DNA of 64,000 bases from Sinomonas atrocyanea (GCF_030811715.1 NZ_JAUSRH010000005.1:124001-188000); one strand, 5' to 3'. Shown: positions 1 to 64,000, counted from the stretch's first letter. The notes: generated by a model from the sequence alone, not told the origin. Made by a program: numbers and translations.

Positions 1-748
1 TGAGGTTCGCGTAGTCCGAGCGCATGAGCTCGAAGACGAACCGCCCGGCCGTGTACGCGGCGACGTACAGGGCGAGCACGCTCCCGGCACCGAGCCGGAC
101 CTTCCGGTCGAGCCAGATGATCGCGGCCGCCGTCACGAGGCACCAGATCGACTCGTAGAGGAAGGTGGGCTGGAAGTAGCCGAGCACCACCGGGTTTCCG
201 GCGGCGTCCGTGACGGCGCGGCCGGAGGAGAGGTCCATCTGGTGGATCTGCAGGCCCCAGGGCAGATCGGTCGGGTCGCCGTAGAGCTCGTTGTTGAACC
301 AGTTGCCCCACCGGCCGATCCCCTGGGCAGCCAGCACCCCGGGGGCCACGGCGTCGGCGAAGCCCAGGAAGGAGGCGCCAGCGCGGCGGCACCCGATCCA
401 CACGCCCACCGCGCCTAGCGCCACGGCGCCCCAGATGCCGAGCCCGCCGTCCCAGATGGCGAATGCGTTCCACGGGTTCTTCCCGGGCAGGAAGTACAGC
501 TCGGGGTCGGTGATGACGTGGTAGATGCGCCCGCCCACGATCCCGAACGGCACCGCCCACAGGCTGATGTCGATCGCCTCCCCGGGCCGCCCGCCCCGCT
601 CCCGCCACCGGCGTGCCGTGATCCACACGGCGACGGCGATGCCGAGCATGATGCACAGGGCGTAGAAGTGGATGGTCAGCGGTCCCAGATGGAAGCCGCT
701 CACGGTGGGGGATGGGAAGTAGGCCGGGACCGACACGCTCGCGCTCAC
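1..748 (-). CDS. lgt: prolipoprotein diacylglyceryl transferase, 3' part missing
   Basis: Transfers diacylglycerol from phosphatidylglycerol to the lipobox cysteine of prolipoproteins in the cytoplasmic membrane. Reading the minus strand from a GTG at 748 gives a multi-spanning protein with the Lgt signatures GRWGNWFNNELYG and FQPTFLYES and the later RFVFELMRSD segment, all in the usual order. The N-terminus begins with a short polar stretch and then the first membrane helix (HFYALCIMLGIAVAVWI). The gene runs off the left edge, so about 249 residues are visible and the C-terminal tail is lost. It is the substrate-processing enzyme for the lipoprotein binding proteins encoded later in the window. 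Confidence 0.93.
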   Translation of the reverse strand, partial: MSASVSVPAYFPSPTVSGFHLGPLTIHFYALCIMLGIAVAVWITARRWRERGGRPGEAIDISLWAVPFGIVGGRIYHVITDPELYFLPGKNPWNAFAIWDGGLGIWGAVALGAVGVWIGCRRAGASFLGFADAVAPGVLAAQGIGRWGNWFNNELYGDPTDLPWGLQIHQMDLSSGRAVTDAAGNPVVLGYFQPTFLYESIWCLVTAAAIIWLDRKVRLGAGSVLALYVAAYTAGRFVFELMRSDYANL

Positions 749-795
749 CGCCGGATCCTACCAATTCCAGATGGCCCGGGGCTGGACTCAGCGGC

Positions 796-1701
796 TCACG
801 CCGGCGTGGGCAGCACCTGCTCGGCGACCTCGAGCACGTGCGGCAGCACGCGGGACGGGTTGGCGGGCGCCCAGGCGAGCCCGTGCTGGAGGTAGGGCTG
901 GGGGCCGGAGAGCGGGACGTACACGGCCCCGTGCGGCAGGATGTCGCTCATGCCCTCGCTCACGAGGCTCACGCCCATGCCGGCGGCGACGAACGTGAGG
1001 ATCATGAACGGGTCGCCGATCGTCTGCACCACGCGGGGCCGGAATCCCGCCGCGACGCGGGCCGCCGTGGCCGTGCGCTCGAGGTCCGAGCCGCCCCCGG
1101 AGGGCATCATGATGAAGTCCTCCCCGCGCAGCTCGGCCAGGTCGAGCGGGGCGCGCTGGGCGAGCGGATGGTCCACGGGCACGACGGCGCCGAGCGCCTC
1201 GCGCGCTATCAGCCGAGAGGCGAGCGGAGACGGGTCGAGCGGAAGCCCCACGAAGGCCAGGTCGAGCGTCCCCTGAATGAGCTGCGCGACGGCGTCGCCC
1301 GTCACCACGCGGCCCTGCAGCGAGAGGACCACGTCCGGGTAGCGCCGGCGCAGCGCCCGCGTGAGCCGCGGGAGCGTGCGGTGGTTGATGGCGCCCGTGA
1401 AGCTCATCGTCAGGTGCCCGTAGACGGTGCCCACGGAGGCATGCGCGGCCTGCCGGGCGACCTCCAGCTCGTCCAGGGCCCGGTACGCGTGCGGCAGGAG
1501 CGAGCGGCCGGCGGGGGTGAGGGCCACGCTGCGCGTGCTGCGGTCGAACAGGGGCACGCCCATGTCCTTCTCGAGCTTGCGGATGGTCTGGCTCAGCGGC
1601 GACTGCGCCATGTGCAGGCGCGTGGCCGCCCGCCCGAAGTGCAGCTCCTCCGCCACCGCGACGAACGCCTCGAGCCACCTGATCTCCACGGGCCCATTCA
1701 A
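796..1701 (-). CDS. LysR-family transcriptional regulator
   Basis: A 301-residue protein of normal LysR length. Residues 1-65 form the winged HTH (IRWLEAFVAVAEELHFGRAA, then SPLSQTIRKLEKDMG and LFDRSTRSVALTPAG). The rest is the two-lobed effector-binding domain. It is divergent from the MFS gene that starts at 1747, with only 45 bases between them, the usual layout for a LysR protein controlling its neighbour. The effector cannot be read from the sequence. Confidence 0.93.
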   Translation of the reverse strand: MNGPVEIRWLEAFVAVAEELHFGRAATRLHMAQSPLSQTIRKLEKDMGVPLFDRSTRSVALTPAGRSLLPHAYRALDELEVARQAAHASVGTVYGHLTMSFTGAINHRTLPRLTRALRRRYPDVVLSLQGRVVTGDAVAQLIQGTLDLAFVGLPLDPSPLASRLIAREALGAVVPVDHPLAQRAPLDLAELRGEDFIMMPSGGGSDLERTATAARVAAGFRPRVVQTIGDPFMILTFVAAGMGVSLVSEGMSDILPHGAVYVPLSGPQPYLQHGLAWAPANPSRVLPHVLEVAEQVLPTPA

Positions 1702-1746
1702 GCACCTGCCCGCGCCGCCCGAGCAGCGGCTGAGTAGGGTGGACGG

Positions 1747-2925
1747 GTGACCGCGGCGAAGGAGTCCCTGACAGCGCAGCCCACCGGCGGCATCCCGGAC
1801 CGGGTGCTCATGTCCATCGGCTTCCTGTCCTTCTTCGACCGGTTCGCGACTCCCCCGATGCTCGTGGTCCTCGCCGCCCGGACCGGCATGACCCTGGCCG
1901 AGGCGGTGGGGCTCGTGGCCGCGTACTCACTCCTGTACGCCCTCGGCCAGCCGGTGTGGGGCTTCATCAGCGACCGGTTCGGCCGCGTGGCGGTGCTCCG
2001 CACGGCGCTGGTGGGCCTGGCCGTCGCGGCGGTGGCGAGCACCCTGTTCAGCGCGCACGCGCCGCTGCTCGTGGCCCGCTCCGCCGCCGGGCTCATGGCC
2101 GGGTGCCTGTACCCGACGCTGCTGACGATCATCGGGGACACGCGCACCGGCGTCGCCAAGGCCCGCGGCCTCTCCGAGCTGCAGGTCTACTCGGCCCTCG
2201 GCACCACCGGGGCCACGCTCGCCGCCGGCAGCATCGCGGCCTTCACGGACTGGCGGGTGGTGTTCGGGCTGCCCGCCCTCGGCTGCCTCGCCCTCCTGGC
2301 CCTCCTCCGCCGCGCGCACGACGGCGGCACGCACCGCCGCGGGCCCGTCGACTTCCGCGCGGCGTTCTCGGGCGCGGCGCTCGGCGTGTACGGGGTGGCC
2401 GTGCTCGAGGGGGCCGTGCTCATGGGCGTGCTGACCTACTTCGTGCCGGCCCTGCAGCACGCGGGCGTGCCGATCGCCCTCGCGGGAGTGCTCGCCGCCG
2501 GGTACGGCGTCGGAGTGATCGCCGGTGCCCGGCTCATGCGCCGGCTCGTAGGGCACCTCTCGCGCACGCGGCTCATGGGCCTGGGCGGGGCGGTGCTCCT
2601 GGCCGGGTACGCGGCGTCGTCGATCGCGCAGAATCCGGTGGGGATCACGGCCACCGCGCTCCTCGTCGGCGCCTCGAACGCCATCCTGCACTCGTCGCTG
2701 CAGGGCTGGGCCACCGAGGTCGCGCCGGCGGCCAGGGCCACGGCGGTGGCCCTGTTCGCGTGCGCGCTGTTCCTCGGCAGCTCGGTGGGCACCTTCCTCA
2801 CGGCGCCGCTCGCCGGGGCCGGCCAGTACGGGGCGATCTTCCTGCTCGGGCTCGGCGCCACGGCGGTGCTGATCGCGGTGGTGACGGCCGGGCACGCGGC
2901 GTGGCAGCGGCGTCGTACGCAGTGA
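1747..2925 (+). CDS. MFS transporter, possibly LysR-controlled
   Basis: A 392-residue major facilitator with about 12 hydrophobic helices. The loop between TM2 and TM3 reads GFISDRFGRVAVLRTALVG, the MFS motif A. It starts with GTG at 1747, 45 bases from the divergent LysR start, so both share one promoter region. The family includes DHA1-type effluxers and metabolite carriers; the substrate is unknown. Nothing in the gene looks truncated. Confidence 0.88.
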   Translation: MTAAKESLTAQPTGGIPDRVLMSIGFLSFFDRFATPPMLVVLAARTGMTLAEAVGLVAAYSLLYALGQPVWGFISDRFGRVAVLRTALVGLAVAAVASTLFSAHAPLLVARSAAGLMAGCLYPTLLTIIGDTRTGVAKARGLSELQVYSALGTTGATLAAGSIAAFTDWRVVFGLPALGCLALLALLRRAHDGGTHRRGPVDFRAAFSGAALGVYGVAVLEGAVLMGVLTYFVPALQHAGVPIALAGVLAAGYGVGVIAGARLMRRLVGHLSRTRLMGLGGAVLLAGYAASSIAQNPVGITATALLVGASNAILHSSLQGWATEVAPAARATAVALFACALFLGSSVGTFLTAPLAGAGQYGAIFLLGLGATAVLIAVVTAGHAAWQRRRTQ

Positions 2926-2931
2926 GGGCGG

Positions 2932-3237
2932 TCAGAAGTTGTCGGGCGAGCCGATCGACTCCCCGACGGTGATCTGCGGGGGCGTGGAGAGGTCGGCGCC
3001 CACGGTCCCCATGAACTCCCGGAGGCCTGGATCGCTGAAGAAGCTCTCGAACTCCTGGGCGGATTCCCACTCGTCATTGATGAGGATGTAACCGTCTCCC
3101 ACCCCGAACCGGTGGTGGAGGGCGCCGTGCGCCTTGGCCCGCTCTGCGATCTTCCGGTACTCCTCCGCGCGTTCCTCGAGGGACTTCGTGAAGACGCCCG
3201 TGTCCCCGGGAACCTTGACCGCGACGATGACAGACAT
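2932..3237 (-). CDS. dimeric alpha/beta-barrel (ABM-like) protein
   Basis: A 101-residue protein beginning MSVIVAVKVPGD and ending with a Pro/Asp-rich tail. The strand-helix pattern with a HHRFG segment and a central ILINDEW strand fits the ferredoxin-like dimeric barrel of antibiotic-biosynthesis-monooxygenase-like proteins. These act as small cofactor-free oxygenases or as stress proteins. AGGAGG sits nine to ten bases before the ATG. It is convergent with the MFS gene, whose stop is seven bases away. The fold call is moderate and the reaction unknown. Confidence 0.7.
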   Translation of the reverse strand: MSVIVAVKVPGDTGVFTKSLEERAEEYRKIAERAKAHGALHHRFGVGDGYILINDEWESAQEFESFFSDPGLREFMGTVGADLSTPPQITVGESIGSPDNF

Positions 3238-3424
3238 GGCGATTGACCTCCTGCTCCAGTGAGACCGCTGCTCATGGTAGGAATCGCGGGTTCGGCCCGC
3301 AAGGGTAGGCGGCGGCCTTCCGGACGCTGGCCGGCGGGCCTACCCTGAAACCGTCCCAAACACCGTCCCCCGCTGGGAAGCTGGAGGCTCGCCCGGGGCG
3401 GCTTCGAGTTCCAAGGAGCACGCC

Positions 3425-3811
3425 ATGAGCAGCAACGCGTCCGTCAACACCGTCACGAGCCTGAACGTGAAGTCCCACGACAACCCCGACGAGAAGCGCC
3501 GCCCGGACAAGTCCGAGATCGACCTCGTCACCGTGGGCGACTACACGATCGGCCGCCTCACCTTCGCCCCCGGCTGGCGGTGGTCGGAGTGCATCAAGCC
3601 GGTCGCCGGCACCGATACCTGCCAGAACAACCACGTGGGCTATTGCATATCCGGCACCCTCGAGGTCCATCTGGCCACGGGCGAGAGCGCGACGATCACG
3701 GCCGGCAGCTCGTACACGATCCCACCGGGCCACGACGCCTGGGTCGTGGGCGACGAGACGTACGTGGGGCTCGAGTTCCTCAGCGCCGCGGCCTACGCGA
3801 AGCCGGAGTGA
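3425..3811 (+). CDS. cupin-domain protein
   Basis: A 128-residue single-domain cupin. The first cupin motif is degenerate (NNHVGYCISGTLEVHLATGE) and is followed by a typical second half (GSSYTIPPGHDAWVVGDE), where H of PPGH is a probable metal ligand. The segment with C and H near residues 59-71 may supply the other ligands. A good SD (AAGGAG) precedes the ATG. The ene-reductase starts 58 bases downstream on the same strand, so they may be co-transcribed. Whether it is an enzyme or a binding protein cannot be told. Confidence 0.8.
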   Translation: MSSNASVNTVTSLNVKSHDNPDEKRRPDKSEIDLVTVGDYTIGRLTFAPGWRWSECIKPVAGTDTCQNNHVGYCISGTLEVHLATGESATITAGSSYTIPPGHDAWVVGDETYVGLEFLSAAAYAKPE

Positions 3812-3869
3812 GCCGCGCCGCGGGTCCCGGCATTTGACGGCGGCGGTGCCGCGCGGAAGCCTTGGCACC

Positions 3870-4958
3870 ATGCGTGCCGAGAAGCTCTTCACCCCCGTCG
3901 ACATCCGGGGCGTCCATGTCAGGAACCGCCTGTGGGTCTCGCCCATGTGCCAGTACTCAGTCGAGGAATGGGACGGGGTGCCCACCGACTGGCACCTCGC
4001 CCACCTCGGCTCCCTCGCCCGCGGCGGCGCAGGCCTCGTGATGACCGAGGCCACCGCCGTCAACCCCGAGGGGCGCATCACCAACTGGGACACCGGCATC
4101 TGGAACGACGCCCAGGCGGACGCGTGGCGCCGGATCGTCGGCTTCCTCCACTCCCAGGGGGCCACCGCCGCGATGCAGCTCGCCCACGCCGGCCGGAAGG
4201 CCTCGACATTCCGCGAGTGGAGCGGCAAGGGCAGCCAGGCGATCGAGGACGGCGGCTGGGAGACCGTGGCGCCGTCCGCCGTCGCCTTCGACGGCTACGC
4301 CACGCCGCGCGAGCTGGCCGTGGAGGAGATCGCGGGCATCGTCGCCGACTTCGCCGCCGCGGCCCGCCGGGCCCTGGACGCGGGGTTCCGCGCGCTCGAG
4401 ATCCACGGCGCCCACGGCTACCTCGTGCACCAGTTCCTCTCTCCCCTCTCCAACCTGCGCACCGACGAGTACGGCGGCAGCCTCGAGAACCGCGCCCGGA
4501 TCCTGCTCGAGATCGTCCGGGCGGTGCGGGCCGAGGCCGGGGACGCGGTCCCGCTCCTCGTGCGCCTCTCGGCGACCGACTGGGTGGACGGCGGCTGGAA
4601 CCTCGAGGACACGATCACCGTGGCCGGGTGGGCCGCCGCTGAGGGCGCCGACTGGTTCGACCTGTCCTCGGGCGGCCTCGTGGCCCGGGCCAGCATCCCG
4701 GTCAAGCCCATGTACCAGGTGGGGTTCGCCACGGCCGTCCGGCAGGGCACCGGGATGCCCGTCAACGCCGTCGGCCTCATCACCACCCCGCAGGAGGCCG
4801 CCCAGATCGTGGGCAACGACGAGGCCGACGCCGTCATGGTGGCCCGCGAGTTCCTCCGCGACCCCCACTTCGGGCTGCGGGCCGCACACGAGCTCGGTGT
4901 CGAGCTCGACTACTGGCCGCCGCAGTACACGCGCGCGAAGTGGCGCACCGCGAGCTGA
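3870..4958 (+). CDS. NADH:flavin oxidoreductase, old yellow enzyme family (YqjM-like)
   Basis: FMN-dependent ene-reductase that would reduce activated C=C bonds with NAD(P)H. About 362 residues in a TIM barrel. The signs are NRLWVSPMCQYS near the N-terminus, LAHAGRKAS, the substrate-binding EIHGAHGYLVHQFLSPLSN, LRTDEYGGSLENRARI, and the phosphate-binding loop near VMVAREFLRDPHF. The Cys in PMCQYS marks the YqjM/thermophilic subgroup. I use the ATG at 3870 because GGAAG lies ten bases upstream; an in-frame TTG at 3834 gives a 12-residue extension with no homology value. Confidence 0.92.
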   Translation: MRAEKLFTPVDIRGVHVRNRLWVSPMCQYSVEEWDGVPTDWHLAHLGSLARGGAGLVMTEATAVNPEGRITNWDTGIWNDAQADAWRRIVGFLHSQGATAAMQLAHAGRKASTFREWSGKGSQAIEDGGWETVAPSAVAFDGYATPRELAVEEIAGIVADFAAAARRALDAGFRALEIHGAHGYLVHQFLSPLSNLRTDEYGGSLENRARILLEIVRAVRAEAGDAVPLLVRLSATDWVDGGWNLEDTITVAGWAAAEGADWFDLSSGGLVARASIPVKPMYQVGFATAVRQGTGMPVNAVGLITTPQEAAQIVGNDEADAVMVAREFLRDPHFGLRAAHELGVELDYWPPQYTRAKWRTAS

Positions 4959-4983
4959 CCCAGCCCCCGACCGGAGGACCTCC

Positions 4984-6360
4984 ATGCCCCTCGCCCAGCT
5001 CGCCGCCGTCGTCGAGTCCCTCCGCGCAGCCCTTCCCGGGAGGGTGGAGGCGGACCCCGACCGGCTCCTGCCGTACACCACGGACCGCTCGGGACACCGC
5101 GCCGCCGGCACTCCGCTCGCCGCGGTGTATCCACGCAGCACCGAGGACGTGCAGGCCGTGTGCCGGATCGCCTCCGCGGCGGGCGTGCCGATCGTGAGCC
5201 GCGGCGCCGGCACCGGCCTCGCCGGCGGGGCCATCGCGGGCGCGGGCGAGATCGTGCTGTCCCTGAGGGACATGGACCAGATCCTCGAGGTCTCCGAGAC
5301 GAACCGGCTGGCCGTCGTGCAGCCCGGGATCCTCAACGGCGACCTCAACCGGGTCCTCGCCGGGCACGGCCTGTGGTGGGCGCCGGACCCGGCGAGCAAG
5401 GACATCTCCACCGTGGGCGGGAACATCGCCATGAACGCCGGTGGTCTGCTGTGCGCGAAGTACGGGGTGACGCGCGAGGCCGTGCTCGCGCTCAAGGTGG
5501 TGCTCGCGGACGGCTCGCTCCTGTCGGTGGGCCACCGCACCGTCAAGGGGGTCACCGGCTACGACCTGTGCGCCCTCATGATCGGCTCGGAGGGAACCCT
5601 GGGCGTGATCGTCGAGTGCACGCTCAAGCTCACCCCGCTGGTCACCGGGGAGGTCGCCACGCTCGGCGCGTTCTTCGCCACCCTCGAGGACGCGGTCGCG
5701 GCGGCCACCGAGGTGACCCGGCAGGGGCACGTGCCCGCGATCATGGAGCTCATGGACCGCCGCACGCTCGACTGCGTGCGGCGGTACACGGGCCACGACG
5801 TGGCCCCGGGCGCCGACGCCTACGTGCTGGTCCAGTGCGACGGCCCATCGGCCCGCGCCACCGCAGACCAGATCGCGGCACTTGCCCGCGGCGCCGGTGC
5901 CACCGTCCGGACCACCACCGATCCGGAGGAGTCGGCACGCCTGGTCGGCTTCCGCCGCAACGCGTTCCCGGCGCTCGAGGCCATGGGCACCATGCTCGTC
6001 GAGGACATCGCCGTCCCCCGGGACCGGCTGGGCGAGGCCTTCGCCGCCGTCCGCCGCATCGAGGAGGAGTACGGGGTGATGATCCCGACCTCGTGCCACG
6101 CCGGGGACGGGAACCTGCATCCCACGTTCGTGTTCACCGGCGAGGACGTCCCCGAGCAGGTGTGGGCCGCGGCCGCAGAGATCTTCGCCACCGCGCTCGA
6201 CCTCGGCGGGACCCTCACAGGCGAGCACGGCATCGGCCTGCTCAAGCGGCGGTGGCTCGGCGACGAGCTCGGCGAGCAGCAGTACGCGCTCCAGCGCGAG
6301 ATCAAGCGCGTCTTCGACCCGCGCGGCATCCTCAACCCGGGCAAGGTGTTCGCCGAGTAG
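4984..6360 (+). CDS. FAD-binding 2-hydroxyacid oxidase/dehydrogenase, GlcD-like
   Basis: A 458-residue FAD enzyme of the vanillyl-alcohol-oxidase fold, related to the glycolate oxidase subunit GlcD and D-lactate dehydrogenases. The FAD-binding half shows IVSRGAGTGLAGGAI, the pyrophosphate loop STVGGNIAMNAGG and GSEGTLGVIVE. The C-terminal cap carries HAGDGNLHPTFVF and TGEHGIGLLKRRWL, the His-rich active-site motifs. The ATG at 4984 has GGAGG in front; upstream in-frame starts only add codons overlapping the ene-reductase. No GlcE or GlcF partner is adjacent, so it is probably a stand-alone enzyme. Confidence 0.9.
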   Translation: MPLAQLAAVVESLRAALPGRVEADPDRLLPYTTDRSGHRAAGTPLAAVYPRSTEDVQAVCRIASAAGVPIVSRGAGTGLAGGAIAGAGEIVLSLRDMDQILEVSETNRLAVVQPGILNGDLNRVLAGHGLWWAPDPASKDISTVGGNIAMNAGGLLCAKYGVTREAVLALKVVLADGSLLSVGHRTVKGVTGYDLCALMIGSEGTLGVIVECTLKLTPLVTGEVATLGAFFATLEDAVAAATEVTRQGHVPAIMELMDRRTLDCVRRYTGHDVAPGADAYVLVQCDGPSARATADQIAALARGAGATVRTTTDPEESARLVGFRRNAFPALEAMGTMLVEDIAVPRDRLGEAFAAVRRIEEEYGVMIPTSCHAGDGNLHPTFVFTGEDVPEQVWAAAAEIFATALDLGGTLTGEHGIGLLKRRWLGDELGEQQYALQREIKRVFDPRGILNPGKVFAE

Positions 6361-6405
6361 CAGTTGCGCGCCCCGGCCCCGTGTGCCATCTGAAAGGCCA
6401 CTCCC

Positions 6406-7374
6406 ATGGACGCAACCCCTCCCCTTCTCCGGGCATCCGGGCACTCAGCTCCCACGCAGCTCGACGCCACCGGCCGGATCCCCGCCTCCGGTGGCCGCGC
6501 CCTCGTGCTCCACGGCGGCGGGTCGGCGGGCAACGCGTGGGAAATCGGCATCATCGCCGGCCTGGCCGAAGCGGGCCTCGATGTGACTCAGGCGGACCTC
6601 ATCATCGGCACCTCGGCCGGGTCGACCGCGGCGGCCCAGATCACGGCTGCGAGCCCCGCCGAGCTGCTGGCCGACATCCTCGACGCCGCGCCCGGGCATC
6701 GGACCTTCGCAGGCGGGGGCGGCCCCGGCCCCGGGCGCGCCCCGGGGCGCCCGGCCGTGGACCATCTCGAGAGGACGGGCAGGATCATCGCCGCCGCCCG
6801 CTCAGCGGCGGACATGCGCCGCCGGATGGGCGCGGCCGCACTCGAACTGGAGGGCGCCCAGGATCCCACGGTCCGCGAGCGCTGGCGCGCCACGGTGGCC
6901 GCCCGCCTGCCGCGACAGAGCTGGCCCGAACAGACTGTGCTCATCACGGCGGTGGACGCCCTCACCGGCGAACCGGTCCTCTTCGACCGCCACAGCGGCG
7001 TCGACCTCGTGGACGCCGTCGCCGCCAGCTGCTCGAGCGGCGTCCCCTACGCGATCGGGGACCGCCAGTACATCGACGGCGGCTACCGCCGGAACGAGAA
7101 CGCCGACCTTGCGATGGGCTTCCGGCTGGTGCTCGTGCTCTCGCCCTTCGGCGGCCGGACCCGCCACCCGCTCGAGTGGGGCATGCAGCTCGCCGCGCAA
7201 GTCGAGGAACTGCGCGCCGCCGGCAGCGAGGTGGAGACGGTCTTCCCCGACGCCCCTTCACGTCAGGCCTTCGGCGGCAACATGATGGATCTGTCGGCAC
7301 GGCCCCCGGCCGCCCGCGCGGGCCACCGCCAGGGCATGGCTCTGGCTGAGGAGCTCATCGCCTTCTGGCGCTGA
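6406..7374 (+). CDS. patatin-like phospholipase family protein
   Basis: A 322-residue lipid acyl hydrolase. It has the glycine-rich oxyanion loop (LHGGGSAGNAW, residues 35-45), the nucleophile elbow GTSAGS with Ser70, and the DGG motif with Asp224, forming the Ser-Asp dyad of the patatin fold. No signal peptide is evident, so it is probably cytosolic or peripheral. A Gly/Pro-rich stretch around residues 103-117 is a low-complexity insertion. It follows the GlcD-like gene by 45 bases; no functional link is obvious. Confidence 0.9.
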   Translation: MDATPPLLRASGHSAPTQLDATGRIPASGGRALVLHGGGSAGNAWEIGIIAGLAEAGLDVTQADLIIGTSAGSTAAAQITAASPAELLADILDAAPGHRTFAGGGGPGPGRAPGRPAVDHLERTGRIIAAARSAADMRRRMGAAALELEGAQDPTVRERWRATVAARLPRQSWPEQTVLITAVDALTGEPVLFDRHSGVDLVDAVAASCSSGVPYAIGDRQYIDGGYRRNENADLAMGFRLVLVLSPFGGRTRHPLEWGMQLAAQVEELRAAGSEVETVFPDAPSRQAFGGNMMDLSARPPAARAGHRQGMALAEELIAFWR

Positions 7375-7460
7375 CCGCGCGGGATTGGGTGCCGCCCCGG
7401 CGGGTAAGTCGGCGGTGCGGGACGCGACAGCGCCCGGACTGCGAACCGAAGGAGTGGATC

Positions 7461-7685
7461 ATGATCGAACGCGGCAGCAACAAGCACGGTCCGGAACTCG
7501 ACGAGCAGATGAAGCACGAGGTCGAGGAGGAGCTCAGGGGTGGCCTCCCCTCCAGTGACCAAGAATGGCAGAATCCCGAGCCGTTCCCGGACGACACCGA
7601 CGATGTGGAGACCCGCGCCGCCGTCGAACGGGACCTCGGCCCGGATTCCGACCCGGAGGCCCGGGCCGCCCGCGAGCCCGAGTGA
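7461..7685 (+). CDS. small acidic conserved hypothetical protein
   Basis: A 74-residue, strongly acidic, probably disordered protein (MIERGSNKHGPELDEQ then many Asp/Glu). Short proteins with this MIERGSxKHGP opening are common in actinobacteria and have no assigned function. GAAGGAG lies eight bases before the ATG at 7461; an in-frame ATG at 7389 would add an Arg-rich head with no SD, so I reject it. A perfect inverted repeat follows the stop. Confidence 0.75.
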   Translation: MIERGSNKHGPELDEQMKHEVEEELRGGLPSSDQEWQNPEPFPDDTDDVETRAAVERDLGPDSDPEARAAREPE

Positions 7686-7710
7686 GGCCCAGGGGCTGAA
7701 CCGGCCACAG

Positions 7711-7753
7711 CAGATCCGGCCACGCGACGCCAAGCGCTGCGTGGCCGGATCTG
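7711..7753. terminator. bidirectional hairpin terminator between convergent genes
   Basis: A perfect 15-bp inverted repeat (CAGATCCGGCCACGC at 7711-7725, its complement at 7739-7753) with a 13-base loop. It lies between the stop of the small acidic gene on plus and the stop of another small gene on minus, and is followed on plus by T-rich sequence. Its position and stability fit a shared terminator. Confidence 0.8.
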
Positions 7754-7803
7754 TGTTCTGTCGGTTCTGTGCTCTGCCGGATCTGTGCTCAGTACGGGGA
7801 CGG

Positions 7804-8001
7804 CTAGCCCGGGAGGGGCACGTTCGGCGGCTCGTCATCGCCGCCGTAGGCCTTCTCCTCGAGGTCCTTGGCCTTCTCGTCGCCCTTGTCGGACGCGATC
7901 CCCGTGTCGCGCTGGAACCCGTCGAGGCGCTCCTGGTCGGGCTGGATCTCATCGGGCTGGACGTCCTCGGGCCGGATGTCCCGGGGCTGCTCTTCGCTCA
8001 T
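7804..8001 (-). CDS. small acidic hypothetical protein
   Basis: A 65-residue protein (MSEEQPRDIRPEDVQPDEIQ at the start) with a repeated acidic-Ile/Val-Gln-Pro pattern, no cysteines and a Pro-rich end. It looks intrinsically disordered. A purine-rich SD (GGGAGAGGAA) precedes the ATG. It is convergent with the other small acidic gene and shares its hairpin terminator. Function unknown. Confidence 0.65.
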   Translation of the reverse strand: MSEEQPRDIRPEDVQPDEIQPDQERLDGFQRDTGIASDKGDEKAKDLEEKAYGGDDEPPNVPLPG

Positions 8002-8085
8002 CGTTCCTCTCCCTCTGCCGTAGTCGGGTGCGGACGCCCTAGCTCCTACCCGGCCGCGCGCAGATCAACCCCGAAGCTGCGGCCT

Positions 8086-9117
8086 CTACCGGCCGCCCTC
8101 GATCTTGCGGCTGCGCTGCTGGACCGCCTGGCCCCCGTACGGGTACACCTCGTGGTCCGGCTCGCTCACGTGCGTGAGCTCGGCGCTCTCCTCCGGGCTC
8201 AGGCGCAGGTCCGCGGCCGCGAGGTTGTCCGCGAGCTGCTCGCGGGTGCGGGCGCCGAGGATCACCGAGGTGACGGCGGGCTGGTCCGCGACCCAGCGCA
8301 GCGCGACCTGGGCGTGGGAGACCCCGTGCGCCTGGGCCACCGAGCCGACGGCATCGATGATGTCCCAGGTCTTCTCGCGGGCGTTGCGCGGCCCCCACGC
8401 CTCCATGCCGCGCTGCGGGTTCTCGCCGAGGCGGGTTGCGCCCGTCGGCTCGGTGTCGCGCTGGTACTTGCCGCTGAGCCAGCCCCCACCCAGGGGCGAC
8501 CACGGGAGGAGCCCCACGCCGGCGTCGAGCGCGGCGGGCACGATCTCCGCCTCGATCCCGCGGACCAGCAGGCTGTACTGCGGCTGGAGGGTCACCGGCG
8601 CGGCCCAGCCGTGCGCCTTGGCCTCGTAGACGGCCTTGGTGAGCTGCCAGCCGAGGAAGTTGGAGAAGCCGTAGTAGCCGATCTTGCCCGCGGCGACGGC
8701 GTCGTCGAGGAAGCGCAGGGTCTCCTCGATGGGGGTGTGCGGGTCCCAGGCGTGCATCTGGTAGAGGTCGATGTGCTCCACCCCGAGCCGCCGCAGCGAC
8801 GCGTCGAGGGCGGTGCGCAGGTGCCGGCGCGAGGTGCCGAGGTCGTTGGGGCCCTCGCCCATGGGGAAGCGGCCCTTCGTGGCGACCACCATCTGCTCGG
8901 CCTTCTCGGGGTTGGCGGCGAGCCACCGGCCCACGATCTCCTCGGAGGTGCCGCGCGTGTAGACGTCGGCGGTGTCGAGGAAGGTGCCGCCTGCCGCGGC
9001 GTAGTCGTCGAGGATGGCGTGCGACGTCGACTCGTCGGCTTCCGCTCCGAACGTCATGGTTCCGAGGGCGAACTCCGAGACGATGGCGCCGCTGCACCCG
9101 AGTGTGCGGTACTCCAT
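8086..9117 (-). CDS. aldo/keto reductase
   Basis: A 343-residue NADPH-dependent oxidoreductase of the AKR TIM-barrel superfamily. The catalytic tetrad can be placed at Asp48, Tyr53, Lys81 and His122 (DTADVY, VATKG, YQMHAWD). The C-terminal cofactor segment reads VTSVILGARTREQL. The length and the GxSNF(L)GWQL segment match the YajO/AKR-of-unknown-substrate group. GAAGGAG precedes the ATG. It stands alone on the minus strand; the next minus gene upstream is more than 130 bases away. Confidence 0.92.
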   Translation of the reverse strand: MEYRTLGCSGAIVSEFALGTMTFGAEADESTSHAILDDYAAAGGTFLDTADVYTRGTSEEIVGRWLAANPEKAEQMVVATKGRFPMGEGPNDLGTSRRHLRTALDASLRRLGVEHIDLYQMHAWDPHTPIEETLRFLDDAVAAGKIGYYGFSNFLGWQLTKAVYEAKAHGWAAPVTLQPQYSLLVRGIEAEIVPAALDAGVGLLPWSPLGGGWLSGKYQRDTEPTGATRLGENPQRGMEAWGPRNAREKTWDIIDAVGSVAQAHGVSHAQVALRWVADQPAVTSVILGARTREQLADNLAAADLRLSPEESAELTHVSEPDHEVYPYGGQAVQQRSRKIEGGR

Positions 9118-9248
9118 GGCTGCTCCTTCTGAGGACGGGGACTGGTGGGATCCCTGTCCACCCTAGGGGCGGGGGTGGCCGCCGGGAAGGGCGTTGCCAT
9201 CGGTGAGGGTGGGCCTGCGAGGTCCCCCCAAGACCTGCCTTCTGAGGC

Positions 9249-10412
9249 TCAGCCGGTCACGAGCGGGCCGCGCCGCCCGAGGGCCCACGCCGCAAGGGCC
9301 ACGAGGCTCAGGGCGACCCCGGCGAGGCTGATCGCCGTCCAGCCTCCGGCGGACCAGAGGAGCGCTGCGGCGCCCGAGCCGACGGCGCCGCCGATGAAGT
9401 TCGAGGTGACGTACGCCGTGTTGAGCCGGCTGCGGCCCTCATGGGACAGCGAGAGCAGGCGGGTCTGGTTGAGCACGTTCTGCCCCTGGATCGCGATGTC
9501 GAGGAGGAACACCACGAGCACGAGCATCCAGACGGCGGAGCCGGAGAACGCCGCGAGCACGAAGGAGGCGAGCACGAGGACCCACGCGATCCCGGTGGCC
9601 GGCAGGGACCAGCCGCGGTCGTGGAGCCTCCCGGCCCGCTGCGCCGTGACAGCCCCGGCGATCCCGACGAGCCCGAACAGCCCGATGACCGAGACCGGGT
9701 AGTGGAACGGCGGCCCGGCGAGCAGGAACGTCAGCGAGGTCCAGAACAGCGTGAATGCCGCGAACCCGGTCGTGGACAGGGCGAGCGTCCACCGCACCGC
9801 GCGCTCGCGCACGACGACGGCGCCCACCGAGGCGATCAGCTTCGGGTAGGCGACGCGCGCCTTGCGCTCGAGCGGCGGCAGCGCTCGCCACACCAGGCCG
9901 GCGAGGAGCACCATCGCGACCGCGGCCGCGCCATACACGAGGCGCCAGCCGCCGAACCCGGCGACGAGGCCGCTGACGGCGCGCGAGGCCAGGATCCCGG
10001 TGAGGATCCCGGCCACGACGGTGCCGACGATCCGGCCCCGGTGCGCGTCGTCTGCGAGGTCGCCGGCGAGCGGGGTGAGGATCTGCCCGGCGATCGTCGT
10101 GACCCCGAGCAGGCACAGGGCCGCGAGCAGGAACGCGAAGGTCGGGGCGAGGGCGCAGGCGACGAGCACGCCCGCCGAAGCCAGCATCATCGCGGCAGTG
10201 AGCCGCCGGCGGTCCACCACATCGCCCAGCGGGACGATGAGCAGGATCCCGACCGCGTACCCGATCTGGGTGGCCGTCACGAGCCAGCCGGCCGAGGCCG
10301 TGGTGGTGTGGAACTCGCGGGCGATGGTCTCCAGCAGGGGCTGCGCCCAGTAGAGGTTGCCGACGGCGGCGCCGGAGGCGAGGGCGAACAGGAGGGTCAG
10401 GCCGCGCGTCAT
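9249..10412 (-). CDS. MFS transporter (DHA1 drug/sugar exporter type)
   Basis: A 387-residue 12-helix major facilitator starting MTRGLTLLFALASGAAVGN, with PLGDVVDRRRLT as motif A after TM2. The upstream aldo/keto reductase gene ends in TAG that overlaps an in-frame GTG (TAGTG at 10449-10453). A start at that GTG would add 13 residues and couple translation; ATG 10412 keeps the usual N-terminus but has no clear SD. The operon with the reductase suggests a joint task, perhaps export of a reduced product. The substrate is unknown. Confidence 0.87.
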   Translation of the reverse strand: MTRGLTLLFALASGAAVGNLYWAQPLLETIAREFHTTTASAGWLVTATQIGYAVGILLIVPLGDVVDRRRLTAAMMLASAGVLVACALAPTFAFLLAALCLLGVTTIAGQILTPLAGDLADDAHRGRIVGTVVAGILTGILASRAVSGLVAGFGGWRLVYGAAAVAMVLLAGLVWRALPPLERKARVAYPKLIASVGAVVVRERAVRWTLALSTTGFAAFTLFWTSLTFLLAGPPFHYPVSVIGLFGLVGIAGAVTAQRAGRLHDRGWSLPATGIAWVLVLASFVLAAFSGSAVWMLVLVVFLLDIAIQGQNVLNQTRLLSLSHEGRSRLNTAYVTSNFIGGAVGSGAAALLWSAGGWTAISLAGVALSLVALAAWALGRRGPLVTG

Positions 10413-10450
10413 GGTCGGCTGGCGCGCGGCGGTCCCGGTCTCGCTGGGCA

Positions 10451-11434
10451 CTACGTCGAGGTCCCGTCGAGGGTCTCGGTCCGGTCCGTGGCCGGCGGCG
10501 GGGTCGGGGAGAGCTCGGAGACCTTGTGCCGCAGCTCGGGCGTCATCTCGACTTCGAGCGCGGCGAGGGAGCCCTCGAGCTGGTCGAGGTTGCGGGCGCC
10601 GATGATCGGCGCCGTGACGCCGGGGTGGCCCATCGCCCAGGCGACGGCGAGCGCGGCAGGCGCGATCCCGGCGTCGTCCGCAAAGGCCACGAAGCGCTCC
10701 GCGGTGGCCCGGTCGCTCTCGAGCCCGTAGCGCTTGGCGTACCGCTCGTTCTCGACGAGCCGCCCGCCCTCCGGCCGCTGCCCGCCGCGGTACTTGCCGG
10801 TGAGCAGGCCGCCGCCGAGCGGGCTGTAGGTGATCACGCCGAGGTTCTCCGCCTGGGCGAGGGGCAGGATCTCGACCTCGGCCTGGCGCTTGACGAGGTT
10901 GTACATCGGCTCGATGAGCTCGAACCGCGCGAGCCCCTCGCGGGCCGAGATGCCGAGCGCGGTCGCGATCTGCCAGGCGGCCCAGTTGCTCACGGCCGGG
11001 TAGAGGATCTTCCCCTGCTGCTGGAGGTCGTCGAGCGCCCGCAGCGTCTGCTCGATCGGGGTGCGGGGATCGAACGCGTGGACGAAGTAGAAGTCGATCC
11101 GGTCCGTCCCGAGGCGGGACAGGCTGGCCTCCACGGCCTGCATGATGTGCCGGCGCGAGAGGCCGCCCGCGTTCGGGTCCTCCCCCGTGGGGAAGAAGAC
11201 CTTGGAGGTGATGACGATGTCGTCGCGCTCGTGGGCCGCGAGCCGGCCGAGGATCTCCTCCGACCGGCCGCCGCCGTAGACGTTGGCCGTGTCGAAGAAG
11301 TTGATGCCGAGCTCGCGGGCCCTGCGGTACATCGCTGCCGAGGTCTCCTCGTCGGCCTCCGAGCCGAACGACATCGTGCCGAAGCACAGGGGCGAGACCT
11401 GGACGCCCGTGGCGCCGACCGTCCTGTAGTCCAT
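10451..11434 (-). CDS. aldo/keto reductase, coupled to MFS gene
   Basis: A 327-residue AKR with Asp48, Tyr53, Lys78 and His119 as catalytic tetrad (FFDTANVYG, ITSKV, YFVHAFD) and VTAPIIGARNLDQLE at the cofactor site. It resembles the product of 8086-9117 in length and N-terminus, so they are paralogues of one subfamily. AAGGAG precedes the ATG. It is the first gene of a two-gene minus-strand operon with the MFS transporter, sharing a 1-base stop/start overlap if the GTG start of the latter is used. Confidence 0.92.
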   Translation of the reverse strand: MDYRTVGATGVQVSPLCFGTMSFGSEADEETSAAMYRRARELGINFFDTANVYGGGRSEEILGRLAAHERDDIVITSKVFFPTGEDPNAGGLSRRHIMQAVEASLSRLGTDRIDFYFVHAFDPRTPIEQTLRALDDLQQQGKILYPAVSNWAAWQIATALGISAREGLARFELIEPMYNLVKRQAEVEILPLAQAENLGVITYSPLGGGLLTGKYRGGQRPEGGRLVENERYAKRYGLESDRATAERFVAFADDAGIAPAALAVAWAMGHPGVTAPIIGARNLDQLEGSLAALEVEMTPELRHKVSELSPTPPPATDRTETLDGTST

Positions 11435-11474
11435 GGGACTCCTTCCGTCGGACTCTGGAGTACCCGCTCCGGGG

Positions 11475-12095
11475 TCAGTCCGAACCGGATTCCCCCTCGC
11501 CGCGGCCTACCGCGCACAGCCGGGCCACCGTCTCCCGCAGGTCCGCCGGCGAGGCCGGGCCCGTGCCGCCCGAGTAGGAGGTGTCAGCGTGGAGCATGAG
11601 CGCCGCGAAGACGAGGCCCACGGCGAGGCGCGCGCGCTGCGGCGTGGCGCGCTCCTCGGCGAGCCGGATCACGCCCTTGCGGGCCCCGGAGGACCACTGG
11701 TGCAGGGCCGCGAGGAGGTCCGGCTCGAAGCCCATGAGCTCCTTGATCCGCGGGATGTCCCCCTCCGGTCCGCCGGCGATCCCCGAGACGAGCTCGCAGA
11801 GGTCATCCACGAGGGTCCCGTGGCCGGCGAGGAACGCCCGCTCCTGCTCCTCCGACAGCGCCGTGGCGGGCAGGCCGAGCACCGCGGCCGCCTTGGAGGG
11901 GAAGTAGTTGAAGAACGTCCGCTCCGAGATCCCCGCGCCCGCGCAGATGTCCGCGACGGTCACCTGCGCGAGCCCCCGCTCGGCCGCGAGCGCGAACGCC
12001 GCGTCGTGGATGGCGCGCCGGGTCAGCTGCTTCTTGCGTTCGCGCAGCGTTCCCGGCCCGTCCTCGACCGCGGCGCCGTGCTCCATCTCGCTCAT
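11475..12095 (-). CDS. TetR-family repressor of the DHA2 exporter
   Basis: A 206-residue TetR regulator. The HTH lies at about residues 20-65 (RRAIHDAAFALAAERG, then VTVADICAGAGISERTFFNY with the typical TFFNYFPSK end). The remainder is a helical ligand-binding domain. Its ATG overlaps the stop of the upstream exporter by four bases (ATGA at 12092-12095), so the two are translated together and the regulator would autoregulate with the pump. The palindrome at 14261-14280 is its probable operator. Confidence 0.9.
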   Translation of the reverse strand: MSEMEHGAAVEDGPGTLRERKKQLTRRAIHDAAFALAAERGLAQVTVADICAGAGISERTFFNYFPSKAAAVLGLPATALSEEQERAFLAGHGTLVDDLCELVSGIAGGPEGDIPRIKELMGFEPDLLAALHQWSSGARKGVIRLAEERATPQRARLAVGLVFAALMLHADTSYSGGTGPASPADLRETVARLCAVGRGEGESGSD

Positions 12096-14215
12096 CCCCG
12101 GTGGACCCGGATCATGCCGGTGTCCGGGCCGGTGGGCGAGCCGGTCTCCGCGGCGGCCAGGGCGGCGTCGGAACCGAGGTCATCGGCGGTGCCGGCCGCG
12201 TCGGCCTGCTCCTGGAGGGCGGAGCGCTGGCGCAGCGGCGGGACCTTGAAGAACCACGAGAGGATGAACGCGAGGACGATCACGCCGAAGCCGACCCAGT
12301 AGATGACCACCGCGGAGCTGTTGAAGCCCGTCATGAACGGCCGGGTGAGCCGCGCGTCGGCGCCCTTGAGGAAGGACGTGTCCGAGGTCGTGGAGGACGA
12401 GGAGCCCTGGGAGGAGCTGTTCTCCTTGAGCTTGTCGATCAGGGTGGGCGCGACCTTGTCCACGATCGCGCTGCGCTGGCCCTGGTCGGAGTAGTCGACG
12501 GCGAGCTTGCCGTTGACCACGGAGGCACCGGCCTTCTGGGCGGCTGCCTGGAGCGCGGACTGCTCCGCGGCGGGCTTCGCTGCCGCGACCTGGCTGTCGA
12601 TGATCCCCTGCGCGGCCGACGCCGGGATCCTGCCGGCGGCGACCTGCTTCTGGACGGCGGCGGTCACCTGCGCCGTGACGGCCTGGTCCGCGGCCGCCTT
12701 GGCGGCGGCCGCGCCCTGGTCGAGTCCGGACTGCACCTGGGCCTGGACCGGGGTGACAATCGGGGACCAGATCTGGTCCATGACGCCCTTGTTGGCCGGG
12801 TTCGCCGCGACGGACGGGGTGAGGGCGGCATCGAGGGCGCTCGTGAGGTCGCCCTTGTTCTGCATCGCCGTGGCGATGTTGGCCGGCATCAGGGCGAAGA
12901 GGATGGAGAGCAGCACGGCGGTGCCCATGGTTCCGCCGATCTGGCGGAAGAACGTGGACGAGCTCGTGGCCACGCCCATGTCCCGCGGCGCGACCGAGTT
13001 CTGCGAGGCAAGCACGAGGGACTGCATGAGCTGGCCGAGGCCGAGACCGATCAGGAACATGGCGCCCATGAGGTACCAGAGCGGCTTGTCGATCGTCATT
13101 CCCGTGAGGACGAGGTAGCCCATGGCCACCAGGAACGTGCCCGTGATGGGGAAGATGCGGTACTTGCCCGTGCGGGAGACGATCTGGCCCGAGGCGATCG
13201 AGGCGATCATGAGGCCGCCGATCATGGGCAGCGTCGCGAAGCCGGACTCGGTGGGGGTCAGCCCCGTGACGAGCTGGAGGTACAGCGGCAGGGTGAGCAT
13301 GGCGCCGAACATCGCGAAGCCCACGAGGAAGCCGAGGACGGTGGCCATCGAGAACGTGCGGGAGTGGAAGAGACGCAGCGGGATGATCGCGTCCGGGCCC
13401 ATGGCGCGCTCGATGAGGATGAAGGCGATGAGCCCCACGCCGCCGATCACGAAGCACGTGATGGATGCTGCGGATCCCCAGCCCCATTCGCGGCCCTGCT
13501 CGGCCACGAGGAGGAGCGGGACGAGGGTGACGACCACGGCGGTGGCACCCCACCAGTCGATGCGCGGCGCGGCGTGCTTGTGGAACTTGGGCAGGTGCAG
13601 GAAGGCGAGCACCATGAGCAGGGCGACCACGCCGATCGGGACGTTGATGAGGAACACCCAGCGCCAGCCGGTGATCCAGGCGATCTGGCTCGCGTCCGCG
13701 AACACGCCGCCGATCAGGGGCCCCACCACCGAGGAGACGCCGAAGACGGCGAGGAAGAAGCCCTGGTACTTGGCGCGCTCGCGGGGGGCGAGGATGTCCC
13801 CCATGATCGCGAGCGGCAGCGACATGAGCGCGCCCGCGCCGATGCCCTGGAAGGCCCGGAACGCGGCGAGCATGATCATCGATGTCGAGAACGAGGACAG
13901 GAACGAGCCCAGGATGAACACGACGAGGCCGAAGATGTACAGCGGTCGCCGGCCGAAGATGTCGGAGAGCTTGCCGTAGATCGGCGTGGCGATCGTCGAG
14001 GTGATCAGGTAGGCGGTGGTGACCCAGGCCTGCTGGTCGAGGCCGTGGAGGTCGTCGCCGATCGTTCGGATGGCAGTGCCGACCACCGTCTGGTCCAGCG
14101 AGGAGAGGAACATGCCGGCCATGAGGGCGTAGATGACCAGCATGATCTGCCGCTGGGTCATCACGGCGCCGGACGGCGCGGCGCTCGTCGAGGGGCCTGT
14201 CGCTGCTTGAGACAT
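12092..14215 (-). CDS. DHA2-family multidrug MFS exporter with extracytoplasmic insertion
   Basis: A 707-residue, 14-helix drug:H+ antiporter of the EmrB/QacA type. It shows FLSSLDQTVVGTAIRTIGDD in TM1, GKLSDIFGRRPLYIFGLVVF as motif A, and GVSSVVGPLIGGVF as motif C in TM5. It is about 200 residues longer than the family norm because of an Ala/Gln/Ser-rich stretch between the last two helices (about residues 438-620), with heptad-like Ala patterns and a Ser cluster. I use ATG 14215 (MSQAATGPS); an upstream in-frame start would include the operator region. It is first in an operon with its TetR repressor. Confidence 0.92.
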   Translation of the reverse strand: MSQAATGPSTSAAPSGAVMTQRQIMLVIYALMAGMFLSSLDQTVVGTAIRTIGDDLHGLDQQAWVTTAYLITSTIATPIYGKLSDIFGRRPLYIFGLVVFILGSFLSSFSTSMIMLAAFRAFQGIGAGALMSLPLAIMGDILAPRERAKYQGFFLAVFGVSSVVGPLIGGVFADASQIAWITGWRWVFLINVPIGVVALLMVLAFLHLPKFHKHAAPRIDWWGATAVVVTLVPLLLVAEQGREWGWGSAASITCFVIGGVGLIAFILIERAMGPDAIIPLRLFHSRTFSMATVLGFLVGFAMFGAMLTLPLYLQLVTGLTPTESGFATLPMIGGLMIASIASGQIVSRTGKYRIFPITGTFLVAMGYLVLTGMTIDKPLWYLMGAMFLIGLGLGQLMQSLVLASQNSVAPRDMGVATSSSTFFRQIGGTMGTAVLLSILFALMPANIATAMQNKGDLTSALDAALTPSVAANPANKGVMDQIWSPIVTPVQAQVQSGLDQGAAAAKAAADQAVTAQVTAAVQKQVAAGRIPASAAQGIIDSQVAAAKPAAEQSALQAAAQKAGASVVNGKLAVDYSDQGQRSAIVDKVAPTLIDKLKENSSSQGSSSSTTSDTSFLKGADARLTRPFMTGFNSSAVVIYWVGFGVIVLAFILSWFFKVPPLRQRSALQEQADAAGTADDLGSDAALAAAETGSPTGPDTGMIRVHRG

Positions 14216-14258
14216 GAGGGGTCCGGATCTCTCGGGAAGGGTGTATGGGGAGCCAGTG

Positions 14259-14297
14259 CAACTTTGCAGGCTCTGCAAGTTTACACACTCTGCAAGA
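14259..14297. promoter_or_regulatory. palindromic operator upstream of DHA2/TetR operon
   Basis: An imperfect palindrome ACTTTGCAGG-CTCTGCAAGT (14261-14280) is followed 18 bases on by a second CTCTGCAAG copy (14289-14297). It lies about 46 bases upstream of the exporter start, where a promoter is expected. TetR proteins bind such dyads, so this is the likely site for the regulator encoded in the same operon. Confidence 0.6.
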
Positions 14298-14326
14298 AGC
14301 TGCCCACCCTCCGAGAGGTGTGATCC

Positions 14327-14668
14327 CTACGACTCGTCGATCCGCTTGAGCAGGTCGCCGAGCGCCTCGCGGATGTCGTCGTGGTCGTACTGCGAGGCGC
14401 GGCTCTCCCCCGAGATCACGGCGCAGCGGTGCACCTTCTTCAGGTCACTGAAGGGGAACTTGTACTTGGACTTGCTGCCCTCGGGGGCGTCGTCGTCGAT
14501 CCCGAGGAACCACTGCGAGTACTCGCCCTCGCCGTGCTTGTCCAGGAACGTGCTCAGCTCCTTGGTGGACGGCGAGTGCTCGCTCCAGTCGTCGCGCGAG
14601 TCCCGCACGACTTTGCCCTCGCGCACGAGCGCCTTGGCGTGCTCGTAGGCCTTCTTGTTCAGCTTCAT
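14327..14668 (-). CDS. conserved hypothetical protein
   Basis: A 113-residue basic/acidic mixed protein (MKLNKKAYEHAKALVREGKV at the start, WSEHSPS, then a GDLLKRID helix at the end). I recognise it only as a small conserved bacterial protein without assigned function. It has no membrane segment or signal peptide. GGAGG is placed correctly before the ATG. It sits between the exporter operon and the MarR gene, all on the minus strand, with no overlap to suggest a common operon. Confidence 0.75.
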   Translation of the reverse strand: MKLNKKAYEHAKALVREGKVVRDSRDDWSEHSPSTKELSTFLDKHGEGEYSQWFLGIDDDAPEGSKSKYKFPFSDLKKVHRCAVISGESRASQYDHDDIREALGDLLKRIDES

Positions 14669-14746
14669 GCTGGCGCACCTCCGTGGCGTCGAGCGGACGA
14701 CGACGGCGCGCCGCCCCTTCCGCTGAGAGGGTTACCCGGCACTGGC

Positions 14747-15199
14747 CTACTGAACCGCCGGGGCCGGGACGCCGTGGAGGGCGTGGGCGAGGACCGCGAG
14801 CTCGGGCTGCCCCTCCGCCTCGGCGAGGACGCGCTCGAGCGTCTCGTCGTGGAGGGGCCGGGCATCCAGGTACAGCTCGCGCCCGGCCGGGGTGAGCTCG
14901 GTGTAGATCCCGCGGCGGTCGTCGGCACAGAGGATCCGGGTGAGCAGGCCGCGGTCCTCGAGCCGCGTAACGAGCCGGGTGGTGGCACTCGGGCTGAGGG
15001 CCGTGGCCCGCGCGAGCTGCTGCATGCGCATGTGCCAGCCGTCCTGGCGGCTGAGCGCATCGAGCACCGTGTACTCGACCACCGAGAGCTTGAGCGCGGT
15101 GAGGGCGCGCTCGAGTTCGGACTCGATCATCCCGTGCAGCGCGGCGAGCGTGCGCCAGCCTTGGGCGCGCACCTCGACGGCGCCGTCGTCGATGCTCAT
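14747..15199 (-). CDS. MarR-family transcriptional regulator
   Basis: A 150-residue winged-helix regulator. The recognition region is LARATALSPSATTRLVTRLE and the wing is DDRRGIYTELTPAGREL (around residues 87-110). GAGGAGG is seven bases before the ATG at 15199. It is divergent from the MFS gene at 15330, and the gap holds several TTGCnnnnGCAA palindromes, so it probably represses both itself and the transporter. The ligand is unknown, often a phenolic compound in this family. Confidence 0.92.
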   Translation of the reverse strand: MSIDDGAVEVRAQGWRTLAALHGMIESELERALTALKLSVVEYTVLDALSRQDGWHMRMQQLARATALSPSATTRLVTRLEDRGLLTRILCADDRRGIYTELTPAGRELYLDARPLHDETLERVLAEAEGQPELAVLAHALHGVPAPAVQ

Positions 15200-15248
15200 G
15201 CGGACCTCCTCGGGGACGGGAACATGCGGCCGGGGTTGCAGCAGGTCT

Positions 15249-15298
15249 TTGCGTATGCAACTATTGCGGTTGCAATCGCAATATCCAGCGTCTGCAAC
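15249..15298. promoter_or_regulatory. MarR operator palindromes
   Basis: Two dyads lie side by side between the divergent MarR and MFS genes: TTGCGTATGCAA (15249-15260) and ATTGCGGTTGCAATCGCAAT (15263-15282, 18 of 20 positions symmetrical). A further half site CTGCAAC is at 15292-15298. Spacing and symmetry fit binding of one or two MarR dimers over both promoters. Confidence 0.7.
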
Positions 15299-15329
15299 TA
15301 ATTCGAGTCTAGCAGAGGGGTCATCTGCC

Positions 15330-16523
15330 ATGCCCATGGGGCTTCTTGCGCTGTCGATCGGCGCGTTCGGAATCGGGCTCACGGAGTTCGTGATCATGGG
15401 GCTGCTGCCGGAGGTCGCGGCCGACTTCGCCGTCTCGGAGGCGAGCGCGGGCTGGCTCATCTCCGGCTACGCCCTCAGCGTCGTCGTCGGCGCCCTCCTC
15501 CTCACCGCGGCCACCACGCGGCTGCCGCGCAAGCGCGTGCTGCTGGGGCTGCTGGTCCTCTTCATCGTGGGCAACGCCCTCTCCGCGGTGGCCGGCGACT
15601 ACGGCACCATGATGGCCGGGCGCATCATCGCGGCCCTGTGCCACGGCGCATTCTTCGGCATCGGCTCGGTCGTGGCCACGGGGCTCGTCACGGCGGCGCG
15701 CCAGGCCCGCGCGGTCGCAATCATGTTCACCGGGCTCACCGCAGCCAACGTGCTGGGCGTGCCGTTCGGGACCTTCCTCGGCCAGCAGGCCGGCTGGCGG
15801 GCCACCTTCTGGGCCATCTCCGCCATCGGCGTGCTCGCCCTGATCGGCATCGCCGTGCTCGTCCCGGCCGATTCCCGCGACCAGCAGGCGCCGAGCCTGC
15901 GCCGCGAGCTCGCCGCGTTCCGCAACGGGCAGGTGTGGCTGTCCCTGATCGTGACGGTCCTCGCCTACGGCGGCATGTTCGGCGCCTTCACCTACATCGC
16001 CTACACGCTCACGGACGTCTCGGGCTTCACCGCGAGCGCGGTGCCCTGGCTCCTCGTCCTCTTCGGCGTCGGCCTCTTCGCGGGCAATGCGCTCGGCGGC
16101 CGGCTCGCCGACCGCGGGATCGACCGCACCCTCATCGCCTTCATCGCCGCCCTCCTGGCCGTCCTCGTGCTCTTCGCACTCCTGGCAGCGGACGCCGCCG
16201 CGGCCGCCGTCGCCCTCTTCCTCATGGGCGGGTTCGGCTTCGGCACGGTGCCCGGGCTGCAGGCGCGGATCATGCGCTACGCGGCCCACGCGCCGACCCT
16301 CGCCTCCGGGGCGAACATCGGGGCGTTCAATGTCGGGAATGCCCTCGGGGCATGGGCCGGCGGCCTCGGCATCAGCGCTGGGCTCGGCTACACCTCTCCC
16401 CTGTGGATGGGGGCGCTCATCACGGTGCCGGCGCTCGTGGTCATGGTCGGCGCCGCCCGGGCGGCCCGGCGCCCGGCAGCCGGCGGGACGGTCCCCGAGG
16501 CCGAGGCCTCCCGGGCCGGGTAG
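15330..16523 (+). CDS. MFS transporter (DHA1, arabinose-efflux/Cml type)
   Basis: A 397-residue 12-helix transporter opening MPMGLLALSIGAFGIGLTEF, the TM1 signature of the DHA1 family that includes chloramphenicol and purine/arabinose exporters. FVIMGLLPEVAADF and LTAATTRLPRKRVLLGLLVL (degenerate motif A) follow. AGAGGGG precedes the ATG. It is divergent from the MarR gene and is its likely target. Nothing is broken. Confidence 0.9.
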   Translation: MPMGLLALSIGAFGIGLTEFVIMGLLPEVAADFAVSEASAGWLISGYALSVVVGALLLTAATTRLPRKRVLLGLLVLFIVGNALSAVAGDYGTMMAGRIIAALCHGAFFGIGSVVATGLVTAARQARAVAIMFTGLTAANVLGVPFGTFLGQQAGWRATFWAISAIGVLALIGIAVLVPADSRDQQAPSLRRELAAFRNGQVWLSLIVTVLAYGGMFGAFTYIAYTLTDVSGFTASAVPWLLVLFGVGLFAGNALGGRLADRGIDRTLIAFIAALLAVLVLFALLAADAAAAAVALFLMGGFGFGTVPGLQARIMRYAAHAPTLASGANIGAFNVGNALGAWAGGLGISAGLGYTSPLWMGALITVPALVVMVGAARAARRPAAGGTVPEAEASRAG

Positions 16524-16792
16524 CCAGCCGGGCCCCGCAGGCGCCGCGCGCGCCTTCCGAATCCGACCGGTTTTCGCGCGGACAGGGCCGGTCACCCGGC
16601 GTGTCGCACCGGACACGCGGGCACCCGCGGCCAAAGCCGGTCGGGAGTCCCGCGGACCGTCCCCCGGCCCGGCGCTCGGGCCTCCCGGCAGCACGGGGAG
16701 AACTCCCCGCGAGGTGTCCGACGTCGGCCGCGAAACGGTAGGGTGACGCGGGGCGCGGCGCCACCGGGTGCGCCGCTCGCAGGGGGGATCAC
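16524..16792. other. intergenic, no gene seen
   Basis: About 270 bases of GC-rich sequence between the MFS stop and the giant Ig-like protein. No convincing ORF, RNA or repeat was seen. The only visible signal is a strong SD (AGGGGGG) in the last 15 bases, used by the GTG start at 16793. Confidence 0.5.
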
Positions 16793-19700
16793 GTGGGAAT
16801 CAGGGCATGGCTGGACCGGCGCCGTCGTGGCGTCGCCGCGGCGGCGAGCATCACGACGGCGAGCGCGGTCACCGCCGCGGCCCTGCTGTACCCGGGCTCC
16901 ACCCAGACCAACCTCGACCTCTCGGACGGCGGCGTCTGGGTGACCAACAACGGCCGCAACGCGGTCGGGCGGCTCAACTTCGCGTCGAAGACGCTCGACG
17001 GCGCGGTGGTCGCCGCCTCGCCGTCATTCGACGTCCTCCAGCACGAGAAGACCGTGGTCGTCGACGACTCCGGGGCGTCGGCGGCGCAGAAGATCGACCC
17101 CGCGGAGGTCAGGCTCGGCAGCATCGAGTCCCTCCCCGCGGGGGTGCACGTGGCGCTCGGAGCCTCGAGCGTGGCGGTCGGCGATCCGGGCAGCGGCCGT
17201 GTCTGGGCGCTGCCCGAGTCGGCGATCCCGGGCACGGACCTGTCCCAGACTCCCCCCACCCTCGAGGGCGGCAAGGGTGCCGTCGCCGCGATCGGCCCCA
17301 CCGACGTCGTGGCCGTGGCGGAACCGGAGACCGGCGTGGTCTCGACCTTCCAGGCTGCTCCCAGCGCGCCCCAGGCGTCCCAGGACTCCTACACCCAGCT
17401 CAAGGGCGTCCGCGACGCCCAGACCGCCGTGGTCGGCGACAAGGCGGTGGCCTACGATCCCGGAGCCGGCCGGCTGTTCCTTCCCGGGGGCAGGACGGTC
17501 GACATCCCGGGCGGCGCGGACGGAAAGCTGCAGCAGAGCAGCGGAGCAGCCGACTCGGTGGCCGTCGCGACGCCCACGGGGCTCGTCCTCGCCCCTCTCG
17601 ACGGCGGCCAGCCCACGGTCATCCCCGCCAACGCGAAGGGGCTCCCCGCGGCACCAGTGGGCGTCAACGGCTGCGTCTATGCGGCGTGGGCTGGCCCCGG
17701 CGTGTACGTGCGGGCCTGCGGAAGTGACATCGAGCGCAAGCCGGTCCCGTCCGCCACCTCCAAGTCCGAGTTCGTGTTCCGCGTGAACCGCAACCTGGTG
17801 GTCCTCAACGACGTCACGGCCGGCACCGTGTGGCTCGTGACCGAGAACATGTACATCGTCAACAACTGGGACGAGGTCATCCCGATCCAGTCGAGCACCC
17901 AGGACGCCGAGAAGGAGTCCCCCGACGAGGTCCAGACCACGCAGCTCCCCGACCGGACCAAGCCGAACCAGCCGCCGGTGGCCAAGCCGGACCACGTCGG
18001 CGTCCGGCCCGGCCGCACGACCCTGCTGCCGGTCCTCGACAACGACTCGGACCCCGACGGCGACCTCCTCACCGTCAAGGCGCAGTCGCAGCCCTCGGTG
18101 GGCACCCTCGAGCAGGTCTACGGCGCCACCGGGTTCCAGGTCACCGTCCCGCCCGACGCCCACGGCTCGACGTCCTTCACCTACACCGCCGACGACGGCC
18201 GGGGCGGCACGGCGACCGCACCGGTGAGCGTGGACGTCGTCCCGCTCGACACGAACCGGCCGCCGCAGCTCAAGCCCGGCCGCAACAATCCCATGATCGT
18301 CGGCCTGGGCAAGGAGTCCTCGCGCAACGTCCTCGACGACTGGGCCGACCCCGACGGGGACGACCTGTTCCTGGCGTCCGCCACGACGAAGGACCCGGCG
18401 GACAAGGTCAAGTTCACCCCTCAGGGCACCCTCACGTTCACCGACTCGGGCACCGCCCCCGGCCGCAAGACCGTGACGATCGCCGTCTCCGACGGGCGCT
18501 CGACGACGACCGCGGACATCGCGGTCGAGGTCCGCGCCGGCGGCAAGGACGCGCCCGCCGCGGTGGCCGACCACGTGACCGCGATCGCCGGCATCGACAC
18601 GAAGGTCTCCCCCCTCCTGAACGACTCGGACCCCGAGGGCGGGAACCTGCGTCTGGCCCTCGTCACGCCGCCGGCCGGCGTGACCTCGACGATCGACGCG
18701 AACCAGCAGACGTTCACGTTCCGCTCCGACACCGCCGGCACCTACTACGTCGAGTACGTGGTGACCAACGGCCCGGCGAGCGCCAAGCAGCTGGTGAGGG
18801 TCGACGTCGTGCCTCCCGACGGGCAGGGCAAGCCCGTCGCCGTGCGCGACCTCGCAGCGGTGCCCGCGGGCGGCAGCACCCTCGTGGACGTGCTGGCGAA
18901 CGACACGGACCCGGCCGGCGGCGTCCTCGTGGTCCAGTCCGTCGATGCGCCTCAGCAGTCCGGGCTGAGCGTGTCCATCCTCGACCACTCGGTGGTGCGC
19001 GTGGCGGACGTCCACGCCCAGGACCCCGTGACGGTCCACTACACGATCTCCAACGGGCACGACAGCGCGGTCGGCGAGATCTCCGTCCTCGTGCTGCCGC
19101 CGCCCGAGAAGCCGCTGCCGCCGGAGGCCGTGCCGGACTCGGCGGACGTGCGCGCGGGAGACCTCGTGACCGTCCCGGTCCTCGCGAACGACTCCGACCC
19201 CCACGGCGGTGACCTCACCCTCGACCACAAGCTCGTGCAGGCGCCCGAACCGGCGGACGGGGCCATGTTCGTCTCCGGCAAGAACCTGCGGTTCCTCGCC
19301 GGTCCGACCGCGAAGACCGTCTACGCGATCTACCAGGTCCGCAACGCCTCCGGGCAGGTCAACTCTGCCCAGGTGGCGATCCGCATCCACGCGCGGGACG
19401 GCTCGAACGTCCCGCCGCAGCCGCGCAGCCTCACCGCGCGGGTGATCGCTGGGCAGACCGTGAAGATCCCGGTCCCGCTCGACGGGATCGACCCCGACGG
19501 CGATTCGGTCAAGCTCATCGGCCTCGACCGCGGGCCCGCGCAGGGCACCGCGATCGCCGGGGCGCTCGCCTTCGACTACACCGCCGCCCCCAAGGCCGCG
19601 GGCGTGGACACCTTCACCTACCGGGTGCGGGACCGGGTCGGCGCCGAGGCCATCGGCACCGTGATCGTCGGGATCGCGCCGCCGAGCGCCGTCAACCACG

Positions 19701-22700
19701 CCCCCCAGCCGGTCGATGACCACCTGCTGGTGCGCCCCGGGCGGCACGTCGCCGTAGACGTCCTGCAGAACGACTCCGACCCGGACGGAGACCCGCTGAG
19801 CCTCGTGCCGGACGGGTTCGAGGGCAGCCAGGCGCTGAAGGCCGAGGCGGACAAGCACGGCTTCGCCGAGGTCGTCACGCCCCCGACGCCGAGCGTCGAG
19901 AACCTGCGCTACACCGTGCAGGACCCCAAGGGCGCCCGCTCCTCCGCAACCCTGCGGGTCGAGTCGAAGGCCGATGCCCCGCTGCTGGCCCCGACCGCCG
20001 TCGACGACTTCGTCACCAACGCCGAGGCCGAGGGGCACACCACGGCCCAGGTCCCGGTGCTCGCCAACGACTACGACCCGGACGGCCGCGCCGAGGACCT
20101 CAAGGTCTCCCTCCCGGCGGGCTCCCCCGCCCATCTCGCGGCGGACCAGACCGTCGTGGTGCCGCTCACCGCGAGCGACCAGATCCTCCAGTACACCGTG
20201 ACCGACGTCGACGGTCTCACGGACACCGCCTTCATCTGGGTCCCCGGGATCGACCTCCAGCGCCCGCACCTGGCCAAGGAGGACGTGACCCAGGTCAAGG
20301 CCGGGACGTCCGTGGACTTCAACCTCAAGGACTGGGTGGCCGTCCGGGACGGGCGCACGCCGCGCATCACCTCGGTGGACCGCGTGAGCGCCGTGGGTGC
20401 CCCGGCCCGCGGCCTGGTCACCTCGGACTCCGTCCTGCACTACGCAGCGCTGCCCGACTTCGTGGGCCCCGGCTCGATCACGTTCGAGGTCACGGACGGC
20501 TCGGGGCCCGATGACCCCACGGGTCTGAAGTCCACGATCACGCTCCAGACCAAGGTGCTGCCCTCCGACGCGAACCACGCGCCCGCATTCCAGGGCTCCA
20601 ACGTGGACGTCCCGTCGGGCGAGGAGGCGCATCTCGACCTCGGCCCCCTGGCGCAGGACCCGGACCCCGCCGACCAGGGCCACCTCGCCTTCGCCGTCCG
20701 GGGCGCGGTGCCGGACGGCTTCACGGCCTCCGTGGACGGCTCCACGCTCAAGGTCCGCTCCAAGGACGGCGTGCTCGCCGGCCGCACCGGCTCCCTCACC
20801 GTCACGGCGACGGACGGACACTCCGATCCGGTCGCCGCGCAGTTCACGCTCACCGCGACGGCCTCGAACAGGCCGCTCGCGATCGCCAACGACGTCCTCG
20901 TGCCGGACGCGAACGCGGGGAGGACCGAGCGGGTCGACGTCCTCTCCCACACCGTGGACCCCTTCCCCGAGGCCCCGCTCAGGATCGTCTCGGCGGTCGT
21001 GGAGGCCGGCCAGGCCGAGGGCGGCGCCCAGATCGACGGCGGGAACGTCATCGTCACGCCCGCCAAGGACTACCGCGGCATGCTCGTGGTCCGCTACACG
21101 GTCCAGGACAAGACCGGCGACCCGAGCCGCCAGGTCGACGGGCGCATCCGCCTCACCGTCCGCGGGGTGCCCGACGCGCCGGGGGCGCCCACGGCCACGG
21201 ACATCCGGGACCAGACCGCGGTGCTGCACTGGACCCCGGCCGCGGACAACGGCGCGCCGATCCAGAAGTACACGGTCCGCGGCGACGGATTCAGCCAGGA
21301 CTGCCCGGCCACGACCTGCACGCTCTCCGGGCTGACGAACAACAAGGTGTACCACTTCACCGTGACGGCGACGAACGACGTCGGCGAGTCGGCGCCGTCG
21401 CCCGCCTCGCCGGATGTGCGCCCAGACGCCCGCCCCAGCGCCCCCGGTGCACCCGTGGCAGTGTTCGGGGACGGCAAGCTCGACATCTCGTGGGGCGCCG
21501 CGCAGACCACGGGCTCGCCCGTAACCTCGTACAACCTCGAGATCTCGCCGCCGCCGGCGAGCGGGAACCCGGGCAAGCAGGGCGTCACGGGAACGTCCAC
21601 CACGTGGACCGGCCTGACGAACGGGGTCAAGTACACGGTCCGCGTGCAGGCCGTGAACAAGGCGCCCAAGCCCTCGGACTGGAGCCCGTACTCGGCGCCC
21701 GTGAGCCCCGCGGCCCCGCCCGGGCAGCCGGCCGCCCCCGTCGCGCAGAGCGCGCCCTCGCTCGGCAGCACGGCACAGGTGTCCGTGTCCTGGAAGGAGC
21801 CGGCCACGAACGGCGACGCGATCAGCGCCTACTACGTGACCATGAGCGGCGGAGGAGGGGCGGACCGCACGCAGAAGGTCGCCGGCACCTCGACGACGGC
21901 CACGTTCGACGCGCCGACCTCGGAGAACCCCTACACGTTCACCGTGCAGGCCGAGAACAAGGCCGGCAAGGGCTCGGTCAGCCCGCCCTCGGCCCCGCGG
22001 CGCGCCGTCGGCAAGCTCGGCTCCGTGACGAATGTGAGGGCCACCCCGGCGAACACCGGCGGCACCGGCACGCAGCTGACGGTCGACTTCACCCCGCTCA
22101 CGGCGAGCCAGCGCAACGGCTCGGCGGCCAACGAGGTCAGCTACACCTACTCGGCGTCCACGGGCCAGTCCGGCCCGATCACGCCCGGCCAGACCGTGGG
22201 AGGGTTCCAGAACGGGACGGCCACGACCGTCTCGGTCATCGCCCATTCGAGCACGGGAGCGGCGGACTCGGACCCGGCCAGCGCGCCGCAGACCAGGCCG
22301 TACGGGTCGCCGGGGACCCCCTCGGCGTCGGGCCAGGACGGCGCGACGAACCAGCGCTCGCTCACCCTGAGCTGGTCCTCGCCGTCCGCCTCGACGAACG
22401 ATGTGGCCCGGACGGCCATCAGCATCGACGGCGGTGCCTGGGAGAACGTCGCGGCGTCCGGCTCGCGCACCATCAACACCTCGGGCTACAACGAGCCGCA
22501 CTCCATCCGGGTGCAGACGTTCAACTCGGTCGGCACGGGCGGCGGCGTGGCGAGCGCCACGGCGCGCAGCGGCCCGCAGCAGACCTCGTGGCAGACCCAG
22601 CTCAACGGTTCCGCTACGCGCAACTGCACGGACAACGGCTCGGGCCAGTCGTGGTACAGCCCGAACAACACGGCCCACACCTGCGACGGCGTGAACAACG

Positions 22701-22894
22701 GGTTCCCCTGGCTCTACCCCGGGACCACCATCACGGTGAACTGCTGGAGCACGATCAATACGCGGTATGGTCCGAAGGACTTCTACCACATCATCGCCGG
22801 CAGCTATCAGGGCAGCAGCTACGCAGGCCGCTGGCAGGAGGACAGCAACGTGACCATCGGCGGCCCCGCGCAGAGCGGCGTTCCGCACTGCTGA
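16793..22894 (+). CDS. giant surface protein with tandem Ig/cadherin-like and FN3 domains
   Basis: A 2,033-residue protein. A basic head and one membrane helix at about residues 11-31 act as signal anchor. Then comes a region to about residue 380 with beta-propeller-like repeats (DLSDGGVWVTNNGRNAVGRL). About eleven Ig/cadherin-like repeats of roughly 95 residues follow, starting near 393, 486, 586, 678, 772, 870, 966, 1063, 1153, 1258 and 1358; many carry a VLANDSDPDGD-type Asp-rich loop suggesting Ca2+ binding. Five FN3-like domains start near 1459, 1546, 1642, 1741 and 1836. The C-terminal 90 residues hold four cysteines (NC, TC, NC, HC), a probable disulfide-bonded module. Large homologues in actinobacteria are cell-surface proteins, often beside MoxR/DUF58/transglutaminase genes; none of those is here. 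The role is structural or adhesive by inference. Confidence 0.85.
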   Translation: MGIRAWLDRRRRGVAAAASITTASAVTAAALLYPGSTQTNLDLSDGGVWVTNNGRNAVGRLNFASKTLDGAVVAASPSFDVLQHEKTVVVDDSGASAAQKIDPAEVRLGSIESLPAGVHVALGASSVAVGDPGSGRVWALPESAIPGTDLSQTPPTLEGGKGAVAAIGPTDVVAVAEPETGVVSTFQAAPSAPQASQDSYTQLKGVRDAQTAVVGDKAVAYDPGAGRLFLPGGRTVDIPGGADGKLQQSSGAADSVAVATPTGLVLAPLDGGQPTVIPANAKGLPAAPVGVNGCVYAAWAGPGVYVRACGSDIERKPVPSATSKSEFVFRVNRNLVVLNDVTAGTVWLVTENMYIVNNWDEVIPIQSSTQDAEKESPDEVQTTQLPDRTKPNQPPVAKPDHVGVRPGRTTLLPVLDNDSDPDGDLLTVKAQSQPSVGTLEQVYGATGFQVTVPPDAHGSTSFTYTADDGRGGTATAPVSVDVVPLDTNRPPQLKPGRNNPMIVGLGKESSRNVLDDWADPDGDDLFLASATTKDPADKVKFTPQGTLTFTDSGTAPGRKTVTIAVSDGRSTTTADIAVEVRAGGKDAPAAVADHVTAIAGIDTKVSPLLNDSDPEGGNLRLALVTPPAGVTSTIDANQQTFTFRSDTAGTYYVEYVVTNGPASAKQLVRVDVVPPDGQGKPVAVRDLAAVPAGGSTLVDVLANDTDPAGGVLVVQSVDAPQQSGLSVSILDHSVVRVADVHAQDPVTVHYTISNGHDSAVGEISVLVLPPPEKPLPPEAVPDSADVRAGDLVTVPVLANDSDPHGGDLTLDHKLVQAPEPADGAMFVSGKNLRFLAGPTAKTVYAIYQVRNASGQVNSAQVAIRIHARDGSNVPPQPRSLTARVIAGQTVKIPVPLDGIDPDGDSVKLIGLDRGPAQGTAIAGALAFDYTAAPKAAGVDTFTYRVRDRVGAEAIGTVIVGIAPPSAVNHAPQPVDDHLLVRPGRHVAVDVLQNDSDPDGDPLSLVPDGFEGSQALKAEADKHGFAEVVTPPTPSVENLRYTVQDPKGARSSATLRVESKADAPLLAPTAVDDFVTNAEAEGHTTAQVPVLANDYDPDGRAEDLKVSLPAGSPAHLAADQTVVVPLTASDQILQYTVTDVDGLTDTAFIWVPGIDLQRPHLAKEDVTQVKAGTSVDFNLKDWVAVRDGRTPRITSVDRVSAVGAPARGLVTSDSVLHYAALPDFVGPGSITFEVTDGSGPDDPTGLKSTITLQTKVLPSDANHAPAFQGSNVDVPSGEEAHLDLGPLAQDPDPADQGHLAFAVRGAVPDGFTASVDGSTLKVRSKDGVLAGRTGSLTVTATDGHSDPVAAQFTLTATASNRPLAIANDVLVPDANAGRTERVDVLSHTVDPFPEAPLRIVSAVVEAGQAEGGAQIDGGNVIVTPAKDYRGMLVVRYTVQDKTGDPSRQVDGRIRLTVRGVPDAPGAPTATDIRDQTAVLHWTPAADNGAPIQKYTVRGDGFSQDCPATTCTLSGLTNNKVYHFTVTATNDVGESAPSPASPDVRPDARPSAPGAPVAVFGDGKLDISWGAAQTTGSPVTSYNLEISPPPASGNPGKQGVTGTSTTWTGLTNGVKYTVRVQAVNKAPKPSDWSPYSAPVSPAAPPGQPAAPVAQSAPSLGSTAQVSVSWKEPATNGDAISAYYVTMSGGGGADRTQKVAGTSTTATFDAPTSENPYTFTVQAENKAGKGSVSPPSAPRRAVGKLGSVTNVRATPANTGGTGTQLTVDFTPLTASQRNGSAANEVSYTYSASTGQSGPITPGQTVGGFQNGTATTVSVIAHSSTGAADSDPASAPQTRPYGSPGTPSASGQDGATNQRSLTLSWSSPSASTNDVARTAISIDGGAWENVAASGSRTINTSGYNEPHSIRVQTFNSVGTGGGVASATARSGPQQTSWQTQLNGSATRNCTDNGSGQSWYSPNNTAHTCDGVNNGFPWLYPGTTITVNCWSTINTRYGPKDFYHIIAGSYQGSSYAGRWQEDSNVTIGGPAQSGVPHC

Positions 22895-22934
22895 GGGCTG
22901 GCCTGCTGACGGGCCGGCCGGAACAAGGAGGACG

Positions 22935-23882
22935 ATGATGGCTTCGCGCCTCATCTATGGATGCATGGGCCTCGGCGGTCCCTGGGACGCTGCGGACTAC
23001 GGGCCCGAGGAGGTGTCGCAGGCCGAGGAGGCCGTCGAGGCCGCCCTGGCCCTGGGGATCACGCGGTTCGACCACGCGGACATCTACGGCAGGGGCAAGT
23101 CCGAGTCGGTGTTCGGCGAGCTCCTGCAGGGCAGCCCGGGCCTGAGGGCGCGGATCCAGCTCCAGAGCAAGGTCGGCATCCGGCTCGGCGAGGGCGGCGG
23201 ATTCGGGCACTACGACCTCAGCGCGGCAGCGATCCTGGACGGCGTGGCAGGCACGCTCCGCCGGCTGCGCACGGACTACCTCGACCTGCTCCTCCTGCAC
23301 CGCCCCGATCCGCTGCTCGATCCCGCCGAGGTCGGCTCCGCCCTCGCCCGCCTGCTCGCCGACGGCGCGGTCCGCGCCGTCGGCGTCTCGAACATGTCCG
23401 CGGCGCAGATGGCCGCCCTCCAGGACCACCTCCACGTGCCGCTCGCTGCGGACCAGCTCGAGCTCAGCCTGCACCATCACGGCTTCGTGGACAGCACGGT
23501 GCTCGTGAACCACCCGGACGGCGCCGCCACCGCCTTCCCCCACGGCACCCTGGAGCACTGCCTCCGGCACGGGATCGAGGTGCAGGCGTGGTCGCCGCTC
23601 GCGGGCGGCCGCTACACGGGGCGTCACGCGGCGGAGCCGGGATCGCACGACGGCGCCGTGGCGGCGCTCGTCGCCGAGCTCGCCGCGGCGAAGGGCACCA
23701 CGCCCGAAGCGGTGGTGCTCGGGTGGCTCCTGCGCCATCCCGCCCGCATCGCCCCCGTCATCGGCTCAGCCAATCCGCAGCGCATCGCTGCGTGCGCCGA
23801 CGCCGAGGCCGTGGCCGGCTCGATGACCCGCGAGGAGTGGTTCGCGCTCTACCAGACCGCGCGCGGCCGCAGGATCCCCTGA
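22935..23882 (+). CDS. aldo/keto reductase, YdhF-like
   Basis: A 315-residue AKR. The catalytic set is Asp46, Tyr51, Lys79 and His122 (RFDHADIYG, QSKVG, LLLHRPDPL), and the cofactor segment is APVIGSANPQRI. The HADIYGxGxSE and LHRPDPL patterns match the E. coli YdhF-type group, not the two AKRs at 8-11 kb. AAGGAGG precedes two tandem ATGs (22935 and 22938); either may be used. It lies 40 bases after the giant surface protein but has no evident link to it. Confidence 0.9.
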   Translation: MMASRLIYGCMGLGGPWDAADYGPEEVSQAEEAVEAALALGITRFDHADIYGRGKSESVFGELLQGSPGLRARIQLQSKVGIRLGEGGGFGHYDLSAAAILDGVAGTLRRLRTDYLDLLLLHRPDPLLDPAEVGSALARLLADGAVRAVGVSNMSAAQMAALQDHLHVPLAADQLELSLHHHGFVDSTVLVNHPDGAATAFPHGTLEHCLRHGIEVQAWSPLAGGRYTGRHAAEPGSHDGAVAALVAELAAAKGTTPEAVVLGWLLRHPARIAPVIGSANPQRIAACADAEAVAGSMTREEWFALYQTARGRRIP

Positions 23883-23886
23883 GGCG

Positions 23887-24111
23887 TCAGACGCTGAGCA
23901 GCTCGCGGTCGGCTGCCGCGTCCTTCCGGAGGGCGCGGAAGTGCTCCACGAGCGCGCGCTCGGGGTGCCCGGGATGCTCGGCGATGAGGAGGCGCAGCCG
24001 GTCCTTCGCGTTCTCCGAGAGGCGGCTGCCTTCGAGGACTTCCTGGAGGATGGCCCGCACCTGGCCTGCGAGCGCGCTGTCATCCGGGCGGAGGCCCGTC
24101 ACCTGCGTCAT
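23887..24111 (-). CDS. small hypothetical protein
   Basis: A 74-residue, mostly helical protein (SALAGQVRAILQEVLEGS, ENAKDRLRLLIAEHP). No family recognised. It is convergent with the aldo/keto reductase, whose stop is four bases away. The SD before the ATG is weak, so the start is uncertain, but codon use is typical of the neighbourhood. Confidence 0.55.
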   Translation of the reverse strand: MTQVTGLRPDDSALAGQVRAILQEVLEGSRLSENAKDRLRLLIAEHPGHPERALVEHFRALRKDAAADRELLSV

Positions 24112-24185
24112 AGGCCGACCCTACGTCCGGGGGTCGTCGCCGGACCCCGCGGCGCGCCGGTGCGGCCGAGCCGATCAGTGCCGGC

Positions 24186-24236
24186 GCGGCGCCGGTGGGG
24201 GCGGCCCCGAGGAGGCCGGCCGCCCACCGGCGCCGC
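24186..24236 (-). terminator. hairpin terminator of sulfonate operon
   Basis: A 14-bp perfect inverted repeat (24186-24199 with 24223-24236), partly extendable, placed just after the stop of the last gene of the minus-strand sulfonate operon. No T-run is obvious, as is common for actinobacterial terminators. Confidence 0.6.
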
Positions 24237-24243
24237 AGTGCTG

Positions 24244-25575
24244 TCAGGCCGGCGCGACCGCGCTGGCCGTGCGCGCTGGCAGCGGCAGCCCGTAGTGCTC
24301 GCGCAGCGTCCTCCCGGTGTAGTCCTCGCGGAAGAGGCCACGTCTGACGAGCAGCGGCACCACGTGGTCCACGAACTCCCCGAGGCCGGAGGGCAGCGCC
24401 GCGGGCATGATGTTGAACCCATCGGCCGCCCCGGCCCGGAACCAGGCCTCGAGGGCGTCCGCGACCTGCTCGGGCGTGCCCGCAAGGGTCCGGTGCCCTC
24501 TGCCGCCGCCGAGGCGCCCGATCAGCTGCCGCACCGTGAGCCGCTCACGCCGTGCGAGGCCCACGATCAGCGTGTACCTGCTCTTCGCACCCTCGATCTC
24601 GTCCTCCTCGGGGAGGTCAGGGGGCAGCTGCCGGTCGAGCGGAAGGTCCTCTGGGGCCACGCGGAGGGTCTTCGCGAGCTCGTTCCGTGCGTACTCCGGG
24701 CGGATGAGCTCGTCCAGCTCCCGCTCGCGCCGCAGCGCCTCGGCCTCTGTCCCCCCGAGGACCGGGACGATCCCCGGAAGGATCTTGATTCCCTCCGGGT
24801 CCCGGCCGGCCGCCGCGGTGCGGGCCTTGAGGTCGCCGTAGAACGCCTGGGCCTCGCCGAGCGTCTGCTGAGCCGTGAACACGGCCTCGGCGTACCGCGC
24901 AGCCAGGCCCTTCCCGTCCTCCGACGAGCCGGCCTGGACGATGACGGGCCGCCCCTGCGGGGAACGGGGGATGTCGAGCGGGCCCTTCACCGAGAAGTGC
25001 CGGCCGGAATGGTCGACGGCGTGCACGCGCCCGGCGTCTGCCCAGACTCCGGCCTCCTTGTCGGCCAGGATCGCGTCGTCGTCCCAGGAGTCCCACAGCT
25101 TGGAGGCGACGTCGAGGAATTCTGCAGCGCGCTCGTAGCGGCCGCGGTGGAGCGGCTGGTCATCGAGTCCGAAGTTGCGCGCGGCGTCGGCTCCCGCCGT
25201 CGTCACGACGTTCCAGCCCGCGCGGCCGCCGGAGAGGTGGTCGATCGAGGCGAACCGGCGCGCGAGGTTGTAGGGGGAGTTGTAGCTCGTCGAAGCGGTA
25301 GCGATGAGCCCGATCCGCTCCGTCGCCGCCGCGAGGGCGGCGAGCAGCACCGTGGGTTCCACGGCCCCGATCGGCCGCCGCCCCACGGAGCCCCAGAGCA
25401 CGGGGGAATCGGCGAAGAACACCGAGTCGAACTTCCCCCGCTCGGCGGTCTGGGCCAGCCGGGTGAAGTGCGCGAGGCTCGTGCCCGCATGGGGATCGCT
25501 CTCGGGAAGCCGCCACGACGCCTCGTGGTGGCCGGTGCTCATGAGGAACGCGTTCAGGTGCAGCCTCTTGCCCAT
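24244..25575 (-). CDS. LLM-class flavin-dependent monooxygenase (NtaA/SnaA/DszA type)
   Basis: A 443-residue bacterial-luciferase-like FMNH2-dependent monooxygenase. Features: HLNAFLMSTGHHEASWR at the N-terminus, DSVFFADS, TSTSYNSPYNLARRFASIDH, and GRAGWNVVTT, all hallmarks of the NtaA/SnaA/DszA/SoxA subgroup. These split C-S or C-N bonds with reduced flavin from a partner reductase; the reductase at 29343 is in the same operon. With the importer genes upstream, an organosulfur substrate is likely. It follows the dioxygenase stop by two bases. Confidence 0.92.
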   Translation of the reverse strand: MGKRLHLNAFLMSTGHHEASWRLPESDPHAGTSLAHFTRLAQTAERGKFDSVFFADSPVLWGSVGRRPIGAVEPTVLLAALAAATERIGLIATASTSYNSPYNLARRFASIDHLSGGRAGWNVVTTAGADAARNFGLDDQPLHRGRYERAAEFLDVASKLWDSWDDDAILADKEAGVWADAGRVHAVDHSGRHFSVKGPLDIPRSPQGRPVIVQAGSSEDGKGLAARYAEAVFTAQQTLGEAQAFYGDLKARTAAAGRDPEGIKILPGIVPVLGGTEAEALRRERELDELIRPEYARNELAKTLRVAPEDLPLDRQLPPDLPEEDEIEGAKSRYTLIVGLARRERLTVRQLIGRLGGGRGHRTLAGTPEQVADALEAWFRAGAADGFNIMPAALPSGLGEFVDHVVPLLVRRGLFREDYTGRTLREHYGLPLPARTASAVAPA

Positions 25576-25577
25576 GC

Positions 25578-26513
25578 TCAGGCCCCCGTCCCGGGAGAGA
25601 CGACCTCGGAGTAGTGCGAGGAGTCGCCCTCGATCGCCTGGCTGCGCGTCCCGTCGATCCCAGCCGGGATGTCTCCGGCGATCGTCACGCGGCCCAGCCT
25701 GCGGGGCTGGTCGTCATAGTTGGAGGGCGCGTAGTGCTGCGTGATGCGGTTGTCGAACAGCACGAGCTGGTTGGGTTCCCAGGTCACGCGCACCACGTTC
25801 TCGGGCCGGGTGACGTAGGCCTGGAGCAGCCGCAGGATATCCCGGGACTCGGTGTTGGAGAGCCCCACGATCCGCAGCCGCTGGGCGAAGCCGCCGATGA
25901 ACAGGCCGCGTTCACGGGTCAGCGGGTGCACGCGCACCACGGGGTGGGCCGTCTGGTACTTGATGCGGGTGAACACCTTGCGCCGCTCCTCGGCCCCGGC
26001 ATGCTCGAGGTTCCGTGGCACCGCGTAGTCGTAGTCGTTGGTGTGGATGGCCCAGAGGGTGTCCGCGAAGTTCCGCAGCTCCGCGGGCAGGTCCTCGTAG
26101 GCGGCCGCCGCGGAGGCGATGAGCGTCTCGCCTCCGTACGCGGGCACCGTGATGCTGCGCAGGGTGGTGGCCTGGGGCGGATTGTGGACGAACGTGACGT
26201 CGGTGTGCCAGGTGTTCGCCGACCCGTCCTCGCTGTCCACGGGCAGGACGTTCTCGGCGCCGTCCACCGAGGCGACGGTCGGGTGGGCCTTGGTGAGCGG
26301 GCCGAACCGGGACGCGAAGCGGACCTGGTCCTCGTCGGTGCGGATGTTGGCCTCCCGGAACACCAGGGCCTTGTGCTCGTTGAGCGCGCCCCGGATTTCC
26401 CTCACGGTCTCCTCCGAGAGGTCGCGGCTGAGGTCGAGGCCGCGGATCTCGGCGCCGATGCGGGCGCCGATCTTGGTGAAGGCGAGGCGGGTGGAGATGG
26501 CTGTGCTGGTCAT
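25578..26513 (-). CDS. TauD/TfdA-family Fe(II)/2-oxoglutarate dioxygenase
   Basis: A 311-residue dioxygenase that would hydroxylate a sulfonate or sulfate ester next to sulfur, releasing sulfite or sulfate. The iron facial triad is His103, Asp105 (WHTDVTF) and His260 (NRITQHYAP); the basic cluster at 271-275 (RRLGR) binds 2-oxoglutarate. AAAGGA precedes the ATG. The same operon also encodes an LLM monooxygenase, so two different desulfurising chemistries share one importer. Confidence 0.92.
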   Translation of the reverse strand: MTSTAISTRLAFTKIGARIGAEIRGLDLSRDLSEETVREIRGALNEHKALVFREANIRTDEDQVRFASRFGPLTKAHPTVASVDGAENVLPVDSEDGSANTWHTDVTFVHNPPQATTLRSITVPAYGGETLIASAAAAYEDLPAELRNFADTLWAIHTNDYDYAVPRNLEHAGAEERRKVFTRIKYQTAHPVVRVHPLTRERGLFIGGFAQRLRIVGLSNTESRDILRLLQAYVTRPENVVRVTWEPNQLVLFDNRITQHYAPSNYDDQPRRLGRVTIAGDIPAGIDGTRSQAIEGDSSHYSEVVSPGTGA

Positions 26514-26544
26514 GGCGGGTCCTTTCGGGGTGGAAGGGCTGGTT

Positions 26545-27414
26545 TCAGGCGTTGGCCGCGACTCGCCAGCGCGAGAAGCGGCGCTCGAGGGCGACCAGGA
26601 GCGTGTTCACCGCCAGGCCGAGGAGCGAGACGGTGAGGATGCCGGCGTACATGTCCGGGATGAGGAAGCTGGACTGCGCGTTGACGATCAGGTATCCGAG
26701 CCCGGCCTTCGCTCCGACCATCTCCGCCGCGATGAGCACGAGGATGGAGGCCGTCCCGGCCATCCGGATGCCGGCGAAGATCGTGGGCACGGCGGAGGGC
26801 AGGATGACCTTGCGGAACAGCGCGGGGTGCGAGAGCCCGAGCGAGCGCGCCGCCCGCACGAGCAGCGGGTCGACGGTCCGCACTCCGGCGACGGTGTTGA
26901 GCAGCACCGGGAAGAACGCGGCGTACGCGACGATCGTGATCTTCGATTCCTCGCCGATCCCGAGCAGGAGCGTGAACACCGGCAGGAGCGCGAGCGCGGC
27001 CGTGTTGCGGAAGACCTCGAGCAGCGGCGTGATGAAGGTGCTCAAGGGGCGGTACCAGGCGATGAGCAGCCCGGCCGTGACGCCGAGGACGACGGCGACG
27101 CCGAACCCCGCCACCGAGCGGGTGAGGCTGGCCGCGAGATGCGTCTCGAGCGCGCCGCCCGCGAGCAGCTTCCATGCCGCGGCGAGCACCTCGTGCAGGG
27201 GCGGGAGGAAGACGCGGGTCGACGGCGGCGCGAACCACAGCGGCCCCACCTCCCACAGGATGAGGAACGCCACGATCGCCGCGGACCTCCACAGGCTCGA
27301 GAGGACGACGGCGGCGGCTCGCCGGAGCGCGCGGGTGGCGCGCGGCCGGCGGGTCGTCGGGGAGGAGGCTGCGACGGCCTCGGCGGTCTGGAATGGTGCG
27401 GTGAGCGTGCTCAT
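26545..27414 (-). CDS. ABC transporter permease (SsuC/TauC type)
   Basis: A 289-residue inner-membrane permease with about six helices. The cytoplasmic EAA-like loop reads RAARSLGLSHPALFRKVILP, which docks to the ATPase. It has the SsuC/TauC layout with a short cytosolic N-terminus. Its ATG overlaps the ATPase stop by one base (TGATG at 27412-27416). Confidence 0.92.
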   Translation of the reverse strand: MSTLTAPFQTAEAVAASSPTTRRPRATRALRRAAAVVLSSLWRSAAIVAFLILWEVGPLWFAPPSTRVFLPPLHEVLAAAWKLLAGGALETHLAASLTRSVAGFGVAVVLGVTAGLLIAWYRPLSTFITPLLEVFRNTAALALLPVFTLLLGIGEESKITIVAYAAFFPVLLNTVAGVRTVDPLLVRAARSLGLSHPALFRKVILPSAVPTIFAGIRMAGTASILVLIAAEMVGAKAGLGYLIVNAQSSFLIPDMYAGILTVSLLGLAVNTLLVALERRFSRWRVAANA

Positions 27415-28211
27415 CAGGCGGAGATCCTTTCTGTCGTGGCGCGGCGGACTTCGTCGTGCAGGAGGTTCCAGACGTGGTGGCGGTACTCGACGAAGGCGGG
27501 GTGCGAGCGGATGTCCGCGTCGTCGTCGTACGCCGGGAGGTGGATGTCCACCACGGCCTTGAGGCGGCCAGGCCGGGAGCTCAGGACGGCGACCCGCTGC
27601 CCGAGGTAGACCGCTTCCTCGATGCCGTGGGTGATGAACACGATGGTCTTGCCCGTGGCCCGCCAGATCTTGCGCAGTTCGCCCTGGAGCTGCTCGCGGG
27701 TCTGGGCGTCGAGGGCGGCGAAGGGCTCGTCCATGAGGAGGATGTCGGGTTCGAAGGCGAGGCTGCGGGCGATCGCCACGCGCTGCTTCATGCCGCCCGA
27801 GAGCTCGTGCGGGTAGCGGTCCTCGAATCCCGCGAGCCCGACGAGGCCGAGGTAGTGGCGGGCCTTCTCGGCGCGTTCCCGCCTGCCGAGGCCCGTCCCC
27901 TCGAGCCCGATCGAGACATTCTGGGAGGCGGTGCGCCAGGGGAAGAGGGCGTACTGCTGGAACACGACGGCGCGGTCGCGGCCGGGACCGGTGACGGGCC
28001 TGCCGTCCACGAGCACGTCACCGGCCGTGGGGGTGGTGAGTCCGGCGAGCAGGTCGAGGAGGGTCGTCTTGCCGGAGCCGCTCGGTCCGACCAGGGTGAG
28101 GAACTCGCCGTCGCGGACATCCAGGGTGAGGCTGTCCAGAGCGGTCAGGGTTCCGCCCCCGCGGACGCGGAAGTGCTGGCTGACGGCGCGGAGACTGATC
28201 TTCGGGGTCAT
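27414..28211 (-). CDS. ABC transporter ATPase (SsuB/TauB type)
   Basis: A 265-residue ATPase: Walker A GPSGSGKTT, Q-loop VFQQYALFPW, signature LSGGMKQRVAIARSLAFEP, Walker B ILLMDEPFAALD and switch FITHGIEEAVYLG. It matches the nitrate/sulfonate/taurine importer ATPases. It starts four bases after the binding-protein stop and overlaps the permease start, so the three form a tight unit. Confidence 0.94.
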   Translation of the reverse strand: MTPKISLRAVSQHFRVRGGGTLTALDSLTLDVRDGEFLTLVGPSGSGKTTLLDLLAGLTTPTAGDVLVDGRPVTGPGRDRAVVFQQYALFPWRTASQNVSIGLEGTGLGRRERAEKARHYLGLVGLAGFEDRYPHELSGGMKQRVAIARSLAFEPDILLMDEPFAALDAQTREQLQGELRKIWRATGKTIVFITHGIEEAVYLGQRVAVLSSRPGRLKAVVDIHLPAYDDDADIRSHPAFVEYRHHVWNLLHDEVRRATTERISA

Positions 28212-28214
28212 GGC

Positions 28215-29243
28215 TCATCCCTTCGGGCTCGGCGATGCCGCGGCGAGCTGGTTGAAGTCGTTGGTGTAGTACTTGGACGGCGTGACGGGTCCGGTCACGA
28301 TCCCGGCCTCCTTAAGCCACGAGTCCCAGCGGGAGAAGTCCGCGTCCGCGATGACCCCGGCGTGGGGCACCCCGACGCTCTTGAAGTACTTCAGGTTCTT
28401 GGTGCTCTCGCCGCGGTTGCGCTTCTCGATGATCTGGGTGAAGCGTGCGATCACCTGCTCGCGGGGGGTGGTGCGCTCCCACTCGATGGCCTTGGCAACG
28501 CCCGTGGTGAACGTGCGCACGGTGTCCGGATTCTTCGCGATGAAGTCTGTCCGGAAGACGTACTGCCCACCGGCGAAGGCCCCGAACAGGCCGTAGTCGC
28601 TGAAGAGCGAGCGCAGGCCGCCACCGGCGATCGCGTTGTCCTGGAGGACCCCGCCGAGCACGCCGACATCGACCTGGCCGCGGCGGACCGCCTCCTCGGT
28701 GTCGTTCGGCGGCAGGACCACGAGCTGGACCTGCTTGATCTCCTCGGGGCTCAGTCCGTTCTTCTCGAGCCAGGTGTCGATGACGGCCTCGGAGTGCGCG
28801 CCGAGCGTGTTGACGGCGACCTTCCTGCCGATCAGGTCGCGGGCCGTGTGGATCGGGCTGTCGTCCTTGACGTAGAAGCCGTTGAAGGTCTTCTCGTCCT
28901 CGCCGTAGTAGTTCACGACAGCCTTCACGGGTGCGCCGGCTTCGACAAGCTTGACGACGGCGCCGGTGAAGGCGCCCCCGAAGTCGGTCTGGCCGGTTGC
29001 GGCGGACTGGATGTCCTGCGGCCCGCTGGTCGTGTTGCCCACCCAGGTGAGCTTGAGGCCGCCGAGGAAGCCGAGGTCCTGGGCGAGTTCGGGGAGGGTG
29101 ACGTTGTTGGCGGAGCCCTGGTACCTCAGCTCGGTGGCCTCCTGCTCTCCGCCGGTGGCGGCGGCCGGGCCGGAGCAGGCCGAGACGGTCAGGGCGATGA
29201 CGGCCGCGGCGGCCGCTCCTGCAAGGGCTGCGAGTCTCTTCAT
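28215..29243 (-). CDS. sulfonate-type ABC substrate-binding lipoprotein
   Basis: A 342-residue lipoprotein. The signal is MKRLAALAGA plus a hydrophobic run, with the lipobox ending at Cys23 (VSAC). The mature part is an SsuA/TauA/NMT1-like periplasmic-binding fold: QGSANNVTLPELAQDLGFL, QTDFGGAFTGAVVKLVEAGA, RDLIGRKVAVNTLG and DVGVLGGVLQD. It would capture an alkyl- or arylsulfonate and hand it to the permease. AAGGAA precedes the ATG. Confidence 0.92.
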   Translation of the reverse strand: MKRLAALAGAAAAAVIALTVSACSGPAAATGGEQEATELRYQGSANNVTLPELAQDLGFLGGLKLTWVGNTTSGPQDIQSAATGQTDFGGAFTGAVVKLVEAGAPVKAVVNYYGEDEKTFNGFYVKDDSPIHTARDLIGRKVAVNTLGAHSEAVIDTWLEKNGLSPEEIKQVQLVVLPPNDTEEAVRRGQVDVGVLGGVLQDNAIAGGGLRSLFSDYGLFGAFAGGQYVFRTDFIAKNPDTVRTFTTGVAKAIEWERTTPREQVIARFTQIIEKRNRGESTKNLKYFKSVGVPHAGVIADADFSRWDSWLKEAGIVTGPVTPSKYYTNDFNQLAAASPSPKG

Positions 29244-29342
29244 CGGAACTTCCTTGGGTTTCTGCGGTGCACGGAGGCAGCGGTGATGGGCGCACGGCGG
29301 ATCACCGCGTGCGGGGAGGGAAAGAGAGGGGGCCTGGGCCGG

Positions 29343-29828
29343 CTACTTGGCCCAGTAGGCGTGGTTGGTGAGGGGGCGGAAGCTCTCCGGATCCGAGGCG
29401 CTGGCGACCTCGCCGATCAGGATCACGTGGTCCCCCGCCTCTACTCGCTGCCAGAGGCGACACTCGAGGCGCGGGACGTCGTCGGCCACGATGGGTGAGC
29501 CCAGAACGCCGGGCTCCCAGGCCAGTCCCGCGAACTTCTCCGTCCCCTTCGCCGCGAAGCGCTGCACGAGGCCGCGGTCCGACTCGGACAGGAGGTGCAC
29601 CGCGAAGTTGTCAGTCGCGTTCCAGACATCGAAGGACGAGGATCGCCGGTCCACGGCCCACGAGACGAGCGGCGGGTCCAGGCTCACGGACGTGAACGAG
29701 TTGCTCACGAGGCCCGCAAGCGTGCCGCCGCTCTCTGTGGTGATGACCGCGATGCCCGTGGCCCAGTGCCCCATGGTGCGGCGGAGCTCCGTAGGGCTGA
29801 CGGCGTGCTGCGCGGTGGTGAGGGTCAT
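29343..29828 (-). CDS. flavin reductase family protein
   Basis: A 161-residue FMN-binding reductase with the split-barrel fold: LRRTMGHWATGIAVITT, LVSNSFTSVSLDPPLVSW, NFAVHLLS and GDHVILIGEV. It would feed FMNH2 to the LLM monooxygenase at the end of the same operon. As the first gene of the operon it lies 67 bases downstream of a SAM-IV-like aptamer. The SD at the ATG is weak, which fits riboswitch-controlled initiation but also leaves the start a little uncertain. Confidence 0.92.
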   Translation of the reverse strand: MTLTTAQHAVSPTELRRTMGHWATGIAVITTESGGTLAGLVSNSFTSVSLDPPLVSWAVDRRSSSFDVWNATDNFAVHLLSESDRGLVQRFAAKGTEKFAGLAWEPGVLGSPIVADDVPRLECRLWQRVEAGDHVILIGEVASASDPESFRPLTNHAYWAK

Positions 29829-29893
29829 GATGGTCCAATCCCGCGGACGCCCGCTTCCGGGCGCCGTACTTGCCGCGGATGGGACACCGCGGC

Positions 29894-29976
29894 CGGATCC
29901 TCATCTGGGGCACCCCACTACGGACGAGGGTTGCCGCCCGGCCAGCCAGAGCTTCACGCCGGGACTCTTGATCCTG
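29894..29976 (-). ncRNA. SAM-IV-type riboswitch upstream of sulfonate operon
   Basis: Read on the minus strand the leader has P1 (GGATC at 29974-29970 with GATCC at 29899-29895), then CAAGAG (29970-29965), a CCCGGC/GCCGGG stem, the conserved GCAACCC (29934-29928) and the GGGGUGCCCC hairpin (29916-29907) followed by AGAUGA. Order and conserved bases match the actinobacterial SAM-IV class known upstream of sulfur genes. Downstream bases 29829-29893 contain CCGCGG repeats and a GCCCG-GAAG-CGGGC hairpin that could act as expression platform. When S-adenosylmethionine is plentiful the operon should be off. Confidence 0.82.
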
Positions 29977-30311
29977 GGCCCGAATCTACGGAACCCCTTC
30001 AGCCCCGTCCATACGCTCCCGTAACAACGACGTGGGGCGTCGCGAGGGGAAATGCGGCGTCGCCGGGGGCAACAATGGCGCCCGGCGACGGGGGCCGGGC
30101 GAGACGGAATGCGTCCTCCTCTTGCGGTTCTTTGCAGGGCTCAGGGGTGCCACTCCACGCAGGTTTCCCCCGAGGGGCAGACCTTGGCCCGGGGTGTCGG
30201 CCCGGACTGCGGCGAGTCGGCCTCCCCGTGGCGGCGGCTCTGGGGAGACCTGCCCCGGCGCCGACACCGAGGCGGCGGCGGGCGGCATGCAGCGCCACCC
30301 GCCGGATCGCC
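29977..30311. other. intergenic between sulfonate operon leader and GMC oxidase
   Basis: About 335 bases with no convincing gene. It must hold the promoter of the sulfonate operon and the terminator of the minus-strand GMC gene. A 10-bp perfect inverted repeat (CGTCGCCGGG at 30058-30067 with its complement at 30081-30090, 13-base loop) is the best terminator candidate. A longer-range GGTGTCGGC/GCCGACACC pair is also present. Confidence 0.5.
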
Positions 30312-31910
30312 CTAGCGGGCCGCAGTGCTACGCCGGGAGACCGAGGCGAGGCTGGCCGCGGCCCGTTGCGCTCCCCGCACGGCGAGGGCAACGCTCATGA
30401 GGGTTGGGTTCATCGTCGTCGCCGTGGGGATGAGCGCATTCCCTCCGACGACCAGGCCGTCGTAGCCCCACACACGGGACCACGGGTCGGCCACCGAGGT
30501 CCCGTCGTCGGTCTCGCCCATGCGCATCGTGCCCTGATAGTGCAGGCTCGAGCCGTTCGGCATGAGCCTGGGCTCGGCGACGAACTCGCCGAGCGCCGTG
30601 CCCGCGCGCCGGAGGCGTGCCGTTGCCTCGGCAATCTCTGCCTGCTCGGAGTCAGTGAGGGCGTAGGTGATGGTCATGGCGGGGAATCCCCGGTAGTCGA
30701 GTTCGCTGTCGTCGAAGGTGACGCCGTCCTCGAAGCGGGGGCGCTTGCGCAGACCGTAGCCCATGTTGACGTAGCCCCAGCGGTTGCCCGCGCGTGGGTG
30801 GGAGGGGTCCAGGGGGAAGGGGGTCGTCTCCGAGTACATGACCTGGACCGAGAAGGGGTGGTCGGGCTCGGAGAAGGGGATGCGGTTCACGGCGGCCACC
30901 GGATCGGCGGCGTTGAGCGCGCGGCGGGCAAGTTCGTCGTCGAGCTCGGCCTCGCTGACGAAGCGCTCCATCTTCTGGCCGTCGAGGGCTACGGTCGAGA
31001 TCACGACCGGGTGCTCCGTGAGGTAGCGGCCGAGGGCCGCGGGGCGGATCCCGGAGGCCCACAGGAGCTGGGGCGAGCGGAACGCGTCCGCGGCCACAAC
31101 CACCAGGTCGGCGGCCACGAAGGACGTGGTCCGGGTGCGCAGGTCCTCGACGGTGAGGCCGGTGACGCGAGTGCCGTCCAGCTCCACCTGCCGCACGAGG
31201 CTGAGGTCGCGCAGCTCGAAGCGGGCGGAGAGGGGTGAGGACGGGTCGATCAGTGGGCCCAGGACCACGTCGGCCCCCGCCCACCGCATCGAGCCGTCCG
31301 GCTGGGGGTCCCCGGCAACCGGCAGCGTGCCGACCCCGTAGCCCTCGGGCAGCTCGCCGGTGAACTCCTCCTCGAGCAGCGACCGGATGCCAGCTCCGAC
31401 CGCCGAGTCGGCGAACGCGGCACCCTGCACATGGAGGAGCTCCTTGGCCCTGCCGAGGAGGTCCTCCCACTCCCCGTCCGGGATGAAGGGCACCTTCTCG
31501 CTGAACGCGGGCGACGGCGTCGCGCACGTCCAGTGGGCCCCCTGGCCTCCGACGTTGGTCGCGGCAGCAGCGGCCGGGAACGTGGGGGCGTGGGCGGAGC
31601 CTTCGCCGCCGAAGTCGAGCAGGTGGGTGCCCTGGCGCGCGGTGAACATGCCCTCGACGACGGTGCCTGCAGGGATCCCGAGTGATTCGCGGTAGGCCCC
31701 GGCCTGCGGGCCCTGAGACATCTCGCGTGCCCGCGCCTTGGCCTCGGGGTCGGCGATGTTGCGCACGCTCTCCCCGGGGATGCCGCTGAGCTGCGGCCCG
31801 GCCTCGAACATGATCACGCGCGCCTCGGGATGTTCCTCAAGCAGGACCCTGGCATAGGCGGAGCCGACGGGGCCGCTGCCGACGATCGCGATCGTGGGGC
31901 TATCAGACAT
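30312..31910 (-). CDS. GMC/pyranose-oxidase-like FAD oxidoreductase, probable C-glycoside 3-oxidase 1
   Basis: Probably oxidises the C3 hydroxyl of a C-linked sugar, the step that makes the C-C bond breakable. 532 residues: FAD-binding AIVGSGPVGSAYARVL (8-23), NVGGQGAHWTCATP matching the pyranose 2-oxidase motif in which the His binds FAD, and catalytic His457 (SLHYQGTMRMGETDDGTS) with Asn501 (MNPTLMSVALAV). No signal peptide, so it is cytosolic. It lies 21 bases after the MFS gene in one operon; AAGGAG precedes the ATG. Neighbouring deglycosidase subunits point to the CarA/CGO type; a plain pyranose oxidase is the alternative. Confidence 0.83.
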   Translation of the reverse strand: MSDSPTIAIVGSGPVGSAYARVLLEEHPEARVIMFEAGPQLSGIPGESVRNIADPEAKARAREMSQGPQAGAYRESLGIPAGTVVEGMFTARQGTHLLDFGGEGSAHAPTFPAAAAATNVGGQGAHWTCATPSPAFSEKVPFIPDGEWEDLLGRAKELLHVQGAAFADSAVGAGIRSLLEEEFTGELPEGYGVGTLPVAGDPQPDGSMRWAGADVVLGPLIDPSSPLSARFELRDLSLVRQVELDGTRVTGLTVEDLRTRTTSFVAADLVVVAADAFRSPQLLWASGIRPAALGRYLTEHPVVISTVALDGQKMERFVSEAELDDELARRALNAADPVAAVNRIPFSEPDHPFSVQVMYSETTPFPLDPSHPRAGNRWGYVNMGYGLRKRPRFEDGVTFDDSELDYRGFPAMTITYALTDSEQAEIAEATARLRRAGTALGEFVAEPRLMPNGSSLHYQGTMRMGETDDGTSVADPWSRVWGYDGLVVGGNALIPTATTMNPTLMSVALAVRGAQRAAASLASVSRRSTAAR

Positions 31911-31931
31911 GGGAAGACTCCTTGCTCGAGG

Positions 31932-33422
31932 TTAGGCGGAGAGCGGTTCGTGGGTGGGGGACGGCTCGAGCTCGTCGGAGAGTCGCCCGTGGGGAAGGAG
32001 GAGCGCGGCGACGATCCCGAGGGCGTAGGTCAGCGCGAGCGCCCCGAAGATCGGGGCGAAGACGTCGTGGTAGATGCCCGCGACGGCGTCCTGCAGGGCC
32101 GCGTCCGCGGCATGCACGGCCTGCGGCGTGAGGTCCGCAGCGTCGGTGCCGGCCGGGAGGCGGGCGGCCACGCCGAAGCCGATCACCCCGCCGATGATCG
32201 CCGTTGCGAGGGTTGAGCCGACCTGGCGCGTGAGGTTCACCGTGGCCGTGACGACGCCGGTCTCCGTTCGGGGCGCCGCGTTCTGCACGACGGCGATGAT
32301 GAGGCTCATGAAGGCCCCCGTCCCGAGGCCCACGAGGGCCATGACGGCCATGGGGACCCAGAGCGGGAGCGCGGGCGGAAGCAGCGCCATGATCCCGAGC
32401 CCGAGGGTCCCCACCGAGGTCCCGATGATCGGGAAGGCGCGGTAGCGTCCGGTGCGGCTCGCGAGGAATCCGGTGAGCAGGTTGCTCACGAGCATGCCGA
32501 AGACCGTGGCGATGGGCACGAGCCCGGAGACGGTCGCGCTCGTCCGGTACGCCATCTGGAAGTAGGTGGGCAGGTAGGAGGTGATCGAGAACAGGCCGAT
32601 GCCGACGATCGAGGAGATGACGGTGCCCGCCGCGACGGTGCGGTTCGCGAAGTGGCGGAGGGGAATGAGCGGCTCCGCGGCCCGCCGTTCCGCGAGGAGG
32701 AAGAGGGCGAAGCCGACGACGGCCGCGGCGAAGGCGCCTGTGGCCGCGAGGCCGGCCGAAGGGTCCCCTGCCCACGAGACGCCCAGCACAAGCGCCACGA
32801 GGACGAAGGTGAACGCGACTGCCCCCGGGAGGTCGAAGCGGCGCCCCGCTCCGGTGCCCTCGAGGTGCGGGAGGGCGAGGACCGCGAGCACGAGGGCCAC
32901 TGCGCCCACCGGGAGGTTGACCCAGAAGACCCAGGGCCAGCCCCACGAGTCGGTGATGAGGCCGCCGAGGACGGGGCCTATGAGGATCGCCACGGGGAAG
33001 GCGGCGCCGACGATCGCCATGTAGCGCGGGCGCGCCCGCGGGGCGGCGACCTGGGCGATGATCGTCTGCGACATGAGCTGCAGGCCTGCTGAGCTCATGC
33101 CCTGCACGACACGGCAGGCGATGAGCCATCCCATGCTCGCCGCGAACCCGCATGCGAGAGAGGCCACGAGGAACAGGACGAGCGAGGACACGAACACAAG
33201 GCGGGGCCCGACGACGTCGCCGAGCTTGCCGAGCACGGGGATGAGGACCGTGCTCGCGAGGGTGTAGCCGACGACGACCCATCCCATGTGCTGGAGGGCG
33301 CCGAGCTGGCCGGCGACGGTCGCGAGCGAGGTCGAGACCACTGTGTTGTCGAGGGCTCCGAGGAAGGAGACGGCGAGGAGTGAAACGAGGGTGAGGCGGA
33401 GCCTCAGGAGCGAGAGCGGCAT
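31932..33422 (-). CDS. MFS transporter, 14-helix DHA2 type, paired with oxidase 1
   Basis: A 496-residue exporter-like transporter: LGALDNTVVSTSLATVAGQL in TM1, GKLGDVVGPRLVFVSSLVLF as motif A, and ILIGPVLGGLITD as motif C. I use the ATG at 33422, giving the normal MPLSLLRLRLTL start. The longer frame from 33536 begins inside the putative promoter and directly beside the operator. It is divergent from a ROK regulator and co-transcribed with the oxidase at 30312. It may export an aglycone or toxic intermediate, or import the glycoside; direction cannot be read from sequence. Confidence 0.88.
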   Translation of the reverse strand: MPLSLLRLRLTLVSLLAVSFLGALDNTVVSTSLATVAGQLGALQHMGWVVVGYTLASTVLIPVLGKLGDVVGPRLVFVSSLVLFLVASLACGFAASMGWLIACRVVQGMSSAGLQLMSQTIIAQVAAPRARPRYMAIVGAAFPVAILIGPVLGGLITDSWGWPWVFWVNLPVGAVALVLAVLALPHLEGTGAGRRFDLPGAVAFTFVLVALVLGVSWAGDPSAGLAATGAFAAAVVGFALFLLAERRAAEPLIPLRHFANRTVAAGTVISSIVGIGLFSITSYLPTYFQMAYRTSATVSGLVPIATVFGMLVSNLLTGFLASRTGRYRAFPIIGTSVGTLGLGIMALLPPALPLWVPMAVMALVGLGTGAFMSLIIAVVQNAAPRTETGVVTATVNLTRQVGSTLATAIIGGVIGFGVAARLPAGTDAADLTPQAVHAADAALQDAVAGIYHDVFAPIFGALALTYALGIVAALLLPHGRLSDELEPSPTHEPLSA

Positions 33423-33525
33423 GTGGCGTTGCCCGAACGATCGGGCCGTCGACGCGACGTATTGTGCCTGGCCCCGCAAGGTCACGGTCCAGAACGGGCT
33501 CCTGCGAACCCCGACGTCAGAGTTC

Positions 33526-33554
33526 AAACTACCCATTCTTTAGTCGAAAAACAA
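33526..33554 (-). promoter_or_regulatory. promoter of MFS-oxidase operon
   Basis: On the minus strand TTGTTT (33554-33549) and TAGTTT (33531-33526) are separated by exactly 17 bases, a fair sigma-70-type promoter about 104 bases upstream of the ATG at 33422. The palindrome at 33538-33560 covers the -35 box and most of the spacer. Confidence 0.5.
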
Positions 33555-33560
33555 CTAAAG
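33538..33560. promoter_or_regulatory. operator palindrome CTTTAGT-N9-ACTAAAG
   Basis: Perfect 7-bp arms (33538-33544 and 33554-33560) with a 9-base AT-rich centre, between the divergent MFS and ROK genes. It overlaps the -35 element of the MFS promoter, so binding should repress. The neighbouring ROK protein is the obvious candidate. Confidence 0.65.
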
Positions 33561-33569
33561 AAAGTCGCG

Positions 33570-33587
33570 TTGCATCGTTTGATGCAA
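33570..33587. promoter_or_regulatory. second palindrome TTGCATC-GTTT-GATGCAA before ROK start
   Basis: A perfect 7-bp dyad with a 4-base centre ending 10 bases before the GTG of the ROK gene. It can be an autoregulatory operator or, as RNA, a hairpin just upstream of the GGAG ribosome site. Confidence 0.5.
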
Positions 33588-33597
33588 GAATGGAGCG

Positions 33598-34863
33598 GTG
33601 AGCACAGACTCGACCCTTCGCTTCGGCGCCCAGACCGATGAGGTCACGAGCTTCCTGCGCATCGTCAACCTCGTGCGGAACGGGGAGGCGACCACGAGGC
33701 CCGAGATCGGGCGCGCCACCGGCCTCGGGCGCGGGGTGGTGGCCCAGCGGGTCGACCAGGCCATCCGGCTGGGGTTTCTCGAGGACGCCGAGTTCGGCCC
33801 CTCGTCCGGCGGCCGCGCCCCGCGGACGCTCCGTTTCAGGGCCGATCAGGGCCGCATTGTCGTCTGCGCCCTCGGGGTGCTCCACATCAGGGTCGGCATC
33901 GCGGCGCTCGATGGCGACATCCTGGACCAGGCGCATCGACGCTGGGAGATTGCCCGCGGGCCAGAGGAGACGCTCGACGCGGCCATGGCGCTCATCGACG
34001 AAGTCCTCGCCCGGGCGGGTGAGGACCGGCCCCTCTGGAGCGTCGTCGTCGGTCTGCCCGGCCCCGTCGACTTCGAGACGGGACGACCGGTAGCGCCGCC
34101 GATCATGCCGGGCTGGGACGGTTTCCCCGTGCGGGAACGCTTCGAGGATAGGTTCGACGCACCCGTTTGGGTGGACAACGACTCCAACCTCCTCGCGCTG
34201 AGCGAGCGGGCCCGGCGCCGAGCCGACCATGCGGACTTGATCTTCTGCAAGGTCGGGTCGGGCATCGGAGCCGGCCTGCTGTCGCAGGGGCGGCTCCACC
34301 GGGGCGCGAATGGCGCAGCGGGCGACATCGGGCACGTCCCTGTGGCGGGGGCCCGAGTCCAGTGCCGCTGCGGGAAGGTGGGCTGCCTCGAGGCGGTGGC
34401 CGGAGGCTGGGCCCTCGTCCGGGACGCCAAGCAGGCGATCGCCGAGGGCACGACGACCCAGCTCTCCGCTGTCCTCGACCAGGACGGGACCCTCTCGCCC
34501 GAGGACATCGCACGGGCGGCGAAGGACGGCGATGCCCTCGCAATCTCCCTCGTGCAGGCGTCCGGCCGCGTGGTAGGCGAGGCGATTGCAGGCTTGGTCA
34601 ACATGTTCAACCCCGCGGTGATCGTGGTGGGCGGGGCGCTGGCGTCTGCGAGCGAGGTCTACCTGGCCGAGATCCGCCGGCGTGTCTACGAGGTCTCCCA
34701 CCCCCTCGCCACCCGGGACCTGCAGATCCTCCTGTCCATGAACGATCAGCGCGAACCGCTCCGCGGCGGGGCCGAGCTCGCCCGCGAACAGCTGTTCGAG
34801 GTGACCTTCCCCCGGTGGTTCGCTGCGGGCCGCCCGTCGCGCGAGGGCGTGCCCGTCGGCTGA
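33598..34863 (+). CDS. ROK-family transcriptional regulator 1
   Basis: A 421-residue ROK repressor. Winged HTH at about residues 15-80 (NGEATTRPEIGRATGLGRGV and the wing GGRAPRTLRF), then the actin-like sugar-kinase fold (VGLPGPVDFETG, VDNDSNLLALSE, KVGSGIGAGLL). The zinc motif is intact: His246, Cys256, Cys258 and Cys263 (GDIGHVPV, CRCGKVGC). ROK proteins release DNA on binding a sugar or sugar derivative, so the inducer is probably a (keto-)sugar or the glycoside. The GTG start at 33598 has GGAG in front. Divergent from the MFS-oxidase operon, its likely target. Confidence 0.93.
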   Translation: MSTDSTLRFGAQTDEVTSFLRIVNLVRNGEATTRPEIGRATGLGRGVVAQRVDQAIRLGFLEDAEFGPSSGGRAPRTLRFRADQGRIVVCALGVLHIRVGIAALDGDILDQAHRRWEIARGPEETLDAAMALIDEVLARAGEDRPLWSVVVGLPGPVDFETGRPVAPPIMPGWDGFPVRERFEDRFDAPVWVDNDSNLLALSERARRRADHADLIFCKVGSGIGAGLLSQGRLHRGANGAAGDIGHVPVAGARVQCRCGKVGCLEAVAGGWALVRDAKQAIAEGTTTQLSAVLDQDGTLSPEDIARAAKDGDALAISLVQASGRVVGEAIAGLVNMFNPAVIVVGGALASASEVYLAEIRRRVYEVSHPLATRDLQILLSMNDQREPLRGGAELAREQLFEVTFPRWFAAGRPSREGVPVG

Positions 34864-34876
34864 CGGGCACACCCTC
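34843..34876. terminator. hairpin over the ROK1 stop codon
   Basis: Arms GAGGGCGTGCCCGTC (34843-34857) and GACGGGCACACCCTC (34862-34876) pair with one mismatch around a GGCT loop. The stop codon lies at the loop. It separates the ROK gene from the convergent deglycosidase beta gene and should stop transcription from both sides. Confidence 0.72.
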
Positions 34877-34901
34877 GGTGCCGGCAGTGCTGCCCCGCCG
34901 C

Positions 34902-35300
34902 TCAGGCCAGGACGACCTCGCGCTCCACGGAGACACGGTTGCCGACATAGCGCAGGGGAGCGATCTGCATGTAGAGCAGGCGCATCGTGAGGACGACCTG
35001 GACGTCGACCTTCTCCCCCGGGTCGGGAACCCGGTCGAGTGGGATGACGATGTCAGGCCTGTCGGCGACGAACCAGAGCGTGTCCCACTGGTCAGGCAGC
35101 TCGGCGATCGAGTAGGAGCGCCCCTGCAGCTCGAAGCGCAGCGACTCCTTGGGGATCTCGACCCCGCCGATGGTGGCCGCGACGTCGTCGACCGCCGAGA
35201 GCCACAGGCTCCGGTACCACGGGAGCTGCACCGAGACTGCGATGCCTTCGGGATGACGGCGCACGTCCGAGGCCTTGAAGAGCGAGTTGTGAGTTGCCAT
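34902..35300 (-). CDS. C-glycoside deglycosidase beta subunit 1 (DUF6379-type)
   Basis: A 132-residue beta-rich protein of the family described as the small subunit of C-glycoside deglycosidases (formerly DUF6379). With the alpha subunit it forms the complex that splits the C-C bond of 3-keto C-glycosides. Key pattern: PWYR at residues 27-30 followed by SLWLS, then QWDTLWFV and LLYMQIAP. The same PWYR position is kept in the other three beta genes here. AAGGAA precedes the ATG. It is third in a minus operon: alpha, broken SnoaL-like gene, beta. Confidence 0.86.
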   Translation of the reverse strand: MATHNSLFKASDVRRHPEGIAVSVQLPWYRSLWLSAVDDVAATIGGVEIPKESLRFELQGRSYSIAELPDQWDTLWFVADRPDIVIPLDRVPDPGEKVDVQVVLTMRLLYMQIAPLRYVGNRVSVEREVVLA

Positions 35301-35309
35301 GGGAGTTCC

Positions 35310-35919
35310 TTACTCGAAAGTCTCGACGAACGTTTCGTAGGGTGCGGGAGGCTCAGGCTCCAGGGCCTGCTTCGTTGAAGGGCTGTAGGGGTGGTACTCG
35401 CTTGGCGCCTGCTCGTCTGCAGGAGGCATGAAGACCGGCTTCCCGTCATCGCCGAAGTACATGAGGTCGAGCGCGAAGGCGTGTTGGTTCTTCTCGGCGA
35501 AGCTGATCCAGTTCTCCTCGAAGGGGGCGCGGAGCAGCTCGTAGCAGCGGAATTTCCAGATCTTCCACTCGCCGTCCTGACGCAGGAAGTCGACCGCGTA
35601 CTTGCACCACACCCAGTGCGCCCAGACCCTCTTCCCCTGCACTTCGCCGGGCGAATACATGAAATCGGGGCTCTCCTTGGCGACTTCGGGGTCCGTGAGG
35701 CCAGACTCCGCGCCGGCCATGATCCAGACGCCCTTGGCGGTCTCGCGGGATGATCCGCTCATCCTGGAACGCATTGTGCAGGTACATGTAGCGGTTGAAG
35801 AGGTTCTCGATCTCGCCGCGGTCATTGGCGCGGCGCGCCAGCCGGAGGGCCTCGTCGAGCTGGGCGCGGAGGAGCTCGACTTCAGCTCCGATGCCGGCCT
35901 CGGTCCCGGCGTCAGGCAT
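35310..35919 (-). pseudogene. frameshifted SnoaL/NTF2-like gene between deglycosidase subunits
   Basis: Two protein pieces lie in different minus frames. The first runs from ATG 35919 for 58 residues (IENLFNRYMYLHNAF is the typical SnoaL N-terminal helix) and then goes out of frame. The second, in another frame from about 35745 to the stop at 35310, begins ETAKGVWIMAG and continues SPDFMYSPGEVQGKRVWAHW to the end, with no start of its own. The joint is at about 35745. SnoaL-like proteins usually have tens of residues between these segments, so a deletion as well as a frameshift is likely. The ATG overlaps the alpha-subunit stop by eight bases, so it was once coupled. A sequencing error cannot be excluded. 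Confidence 0.78.
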
Positions 35920-36955
35920 GGCTGGCCTCCTCGACCTGAGCCGCCGCATCCTCGATGGCCCGGGCCATGAGGGCATGCTGCTTCTTGACGAGGTCGATCG
36001 GGTCGGACTCGCCGAGGTCTGCGAAGGCATGGCCCTCCCATTCACTGGAGAGGAAGCCCTTGTAGCCGCCGACGACGAACTGGCGGACGATGCGCGGGAT
36101 GTCCATGGCCGGCTCGTCGCCGTTCTCATCGATGTCGTAGAACTTGGCATGCACGTGGAAGATCTGCGGCATGATGTCGAGCCACTCCTCCGGCGCGACG
36201 AGTCCGTGCATGTTGAAGGCGAGTCGCGTGAACGGACCCAGATAAGCGGGATCGAAGCCGTGCGCGCGCAGGTGGTCCTCGAACTCCTGATTGCGCTCGT
36301 GCATCGGCAGCGGCTTGCGCCACACCTCTTCCATGACAGCGAAGTGCTCTTCGGGGAGGCCCATCTGCCGGAGCGTCCGGAAGAGGGTGGGCGAAAGGCT
36401 GTGCATGGTCGAGCTGAAGTCGGCCGTGAACCCGAGGCGGTCGCTTCCGAGTTCCTCGTACATCTCTCGGATCTGCACCACGGCCGGGTCATTCGGGCCC
36501 GACGGGGCGTGGATCTCGTAGCCGAGCCTCTGGTCGTACTTCTCGGCGAGCGGAAGGAGGCGACGCAGCAGCTCCTTGCCTGCCGAGCGGATGACGACGC
36601 GGGGGAACCTCAGACGGTGGGCCGTCTTGAGCTGGGCGGCGAGGAACTCGTACTCCTCGTCGGGCGTCATGTCACGCTCCTTGCGGCGCCCCATGTCGAG
36701 GTTGGTGCCGACGGCGCTGGGGGTGAGGCCGTGGCGGTCCATGCTCTCGCGCCAGAAGCGCACGAACTCGTCGTCGACGTGGGGATAGGTCCGCAGCATC
36801 TGGGCGATGTTGAACTCGACGCCCGGCCCGAGGCCCTCGTCAGCCACCGCCTGGACCAGGGTCTCGGGGGTGTAGAGCCCGGCCGCGAACTCCGAGGTGA
36901 GCGAGTAGAGCGTGATCCCGAGCTCGATGTCCGTGCCCGCAATGCCTGGCGCCAT
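35912..36955 (-). CDS. C-glycoside deglycosidase alpha subunit 1 (TIM barrel)
   Basis: A 347-residue xylose-isomerase-like TIM barrel, the catalytic partner of the beta subunit at 34902. Probable metal ligands are Glu147 (GYEIHAP), Asp179 (TADFSSTMH), His269 (FHVHAKFYDIDENG) and Glu305 (SSEWEGHA). His149 and His185 are also conserved with the closest paralogue at 47131. The protein begins with LGITLYSLTSE, a family hallmark. AGAAGGGA precedes the ATG. It is the first gene of its operon, with a strong-looking promoter and an operator, divergent from ROK2. It should cleave 3-keto C-glycosides made by the oxidases; sugar isomerase activity is the alternative. Confidence 0.87.
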   Translation of the reverse strand: MAPGIAGTDIELGITLYSLTSEFAAGLYTPETLVQAVADEGLGPGVEFNIAQMLRTYPHVDDEFVRFWRESMDRHGLTPSAVGTNLDMGRRKERDMTPDEEYEFLAAQLKTAHRLRFPRVVIRSAGKELLRRLLPLAEKYDQRLGYEIHAPSGPNDPAVVQIREMYEELGSDRLGFTADFSSTMHSLSPTLFRTLRQMGLPEEHFAVMEEVWRKPLPMHERNQEFEDHLRAHGFDPAYLGPFTRLAFNMHGLVAPEEWLDIMPQIFHVHAKFYDIDENGDEPAMDIPRIVRQFVVGGYKGFLSSEWEGHAFADLGESDPIDLVKKQHALMARAIEDAAAQVEEASHA

Positions 36956-36998
36956 GGTGGTCCCTTCTCTGGAGTGACTTCTTTGTCAGGTTTCGATG

Positions 36999-37028
36999 AT
37001 GCTAATGTCGGATTTAGACATAAGTCAA
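36999..37028 (-). promoter_or_regulatory. promoter and operator of deglycosidase 1 operon
   Basis: On the minus strand TTGACT (37028-37023) and TAGCAT (37004-36999) are 18 bases apart. The spacer is filled by a dyad TTATGTC-N7-GACATTA (37023-37003; arms ATGTC/GACAT perfect). Binding there would block RNA polymerase directly. ROK2, starting at 37044, is the likely binder. Confidence 0.6.
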
Positions 37029-37043
37029 TGGAGGTCCGCGGTC

Positions 37044-38198
37044 ATGACGCAGCCCAGAAGGGGCACCGCGAGCAGTGCGCTTGCCCTCGTCGTCGACCTC
37101 GTCCGGACCGGACGCGGCTCGACCGCTGCCGAGCTCGTGAGGAGCTCGGGCTTCACCCGTCGGCGCGTGGACGCCCTCGTGGACGAGGCGCTGCAGCTCG
37201 GCCTGCTCGACGGGGACCCGGAGGGGGTGGACTGGGGACATGCCCGCGCCCGGGTCACATTCCCGCACAGGCGAGGTCGCTTCGCCATCGCGGCGTTCGG
37301 CCCGCTCGAGCTAGAACTTGCCGTGACAGACCTTCGGGGGAGCGTGCTCGCGGGCCGCAGCGAACGGTGGGACCCCCAAGCAGGCCCCATGGCTTCCCTC
37401 GGGCATGCGTTCTCGCACCTCGATGCGCTGATCGCCGCCGATCCCGCCCCCATGTGGGGCTCCGCCGTGGGCCTCCCGCCCTCAGCAGGCTGGACGACGT
37501 CCGACGCCGTCGCGGCCGCCGGGCGGTACGGGGCCCCCGCCTGGACAGAGACCACGCTCGGACTCGAGGCCCGCGGCGAGCTGGCGCGACGGCCGGGATT
37601 GGGCGGAGACATCCTGTACGTCACGGTAGGCACGGGACTCGGCGCGATGCTGGCTGGCTGCGCCGACCGCGCCGCCGTCGTGCTGCGGCCGATCGCAAGC
37701 CCCCCCGCAGCCTCCGACGGCGTGGTCCGGCGGGCTGAAGCTGCGGCCCGGGAGGGCCGCAGCTTCTTCCTGCGAGCCCGCCTCGCCGAGGCGTGGGCCC
37801 TCGACCCCGCCGACGTCGCGGACGGGGCGGAGCGCGGCGACCCCGAATGCCGGGACCTCCTGGTCCGCGCCGCCGCGGACGCCGGCGGAGCCATCGCGGG
37901 GATGGTCAGCGCGCAACGGCCGGCCCTCGTCGTCGTCGGCGGGGGCGCCGCTAGGAGTCCGGCTTTCCTCGCCGCGCTGCGGGCCACCGTCTACGCGCGG
38001 GCGCTTCCTGCTGCAACCCGGGACCTGGAGATCGTCCCGGCGGCGCCCTCGAGCGCCGTCATCGGCGCCGCCCGGACCCTCACGAGCCGCGTGTTCGGGT
38101 GTGAGATGGCCGCATGGGTCCGGATGGGACGCCCGCTACCGCTCGTCGGAGAGCCGTCGGTAGGTGAAGCGGCGGAAGCGGGCCGCGCCCTCGCCTGA
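37044..38198 (+). CDS. ROK-family-like regulator 2, zinc motif lost
   Basis: A 384-residue ROK-type regulator: HTH at about 15-55 (RGSTAAELVRSSGFTRRRVD), then an actin-like domain (ILYVTVGTGLGAMLAG, GAIAGMVSAQRPALVVVGGG). It lacks the GHxxx...CxCGxxGC zinc segment and the kinase Asp-rich loops that ROK1 keeps, so it may not sense sugar the same way. GGAGG is eight bases before ATG 37044; upstream in-frame ATGs lie in the operator. Its last 63 bases overlap the convergent GH43 gene. Confidence 0.85.
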   Translation: MTQPRRGTASSALALVVDLVRTGRGSTAAELVRSSGFTRRRVDALVDEALQLGLLDGDPEGVDWGHARARVTFPHRRGRFAIAAFGPLELELAVTDLRGSVLAGRSERWDPQAGPMASLGHAFSHLDALIAADPAPMWGSAVGLPPSAGWTTSDAVAAAGRYGAPAWTETTLGLEARGELARRPGLGGDILYVTVGTGLGAMLAGCADRAAVVLRPIASPPAASDGVVRRAEAAAREGRSFFLRARLAEAWALDPADVADGAERGDPECRDLLVRAAADAGGAIAGMVSAQRPALVVVGGGAARSPAFLAALRATVYARALPAATRDLEIVPAAPSSAVIGAARTLTSRVFGCEMAAWVRMGRPLPLVGEPSVGEAAEAGRALA

Positions 38199-39608
38199 GG
38201 CATAGATTGCCGGGCGCAGACTCTGGAGGTCTCCCATCGTGTTCGCGTGGTAGCCGGACACCTCATAGCGGATGGCGTGCCGCACCCATTCACCCCCTGT
38301 GCGGTACCAGCCAGTGACGATGTGCCGGTCATTCACGATCCGGAGCGTGACGCTGCGGGCCGGCGCATACGGCTCGCGCCAGTGCGTGGGCTGACCCCCC
38401 GAGTAGCTGATCATCCGGTCGGCCGTGACGCCCATTCCGCAGAACAGGCGGTGGTTGAAGAAGAGCAGGAGCCCGGCTTCCACCCCGTCCCCGTCGAGCT
38501 CCAGCTCCACCTCCACCTCGTACGCGTGGTCTCCGGCGAGGATGACGAGCGGCGAGGAGTCCGCCGGTGAATGGCCCGAGGCGGCCACGCGCAGCCCGTC
38601 CTCTCCGGCGGCGAGGCGCTCGCGTTCGTCGGGGGATGCGCCGTGGAAAGTCCAGTGCTCGCCCAACTGGACCTCGGTGAAAGCATCCTCGAACACGGCT
38701 GGGCGCGGCTCCTGCCGCGCAGGCGCCGCGAGGGCAGCGGCGAGGTCCGCGGCCGGCGCAACGGGCCAGCAGTCATCGTTCCAGACGATCGATTCGAGAA
38801 GGATCTGGCGCCCGCTCGTCCTGTAACCGTTCTCATAGGCGTGCGAGACCATCCACCAGTCCCCGCCCGGGCCCTCGACCAGCGTGGCATGGCCGCGCGA
38901 CCACCAGCGCTCTGATGCGTCCCAGGTCCGCGCCACCGGGTTGGCCGGGCTGTTCTCCCATGGGCCGTCGATGGAGCGCGCACGCGCAGCGATCACCATG
39001 TGTCCGGTGGGCGGTCCCGACGTGCCACCCACGGCGCTGACCATGTAGAACCACTCCCCCCGGCGGAGGAGCTTTGGACCCTCGAGGGCGTAAGCCTCCG
39101 TGACCCATTCCTCGGGGTACTGCCAGCCGTCATAGACCTTCTCGAGCTCGCCCACCGTGGCCAGGCCGTCATCGGTCAGCTGCACGCGCCGGATGCCGTT
39201 GGTGAAGAGGTACCGCTTGCCGTCCTCGCCGACCGCATGGCCCGGGTCGATGGCGCCGCGGATGCCGAGATCGATCGGCTCGCTCCACGGCCCTTCCATC
39301 GAGGGCGCGTGGATCACGTAGATCGAGGGCTCAGTGATCTCCTGCGACCACGGCGCGGGAATGAAGGGGATATAGATGAAGTACCGGTCGCCGTGCTTCG
39401 CGATATCCACGGCGAACGTGCTGCCGAGGGGCCTCTCGAGCGCAGAGCCGACGTACCGCCAGTTGACCAGGTCCCGCGAATGCCAGATCGCGAGTCCCGG
39501 CGCTGCCTCGAACGATGACCATGTCAGCCAGTAGTCCTCCCCGTCCTTGAGGACGGCGGGGTCCGGGCGGTCGCCTGGCAACACGGGATTGATGACAGTT
39601 GAGTTCAT
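38136..39608 (-). CDS. glycoside hydrolase family 43 (beta-xylosidase/arabinofuranosidase)
   Basis: A 490-residue cytosolic glycosidase. The five-bladed propeller carries the GH43 triad: Asp16 (GDRPDP) as base, Asp121 (AIDPG) and Glu176 (YALEGPKL) as acid. A C-terminal beta-sandwich (about residue 310 on) is the usual accessory domain. It would remove xylosyl or arabinosyl groups, such as those O-linked to C-glycosyl flavonoids. I use ATG 39608 (MNSTVINPV); the upstream TTG adds only seven residues. No signal peptide. Divergent from the GH3 gene. Confidence 0.9.
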   Translation of the reverse strand: MNSTVINPVLPGDRPDPAVLKDGEDYWLTWSSFEAAPGLAIWHSRDLVNWRYVGSALERPLGSTFAVDIAKHGDRYFIYIPFIPAPWSQEITEPSIYVIHAPSMEGPWSEPIDLGIRGAIDPGHAVGEDGKRYLFTNGIRRVQLTDDGLATVGELEKVYDGWQYPEEWVTEAYALEGPKLLRRGEWFYMVSAVGGTSGPPTGHMVIAARARSIDGPWENSPANPVARTWDASERWWSRGHATLVEGPGGDWWMVSHAYENGYRTSGRQILLESIVWNDDCWPVAPAADLAAALAAPARQEPRPAVFEDAFTEVQLGEHWTFHGASPDERERLAAGEDGLRVAASGHSPADSSPLVILAGDHAYEVEVELELDGDGVEAGLLLFFNHRLFCGMGVTADRMISYSGGQPTHWREPYAPARSVTLRIVNDRHIVTGWYRTGGEWVRHAIRYEVSGYHANTMGDLQSLRPAIYASGEGAARFRRFTYRRLSDER

Positions 39609-39703
39609 ATTCACCAAACTTATGCCCAAAAGATGCGCAAGTCATTAGGCTGTGGGAAGTGTGTCCCGGGCCACTTTGTTCCGGGCCGATCAGAGGAGGC
39701 GGC

Positions 39704-41878
39704 GTGGCCGTGGACATCGAAGACCTGCTTTCCCGGATGAGCTGGGAACAGAAGCTCGGCCAGCTGCAGATCGTGTGGCGGAAGGACCCGGCCGAACAGC
39801 GCGCGCTCGTGAAGGGCGGCCTGGGTGCGGTCTTCTGGCCCCCCAGCGCAGCGGCCACCAACGAGCTGCAGCGAATCGCCGTCGAGGAGACGGAGCTCGG
39901 CATCCCCCTGCTCATCGCCTTGGACGTGGTCCACGGCCAGTTCACCATCTTCCCCACCCCGCTCGCGCAGGCCGCGAGCTTCGACCCCGAGGTGGCACGC
40001 TCCGATGCGCGCGCCTCGGCCGAGGAGGCGCGGGCCGCGGGGGTGAACTGGACCTTCTCGCCGATGGTCGACGTGACCCGCGATCCTCGCTGGGGACGCG
40101 TGGTGGAGGGCTTCGGCGAGGACGTCTTCCTCGCGTCCGGCCTCGCCGCCGCCAAGGTCGCGGGCTATCAGGGCAGCGGCCTCGCCGAAGAGACCACGGT
40201 CGCATCCTGCCTCAAGCACTTCGTCGCCTACGGCGCGGCGGAGGCAGGGCGCGACTACAACACCACTGACATCTCGGAGCGGCGCCTGAGGGAGACCTAC
40301 CTCGAGACGTTCCGCGTGGGGGTCGAGCAGGGCGCGGCGTCCGTCATGGCCGCCTTCAACTCGCTCAACGGACGCCCCATGCACGCGAACCGCCGCCTTC
40401 TGACGGGGGTACTCAAGGAGGAGTGGGGCTTCGATGGCCTCGTGGTAGGAGACGCGGACGGCGTCGCCCAGCTGGTCGACCACGGCGTGGCCGCCGACGA
40501 GCGGGAGGCCATCAGGCTGGCAATCGAAGCAGGGGTTGACGTCGTGATGGGAGGGACGCTGCTGGTCGACGCGGAGGGCACCCCCCTGCTCTCCCCCGGC
40601 GAGCTCTCCCAGGAGCGGGTCGACGACGCGGTCCGCAGGGTGCTCCGGCTCAAGGAGCGCCTCGGCCTCTTCGACCGGCCGTTCGTCGACGAGTCCCGCG
40701 AGGCCACGGCAGCCACGGCCGAACGGCGTGCCACAGCCCGCGGCGCTGCAGAGCGCTGCATCGTGCTGCTCAAGAACGACCCGGGAAGAGGCCGCGAGAG
40801 GCTGCCGCTGCCCCCGCGGGGACGGATCCTCCTCGCCGGCCCGTACGCCAGGAGCCTGGACCACCTGGGCGCGTGGGTCCAGCGTTTCGCGACCCCCGTC
40901 GCGGCGGGCCTTGCCGACGCGCTGGCCGCCGAACTCCCCGGCGTGGACTGGGACGTCGCCGAGGGCGCGGACTTCTTCGACCCCTCTGAGGAGGCCGTCG
41001 CGGAGGCGGTCGAGCGGGCCAGGGAGGCCGACCTCGTGGTCCTGGCCGTGGGCGAGCCCAGCAGGATCTCGGGCGAGGCCAGCTCGCGCTCCGACATCGC
41101 CCTTCCGGGGGCCCAGAGCCGGCTCATCCAGGCCGTCGCGGCCACCGGCGTGCCGGTCGTCGTGGTCCTCGTGACCGGTCGCCCCCTGGTGGTGGAGGAC
41201 TGGATAGACCGCGTCGACTCGGTCCTGTGCACCTGGCATCTCGGGCTGGAGGCGCCGGCGGCAATCGCTGCCGCCCTCTCGGGGAGGGTGAACCCGGGCG
41301 GCCGCGTGCCCATGACGTTCCCGAGGGCCGTGGGCCAGATTCCCATCTACCACGACCACGAGAGGACTGGGCGGCCGCCCCAACTGGATGGGATGGTGCT
41401 GCCCGACGAGCAGGCGGAGTTCGCGGGACCCAACAACACCTTCGACTACTACACCTCGAAGTTCATCGACCTTCCCCTCGGACCGCGCTTCGACTTCGGC
41501 CACGGGCTCAGCTACACCACCTTCGAGCTGAGCGACCTCACGGTGTCCCCGGACCGCCTGCGGGAGCAGGACGACGGAGCAGGCACCGCCGAGGTCTCGG
41601 TCACCGTCCGCAATACGGGAACGGTCGACGGCGACGACGTCGTCCTGCTCTTCGTGACCGACGCGGTGGCCTCCGTCGCGCAGCCCGTGCGACGGCTGCG
41701 CGGATACCGACGGGTGGCCCTGCCGGCGGGCGGCTCAGCGCGGCTCTCGTTCACCCTCGCTGTCGACGACCTCTGCTTCTGGGCGGATGGGACGCACCGG
41801 ATCACCGAGCCCGGGGAGTTCTCGATCACGGTCAGCGACGGCGCCTCCACCGTGTCACACCCCCTGTTCCTGGCCTAG
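39704..41878 (+). CDS. glycoside hydrolase family 3 beta-glucosidase/xylosidase
   Basis: A 724-residue three-domain GH3 enzyme. The TIM barrel has the KH pair (LKHFVAYG, 171-172), GRDYNTTDIS and the nucleophile Asp250 in VVGDADG. The alpha/beta sandwich follows (GRILLAGPYARSLDHLGAW), and the C-terminal FN3-like domain begins at DFGHGLSYTTFELSDL. No signal peptide, so substrates must be imported. The GTG at 39704 is preceded by GAGGAGG. It would remove beta-linked glucose or xylose from imported glycosides. Confidence 0.92.
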   Translation: MAVDIEDLLSRMSWEQKLGQLQIVWRKDPAEQRALVKGGLGAVFWPPSAAATNELQRIAVEETELGIPLLIALDVVHGQFTIFPTPLAQAASFDPEVARSDARASAEEARAAGVNWTFSPMVDVTRDPRWGRVVEGFGEDVFLASGLAAAKVAGYQGSGLAEETTVASCLKHFVAYGAAEAGRDYNTTDISERRLRETYLETFRVGVEQGAASVMAAFNSLNGRPMHANRRLLTGVLKEEWGFDGLVVGDADGVAQLVDHGVAADEREAIRLAIEAGVDVVMGGTLLVDAEGTPLLSPGELSQERVDDAVRRVLRLKERLGLFDRPFVDESREATAATAERRATARGAAERCIVLLKNDPGRGRERLPLPPRGRILLAGPYARSLDHLGAWVQRFATPVAAGLADALAAELPGVDWDVAEGADFFDPSEEAVAEAVERAREADLVVLAVGEPSRISGEASSRSDIALPGAQSRLIQAVAATGVPVVVVLVTGRPLVVEDWIDRVDSVLCTWHLGLEAPAAIAAALSGRVNPGGRVPMTFPRAVGQIPIYHDHERTGRPPQLDGMVLPDEQAEFAGPNNTFDYYTSKFIDLPLGPRFDFGHGLSYTTFELSDLTVSPDRLREQDDGAGTAEVSVTVRNTGTVDGDDVVLLFVTDAVASVAQPVRRLRGYRRVALPAGGSARLSFTLAVDDLCFWADGTHRITEPGEFSITVSDGASTVSHPLFLA

Positions 41879-41887
41879 GCCACATCC

Positions 41888-41902
41888 ATCACTCAAAGTG
41901 AT
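41888..41902. promoter_or_regulatory. shared palindrome ATCACT-CAA-AGTGAT upstream of ABC operon
   Basis: Perfect 6-bp arms around CAA. The same architecture with longer arms, ACATCATT-CAA-AATGATGT, occurs at 60021-60039 between the aglycone operons; 13 of the 15 core positions are identical. Here it lies 23 bases upstream of the -35 box, so it may serve an activator or a looping repressor. Confidence 0.55.
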
Positions 41903-41925
41903 ACTGGGGATCAGCATTATCGCCG

Positions 41926-41954
41926 TTGTTTGTTGATGTGACCGCTGCCATACT
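41926..41954 (+). promoter_or_regulatory. promoter of ABC importer/deglycosidase operon
   Basis: TTGTTT (41926-41931) and CATACT (41949-41954) with a 17-base spacer, 65 bases before the ATG at 42020. This is the only clear sigma-70-like pair in the gap after the GH3 gene. Confidence 0.45.
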
Positions 41955-42019
41955 CAAAACCACCCCCACCCGCCGGCACCCTCGCCGGCCCGACGATGAA
42001 GTCAATGAGAGGCCTGACC

Positions 42020-43318
42020 ATGAAGGAATCCCGACCGAACCGCCGCAGGCACCTCGCCCTGCTCGCGGTCCCCGCGGCAGCAAGCCTGTTCCTGGCCGGT
42101 TGTGCCGGCGGAGCGTCCTCGGCCGACTCGGGCCCGGAGCCCCTGTCCATCTCGTTCGCCTTCGGCCCCGCGAACGCGAACGACGCCGCCCAGTGGACCG
42201 CCCTGGCGAAGGACTACGAGAAGGCTCATCCGGGCGTTACAGTCAACCTCCAGCAGCTCCCCGGCGAGAACTACGCCAGCGCGATCGCCACCCGCGTCCA
42301 GGGCGGCAACGCTCCCGACGTCTTCGAGGTGACCGCGGGCAGCGGCCAGGCAGACGCCGTCCAGCCGTTCGCCAAGGCCGGGCTCCTGCTCGAACTCGCC
42401 GATCCTGCCGTCAAGGCCGCACTGCCCAAGGGCCAGGAAGACCAGTGGGAGTACAACGGCAAGGTCTACTCGTTCCCCACGGCCACCGCGGCCAACGGCG
42501 TGGTCTACAACGCCCAGCTCGCGAAGTCGGTCGGAATCTCCATCGATGCCTCGACGAACCTCGATCAGGTCATCCAGCAGTGCCCGGCCGCCGCCGCCAA
42601 GGGCAAGTCGATCTTCGGGCTCGCTGGCTCGGTGGCCCCCAACAACGGCTACCTGGCCTCGGGCATCGCCGCCTCCACCGTCTACGGCCCCAACCCCAAC
42701 TGGAACCAGGAGCGGGCGGACGGCAAGACCACCTTCGCCGGCACGCAGGGCTGGGTCCAGGCCCTGAACTACATCAAGAAGATGTCCGACGCAGGCTGCT
42801 TCCAGGCCGGCGCGACCGGGGCCGGATTCGACGCCCTCACCAACGACTCATCCCAGGGCAAGATCCTCGGCTTCTTCGCCCCCAGCGGCGCCGCCAAGTC
42901 CATCATGGATGGGGCGGGCGGCCACGTGACCCTTGAGGTCCTGCCCGTGCCGGCCCCCTCCGGCGTCAAGCCCTACCTCTCGGTGAGCTCGGACATCAGC
43001 GTCGCCGGAAGCGCAAAGACGAAGAGCCCGAAGCTCGTCGCGGACTTCATCAAGTTCCTCACCACGGAGCAGGGTGCGACGACCTTCGCCAACGCCCAGG
43101 GCGCGATCCCGGTGACCGCGACGTCCTCGACGAAGCTGCTCCCGCAGTACGAGCCCGTCAAGACGATGATCCAGAACCAGGACTACCGCGGCTTCGCCTC
43201 GGCCGGCTGGACGAACCCGAAGGTCTACGACGACCTCGGCAAGGGCGTCCAGGGCGTCCTCACCGGCCAGATGACCGTCGACCAGGTGCTCCAGCAGATG
43301 GATGCCGACTGGTCCTGA
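42020..43318 (+). CDS. sugar ABC transporter substrate-binding lipoprotein
   Basis: A 432-residue family-1 solute-binding lipoprotein. The signal is basic (KESRPNRRRH) then hydrophobic, with lipobox LAGC and Cys28. The mature fold shows WTALAKDYEKAHPGVTVNLQ, NAPDVFEVTAGSGQ and YSFPTATAANGVVYNA. It captures a sugar, oligosaccharide or glycoside; co-transcription with two deglycosidase pairs suggests C-glycosides. The ATG at 42020 has GAGAGG seven bases ahead; the ATG at 41996 has none. A hairpin separates it from the permeases. Confidence 0.92.
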   Translation: MKESRPNRRRHLALLAVPAAASLFLAGCAGGASSADSGPEPLSISFAFGPANANDAAQWTALAKDYEKAHPGVTVNLQQLPGENYASAIATRVQGGNAPDVFEVTAGSGQADAVQPFAKAGLLLELADPAVKAALPKGQEDQWEYNGKVYSFPTATAANGVVYNAQLAKSVGISIDASTNLDQVIQQCPAAAAKGKSIFGLAGSVAPNNGYLASGIAASTVYGPNPNWNQERADGKTTFAGTQGWVQALNYIKKMSDAGCFQAGATGAGFDALTNDSSQGKILGFFAPSGAAKSIMDGAGGHVTLEVLPVPAPSGVKPYLSVSSDISVAGSAKTKSPKLVADFIKFLTTEQGATTFANAQGAIPVTATSSTKLLPQYEPVKTMIQNQDYRGFASAGWTNPKVYDDLGKGVQGVLTGQMTVDQVLQQMDADWS

Positions 43319-43330
43319 CCGGCGCCCCGT

Positions 43331-43360
43331 GTGGGGGACGGCCACGCGGCCGTCCCCCAC
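43331..43360 (+). terminator. intercistronic hairpin after binding-protein gene
   Basis: A perfect 13-bp stem (GTGGGGGACGGCC at 43331-43343, complement at 43348-43360) with an ACGC loop, 12 bases after the binding-protein stop and 28 before the permease start. In ABC operons such hairpins keep binding-protein mRNA abundant by partial termination or 3' protection. Confidence 0.75.
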
Positions 43361-43387
43361 AGTGCAAGCCCTAGGAGAACGAAAGAC

Positions 43388-44326
43388 ATGACTACGACGC
43401 GCACACTTCCGACCGCGAAGCCGGCCGGCGAGGCTGCGAGGCCCGCGACGGCCAGGAAGAGGACTCACCGGGTCACGTACGCGAGCTGGTGGTGGGCCCT
43501 CCCCGCCCTCGCACTCGTCATCGTGACCATCTATGTGACGACCGTGGCGGGAGGCTTCTTCGCCTTCACCAATTGGACCGGCATCGGATCGTTCGACTTC
43601 GTCGGACTGAACAACTTCGCCAAGATCTTCAAGTCCAAGGAACTGCTCGGCTCCCTCCTCAACACGCTGTTCCTCGCCGCCGGATTCCTCGTCGCCACCA
43701 ATGTCCTCGGCATCCTCTTCGCCCTCGCACTGAACCGCACCCTCAAGACGCGGTTCATCCTGCGCACCCTCGTCTTCATGCCGGCAGTCGTCAGCCCCGT
43801 AGCCGTCTCCTACATCTGGAAGTTCATCTTCGCCTACACCGGCCCGCTCAACCAGTTCCTCGCGGCGTTCGGGGTCAAGCCCCAGAACTGGCTGGGGACC
43901 CCCGGAGTGGCCATCTGGTGCGTCCTGCTGGTCATGGTGTGGCAGAACATCGGCTTCATCATGGTCACCTACCTCGCCGGCCTCGCCACAGTCCCCGCCG
44001 AGATCGAAGAAGCCGCGGCGCTCGACGGCGCCAGCACCCTGCGCCGCTTCCGCTCCGTGACCCTCCCGATGATCCAGCCGTCGATCGCCATCGCAGTCAC
44101 CCTCACGCTGCTGCAGGGCCTGCGCGTCTTCGACCAGGTCATGGCCCTGACCGGCGGCGGCCCCGCAGGGTCGACCCAGACCCTCGCGACCGAGGTCTAC
44201 CAGCAGACCTTCACCTACCAGCAATTCGGATTCGGCGCGGCCATGGCCCTGCTCATGAGCGTGCTGATCCTCATCATGTCGGTCGCCCAGCAGTGGCTCA
44301 CGCGTGACCGTTCAGAGGAGGCCTGA
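43388..44326 (+). CDS. sugar ABC transporter permease (MalF-like)
   Basis: A 312-residue six-helix permease. The EAA loop reads EIEEAAALDGASTLRRFRSV, which binds the ATPase. WWWALPALALVIVTIY is the first helix. AGGAGA precedes the ATG at 43388. No ATPase gene is in this operon, so it must use an MsiK-type shared ATPase encoded elsewhere, as is common for actinobacterial sugar importers. Confidence 0.93.
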   Translation: MTTTRTLPTAKPAGEAARPATARKRTHRVTYASWWWALPALALVIVTIYVTTVAGGFFAFTNWTGIGSFDFVGLNNFAKIFKSKELLGSLLNTLFLAAGFLVATNVLGILFALALNRTLKTRFILRTLVFMPAVVSPVAVSYIWKFIFAYTGPLNQFLAAFGVKPQNWLGTPGVAIWCVLLVMVWQNIGFIMVTYLAGLATVPAEIEEAAALDGASTLRRFRSVTLPMIQPSIAIAVTLTLLQGLRVFDQVMALTGGGPAGSTQTLATEVYQQTFTYQQFGFGAAMALLMSVLILIMSVAQQWLTRDRSEEA

Positions 44327-44328
44327 CC

Positions 44329-45171
44329 ATGTTCCGGTACACGAAGAGGACCCTGATCATCGAGATCCTCACGATCCTCGCCACGTTGGCCATGCTCCTG
44401 CCGTTCTGGATCCTGCTCGTCGGCGCCTTCAAGACGGGTCCCGAGATCCTCAGCAGCTCGGCGGTCGCGCCGCCAGCCTCACCGACGGCCGACAACTTCG
44501 TGGCGCTCCTCTCCCCCGAGAGCATGCAGTCCGGGAACGTCTTCGCGGGCCTCGCCTCCAGCATCACCATCACGGCCGGCAGCATCCTGTGCCTCGTCGT
44601 GCTCGGCGCCCTCGCCGCGTATGCGCTCACGCGCAGCACGAGCCGCTGGGGGAACCGCGCCTTCTACGTCTTCCTCGTGGCGATCATCCTGCCGACCCAG
44701 CTCGGCACCCTTCCGCTCTACATCGGCGCGCGGAACCTCGGCCTGGTCGGCAGCCCGTGGGGCATGGTCGTGATCTACACCGGGATGCTCCTGCCGCTCT
44801 CCGTCTTCCTCTACAGCAACTTCTTCCGCCGGCTCCCCCGCGAGTACGAGGAGGCGGCGATCATCGACGGCGCGAACCGCTTCCAGCTCTTCTTCCGCGT
44901 GGTGTTCCCCCTCATGGCCCCAGCCACGGGCACCGTATCGATCCTGGCCGGCCTCATTGTCTGGAACGACTTCTTCACCGCGCTGATCTTCCTCAACGGG
45001 ACGCCCTACCAGACGCTCCCCGTGGTCATGTACAGCTTCGTGGGCTCGCTCGTCTCCCAGTGGAATCTCATCTTCGCCGTGGTCATCATCTCGATGATCC
45101 CCATCCTCGTCTTCTACAGCTTCGCCCAGAAGAAATTCATCCAGGGCTTTGCCGGCGGACTGAAGGGCTGA
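44329..45171 (+). CDS. sugar ABC transporter permease (MalG-like)
   Basis: A 280-residue permease with six helices and the EAA loop EYEEAAIIDGANRFQLFFRV. It ends with the typical KKFIQGFAGGLKG tail of MalG-type subunits. GAGGAGG lies seven bases before the ATG, two bases after the partner stop. The deglycosidase beta gene follows four bases after its stop, placing transport and cleavage in one transcript. Confidence 0.93.
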   Translation: MFRYTKRTLIIEILTILATLAMLLPFWILLVGAFKTGPEILSSSAVAPPASPTADNFVALLSPESMQSGNVFAGLASSITITAGSILCLVVLGALAAYALTRSTSRWGNRAFYVFLVAIILPTQLGTLPLYIGARNLGLVGSPWGMVVIYTGMLLPLSVFLYSNFFRRLPREYEEAAIIDGANRFQLFFRVVFPLMAPATGTVSILAGLIVWNDFFTALIFLNGTPYQTLPVVMYSFVGSLVSQWNLIFAVVIISMIPILVFYSFAQKKFIQGFAGGLKG

Positions 45172-45175
45172 CCCA

Positions 45176-45595
45176 GTGCTCCCCGAACGAATCATTGATC
45201 CCGAAAGCTTCGCCGCCTCCGGCGAGCGTGTCCGACTCTCAATCCGCATGCCGTGGTACCGCGCCCTCCCGCTCTCCTCCGTGGCCGACGTCCAGTGGAC
45301 GGTCGACGGCGCCGCAGTCCCGCGGGACTCGATCACCTGGACCGTCGGCGGCACCACGCGACGGCTCGACGAGCTGCCTCCCCGCCACGACGAGTGGTGG
45401 TACGTGCTGGACTCGGCTGTCCTGGAAGGCGCCGCGCCCGCGGGGGGCGACCGGCCGGCGTCGGACGCCGGAGAGCCCGAGCACGAGGTCGCGATCGTCC
45501 TCGCCCTGTTCATCCCCTACATCACCACAGACTTCGGCGTCCTCAAGATCGAGGAGTCCGACCGGAAGCGGATGCGGAAGAAGGCGATCGCATGA
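45176..45595 (+). CDS. C-glycoside deglycosidase beta subunit 2, divergent
   Basis: A 139-residue beta-subunit homologue: PWYR at residues 26-29 with ALPLSSVADV, WTVGGTTRRLDELPP and a C-terminal PYITTDFGVLKIEE. It has a longer, Pro/Gly-rich insert near residues 85-100 and lacks the MQIAP segment of subunits 1 and 3. GTG at 45176 has GAAGGG ahead. Its stop overlaps the alpha 2 start (ATGA at 45592-45595), so the pair is translationally coupled. Confidence 0.8.
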   Translation: MLPERIIDPESFAASGERVRLSIRMPWYRALPLSSVADVQWTVDGAAVPRDSITWTVGGTTRRLDELPPRHDEWWYVLDSAVLEGAAPAGGDRPASDAGEPEHEVAIVLALFIPYITTDFGVLKIEESDRKRMRKKAIA

Positions 45596-46716
45596 GCGGG
45601 CTCGGAACCCCCATCCAAGGCGTCACCCTGTACAGCTTCACCCGGCAGTTCCATGCGCGGCAGTTCGCCGTCGAGGAGCTCCTGCGGGAGGTCGCGCGCC
45701 GCCGACTCGGGCCGGGGATCGAGCTCGTCGGATTCCAGAGCTTCCGCGGCTTCCCGCACCTGGACGCCGAGGCCGTGCGCTCGTTCCGGACCACGATCGA
45801 CGAGACGGGCCTCGTCCTCACCGCCCTCGCAGCGAACGCCGATGCGGGCCTGCGGCGGGACCGGATGCTCACCGACGACGAGCTTGTGCAGTACATGCGC
45901 CCGCAGATCGAGGCGGCGTGCGAGCTCGGCTTCCCGATCGTGCGCGTACAGATCTCCCTCACGCCCGATGACATGGAGCGGCTGCTTCCCGTGGCCGAGG
46001 CCAATGACGTACGGCTCGGGCTCGAGGTCCACTCGCACCAGCATGCCCGGCACCCGCACATCCAAGCGCTCCTCGAGCGGTTCGAGAAGCTCGGCTCCCC
46101 CTATCTGGGGTTCATCCCGGACTGGGGCGCGTCCCTCGTGGCTGTCCCCCGGACGCTCCTGCAGAAGTATCGGCAGCTCGGCTTCCCGCCGCAGCTCCTC
46201 GACAATCTCGAGGAGCTCTGGAAGCGGCACCATCGCGAAGGGCCGCCGCTCACCGACGAGCAGCACGGCCGCTGGTTCGGCGAGGTCATGGAGGCCGCCC
46301 ACCGCGCCGGCGTCGGGGAGCGGGCCGTCGAGGTTGCCGTCAACCTCACGGGCCTGTTCGGGCACGCCCCCGTCGAGGACTGGACCCCGCTGCTGCCTTG
46401 GACCGTCCACACGCATGGGAAGTTCTACGAGATCGACGCTTCCGGCGAGGAGCCCTCGGTGCCGGTCCGCAGGCTCATTGACCTGTGGGTCCGCTCGGGC
46501 TATTCGGGGAGCATCTCGAGCGAGTGGGAGGGATTCCACTGGAACGACTGGGACGACGCCTTCGACGTCGTCGCGGACGAGCAGGCGCTCGCGCGCCGGG
46601 CGGCCGCCGCGAGCGGCTCCCGGATGGTCGTGGACGCCGCCGAGGCCCGCGGCCTCCTGGCCGACGCGCAGCAGAAGACCACACAGAAGAAGGGAGCGGT
46701 CCTTGGCGACCGATGA
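45592..46716 (+). CDS. C-glycoside deglycosidase alpha subunit 2, divergent
   Basis: A 374-residue TIM barrel beginning IQGVTLYSFTRQF. Metal ligands by position: Glu145 (LGLEVHSHQ), Asp177 (FIPDWGASL), His275 (VHTHGKFYEID) and Glu311 (SSEWEGFHW). The DFSSTMH segment of alpha 1 and 3 is changed to DWGASL and the 190-260 region differs, so the substrate is probably different. The C-terminus has an extra tail of about 30 residues. It overlaps the next beta gene by 14 bases. Confidence 0.8.
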   Translation: MSGLGTPIQGVTLYSFTRQFHARQFAVEELLREVARRRLGPGIELVGFQSFRGFPHLDAEAVRSFRTTIDETGLVLTALAANADAGLRRDRMLTDDELVQYMRPQIEAACELGFPIVRVQISLTPDDMERLLPVAEANDVRLGLEVHSHQHARHPHIQALLERFEKLGSPYLGFIPDWGASLVAVPRTLLQKYRQLGFPPQLLDNLEELWKRHHREGPPLTDEQHGRWFGEVMEAAHRAGVGERAVEVAVNLTGLFGHAPVEDWTPLLPWTVHTHGKFYEIDASGEEPSVPVRRLIDLWVRSGYSGSISSEWEGFHWNDWDDAFDVVADEQALARRAAAASGSRMVVDAAEARGLLADAQQKTTQKKGAVLGDR

Positions 46717-47131
46717 CACCATCCTGACGGCGGAGAGCCTCTCCGCCCATCCCGACGGCCTCGCCGTCTCCCTCCAGATCCCCTGGTACCGCAGCCTGTG
46801 GCTCTCGAGCGTGAGCGACCTGTCCATCGAGGTCGACGGCGAACCCGTGCCGCGCGGCGACCTCAGAGTCGACGTGGCCGGCAAGTCCTTCCGCGTGGAC
46901 GAGCTCCCGGAGCAATGGGACACCCTCTGGTTCGTCCAGGACCGGCTCGAGGTCATAGTGCCCCGCGACACGCCCCCTGCGCCCGGCGAGCGCGTCTCGG
47001 TCGAGGCGACCCTCGACCTGCGCCTGCCGTACATGCAGATCGCCCCCGAGGTGTACGTCACCAACCACGCCTCGAACCACCGGGAACTCGTGGTCCACGC
47101 CGCGCCCGCAGCCCAGGGAAAGGACCTTTGA
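46703..47131 (+). CDS. C-glycoside deglycosidase beta subunit 3
   Basis: A 142-residue beta subunit closely like subunit 1: PWYRSLWLS from residue 27, QWDTLWFVQD, and LPYMQIAPEVYV. The start is a TTG at 46703 with AGGGAG seven bases upstream; it gives an N-terminus that aligns with subunit 1 residue by residue (MATDDTILTA against MATHNSLFKA). The stop overlaps the alpha 3 ATG by one base (TGATG). Confidence 0.86.
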   Translation: MATDDTILTAESLSAHPDGLAVSLQIPWYRSLWLSSVSDLSIEVDGEPVPRGDLRVDVAGKSFRVDELPEQWDTLWFVQDRLEVIVPRDTPPAPGERVSVEATLDLRLPYMQIAPEVYVTNHASNHRELVVHAAPAAQGKDL

Positions 47132-48138
47132 TGATCAAGCTCGGCACCACGCTCTACTCGCTGACCAGTGAATGGGCCGCCCGGCGCTACGACCTGGCCG
47201 GCCTGCTCGATGTGGTCGAGCGCGCCGGAATCGGCCCCGGCATCGAGATCGTCGGTTCCCAGACCCTGCGCACCTACCCGGCCGTGACGGACGAGTTCGT
47301 GCGCGAGTGGCACGACGCCTTCGACCGCCACGGCTTCGTGCCGAGCGCGTTCGGGCTCAACCTCGATATGGGCCGGCGCCACGACCGCGACATGACGCCG
47401 GACGAGGAGTACGAGTTCACCGCCGAACAGTTCCGCAGCGCCCATCGGCTCGGCTTCCACCTGGTCCGCATCCAGAGCGCCAAGCCGGCCCTCCTCCGCC
47501 GTCTGCTGCCGCTGGCCGAGGACCTCGACCTGACGATGGGCTGGGAGATCCACGCCCCCATGGGGCCGAACGCGCCGCACGTGGTCGAGGTGCGCGAGCT
47601 GTACGACGAGATCCAGTCGCCGAGGCTCGGGTTCGTCGCCGACTTCAGCTCGACCATGCACAGCATGTCCCCCACCCTCCTGCGGGCCCTGGCCAAGAAG
47701 GGCCTCGAGCCCCAGGACCTGGACGTCCTACAGCGAATCTGGGCGAAGGAGACGGGCATCAACGAACGCCACGGGGAGTTCATCGAGTACCTCGGTTCCC
47801 GTGGAATCGCCCCCGAATCCCTCGGTTCCTTCGCCCGGCTGGCCTTCAACATGCACGGGCATGTCGACCCCCGCGAATGGTCGGACATCATCCCGCAGAT
47901 CGTCCACGTCCACGCCAAGTTCTACGACATCGACGAGAACGGCGACGAGCCGGCCATCGACTACCCGACGATCGTCGGCGAGTTCGTCCGCGGCGGCTAT
48001 TCGGGCTTCTTCTCCAGCGAATGGGAAGGGCACGCCTTCGCCGACCTCGACGAGGCCGATCCCGTGGAACTCGTCCGCAAGCAGCATGACCTCATCCGGC
48101 GGTCCATCGCCGCCGTCTACGCCGAGACCTCGGCCTGA
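47131..48138 (+). CDS. C-glycoside deglycosidase alpha subunit 3
   Basis: A 335-residue TIM barrel, the closest paralogue of alpha 1 (shared LGTTLYSLTSE/LGITLYSLTSE, LNLDMGRR, RDMTPDEEYEF, KFYDIDENGDEPA). Metal ligands Glu139, Asp171, His261 and Glu297. With beta 3 it forms a second complete pair of the alpha 1/beta 1 type, here inside the importer operon. The two similar pairs may differ in induction more than in chemistry. Confidence 0.87.
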   Translation: MIKLGTTLYSLTSEWAARRYDLAGLLDVVERAGIGPGIEIVGSQTLRTYPAVTDEFVREWHDAFDRHGFVPSAFGLNLDMGRRHDRDMTPDEEYEFTAEQFRSAHRLGFHLVRIQSAKPALLRRLLPLAEDLDLTMGWEIHAPMGPNAPHVVEVRELYDEIQSPRLGFVADFSSTMHSMSPTLLRALAKKGLEPQDLDVLQRIWAKETGINERHGEFIEYLGSRGIAPESLGSFARLAFNMHGHVDPREWSDIIPQIVHVHAKFYDIDENGDEPAIDYPTIVGEFVRGGYSGFFSSEWEGHAFADLDEADPVELVRKQHDLIRRSIAAVYAETSA

Positions 48139-48152
48139 GAAAGGAAGCACCA

Positions 48153-48929
48153 GTGGCCTACCGCCTCTCCCCCAATGTCGACCTCCTCTTCACCGAAGCC
48201 GGGGACATCCCGGACCGCATCGCCGCCGCGGCTGCGGCCGGTTTCGACGCCGTCGAGCTCTGGGGCACCCTCGACCGCGACGTCGCGGCCATCAGACGCG
48301 CCGCCGACGACCACGGCGTCGAGGTCACCTCGGTCCTCGCCGAGCCGCGGACCAACTTCACCTTTCCCGGGACGGACCTGACCGCCTACTTCGACGGCCT
48401 CGCCCGCGGCGTCGAGAACGCGGCGGCCCTCGGTTCGCCGCGCATCGTCCTGGGATCCGGCATGGGCTTCCCGGGCGCGAAGCGGGGCGTGCAGCTGGAG
48501 AAGCTCGCGGAGGTCTTCGCCGAATCCGTCGAGCGGACCGCCGGGTCGGAAGTCAAGCTCATCCTCGAGCCCGTCAACGTCCGCGTGGACCACCCGGGCG
48601 CGCTCCTCGACCGCACCGGCGACGCCGTGGCCATTGCCCGCGCCGTGAACTCGGAGCGGTTCGGCATCCTCTACGACCTCTACCACTCGATCACCGAGGG
48701 CGAGGACCCCGCGGCAGAGCTCGCCGCTGCAGGGAGCTACCTGGACTATGTCCAGATCGCCGACGCCGCCGGCCGCGGCGAACCGGGCACCGGCTCGGTC
48801 GACTGGGCCCTCTCCCTCAAGATCCTGCGGGAGGCCGGGTACACCGGGCCGCTCGGCCTCGAGTATTTCCCGACTGTGGAGTCGGCGCGGTCCACTGAGT
48901 ACATCCGCGCGATCGCCCAGGAGGCCTAG
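48153..48929 (+). CDS. hydroxypyruvate-isomerase-like TIM-barrel protein
   Basis: A 258-residue barrel of the Hyi group: LSPNVDLLFTEAGDIPDRIA, GFDAVELWG, ILEPVNVRVDHPG, LYDLYHSITEGED, YVQIADAAGRGEPGTGSVDW and GLEYFP. Ligands of the metal site fit Glu (LEPVN), Asp (YDLYH), Gln/Asp (VQIAD) and Glu (LEYFP). It probably isomerises a small keto sugar or hydroxypyruvate. GTG at 48153 with AAGGAAG ahead. It follows alpha 3 by 14 bases in the same operon; it is not a deglycosidase alpha subunit (no KFYDID segment and no beta gene). Confidence 0.85.
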   Translation: MAYRLSPNVDLLFTEAGDIPDRIAAAAAAGFDAVELWGTLDRDVAAIRRAADDHGVEVTSVLAEPRTNFTFPGTDLTAYFDGLARGVENAAALGSPRIVLGSGMGFPGAKRGVQLEKLAEVFAESVERTAGSEVKLILEPVNVRVDHPGALLDRTGDAVAIARAVNSERFGILYDLYHSITEGEDPAAELAAAGSYLDYVQIADAAGRGEPGTGSVDWALSLKILREAGYTGPLGLEYFPTVESARSTEYIRAIAQEA

Positions 48930-48983
48930 CCCTCAGCGCCCCAGCTGCTGTTAGATCCCTCGACTGAAGGAACCAGACCCGCC

Positions 48984-51797
48984 GTGATGCCACCAGACGT
49001 CCACGTTCGCGAACTCGCGGCCGGCCGTGCGCGCCAGCTCGTCGTCGACTCGGCGACGCCGCCGCTCAGCTGGCGTTCGGAGACCACGAGGACGGGGTGG
49101 CGGCAGGCCGGCGCGGACCTCGAGCTGGTGGCCGGCGACGGTACCCGCGCTGAAGCCAAGATAGAGGGGCGGGACTCCGTCCTGGTCCCCTGGCCCTTCG
49201 CACCGCTCGCCCCGGGCACCACGGCGTCGGTCCGGGCCCGGGTCCGCGGCGAGGACGGGAGCGAGAGCCGGTGGAGTGAGCCCCTGGAAATCGTGGTGCC
49301 GGTGGCCGACTTCGGCGCCACGGAGGCCATGGTCACCGTAGTTGGGGCCGCTGAGGACTCGGACGCCGCGGTCCACCAGTACCGCCTGCGGTTCACCCTG
49401 GCAGCCGAGCCAGTCGAGGCACGCCTCACGATCACCGCGCGGGGCGTCTACGAGGCCGAGCTCAACGCACGGAAGATCGGCGACGAGCACCTCGCGCCAG
49501 GCTGGACCGCCTACGACGACCGGCTCCTGGTGAGCACCCAGGTCGTGACCCCGATGCTCCGCGAAGGAGCCAACAGTCTCGGCGTCTGGGTCGGCCCCGG
49601 CTGGTTCGGCGAGGAGTACGGCTTCTTCGGGCGCACAAGCCGGGCCTACAGCGGGCCCCTCGGGGTGTGCGCCCGGCTCGAGGTGCGGTGTGCCGACGGC
49701 AGCGTGCTGCGCTTCGGCACCGGACCTGCCTGGGAAGGAAGGACGGGCGGCCACCCCCTGCTCGCCTCGAGCATCTACCATGGCGAGTCCTACGATGCAC
49801 GGCTCCACACCCCCTTGTGGGCGATGGAGGACGACGGCGAGTGGCGCGCCTGCGTTCCGCTCGCCGTCGACCGCGGCATCTACCGGCCTGCCGCCGTCCA
49901 ACCGGTCCGGACCACCGAGGTCCGGCGCCCCACTCTCACCCGCACACCGGCCGGCCGCCTGGTCGCGGACGTCGGAGAGAACGTCGTCGGCGTCGTCCGC
50001 TTCACGGCCCGCGCCGACCGGGGGCATCTGGTCACCTTCCGGCACAGCGAGGAGCTCGACGAGCACGGCGAGCCCTCCTACGCCTCCCTCAGGACGGCCC
50101 GTGCCACCGACACCTATGTGTTCTCGGGATCCGGACGCGAGAGATGGGCGCCCCGCTTCACGTTCCACGGGTTCCGCTACGTCGAGATCGACGGCTGGCC
50201 GGAGGACCCCGAGGCTGAGCTCGAGGTCGAGGTCTGGCACACGGACGCCGCGCCGACGGGCGACTTCGACTGCTCCAACCCGCTGGTGACCCAGCTCTTC
50301 CGCAACATGCGGCGAAGCCTCCGCGGAAACATCGTCTCGGTCCCCACGGACTGCCCTCAACGCGATGAGCGGCTCGGCTGGACCGGAGACCTCCAGGTGT
50401 TCCTGCCGGCCGCGACCTCGCTGTGCGACGTGGACGCCCTCGTCGCCTCGTGGCTCGAAGACCTCTCACTCGAGCAGGCCAAGGCCGGGGGCTCGGTGCC
50501 GGTCATCGTCCCGACCGTCCTGCCCGGGCATGCAGCGAGCGTCGCGGGATGGGGCGACGTCGCCGTCACTGCGCCGTGGACGCTGTACGAGCGGTACGGC
50601 GACGCCGCGATCCTGGGCCGCCAGTACGCGAGCATGACCTCGTGGATCGACACGGTCCTGCGCTCCGTCAACCCCGCGACCGGCCTGTGGGACATCGGCC
50701 TGCAGATCGGCGACCACCTCGCGCCGGGCCGCTCACCGTGGTTCCCCGGCAGTGCGCCCACGGACAATGTCCTGCTCGCCAGCGCGTATCTCTGCCGTTC
50801 CGCCGGCATCACCGCCGCGGCAGCTGGGGTGCTGGGGTACGACGACGACGCGCGCCGCTTCACGGACCTCGCCGACCGCACGCGTGCGGCAATCCTCGAT
50901 GAGTACGTCACGCCCCAGGGGCGCGCGGTGAGCGACTCGATCACCGCGTACGCCCTCCTGATCGTCTTCGGGGTGGCGGAGGGCGAGATCGCCGCGCGGA
51001 TGGGGCAGCGCATGGCCGAGCTCATCGCGGAGATCGACTACCGGATCGGCACCGGCTTCCTCGGGACGCCGCTGCTCATGGACGCCCTGGCGGAGACCGG
51101 CCAGCTCGACACCGCCGCACGCCTGCTCACCCAGACCCAGTGCCCCTCGTGGCTGTATCCCGTCACCCAGGGCGCCACGACCATCTGGGAGAGCTGGGAC
51201 CTCCGCCGTCCGGACGGGACGCTCGCCAGCGGCGACTCCGCCTCGTCGAACCACTATGCCCTGGGCGCCGTCACGGATTGGCTCCAGCGCCGGCTCGCGG
51301 GGTTGGGCCCCGCCGCCCCCGGGTACAGCGTCATCCGGATCGCACCCTGCCTGCTCCCCGGGTTCACCTCGGCGGGGACCACGATACAGACGCCCTACGG
51401 CGCGGCCTCCGTCGAGTGGGTGCTGGAAGGCTCTGCGCTGACCGTGATGGCCCAGGTCCCACCGAACACCTCGGCGCTCGTGCAGCTCCCGGGCTCTGCC
51501 GAGGCCGTCGCGGTGGGATCGGGCCGCCACCGCTGGACCGTGCAGGTGGAGCAGCCGGCGCCCCGGGCGCGCGGGCCCGTCACGCTGGACACCCCGCTCG
51601 AGCAGATCGTCGACGATCAGGAGGCCCGCGGGATCGTCGTCGCGGCGCTGCGGGAGCACGAGCCTGCCCGGGCCGCGGCGTTGGAGGGCGCGATGGCCTG
51701 GCGCAGGGGGGTCCCGCTGCACGCGGCGCTCATGTTCGTGCACCCCTCGGCCCTGGACGCAGTCAGGAACGGCTTGGCAGCGCTCGCCCGCGGGTGA
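48984..51797 (+). CDS. glycoside hydrolase family 78 alpha-L-rhamnosidase
   Basis: A 937-residue multidomain alpha-L-rhamnosidase: N-terminal beta-sandwich domains (including GVYEAELNARKIGDEHLAPG, the carbohydrate-binding part), then the (alpha/alpha)6 barrel with PTDCPQRDERLGWTGD, which holds the general acid and neighbouring Asp residues, and TTIWESWD later. No signal peptide. It would remove rhamnose from imported flavonoid glycosides. The start is GTG 48984 or ATG 48987. It is the last gene of the importer operon. Confidence 0.93.
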   Translation: MMPPDVHVRELAAGRARQLVVDSATPPLSWRSETTRTGWRQAGADLELVAGDGTRAEAKIEGRDSVLVPWPFAPLAPGTTASVRARVRGEDGSESRWSEPLEIVVPVADFGATEAMVTVVGAAEDSDAAVHQYRLRFTLAAEPVEARLTITARGVYEAELNARKIGDEHLAPGWTAYDDRLLVSTQVVTPMLREGANSLGVWVGPGWFGEEYGFFGRTSRAYSGPLGVCARLEVRCADGSVLRFGTGPAWEGRTGGHPLLASSIYHGESYDARLHTPLWAMEDDGEWRACVPLAVDRGIYRPAAVQPVRTTEVRRPTLTRTPAGRLVADVGENVVGVVRFTARADRGHLVTFRHSEELDEHGEPSYASLRTARATDTYVFSGSGRERWAPRFTFHGFRYVEIDGWPEDPEAELEVEVWHTDAAPTGDFDCSNPLVTQLFRNMRRSLRGNIVSVPTDCPQRDERLGWTGDLQVFLPAATSLCDVDALVASWLEDLSLEQAKAGGSVPVIVPTVLPGHAASVAGWGDVAVTAPWTLYERYGDAAILGRQYASMTSWIDTVLRSVNPATGLWDIGLQIGDHLAPGRSPWFPGSAPTDNVLLASAYLCRSAGITAAAAGVLGYDDDARRFTDLADRTRAAILDEYVTPQGRAVSDSITAYALLIVFGVAEGEIAARMGQRMAELIAEIDYRIGTGFLGTPLLMDALAETGQLDTAARLLTQTQCPSWLYPVTQGATTIWESWDLRRPDGTLASGDSASSNHYALGAVTDWLQRRLAGLGPAAPGYSVIRIAPCLLPGFTSAGTTIQTPYGAASVEWVLEGSALTVMAQVPPNTSALVQLPGSAEAVAVGSGRHRWTVQVEQPAPRARGPVTLDTPLEQIVDDQEARGIVVAALREHEPARAAALEGAMAWRRGVPLHAALMFVHPSALDAVRNGLAALARG

Positions 51798-51808
51798 GGG
51801 GACACGCC

Positions 51809-51850
51809 GAAGGGGCGGCCCTGGAGGATTCCCTGCAGGGCCGCCCCTTC
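51809..51850. terminator. bidirectional hairpin terminator
   Basis: A perfect 15-bp inverted repeat, GAAGGGGCGGCCCTG (51809-51823) and its complement (51836-51850), with a 12-base loop. It lies between the convergent GH78 gene and the last gene of the minus operon, ending both. Confidence 0.85.
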
Positions 51851-51862
51851 GTCCTCCGTTCC

Positions 51863-52834
51863 TCAGACCCGGGCCACCCCCAGCTCGTGCTGGATGAACC
51901 AGCTGTTGAGCATGGCGAGCTCGCTCGGGTTGCTGCCGTGATCGCTCTCGACGACGACCCAACCGCGGTAGTCCTGGGCGCGCAGCTCCGTCACGAACCC
52001 TTCGACGTCGACCAGGCCGCCCTCGGTGCCGAGCTCGTAGAACCAGCGCTCGATCCGGCGTCCCGCGCCGCCCCGGAGCATGGTCATCTCGGCGGCCGGA
52101 GCGAGGAACTCCTCCCCCGTGTCGGCGTACCGGGTGTCCTTGAGGTGGACGTGCGACACCCGGTCTCCGTGGTCCCGGAGGAAGGCGACGGGGTCGATCC
52201 CGGCGATGGCGAACTCGGCCGTGTCGAGGGCGAGGCCCACGAGGGCCGGATCCGCCGCCCCGAGGAACGTCTCGAGCTGGGCGCGGGTGTGGATCCCGGA
52301 CAGGCAGTCGTAGTGCGCGGCGAGGCCGATCCCGGCCTCCCGCGCCTCCTGGCCGACCCGGTTCCACAGGGAGGCCACGAGGCCGATCGCGCCGTCATCG
52401 AGCAGGCCCGTCATCCAGGCGGAGCCGACGGGACGCACCACGAGCTGCTCGGCGCCGATGTCGGCGAGGAACCGGATGAACGGACGGGCTGCCTCCACGA
52501 TCCCGTCGTGGTGGGAGGGATCGAGCGGGGTCCTGAACTCCCAGCCCTCCTCCTCGGCCGGCTGGCCCGGGTCCCAGAACATGCTGGAGACCCCGGCGAG
52601 CGAGCCCCGGCGGAGGAATGCTGTGAAGCCTTCGCTGCTGCCGTGGTTGAGCAGGATGGTCTCGGGCCGGCCGAGGTTGTCCCACCGGCCCGTGCCGGAG
52701 GAGAGCTCGATGTGCTCGAACCCCAGCACGGACACGGTGCGGAATGCCCTCAGCTGCTCCTCGTGCCGCACGAAGACATCCATCCGCGGGTTCCACTGGT
52801 TCAGGGCGTAGGCCCAGCGCAGAGTGTCCTTCAC
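51863..52834 (-). CDS. sugar phosphate isomerase/epimerase family protein (IolE-like)
   Basis: A 323-residue TIM barrel starting WAYALNQWNPRMDVF. The C-terminal half has LALDTAEFAIAG, SHVHLKDTRYA and VVVESDH, the metal-binding strands of the IolE/epimerase group. GTG 52834 overlaps the stop of the upstream gene by four bases (GTGA). It is the last gene of an eight-gene minus operon and would act on a keto-inositol or 3-keto sugar. The exact reaction is unknown. Confidence 0.83.
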   Translation of the reverse strand: MKDTLRWAYALNQWNPRMDVFVRHEEQLRAFRTVSVLGFEHIELSSGTGRWDNLGRPETILLNHGSSEGFTAFLRRGSLAGVSSMFWDPGQPAEEEGWEFRTPLDPSHHDGIVEAARPFIRFLADIGAEQLVVRPVGSAWMTGLLDDGAIGLVASLWNRVGQEAREAGIGLAAHYDCLSGIHTRAQLETFLGAADPALVGLALDTAEFAIAGIDPVAFLRDHGDRVSHVHLKDTRYADTGEEFLAPAAEMTMLRGGAGRRIERWFYELGTEGGLVDVEGFVTELRAQDYRGWVVVESDHGSNPSELAMLNSWFIQHELGVARV

Positions 52835-53808
52835 CGCACGCTCCCCTCGGTCACGAGCTGCGCCTCGGCTTCCGCCTGGGCTTGGCCGAGCACCGTGTCG
52901 ATATACCACTTGGCCACGCACGTCGCCTCGGCGTAGCTGCCGCCGCCGAGGTCAGCCTTGTCGTGCTCGACCGTCAGCCAGCCGTCGTAGCCGGACGCGA
53001 CGATCTCGCGCATGAGCGCCGGGAAGTCGACGAGCCCGCCCTCCGTGCCCATCTCGTAGAACCAGCGGTCCACCCCTGGGGCCATGAGTTCGGCGTCCGG
53101 TGGGGTCCGGTAGGCCTCGTTCGTGTCCACGGTATGGGTGTCCTTGAAGTGGAACCCGGTGCAGCGGTCACGGTAATCGCGGAACATCTGGATCGGGTCC
53201 ACGCCGGCGATGGTGTGCTGGGCGGTGTCGCAGAAGAAGTGCACATAGCGCGGGTCCGTGTTCTCGAAGAAGAGATCGAGCTGCTCGCGGGTGCGGATCG
53301 CGCCCCAGAACTCGAAGTGGCACGTGGTCTTCAGGCCGTGCTCGAGGGTCATCTCGCCGACGCGGTTCCACAGCTCGGCCATGGCCTTGATCTTGTCGTG
53401 GGTGACCGGCTCCGTCTGGAAGTAGGTGCTCGAGGGCATGACGATGAAGTTCTCGACCGAGAGCCCCTCGAGCGCGCGGACCGTGTGGAGGCTGTCCGCG
53501 AAGATGCGATCGTGCGTCTCCCGGACGTGCGGCGCGGTGTACTCGGTAGCGTAGGGGTAGGCCGAGAAGATGCCGGTGATCTTGTCGAAGCCGTTGTCCT
53601 GCAGGAACTCCTCGAACTTCTTCACCGAGCCGTACATGCCCTCGAGCATCGGCAGGTAGAAGAAGAACGTGTCGAAACCGCGGAATCCGAGGGACGAGAG
53701 CTGCTTGATGTAGCGGTCCATGTGGGCGCGGTTGAACGACGGTGGGAGAGGCCCCTGCGGCGTCTGCGTCACCCAATGGTCCATGTAGGACCACTTGGTC
53801 CAGGTCAT
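52831..53808 (-). CDS. sugar phosphate isomerase/epimerase family protein
   Basis: A 325-residue TIM barrel: KWSYMDHWVTQT at the start, TCHFEFWGAI, FFCDTAQHTIAG, GFHFKDTHTVD and WLTVEHDK give the Glu/Asp/His/Glu metal site. It is related to its downstream neighbour at about the family level. The ATG overlaps the Gfo/Idh stop by four bases. Together these barrels and the dehydrogenase resemble 3-keto-glycoside pathways such as E. coli ycjQRS. Confidence 0.83.
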   Translation of the reverse strand: MTWTKWSYMDHWVTQTPQGPLPPSFNRAHMDRYIKQLSSLGFRGFDTFFFYLPMLEGMYGSVKKFEEFLQDNGFDKITGIFSAYPYATEYTAPHVRETHDRIFADSLHTVRALEGLSVENFIVMPSSTYFQTEPVTHDKIKAMAELWNRVGEMTLEHGLKTTCHFEFWGAIRTREQLDLFFENTDPRYVHFFCDTAQHTIAGVDPIQMFRDYRDRCTGFHFKDTHTVDTNEAYRTPPDAELMAPGVDRWFYEMGTEGGLVDFPALMREIVASGYDGWLTVEHDKADLGGGSYAEATCVAKWYIDTVLGQAQAEAEAQLVTEGSVR

Positions 53809-55007
53809 GACGTCACGCTCCTTTCGAGTGGGTGGATGTCGAGCCAGGCGGACCCTGCCTCGGAGCTGCGTTCGACGGCGTCCAGCACCCGCTGGACCTG
53901 CAGTCCGTCCGCGAACGACGGCGCGGGCTGCTTCCCCGCCGCGATCGCCCCCACGAGGTCCCTGACCTGGTTCGAGAAGCCGTGTTCGTAGCCGAGCCCG
54001 TGCCCGGCCGGCCACCAGGCCCCCGCGTAGGGGTGCTCGGGCTCGGTGACGAGGATGCGGCGGAAGCCGGCGTTGGCGCCGTCGGACGTCGTGTACAGCT
54101 CGAGCTCGTTGAGCCGCTCGAGGTCGAACGCGATCGCGCCCTCCGTGCCGCTGATCTCGAAGCGCAGGCCGTTCTTGCGGCCCATTGCCATACGCGTCGC
54201 CTCGAACGTCGCCACGCCGCCCCCGATGAGCGCTCCCGTGAAGAGGGCCGCGTCGTCGACCGTCACGGGCCCGCGCTCAGCGCCGCCCGTTCCCGGCAGG
54301 CCCACCGAGGAACCGAGCACCGGGCGCTCCGTGACGAAGGTGCGCAGGAGTCCGCTCACGGACTCGATGCTCTCGCCGGTCACGTACTGGACCATGTCCA
54401 CGATGTGCGCGCCGAGGTCGCCGAGGGCGCCGGAGCCGGCGATCCGCTTGTCGAGCCGCCAGGTGAGCGGTGCGTCTTCGGAGGCCAGCCAGTCTTGGAG
54501 GTAGGCGGCGCGGGCCTGCCGGACCGCACCGATCTCCCCTGCGGCAATCAGGTCGCGGGCCAGAGCGGTGGCCGGGACCCGGCGGTAGGTGAAGCCGACC
54601 ATCGCGAAGACCCTGCGCTCGGCGGCCTCCGCGGCGGCCTCGGCCATCGCCTCGGCCTCCCCGACCGTGTTGGCCAGCGGCTTCTCGCACAGCACATGCT
54701 TCCCGGCCCGCAGCGCAGCGATGGCGATCTCCGCGTGGCTGTCGCTCGGGGTGCAGATGTCGATCAGGTCGATGTCCTCGCGCTCGATGACCTCGCGCCA
54801 GTCCGTCGCTGCCTCGCGCCAGCCCAGCTTCGCGGCCGCCTTCTCGGCCTGCTCCCGATCGCGGCCGACGACGACGGCCATGTCCACCTCGAGCGGGAGG
54901 TCGAAGAACCGCGGCGCGGTGCGCCAGCCCTGCGAATGCGCCGCGCCCATGAAGCCGTACCCGATCATCGCGACGCGCAGCGCCTTGGCTGCTCTCGGCG
55001 TCGTCAT
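53805..55007 (-). CDS. Gfo/Idh/MocA-family sugar dehydrogenase
   Basis: A 400-residue NAD(P)-dependent oxidoreductase. The Rossmann loop is [13 protein letters not shown] (16-28), EKP at 107-109 is the catalytic lysine motif, and GDLGAHIVD gives Asp196 and His200. It could reduce the freed 3-keto sugar to the normal sugar, or oxidise a sugar at C3; YcjS, a glucoside 3-dehydrogenase, is in this family. Starts and stops overlap by four bases on both sides. Confidence 0.88.
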
Positions 55008-56023
55008 GACCGCCTCCCCATCGCATCAGCGGAGAACGCGGCGTCGAAGGCGGCAGCGGACGGTTCGAGGGCGTTGCGCCGGACGAAGTCGAGCGCCTGG
55101 GGCGCCCCGACGAGCCGGTCCATCCCGGCGTCCTCCCATTCAACCGAGAAGGGGCCCTCGTAGCCGATCGCGTTGAGGGTGCGGAAGCAGCGCTGCCATG
55201 GGACATCGCCCAGGCCAACCGAGACGAAGTCCCAGCCCCGGCGGGGATCGGCCCACGCGAGGTGCGAGGAAAGGCGGGCGGCGCGCCCGTCACCGGTCTG
55301 GACCTTCGAGTCCTTGCAGTGCACGTGGTAGATCCGGTCCGAGAAGTCGAGGAGGAAGCCGACCGGGTCGACCTGCTGCCAGACCATGTGGCTCGGGTCC
55401 CAGTTGATGCCGAACGCGGGCCGGTGGCCGATCTCCTCGAGCGCGCGCTTCGCGGTCCAGTAGTCGTACGCGATCTCGGACGGATGCACCTCGAACGCGA
55501 AGCGCACGCCGACCTCGTCGAAGACGTCCAGGATCGGGTTCCACCGGTCGGCGAAGTCCCGGTACCCGGCCTCGATCATCTTCTCCGAGACCGGCGGGAA
55601 CATCGCCACCGTCTTCCAGATCGCCGAGCCGGTGAAGCCGGTCACGGTCTTCACGCCCAGCTTGGCCGCCATCCTCGCGGTGTCCTTCATCTCCGCTGCG
55701 GCGCGGCGGCGGACGCCCTCGGGTTCCCCGTCGCCCCACACCCGCTCCGGGAGGATGTCCCGGTGCCGCTCGTCGATCGGATCGTCGCACACCGCCTGCC
55801 CCACGAGGTGGTTCGAGATCGCGAACACCTGGAGGCCGTTGCGCTCGAGGATCTCGCGGCGGCCGGCGACGTAGGCGTCGTCGTCCCAGCGGGAGACGTC
55901 GAGGTGGTCGCCCCACGAGGCGATCTCAAGCCCGTCGTAGCCCCATTCGCCCGCGAGCCGGGCCACCTCCTCGAACGGCAGGTCGGCCCATTGGCCGGTG
56001 AACAAGGTGATAGGTCGCGTCAT
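55004..56023 (-). CDS. sugar phosphate isomerase/epimerase family protein
   Basis: A 339-residue TIM barrel starting [18 protein letters not shown]. Metal site by motif: [27 protein letters not shown] and FSVEWED. This subgroup is often next to Gfo/Idh genes in sugar and inositol operons. It is the first of four tightly overlapping genes that handle the sugar part, directly after the deglycosidase alpha 4 gene (20 bases). Confidence 0.85.
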
Positions 56024-56043
56024 CGCGTTCCCTCCTTCTCTCT

Positions 56044-56961
56044 TCAGCTCTGCTTCTCAGCGGCGAGGAGTCGCAGCAGCGCGTGCTGGCGTCGCAGCTG
56101 GTCCGCGGCCCGGCCCGTCGCGTAGTCGCCCTCGTATTCGCTCGAGAGGTAGCCGCTCCATTGGTGCCGGTCGAGCACGTCGAGGATCTCCCGCCACGGG
56201 ATGTGGCGGTCCACGAGCTCGTCGTCGATCTCGTAGAACTTCGCCTGGATGTGCACCACCTTGTCGATGACGTCCTCGAGGTCCGAGACCGGGACCACGG
56301 GCGTGATCGGCGGCCGGGCGGAGCCGTCACCCAGACGGCTCGCGACCCCGCCCCCCCGGCGGTGCATCGACGTCTGGAAGACACCGGTGTCCATGAGCAG
56401 CCCGAAGTGCTCGGTTCCGGTGCGGTCGATGAATCCGAGGTAGTCGTCGACGACCTTGGACTTGATGACCGAGGGCCAGTGGATCTCGGGGCAGATGACC
56501 ACGTCGAGCTCGGCCGCGAGGTCGAGCACGCGTTCGGTGGCCGGCTCCCAGACGGGGTCCGGCTCGAGATCGGAGGTGACGACGCCGAGCTTGGGGCGCA
56601 GGAAGCGAAAGCCGAGCCGGGCCGCGAGCCGGAGGTCCGTCTCGAGCTGGTTGACGGCCTCATCCTCGGTCAGGCTCCGCCCGGCGAAGCGGCGTGTGTC
56701 CACCCACGAGCCGTAGCACGTGGGCTCGAGCCGGTACCGCTCGAGCGCCATGAACCAGGAGTCGACCCACTCGGCCTTGGGTCCGGGGTAGCCGGGGATG
56801 TGCGCCTCGCCGAGGATCTCAATGCCGGTGGCGCCGAGGTCGGCGACGTCCTCGATGCAGTCCTCGAGCGTGAGCGTGACGCCGTACTCGTTGGTGTAGC
56901 TGTAGAGCGAGACGCCGTACTTGAGGTCGGCACTGCCCGCTGCTGTCGGTTGCGTGCTCAT
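56044..56961 (-). CDS. C-glycoside deglycosidase alpha subunit 4, divergent
   Basis: A 305-residue barrel with the family start [13 protein letters not shown]. It has Glu159 (CPEIHWP), Asp191 (LLMDTGVFQ), then [11 protein letters not shown] and Glu275 (SSEYEGDY). At the third ligand position it has Gln239 where the other three alphas have His, and it is about 30-70 residues shorter. It overlaps the beta 4 stop by four bases. It lies in one operon with oxidase 2. The change may alter the metal or the substrate. Confidence 0.8.
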
Positions 56962-57347
56962 CGTGTGATCGCCATCCTGCGTTCCTCGGTCGAGATCGTG
57001 GGCTGGAGTTCTTCGGGGATGTAGGACATCCGCAGGCGGAGGTCCACGGCCACGTCATGGAATCCGACGCCGAGGGGCTCCGACGCGGGGACGATGAGCG
57101 TGGCCGGCTCGTCGACGGCCCACCGCAGCGAGGTCGACGACGTCAGCTCGCCGAGCGTGTACTCCTCGCCGCCGAGGCGCCAGCGGACGGACTCCGCGGG
57201 GTAGGCGACGCCGTCGACAGTGACCGAGGCCCCCTCGAGGAGGCTGGCCCACTGGCCGCGGTAGTAGGGGAGGCGGACCCTCAGTTCGAAGCCGCCGTCG
57301 TCGCGGTTCCGGAATCCGCGCGTCTGGATCATGGTCGTGTCAAGCAC
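56958..57347 (-). CDS. C-glycoside deglycosidase beta subunit 4, divergent
   Basis: A 129-residue beta homologue with PYYR at residues 27-30 in place of PWYR, RWRLGGEEYTLGEL and LRLRMSYIPEELQ. I choose the GTG at 57347 because AAGGAGG lies five bases ahead and the PYYR then sits where PWYR sits in the other betas; ATG 57332 would have no SD. It overlaps the oxidase 2 stop by eight bases. Confidence 0.8.
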   Translation of the reverse strand: MLDTTMIQTRGFRNRDDGGFELRVRLPYYRGQWASLLEGASVTVDGVAYPAESVRWRLGGEEYTLGELTSSTSLRWAVDEPATLIVPASEPLGVGFHDVAVDLRLRMSYIPEELQPTISTEERRMAITR

Positions 57348-58902
57348 TTCTTCCTCCTTCGGTGTCGGAGACGAGCTGCGCGCCGAGACGCGCCGCGATG
57401 TCCCGCGCGCCGCCGACCGCGAGCGCGACCGACGTGAGCGTCGGGTTGCACGCGATGGGCGTCGGGATGACGTTGTTCCCCGCGACGTAGAGCCCGTCCA
57501 CGCCCCAGACCTGGCTCGTGGGCCCGCAGACCGACGTGCCGTCGTCGTGGGCTCCCATGCGGGTAGTGCCCTGGTAGTGCAGGGACGCGCCCGGCGCCAG
57601 CACGAGCGGCGCGTCGCCGATGGGCCGACCGAGGGCGCCCGCGGCGCGCCGGATCGCGGCCTGTGCCGCGTCGATGGTTGCGTGGTCGCGCTCGGTGAGC
57701 CCGTAGTGGACGGCGACGGCGGGAAGGCCCCACTCGTCCAGCCGCGTCGGCGAGAACTCGAGCCGGTCCTCGGGGCGGAGGTCCTTGGCGCAGAACCAGC
57801 CGAGGCCCACGATGGTGCCGGGCGCCGGTTCGTCCTCGTCAACCAGCGGGATCGGCGAGGCATCGAGCTGCATGACCTGCCCGTGGAACGGCTCCCTGTC
57901 CGTAAACGGGACCCACGAAACGCCGCCCTGTTCGACGATCGTGCCGTCCTCGGCCGCGCGCCGGTGGTCCACCTCAGCGTCGTCCACTCCGTCAAGGCGG
58001 ACGGCGAAGACGATCTGCGGCTGGTCGTTGAGGTACCGGCCGAGGGCCTCGGGCCGCACCTCGGAGGCGAAGAGCAGCTGGGGCGTCCGCAGCGCGTCGG
58101 CTGCGACGACCACGGCCCGGGCCCGGACCTCGTGGGCCTCGCCGCTCTGCCTGTCGAGGACGCGCACTCCCACGGCGCGTCCGTCCTCGACGAGCACGCG
58201 CTGCACCTGGGCCTCGGCGAACAGCTCGAAGCGCGGATTGGAGCGGGTCACGGCGCCGAAGACGACATCGGGGCCGCTCCAGGCGAGCGACCCGTCGTCG
58301 TGCACGGTCACCGCCAGGGGCATAGGGGCTATGCGCCGGCCGGGTGCCCGGTCGCGGTCGAACTCGGCGGCGAGGCGCTCCCGGACGACGTCGGCGAACG
58401 GCGCGCCGGCGAAGGGGTCCGGATTGACCCCGAGGATCCGCTGGGCCTCGCGCAGCCAGTCGTCCAACTCGGGCAGGAACCCGATGCGCTCCGACTCGCC
58501 GGGGACCGGGCACGCGCAGGTCCAGTGCGCGCCCATGCCGCCGACGTTCGCGGACATCGCGAGGGCCGGCATGCCGGCGCCGTCGGCGGGATCCGGGGAC
58601 TCGGGGAGCAGGAACGTGCCCGGCCGCACGACCCGCCGCGACGGGTCCGCATAGGAGCGCTCCCCCGCGACGACCGTGTGGGGGTGGAGCCCCTCCGAGC
58701 CGCGCTGGGCCCGCGCCCGGGCGGCGTCGTCGGCGATGTTCTTCACGTGGAGCCCCGGCGGGTCCGCCAGGAGCGGCCCGACCTCGAACATCGCGATCGT
58801 CGCCTCGGGCAGCCGCTCGCTCAGGATGCGTGCGTAGGCGGCCCCGGTGGGGCCGCTGCCGACGATCGCGACGTCGACGGCAGCGGGGAACGAGCGCGCC
58901 AC
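57340..58902 (-). CDS. GMC/pyranose-oxidase-like FAD oxidoreductase, probable C-glycoside 3-oxidase 2
   Basis: A 520-residue oxidase: FAD loop AIVGSGPTGAAYARIL, ANVGGMGAHWTCACP, catalytic His442 (SLHYQGTTRMGAHDDGTS) and Asn486 (CNPTLTSVALAV). The His-Asn spacing of 44 equals that of oxidase 1. It starts with GTG five bases after the VOC gene. The two oxidases share the fold but differ in the middle substrate region, suggesting different glycosides. Its operon adds a deglycosidase pair and ring-cleavage dioxygenase. Confidence 0.84.
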   Translation of the reverse strand: MARSFPAAVDVAIVGSGPTGAAYARILSERLPEATIAMFEVGPLLADPPGLHVKNIADDAARARAQRGSEGLHPHTVVAGERSYADPSRRVVRPGTFLLPESPDPADGAGMPALAMSANVGGMGAHWTCACPVPGESERIGFLPELDDWLREAQRILGVNPDPFAGAPFADVVRERLAAEFDRDRAPGRRIAPMPLAVTVHDDGSLAWSGPDVVFGAVTRSNPRFELFAEAQVQRVLVEDGRAVGVRVLDRQSGEAHEVRARAVVVAADALRTPQLLFASEVRPEALGRYLNDQPQIVFAVRLDGVDDAEVDHRRAAEDGTIVEQGGVSWVPFTDREPFHGQVMQLDASPIPLVDEDEPAPGTIVGLGWFCAKDLRPEDRLEFSPTRLDEWGLPAVAVHYGLTERDHATIDAAQAAIRRAAGALGRPIGDAPLVLAPGASLHYQGTTRMGAHDDGTSVCGPTSQVWGVDGLYVAGNNVIPTPIACNPTLTSVALAVGGARDIAARLGAQLVSDTEGGRSA

Positions 58903-58906
58903 CGGG

Positions 58907-59923
58907 TCAGCCCCGGCCGTGCTGGGCGTACGGGTTGAGGAGCGCGTCGCGGATCTCGTCCGGCACGCCCTCCTCCGTGGCGCTCGGGCCGTCGGCGGCC
59001 GGGAAGGACTCGGTCATCGACATCGGCATCGCGCTGTTGCGGTAGAAGTTGTTGGAGCCGAGGGACGGCTTCCACGTGTTCGGCTCCCAGTCCGGGACGT
59101 AGTTGCGGTAGCCGCCGGTGTTCATCTCGATGCGCAGGCTCGAGGGCTCGCGGAAGTAGAGGAAGTTCTGTTCGCCGATGCCGTGGATGGAGGGCCCGTA
59201 CTCCATCGGCGTGCCATTCTCCATGAGCACGTCGGCGGCCTGGAGGAGGTCCTCCCTGGTGTCGACCCAGAACGCGTAGTGGTTGACTCGGCCGGCGCGG
59301 GTCGAGCCGTCGAGCACGACGCCGAGATCGTGGGACTTCTCGTTCGTGGTGAGGACGCTGAAGACCGAGAGGGGCGCCTCGTCGAGCACGGTGCGCGCCA
59401 TGATGCGGAAGCCGAGGACCTCGTTGTACCAGGCGGCGAAGGCATCCACGTCCGAGGCGGCGATGGTCACGTGGTCGAGCTGGCGAGGGGCACCGAGGTG
59501 CCGGCTGCGGCGGCCGGGGCGGTCGGGGTAGATCGAGGCGTTCGCCTCGGCCCGGTAGTGCTCGACGTCCCAGTGAAGCGTCATCGAGTGGCCCCACGGG
59601 CCCACGAAGGTGTAGCCCTTGCCGAAGGCCTGCAGGTCGACCCACTCGCCCGCGATGCCCTTGGCCTCGATGCGGCAGACGGCTTCATCGAGCGCCTCCG
59701 CGCTCGTGGTGCGCCAGGCCATCGTGGCGAGCGAGGGCTCGCTGCCCGGCTTCACGACCACGCTGTAGCGGTAGTAGTCGCCCCAGCAGCGGAGGTAGAC
59801 GTCCTCGCCGACCCGGTCGACTACATCGAGGCCCACATGCTCCTCGTAGAACTTCACCGACTTCTCGACGTCCGGGGCGGTGATCGCCACATAGGAGAGG
59901 TGGGAAAGCAGTGTGATCATCAT
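58907..59923 (-). CDS. VOC-family extradiol ring-cleavage dioxygenase
   Basis: A 338-residue two-domain catechol-2,3-dioxygenase-like enzyme. The iron ligands by position are His151 (LDHVTIAA), His215 (VNHYAFWVD) and Glu266 (LRIEMNTGG). It would open a catecholic ring of the aglycone next to a hydroxyl (meta cleavage). It is first in the minus operon and divergent from the aromatic operon at 60188. The C-terminal tail of about 60 residues (WEPNTWKPSL and beyond) is typical of this subgroup. Confidence 0.9.
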   Translation of the reverse strand: MMITLLSHLSYVAITAPDVEKSVKFYEEHVGLDVVDRVGEDVYLRCWGDYYRYSVVVKPGSEPSLATMAWRTTSAEALDEAVCRIEAKGIAGEWVDLQAFGKGYTFVGPWGHSMTLHWDVEHYRAEANASIYPDRPGRRSRHLGAPRQLDHVTIAASDVDAFAAWYNEVLGFRIMARTVLDEAPLSVFSVLTTNEKSHDLGVVLDGSTRAGRVNHYAFWVDTREDLLQAADVLMENGTPMEYGPSIHGIGEQNFLYFREPSSLRIEMNTGGYRNYVPDWEPNTWKPSLGSNNFYRNSAMPMSMTESFPAADGPSATEEGVPDEIRDALLNPYAQHGRG

Positions 59924-60007
59924 CGATCCTTCCGTCTGTGTTCCGGCTCAGGGGGGCCGGGCTTTGCCACCACGCTAGTGAGCGGCCGGCTATAAAGGAA
60001 GTGCGGT

Positions 60008-60039
60008 TTGACTATCTGCTACATCATTCAAAATGATGT
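60008..60039 (+). promoter_or_regulatory. promoter-like TTGACT with palindrome ACATCATT-CAA-AATGATGT
   Basis: TTGACT (60008-60013) is followed 18 bases on by AATGAT (60032-60037), the latter inside a perfect 8-bp dyad (arms 60021-60028 and 60032-60039) centred on CAA. The dyad shares its core with the one at 41888-41902. Sitting over the -10 region, it would repress the plus operon and, being between divergent genes, perhaps both. Confidence 0.6.
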
Positions 60040-60066
60040 CACGCGAGCCCAAACAACATCACCAAA

Positions 60067-60093
60067 ATCGATGTGCAGCATTGCTGCATCGAT
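60067..60093. promoter_or_regulatory. second palindrome TGCAGCA-T-TGCTGCA
   Basis: Perfect 7-bp arms at 60074-60080 and 60082-60088 around one T, with partly matching ATCGA/TCGAT flanks. It lies in the 264-base gap between the divergent VOC and FAH operons, about 100 bases before the FAH start. It is unlike the CAA-centred dyad and may bind another regulator. Confidence 0.5.
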
Positions 60094-60187
60094 CTTGGCT
60101 TTGCCTTCGTGGTAGGGCAGAGTGATGGATGTGCGCGGCGCCACACAGTGGCCCGCGCGAGCAGCACAGCGATGAGAAGGAGCAACG

Positions 60188-61174
60188 ATGCCCCCCGAAG
60201 ACGACGCGGCCCATCTCGCACACGGGCCCGTGCCGAAGTTCGCCCTCGTGCGGTACGAGGAGGACGGCCGCACCCTTCCCGGCGTCCTGACAGAGGGGCG
60301 GGTGCACGCCCTCGACCTCGCCTCCCTCGGGCTCAGCTGCTTCAACGACCTCTTCGAGCACTGGGACGAGGTCGCTCCCCGCATCCGGGAAGCCGCGCAC
60401 GACGCCGGGCGTCCCCTCGAGGCGGTGACGCTCGCCGCCCCGGTCGAGCCCCGCCAGCTCCTGCAGACCGGCGCGAACTACCGCACCCACGTGATCGGCC
60501 TCGTGGTCGGCCACCGCTCCCCCGACGACCCCCGGTCGGTCGAGGAGGTCCGCGAGGCCGCCGCGACCATGATGGACGAGCGCGCGGCGCACGGCGACCC
60601 CTATTTCTTCATCGGCCTCCCGCAGACGGTCGCGGCGCCCGGCGCCGACCTGTCCCTCCCCGCGTCCAGCGACCGGCACGACTGGGAGCTCGAGCTCGCG
60701 GCGATCATCGGCACGCCGGCCTTCCGTGTCTCCCGCGAGGAGGCCATGGACCACGTGTGGGGCTACACGATCGTCAACGACATCACCACGAGGGACCTCG
60801 TGTTCCGCAAGGACATGCCCGAGATCGGGACCGACTGGTACCGGGCGAAGAACTCACCCGGGTTCAACCCCACCGGCCCTTTCGCCGTGCCCGCCGGGGA
60901 CCTGCCGGCAGCAGACAGCTTCACGCTCCGGCTGGACGTCAACGGCGAGACCATGCAGGCCGCCTCCACGGACGACCTGCTTTTCGGCCTGCCCGCCCTC
61001 GTCTCCGCAGCATCCCAGACCGTGCCGCTCCTGCCGGGTGACCTGCTCCTGACCGGCAGCCCGGCCGGCAACGGGCAGGCGCGCGGCATCTTCCTCCGCC
61101 CCGGCGACGAGCTCGTCGGCTCGATTTCCGGGCTGGGGACCCAGCGCTTCCGCTGCGTCGAGGGGGACCAGTGA
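60188..61174 (+). CDS. fumarylacetoacetate hydrolase family protein
   Basis: A 328-residue FAH-fold hydrolase/decarboxylase. QTGANYRTH opens the fold; metal ligands are Glu167, Glu169 (DWELELAAIIG) and Asp198 (YTIVNDITTRDL), followed by KNSPGFNPTGPF and LLTGSPAGNG. It would hydrolyse a C-C bond in the product of ring cleavage. GAAGGAG precedes the ATG. It is first in a four-gene operon with coupled starts. Confidence 0.92.
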   Translation: MPPEDDAAHLAHGPVPKFALVRYEEDGRTLPGVLTEGRVHALDLASLGLSCFNDLFEHWDEVAPRIREAAHDAGRPLEAVTLAAPVEPRQLLQTGANYRTHVIGLVVGHRSPDDPRSVEEVREAAATMMDERAAHGDPYFFIGLPQTVAAPGADLSLPASSDRHDWELELAAIIGTPAFRVSREEAMDHVWGYTIVNDITTRDLVFRKDMPEIGTDWYRAKNSPGFNPTGPFAVPAGDLPAADSFTLRLDVNGETMQAASTDDLLFGLPALVSAASQTVPLLPGDLLLTGSPAGNGQARGIFLRPGDELVGSISGLGTQRFRCVEGDQ

Positions 61175-62151
61175 CCACCACGCCGCAGATCGACTGGAGC
61201 GACCCGGACAACGAGATCGCACGCGCCGCCAAGGCCTGCCGGAACTGGGGCCGCTGGGGCGAGGACGACCGCCGCGGCACCGCGAACTTCATCACCCCCG
61301 AGGGCCGGCGCGATGCCGCCGCCCTGGTGCGCCGCGGCGCCGTCTTCAGCCTCTCGCAGTCCTTCGACGAGCATGGGCCGCAGAACGGCTGGCGCCGCCG
61401 CACCAACCCCGTGCACACCATGCTCGACACCGGCCTCGACGCCGAGTTCGGTGACCAGGGGTTCCCGCACGGCATCGGCGGAGCCGACGACGTCATCGCC
61501 ATGCCCCTCCAGGCCTCGACCCAGTGGGACGGCCTCGGCCACATCTTCGACCGGGGCAAGGCCTGGAACGGCCGCCCGGCCGGCCGCGTCGTGACGAGTG
61601 AGGGCGACCAGGTCACCGGCATCGAGCACATGAGCTCGGCGCTGACCGGGCGCGGCGTCCTCCTCGACGTGGGACGCCATCTGGAGGACGACGGCGAACT
61701 GCCCGACGGCTTCGCGATCACCGCCGAGCATCTGGAGGCGACCATCGCTGCCCAGGGCGAGACGGCCGAGGTACGCCGCGGCGACCTGCTCCTGGTGCGC
61801 ACCGGCCGGCTCACCAGGGCGCGGCGCGAAGGGTGGAACGGCTACGCCGGCGGTCCCAGCGCCGGGCTCTCCTTCACGACGGCCGGCTGGCTCCACGATC
61901 GCGAGGTGGCCGCGGTGGCCACCGACACGTGGGGGTTCGAAGTCCGGCCGAATGAGTTCCACAACGCCTTCCAGCCCCTGCACCAAGTGGCCATCCCCAA
62001 CATGGGGCTCACCATCGGGGAGCTGTGGGACCTGGACTCCCTCGCGCAGGACTGCGCCGCCGACGGTGTCTGGGAGTTCCTGCTCGTCGCGGCGCCGCTC
62101 AAGGTCACCGGCGCCGTGGGAGCGCCCGTCAACCCGATTGCCATGAAGTAA
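61171..62151 (+). CDS. cyclase-family metal hydrolase
   Basis: A 326-residue protein of the cyclase/kynurenine-formamidase-like family. The active-site segment is STQWDGLGHIF (Gln-Trp-Asp and His), a subgroup variant of the usual HxGTHxD. NFITPEGRRDAAALV and LLVRTGRLTRA also fit. It would open or close a lactone or hydrolyse an acyl bond of an aromatic intermediate. GTG 61171 overlaps the FAH stop (GTGA). Confidence 0.88.
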   Translation: MTTTPQIDWSDPDNEIARAAKACRNWGRWGEDDRRGTANFITPEGRRDAAALVRRGAVFSLSQSFDEHGPQNGWRRRTNPVHTMLDTGLDAEFGDQGFPHGIGGADDVIAMPLQASTQWDGLGHIFDRGKAWNGRPAGRVVTSEGDQVTGIEHMSSALTGRGVLLDVGRHLEDDGELPDGFAITAEHLEATIAAQGETAEVRRGDLLLVRTGRLTRARREGWNGYAGGPSAGLSFTTAGWLHDREVAAVATDTWGFEVRPNEFHNAFQPLHQVAIPNMGLTIGELWDLDSLAQDCAADGVWEFLLVAAPLKVTGAVGAPVNPIAMK

Positions 62152-62166
62152 GTGAAGGAGCCCGTC

Positions 62167-63309
62167 ATGCCCGCTGTCTCGCACGTCGGCGTCGTGGGCG
62201 CCGGCTTCGCCGGCGCCGCCGCCGCCATCCTCCTCGCCGAGGGCGGCGTCGAGGTCGATCTCTTCGACGCCAAGCCCGAGGTGAGCGCCCTCGGTTCCGG
62301 GATCACCATCCAGGGCAACGCCTGCCGCATCCTCGACCAGCTCGGGGTCTGGGAACAGGTGCAGGAGAATTCCTACCCGTTCGACATCCTCGGCCTCCGC
62401 GCCCCGGACCCGGAAGGATCGGTCATCGCCGTCATCCCCGACGCCAAGATGGGCGGCGAAGACTACCCCGCGACGATCGGCATGTACCGGCCCGACCTTG
62501 CCGCCATCCTCGTCGAGCGGGCAGAGAAGGCCGGCGTCCGGCTGCACTGGGGCGCCAAGGTCGACAGCCTGCGGCAGGACGAGACCGGCGTTGACCTCGA
62601 ATGGATCGAGGGCGCCACCCGGCGGACCGGGCGCTTCGACCTCGTCATCGGCGCCGACGGACTCCACTCCGCGGTGCGTGAGCTGATCGGGATCGACGCG
62701 CGCCCGCAGCAGAACGGCATGGGGATCTGGCGCGCGTTCGTGCCGCGCCCCGAGCAGGTCACCCACACCGACCTCGTCTACGGCGGCCCCTGCTACATCG
62801 CCGGCTACTGCCCGACCGGTCCCGACCGGATGTACGCCTACCTCGTCGAGGAGGCCCAGGACCGCACCGTCCTGAGCCCCGAGGAGCAGCTCGCCACGAT
62901 GCGGACCCTCGCGGCCGGCTACCACGGCCCATGGGACGAGGTCCGTGCATCGCTCGGCGCCGACTCCCGCATCAACTACACCTGGTTCACGCGCCACCTC
63001 ATCGACGGCCCCTGGAACCGAGGGCGCGTCGTCGTCATCGGGGACGCAGCCCACAGCTGCCCACCCACGATGGCGCAGGGCGCGGCGATGTCCCTCGAGG
63101 ATGCCGTGGTGCTCGCCGAGATCCTGCTCGCCTCCGAGGGGCTGGACTCCTCGGTCTGGGCGGAGTTCCAGGACCGCCGCCTTCCCCGCCTGCGGGAGGT
63201 GGTCGACGCATCCTCGCAGCTCGCCGACTGGCTCATCGCCCACGAGCGGGACGCCGACGTGCCCGGCCTCATGCGGCGCGTGGCCATGACCGTGAGCCAG
63301 CCGGCATGA
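62167..63309 (+). CDS. class A FAD-dependent aromatic monooxygenase
   Basis: A 380-residue flavoprotein hydroxylase: GAGFAGAAAA (11-20) for FAD, IGADGLHSAVRELIG (the DG motif), and VVVIGDAAHSCPPTMAQGAA (the GD motif). It is the salicylate/4-hydroxybenzoate hydroxylase type and would hydroxylate a phenolic ring with NAD(P)H and O2, preparing it for the extradiol dioxygenase encoded divergently. I use ATG 62167 because the GAAGGAG ahead of it would lie inside the coding part if the GTG at 62152 were used. Confidence 0.92.
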   Translation: MPAVSHVGVVGAGFAGAAAAILLAEGGVEVDLFDAKPEVSALGSGITIQGNACRILDQLGVWEQVQENSYPFDILGLRAPDPEGSVIAVIPDAKMGGEDYPATIGMYRPDLAAILVERAEKAGVRLHWGAKVDSLRQDETGVDLEWIEGATRRTGRFDLVIGADGLHSAVRELIGIDARPQQNGMGIWRAFVPRPEQVTHTDLVYGGPCYIAGYCPTGPDRMYAYLVEEAQDRTVLSPEEQLATMRTLAAGYHGPWDEVRASLGADSRINYTWFTRHLIDGPWNRGRVVVIGDAAHSCPPTMAQGAAMSLEDAVVLAEILLASEGLDSSVWAEFQDRRLPRLREVVDASSQLADWLIAHERDADVPGLMRRVAMTVSQPA

Positions 63310-64000
63310 GCGCCGGCATCGGTGCGGGACAGCGGCCCGTGGTCGACGTGCACGCCCACGTCCTCCTGCCCGCGCTCCAGGCCTCCGCGCAGCAGTCCGA
63401 TCCGGAGGGCTTCGCGGCCGCTGCAGACCTCGACCTGAAACGCCAGGGCCCCGAGTCGGCGGCGGCCTCGGGACGGATGATCGGCGAGCGCTTCGAGCGC
63501 CTCACAGTCCTCGGCCGGCGGCTCGCGGACATGGACCTGGCCGGAGTCGACGTCCAGGTCGTCTCACCGTCGCCCTCGCACTTCTACCCGTGGGCAGGCC
63601 GCGACCTCGCGGATCGGAATGCCCGAGCGGCGAACCGCGCCGTCGCCGCCCTCGTCGCCGAGGCCCCCGATCGCCTCGTAGGGCTCGGGATCGTCGCCCA
63701 GCAGCACCCGAATCTCTGCCCGGACCTCCTCGACGACGCACTCGGCATGGGGCTGGTCGGGGTCGAGATCTCCTCGTTCGCGCAGGACGTGGAGCTGAGC
63801 GATCCCCGGCTCGACGCCTTCTGGTCCCGGGCGGAGGAGACGCAGGCGCTGCTCTTCCTGCACCCCTTCGGCTGCAGCCTCGATGAGCGCCTGGACCGCT
63901 TCTACCTGTCGAACACTGTGGGGCAGCCGGCAGAGAACGCCGTCGCGCTCTCGCACCTCATCTTCGGCGGGGTCCTCGACCGCCACCCCGGCCTGCGCAT
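63306..64000 (+). CDS. ACMSD-like amidohydrolase, 3' part missing
   Basis: About 231 residues are visible before the right edge. VVDVHAHVL gives the metal pair His16 and His18, and FLHPFGC and LIFGGVLDRHPGLR match the amidohydrolase-2 (ACMSD/gamma-resorcylate decarboxylase) group. These decarboxylate or hydrolyse ring-derived acids. The ATG overlaps the monooxygenase stop by four bases, so it continues the aromatic operon. The ORF runs off the window. Confidence 0.87.
   Translation, partial: MSAGIGAGQRPVVDVHAHVLLPALQASAQQSDPEGFAAAADLDLKRQGPESAAASGRMIGERFERLTVLGRRLADMDLAGVDVQVVSPSPSHFYPWAGRDLADRNARAANRAVAALVAEAPDRLVGLGIVAQQHPNLCPDLLDDALGMGLVGVEISSFAQDVELSDPRLDAFWSRAEETQALLFLHPFGCSLDERLDRFYLSNTVGQPAENAVALSHLIFGGVLDRHPGLR

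Follow-up and report, generated by a model that had tools for sequence, protein, structure and literature searches.

C-glycosides withstand glycosidases, and the accessible literature on the soil pathway for them centres on its first two steps. Among the lyases described so far, AgCGD1, MtCGD and MiCGD/CarBC are C6-directed and carry a Gly or Ala residue in the aglycone site (PMC8563793). We analysed a window of 64,000 nt from Sinomonas atrocyanea (genome G000; 4.23 Mb in 27 contigs). Computed directly for it were the genes present and their families, the conservation of residues, the pairing of genes and the extent to which their linkage is conserved. The window carries an island through which this soil actinobacterium very probably takes up flavonoid C-glycosides, oxidizes their sugar, splits them with four two-part lyases and breaks down both halves. 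Judging from the sequence, we consider it likely (probability about 0.8) that the island encodes a nearly complete route for the catabolism of plant C-glycosyl polyphenols, flavones most likely, for which we infer the activities, substrates, complex formation, order of steps and roles of the lyases. Systems of this kind have already been published; the multi-lyase, near-complete form is hardly described.

Predicted deglycosidase pairs and 3-oxidases

The original prediction, whose numbers coincide with gene boundaries, had claimed four TIM-barrel/DUF6379-type pairs and proposed a profile search of the alpha and beta proteins. Sequence searches bore the claim out: all four betas scored above the curated cut-off of CGDB (PF19906) and were the only four matches in the whole genome, all inside the window, while all four alphas best matched deglycosidase alphas. 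The same CGDB search gave no match in control genomes (0/14), and the family is uncommon, being found, with this genome counted each time, in 2/15 genomes of the genus, 6/245 sampled genomes of the family and 16/396 sampled genomes of the order. On these profile matches we identify all four small proteins as C-glycoside deglycosidase (CGD) beta subunits.

For each of the four alphas the best eight PDB matches by sequence search (entry titles checked) are deglycosidase alphas, alpha 3 having a further weak ninth match, 4ovx. In an alignment that uses AgCGD2 numbering and includes His269, E147, H149, D179, K271, E305 and E307 are invariant in all four; the catalytic residues H149 and E307 are kept throughout, and the metal ligands (E147, D179, H269, K271 and E305) number 5/5 in alphas 1, 2 and 3 and 4/5 in alpha 4, which has Gln269. 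Pfam yields only AP_endonuc_2 for the divergent alphas (36–58 bits), as would be expected if one or more of them were ordinary sugar isomerases or epimerases that share the TIM barrel alone. This we regard as hardly credible, given that they resemble deglycosidase alphas, retain both the pair of catalytic residues and the metal site and, in pairs 2–4, have a CGDB partner whose gene overlaps theirs by 1–4 nt, an arrangement like that of translational coupling, and that types 3 and 4 have homologues in which the subunits are fused. The predicted model of alpha 2 (pLDDT 90.9), taken alone, likewise has 7dnm_A as its best fold match (TM 0.82), and its first 16 PDB matches are deglycosidase chains, a plain isomerase ranking 17th; the alphas thus do not group with plain isomerases, the outcome that the original prediction had named as refuting it. 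We conclude from these comparisons that each beta belongs with a TIM-barrel alpha of the deglycosidase kind, the nearest solved relatives of which are not plain isomerases.

Pair 1 is, by sequence, an orthologue of AgCGD2. Its beta (34902..35300, minus strand; CGDB 51 bits) is 83% identical to the Arthrobacter globiformis AgCGD2 beta, whose sequence equals 7dnm_B across the printed stretch, and its alpha (35912..36955, minus; 7dnm_A 686 bits) is 87% identical to the orthologue there, with ligand and catalytic residues kept. The two genes are separated by a 611-nt gap occupied by a broken SnoaL-like gene (35310..35919, minus), which has lost its frame through an internal 167-nt deletion, as seen when it is aligned to the intact copy in Arthrobacter sp. 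StoSoilB13 (SnoaL_4, 66 bits). Pair 2, consisting of a beta at 45176..45595 (plus; CGDB 48 bits, best PDB match 7dnm_B) and an alpha at 45592..46716 (plus; 7dnm_A 194 bits), is probably of the AgCGD1/MtCGD type, although its alpha has Leu at the aglycone-site position that is Gly or Ala in 78/80 type-2 relatives and Ile in Microbispora and the MAG NANO1. For pair 3, with a beta at 46703..47131 (plus; TTG start, CGDB 55 bits) and an alpha at 47131..48138 (plus; 7dnm_A 446 bits), we found no characterised orthologue, and no published study of the type; beta and alpha are fused as one protein in 34/40 relatives of alpha 3. Pair 4, whose alpha lies at 56044..56961 (minus; 8qrz 329 bits, 7bvs 225) and whose beta lies at 56958..57332 (minus; CGDB 102–106 bits), is by its matches close to the solved Microbacterium testaceum enzyme (8qrz/8un2); the Gln that replaces the AgCGD2 metal ligand His269 is also present in 8qrz, and 22/33 relatives of alpha 4 are beta–alpha fusions. 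Since pair 2 is probably AgCGD1/MtCGD-type, a common type, and pair 4 stands nearest to a solved enzyme, these two are not the unexplored pairs, contrary to what had been proposed.

Both GMC proteins, put forward originally as 3-oxidases, can be placed in the glycoside-3-oxidase family by their matches. Ox1 (30312..31910, minus; GMC_oxred) matches 8qve (370 bits), 7qf8 (347) and 7dve (336), and ox2 (57340..58902, minus) matches 7qf8 (644) and 7dve (617); the similarity of both to PsG3Ox (7qf8) and MtCarA (7dve) is full-length, and both score below the cut-off of TIGR02462, the equivalog model for pyranose oxidase. The motifs HYQGT and NPT, with the catalytic His and Asn, begin at residues 457 and 501 of ox1 and 442 and 486 of ox2, and were matched by motif to PsPOx H440/N484 from the accessible part of PMC10807413. 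Judged on loop and flavinylation motif alone against the same portion of that source, ox2, with its LDASP loop, fits clade IV and ox1 is mixed, its substrate loop SETTPFPLDP being near clade II and GAHW, its flavinylation motif, being that of clade IV (the clade II motif is printed there as GAWH).

Lyase types across related loci

The 80 related loci were picked for an alpha of the pair-2 type, so the linkage counts that follow are not a random sample. Within them the conserved core comprises ox2-like (75), hydroxypyruvate-isomerase-like T48 (74), alpha 1 (73), Gfo/Idh/MocA (70) and T55 (64) genes. The idea that the locus is singular was rejected: all four CGD types lie within about 10 kb in 30/80 loci, including the AgCGD2 region of A. 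globiformis NBRC 12137.

In trees of the alphas, the types of which had been pre-assigned through identity thresholds, each type forms a single clade (74/74, 81/81, 38/38 and 33/33). The betas track the type of the neighbouring alpha, with 70/70 for beta 1 (in a clade of 71; support 0.91), 81/81 for beta 2 (0.73), 23/23 for beta 4 (0.98) and 34/38 for beta 3 (0.84); the window's beta 3 and its alpha-2 site deviate from the bulk of their respective types. For a predicted alpha–beta complex, these matching beta clades and the fusions among relatives of types 3 and 4 give indirect support. These data bear on whether the four pairs are redundant copies of overlapping specificity, retained for gene dosage and without division of labour. 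Known deglycosidases do overlap partially, AgCGD1 and MtCGD both accepting compounds 3–5 (PMC8563793), but compared with alpha 1 the identities of alphas 3, 2 and 4 are only 61, 35 and 29%, and the separate clades are kept across genera. With such deep divergence, and betas that match, recent duplication is unlikely, and we consider redundancy improbable. The four types, kept across genera, offer specificities that lend themselves to direct comparison. The relatives also hold a fifth type, in which most of the metal site is kept and the catalytic His and Glu are mostly absent; like pair 3, it represents a lyase type for which we found no published study.

Uptake, sugar recovery and the aromatic-ring module

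The importer, glycosidases and aglycone-type pathway that had been claimed are all present by Pfam. The ABC sugar importer (41996..45171, plus; SBP_bac_1, BPD_transp_1; matched in 68–71/80 loci) consists of a binding protein (41996–43318) and two permeases (43331–44326 and 44329–45171). The glycosidases are GH43 (38136..39629, minus; Glyco_hydro_43, 261 bits), GH3 (39599..41878, plus; N and C domains of Glyco_hydro_3) and a GH78 alpha-L-rhamnosidase (48984..51797, plus; Bac_rhamnosid6H, 352 bits). Two ROK proteins accompany them, namely ROK1 (33598..34863, plus; matched in 54/80 loci), a ROK-family regulator that occurs in the conserved island, and ROK2 (36996..38198, plus; ROK, 29 bits). An MFS transporter (31932..33536, minus; MFS_1; 66–70% in loci L016, L023 and L058) lies close to ox1 here and in several relatives.

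Hydratase-like and reductase-like genes for the sugar belong to the island. T55 (55004..56023, minus), the proposed 2-hydroxy-3-keto-glucal hydratase, matches 8ro4 (entitled '2-hydroxy-3-keto-glucal hydratase') with 127 bits across 313 residues and 2zds with 523 bits, and the proposed 3-keto-glucose reductase is a Gfo/Idh/MocA oxidoreductase (53805..55007, minus; GFO_IDH_MocA). Three further TIM barrels score below the cut-offs of the TIGR models that they resemble: T48 (48153..48929, plus; Pfam 135 bits, TIGR03234 133 bits) and the IolE-like paralogues T51 (51863..52834, minus; TIGR04379 77 bits) and T52 (52831..53808, minus; 75 bits), which are 34% identical to each other and as a joint profile match the IolE structure 3cny with 86 bits.

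The end at 58902 given originally is too early. Further genes follow up to 63309, namely a VOC extradiol-dioxygenase-like gene for proposed A-ring cleavage (58907..59923, minus; Glyoxalase; TIGR03211 238 bits, below its cut-off of 320), an FAA hydrolase (60188..61174, plus; 195 bits), a putative cyclase (61171..62151, plus; PF04199, 71 bits) and an FAD-dependent aromatic monooxygenase, the proposed A-ring hydroxylase (62152..63309, plus; FAD_binding_3), which scores 404 bits, above cut-off, with NF005313, a model named hypothetical protein. Beyond these lie an amidohydrolase and another FAA hydrolase gene, which extend outside the window.

Extradiol dioxygenases and FAA hydrolases are frequent in aromatic pathways. 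That this module is an unrelated aromatic pathway and a chance neighbour of the island is nevertheless rather unlikely in our view: the VOC gene is the first of the minus-strand run that continues through ox2, beta 4, alpha 4, T55 and Gfo, in Arthrobacter sp. StoSoilB13 and G230 the four-gene module adjoins CGD genes, and an analogous set lies beside CGD genes in Deinococcus aetherius. In the family sample a close VOC homologue (E <= 1e-60) occurs in 5/6 CGDB-bearing and 17/239 other genomes (Fisher p 2e-5), or in 4/5 CGDB-bearing genomes when this genome is left out (p 2e-4). The 17 genomes without CGDB fit a chance association, and together with genome G075, in which some 1.6 Mb separate the VOC homologue from the closer of the CGDB genes, they indicate that the module is not specific to C-glycosides; CGDB-bearing genome G010 has no VOC match at E 1e-60. 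Within the flanks of related loci, whose reach of up to 10 kb limits the counts, VOC was matched at a level of at least 60% in 12/80, FAA hydrolase at least 40% in 6/80, cyclase at least 60% in 4/80 and monooxygenase at least 50% in 3/80. We count the ring-cleavage module as part of the island. Taken together, the picture of a full multi-substrate C-glycoside locus stands as regards deglycosidase and oxidase families, importer, glycosidases and aglycone genes, and falls as regards its uniqueness and the unexplored status of pairs 2 and 4.

Proposed route and described systems

The island and its relatives bring import, O-sugar removal, oxidation, C–C cleavage, sugar recovery and ring opening together at one site. 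The ABC importer and MFS carrier would bring in glycosides, from which GH78, GH3 and GH43 would trim O-linked rhamnose, glucose or pentose decorations. The two FAD oxidases, which differ in their substrate loops, would then oxidize the C-linked sugar at carbon 3, and the four lyases of distinct types, metal-dependent (Mn2+ in solved relatives), would cut the carbon–carbon bond through beta-elimination, with His149 and Glu307 of the alpha as putative catalysts and the aglycone bound by the beta. Pair 1 may act on C8-glucosides, pair 2 probably on C6-glycosides and pairs 3 and 4 perhaps on other positions, sugars or aglycones. T55 would hydrate the freed 2-hydroxy-3-keto-glucal, after which the Gfo/Idh/MocA enzyme would convert 3-keto-glucose to glucose; the aglycone A ring would be hydroxylated and opened by the flavin monooxygenase, VOC dioxygenase, cyclase and FAA hydrolase.

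GH78, GH3 and GH43 act on O-glycosides, and their presence in the island would suit a scheme in which O-glycosides are the main substrates, 3-keto-O-glycosides being cleaved by beta-elimination and C-glycosides a side activity. In the accessible parts of the respective reports, PurA is relatively strong on O-glycosides (PMC12724307), PuCGE also eliminates 3-keto-phlorizin (PMC13273386) and the clade II enzyme MPOx oxidizes phlorizin and aspalathin (PMC11673046). The same part of PMC12724307, however, reports non-enzymatic breakdown of oxidized O-glycosides, so that four alpha/beta lyases would be unneeded for them, and in that of PMC13273386 the lone PuCGE alpha has low O-activity and none on the 3-keto-C-glycoside, whereas a beta is retained next to all four window alphas. 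We thus find the O-glycoside scheme distinctly improbable and prefer C-glycosides as substrates.

A further, tentative idea, which we hold to be possible and rather doubtful, is that the lyases act as a relay, stripping sugars from different positions of one molecule and so making usable di-C-glycosylflavones, for instance vicenin-2 and schaftoside (6,8-di-C-glycosides), with pair 3 of undescribed specificity. Clearance of carbon 8 would be the step that exposes the A ring to the monooxygenase and VOC dioxygenase. If true, flavone carbons 6 and 8 would be cleared by lyases of different regiospecificity, and we know of no earlier whole route from a di-C-glycoside to central metabolism.

Compared with AgCGD2 (AgCarB2-C2, PDB 7dnm/7dnn), pair 1, at the identities given above, has the same metal and catalytic residues and keeps P241, F242, N248 and M249; the window differs in the broken SnoaL-like gene between alpha and beta, none being matched in A. 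globiformis, the locus of which has an additional fifth pair. The pair-2 type occurs in A. globiformis and M. trichothecenolyticum, and the Gly/Ala site of these enzymes and MiCGD is shared by the bulk of type-2 relatives and replaced in the window. Whereas pair 4 is encoded by two overlapping genes, 8qrz is a single 435-aa chain to whose C-terminal part alpha 4 aligns; DfgA-B/EuCGD (7bvs), its more distant match, has His at 269. In the PsG3Ox cluster of Pseudarthrobacter siccitolerans 4J27 a clade IV oxidase stands beside CGD pairs, as in the island; the accessible text of PMC10646112 names two pairs, and the same-strain locus L076 has all four types and the fifth. The accessible part of PMC10628242 describes an Agrobacterium O-glycoside operon (GlycDH, AtOGE, AtHYD, Gfo) with the same logic of oxidation, elimination, hydration and reduction, for the hydration step of which T55 resembles the solved hydratase 8ro4, whereas the island has an FAD oxidase in place of GlycDH and alpha/beta CGDs in place of AtOGE. 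Finally, the fde (Herbaspirillum; PMC11069340) and ifc (Variovorax; PMC11303751) systems, likened here by family type alone, attack the A ring analogously with a flavin monooxygenase and a glyoxalase-type dioxygenase, the ifc pathway additionally using cupin-family enzymes.

The alpha/beta pairs and their oxidases

Four small proteins of the island had been predicted to be deglycosidase small subunits, each partnered by a TIM barrel, and both identifications held: all four belong to the CGDB family (PF19906), and a xylose-isomerase-like TIM barrel accompanies each of them (pairs 1–4, with alphas a1–a4 and betas b1–b4). A profile search of the whole 4.23-Mb genome returned four CGDB matches, all of them the betas of the window, while the same family gave no match in 14 known control genomes. 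The genes of pairs 2, 3 and 4 overlap by 1–4 nt; alpha and beta of pair 1 are separated by 611 nt that contain a gene remnant. The SnoaL-like gene at this position (window 35310-35919, minus strand) is broken by a 167-nt deletion and is intact in Arthrobacter sp. StoSoilB13, where it falls into Pfam SnoaL_4; a Pfam search with the C-terminal piece of the broken gene gave no family, and 49 of the best 80 of 111 related loci have a match to this piece. The rest of the expected inventory, namely two GMC genes, an ABC importer and GH43, GH3 and GH78 proteins, was recovered as well, together with one MFS carrier and two ROK proteins.

For each of the four alphas, the eight best matches in the PDB were alphas of C-glycoside deglycosidases, the top one being AgCGD2 of A. 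globiformis (7dnm) for a1 (686 bits), a3 (446 bits) and a2 (194 bits), and 8qrz for a4 (329 bits). Residues E147, H149, D179, K271, E305 and E307 (AgCGD2 numbering; PMC8563793) are invariant in all four, and H269 is retained in a1–a3 and replaced by Gln in a4, as it is in the solved Microbacterium testaceum protein 8qrz. The same Gln for the metal ligand His269 occurs in 32/32 aligned relatives of type 4 (a4, window 56044-56961, minus strand). The alternative that the alphas are plain sugar isomerases fails for alpha 2: in a fold search with its model (18 sequences, pLDDT 90.9), the 16 top matches were chains of deglycosidases, with a plain isomerase coming only after them.

Both GMC proteins are glycoside-3-oxidase-like. 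Ox2 matches PsG3Ox (7qf8, 644 bits) and MtCarA (7dve, 617 bits) and carries the clade IV loop LDASP. Ox1, with 347 and 336 bits to these two entries, is of this family too and has a loop, SETTPFPLDP, that is near the clade II consensus SETTPFPMDP; its flavinylation motif reads GAHW as opposed to the GAWH printed for clade II (PMC10807413), so that any clade assignment is tentative. The HYQGT and NPT motifs are retained in both, and both, at 166 and 186 bits, fall short of the 545-bit threshold set for the pyranose oxidase equivalog. Two oxidases per genome are not new, since the host of MPOx, a clade II enzyme that oxidises aspalathin and phlorizin, carries a clade IV gene as well (PMC11673046).

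Lyase types and their relatives

The AgCGD2 account in PMC8563793 has, among the compounds tested, only the C8-glycoside type of orientin being accepted. In A. globiformis NBRC 12137 (locus L058), the beta equals 7dnm_B over the printed stretch, and the orthologues there share 87% (alpha) and 83% (beta) identity with pair 1; judged by sequence, pair 1 is the AgCGD2 orthologue. Types 2, 3 and 4 are also encoded at L058, alongside a fifth pair. At the Asn248-Met249 site of AgCGD2, the type-2 alphas of the best 80 of 111 loci have Asn-Gly in 73/80, Asn-Ala in 4, Ala-Ala in 1 and Asn-Ile in 2. Because most of them thus share the Ala or Gly of the mainly C6-glycoside-active MiCGD, AgCGD1 and MtCGD (PMC8563793), pair 2 is probably of this type. 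In the window's own alpha 2, the residue after Asn248, as counted from the sequence motif, is Leu (Ile in its two nearest relatives), so that the specificity of this pair may have shifted. Pair 4 groups with 8qrz, and no characterised orthologue of pair 3 was found. The original prediction that pairs 2 and 4 are unexplored does not stand, given the probable AgCGD1/MtCGD type of the former and the grouping of the latter. Two homologues from A. globiformis (PMC8563793), two pairs in P. siccitolerans (PMC10646112) and PurA and PurBC of Paenarthrobacter (PMC12724307) have been reported, with related literature in PMC13273386 and PMC12141560.

We scanned a genome collection with the alpha-2 alignment; out of 111 loci that were confirmed, the best 80 were retained and their flanks examined over up to 10 kb. 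All four alpha types were present in 30/80, three in 9, two in 37 and one in 4. Types were set by identity thresholds before tree building, and alphas shorter than 230 aa were excluded from the trees (3/40 a3, 1/33 a4 and 3/60 of the fifth type). The alpha tree for these loci, the window's own sequences included, yielded one clade per type (a1 74/74, a2 81/81, a3 38/38, a4 33/33). For the beta tree, from which four stretches were excluded (short or with stops), labelling by nearest alpha was abandoned: it is ambiguous for fused pairs and gave clades of only 3/11 (pair 3) and 23/48 (pair 4). With the final labels, taken from a shared reading frame or gene order, the beta clades of the same loci matched the neighbouring alpha type for b1 (70/70 in a clade of 71; support 0.91), b2 (81/81; 0.73), b4 (23/23; 0.98) and b3 (34/38; 0.84), the window's b3 being one of the four outside its clade. 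Beta and alpha share one open reading frame for 34/40 a3, 22/33 a4, 1/73 a1 and 0/80 a2 (best 80 of 111 loci), with the order beta-alpha in the loci inspected (L015, L022, L023, L058 and L076, the last from P. siccitolerans). Such fused relatives speak for the alpha/beta pairing in types 3 and 4. As read from the trees, the lyase types are old and have been kept across loci.

Many of the related islands contain a fifth CGD-like alpha/beta type, frequently encoded on the opposite strand (for example L058:14879-15904, L039:17773-19221 and L023:22639-23709, all minus strand); it was not found in the window. Among 57 fifth-type alphas from the best 80 of 111 loci, the catalytic His149 is replaced by Gln in 54 and Glu307 by Gly in 53, and each metal ligand is retained in 54–57; 16/60 are in one frame with a beta. 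On the StoSoilB13 plasmid, a frameshift that may be an error or real splits the a2 gene (L023:13893-14997).

Proposed sugar and aglycone arms

The TIM barrel T55 matches the solved 2-hydroxy-3-keto-glucal hydratase 8ro4 with 127 bits and is nearer to the Streptomyces coelicolor protein 2zds (523 bits). A Gfo/Idh/MocA oxidoreductase gene (Gfo) overlaps it, and the two recall the hydration and reduction steps that conclude the O-glycoside pathway of Agrobacterium described in PMC10628242. T55 is found in 64, Gfo in 70, the TIM barrel T48 in 74, and the IolE-like TIM barrels T51 and T52 in 20 and 18, respectively, of the best 80 of 111 loci. Open-access literature yielded no paper for the hydratase name or DUF6379. 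One further protein, by its domain content, presumably resembles QuiC-type 3-dehydroshikimate dehydratases.

Genes for a VOC extradiol-dioxygenase-like protein, an FAA hydrolase (FAH), a cyclase and a flavin monooxygenase (58907-63309) are followed, mostly past the window end, by an amidohydrolase, a second FAA hydrolase, an alpha/beta hydrolase and a LysR gene. The four-gene module has homologues close to CGD genes on a 1-Mb plasmid of Arthrobacter sp. StoSoilB13 and in a further genome of the collection (G230), and an analogous VOC-cyclase-FAA hydrolase-flavoprotein run adjoins CGD genes in Deinococcus aetherius. A D. aerius cluster is said to be the subject of a 2024 paper in J Mol Biol. 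In the family sample (n=245), 5/6 CGDB-bearing genomes encode a close homologue of the VOC protein (E <= 1e-60) as compared to 17/239 others (p 2e-5); the count is 4/5 when this genome is excluded (p 2e-4). Of the five, G075 has it some 1.6 Mb away from the nearer of its CGDB genes, and in the other four it shares a contig with CGDB at a distance of no more than 20 kb; a VOC match of at least 60% falls within the flanks of 12 of the best 80 of 111 loci. Occurring with and without CGDB, the VOC protein thus accompanies CGD genes but also serves elsewhere. In the fde and ifc pathways, flavonoid position 8 is hydroxylated and the A ring then dioxygenated, and IfcA is described as having no action on isoflavone glycosides (PMC11069340; further literature in PMC11303751), which suggests that C8 may have to be freed before the A ring is attacked.

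Surroundings, distribution and comparison with known systems

An operator search across both promoter regions gave the palindrome ATCAYTCAAARTGAT before the importer operon and between the VOC and FAH genes; the pattern was derived from these two sites, its two exact matches being by construction, and was rejected as a shared operator after 0 hits at <=1 mismatch on one strand of 1.9 Mb of related loci. The GH78 and T51 operons converge on a 16-bp inverted repeat (window 51808-51851), probably a two-way terminator. The block upstream (window 24244-29828, minus strand), encoding a luciferase-like monooxygenase, TauD, an NMT1-type ABC transporter and a flavin reductase, looks, from its gene content, like one for the use of sulfonates, sulfur esters or another sulfur source. 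We discarded it as part of the island: the luciferase-like and TauD genes (two of six tested) had no match in six island loci, and among the best 80 of 111 loci there is a single weak match for the former (32%, L034) and none for the latter. Further away (window 16793-22894, plus strand), a protein of 2033 aa that is rich in bacterial Ig/cadherin-like and fibronectin type III domains is probably located at the surface.

The order SBP-perm-perm-b2-a2-b3-a3-T48 recurs in Microbispora siamensis and MAG NANO1, and b4-a4-T55-Gfo-T52-T51 in MAG NANO1; Arthrobacter and Microbacterium loci mostly have a different gene order. Counting this genome, CGDB occurs in 2/15 genomes of the genus, 6/245 of the family sample and 16/396 of the order sample, and 6 of these 16 carriers have four or five matches (two of them each including one under cut-off). 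On a plasmid of Arthrobacter that was typed as conjugative, a compact GH3-GH78-oxidase-b2-a2 module adjoins an ABC importer of the peptide type (L025:7301-15104, plus strand). Judging by the counts and this module, carriers commonly have four pairs, and the island would be accessory and probably mobile.

In the open-access literature covered, we found no description of a four- or five-type island or of its connection with the opening of the ring. Substrate range and step order can be tested directly, owing to the conserved split into lyase types and to the presence of a full pathway. Taken together, the island is real and well supported as an example of a system type that is already known; it exceeds the published clusters covered here in size and completeness, but it is not confined to this genome.
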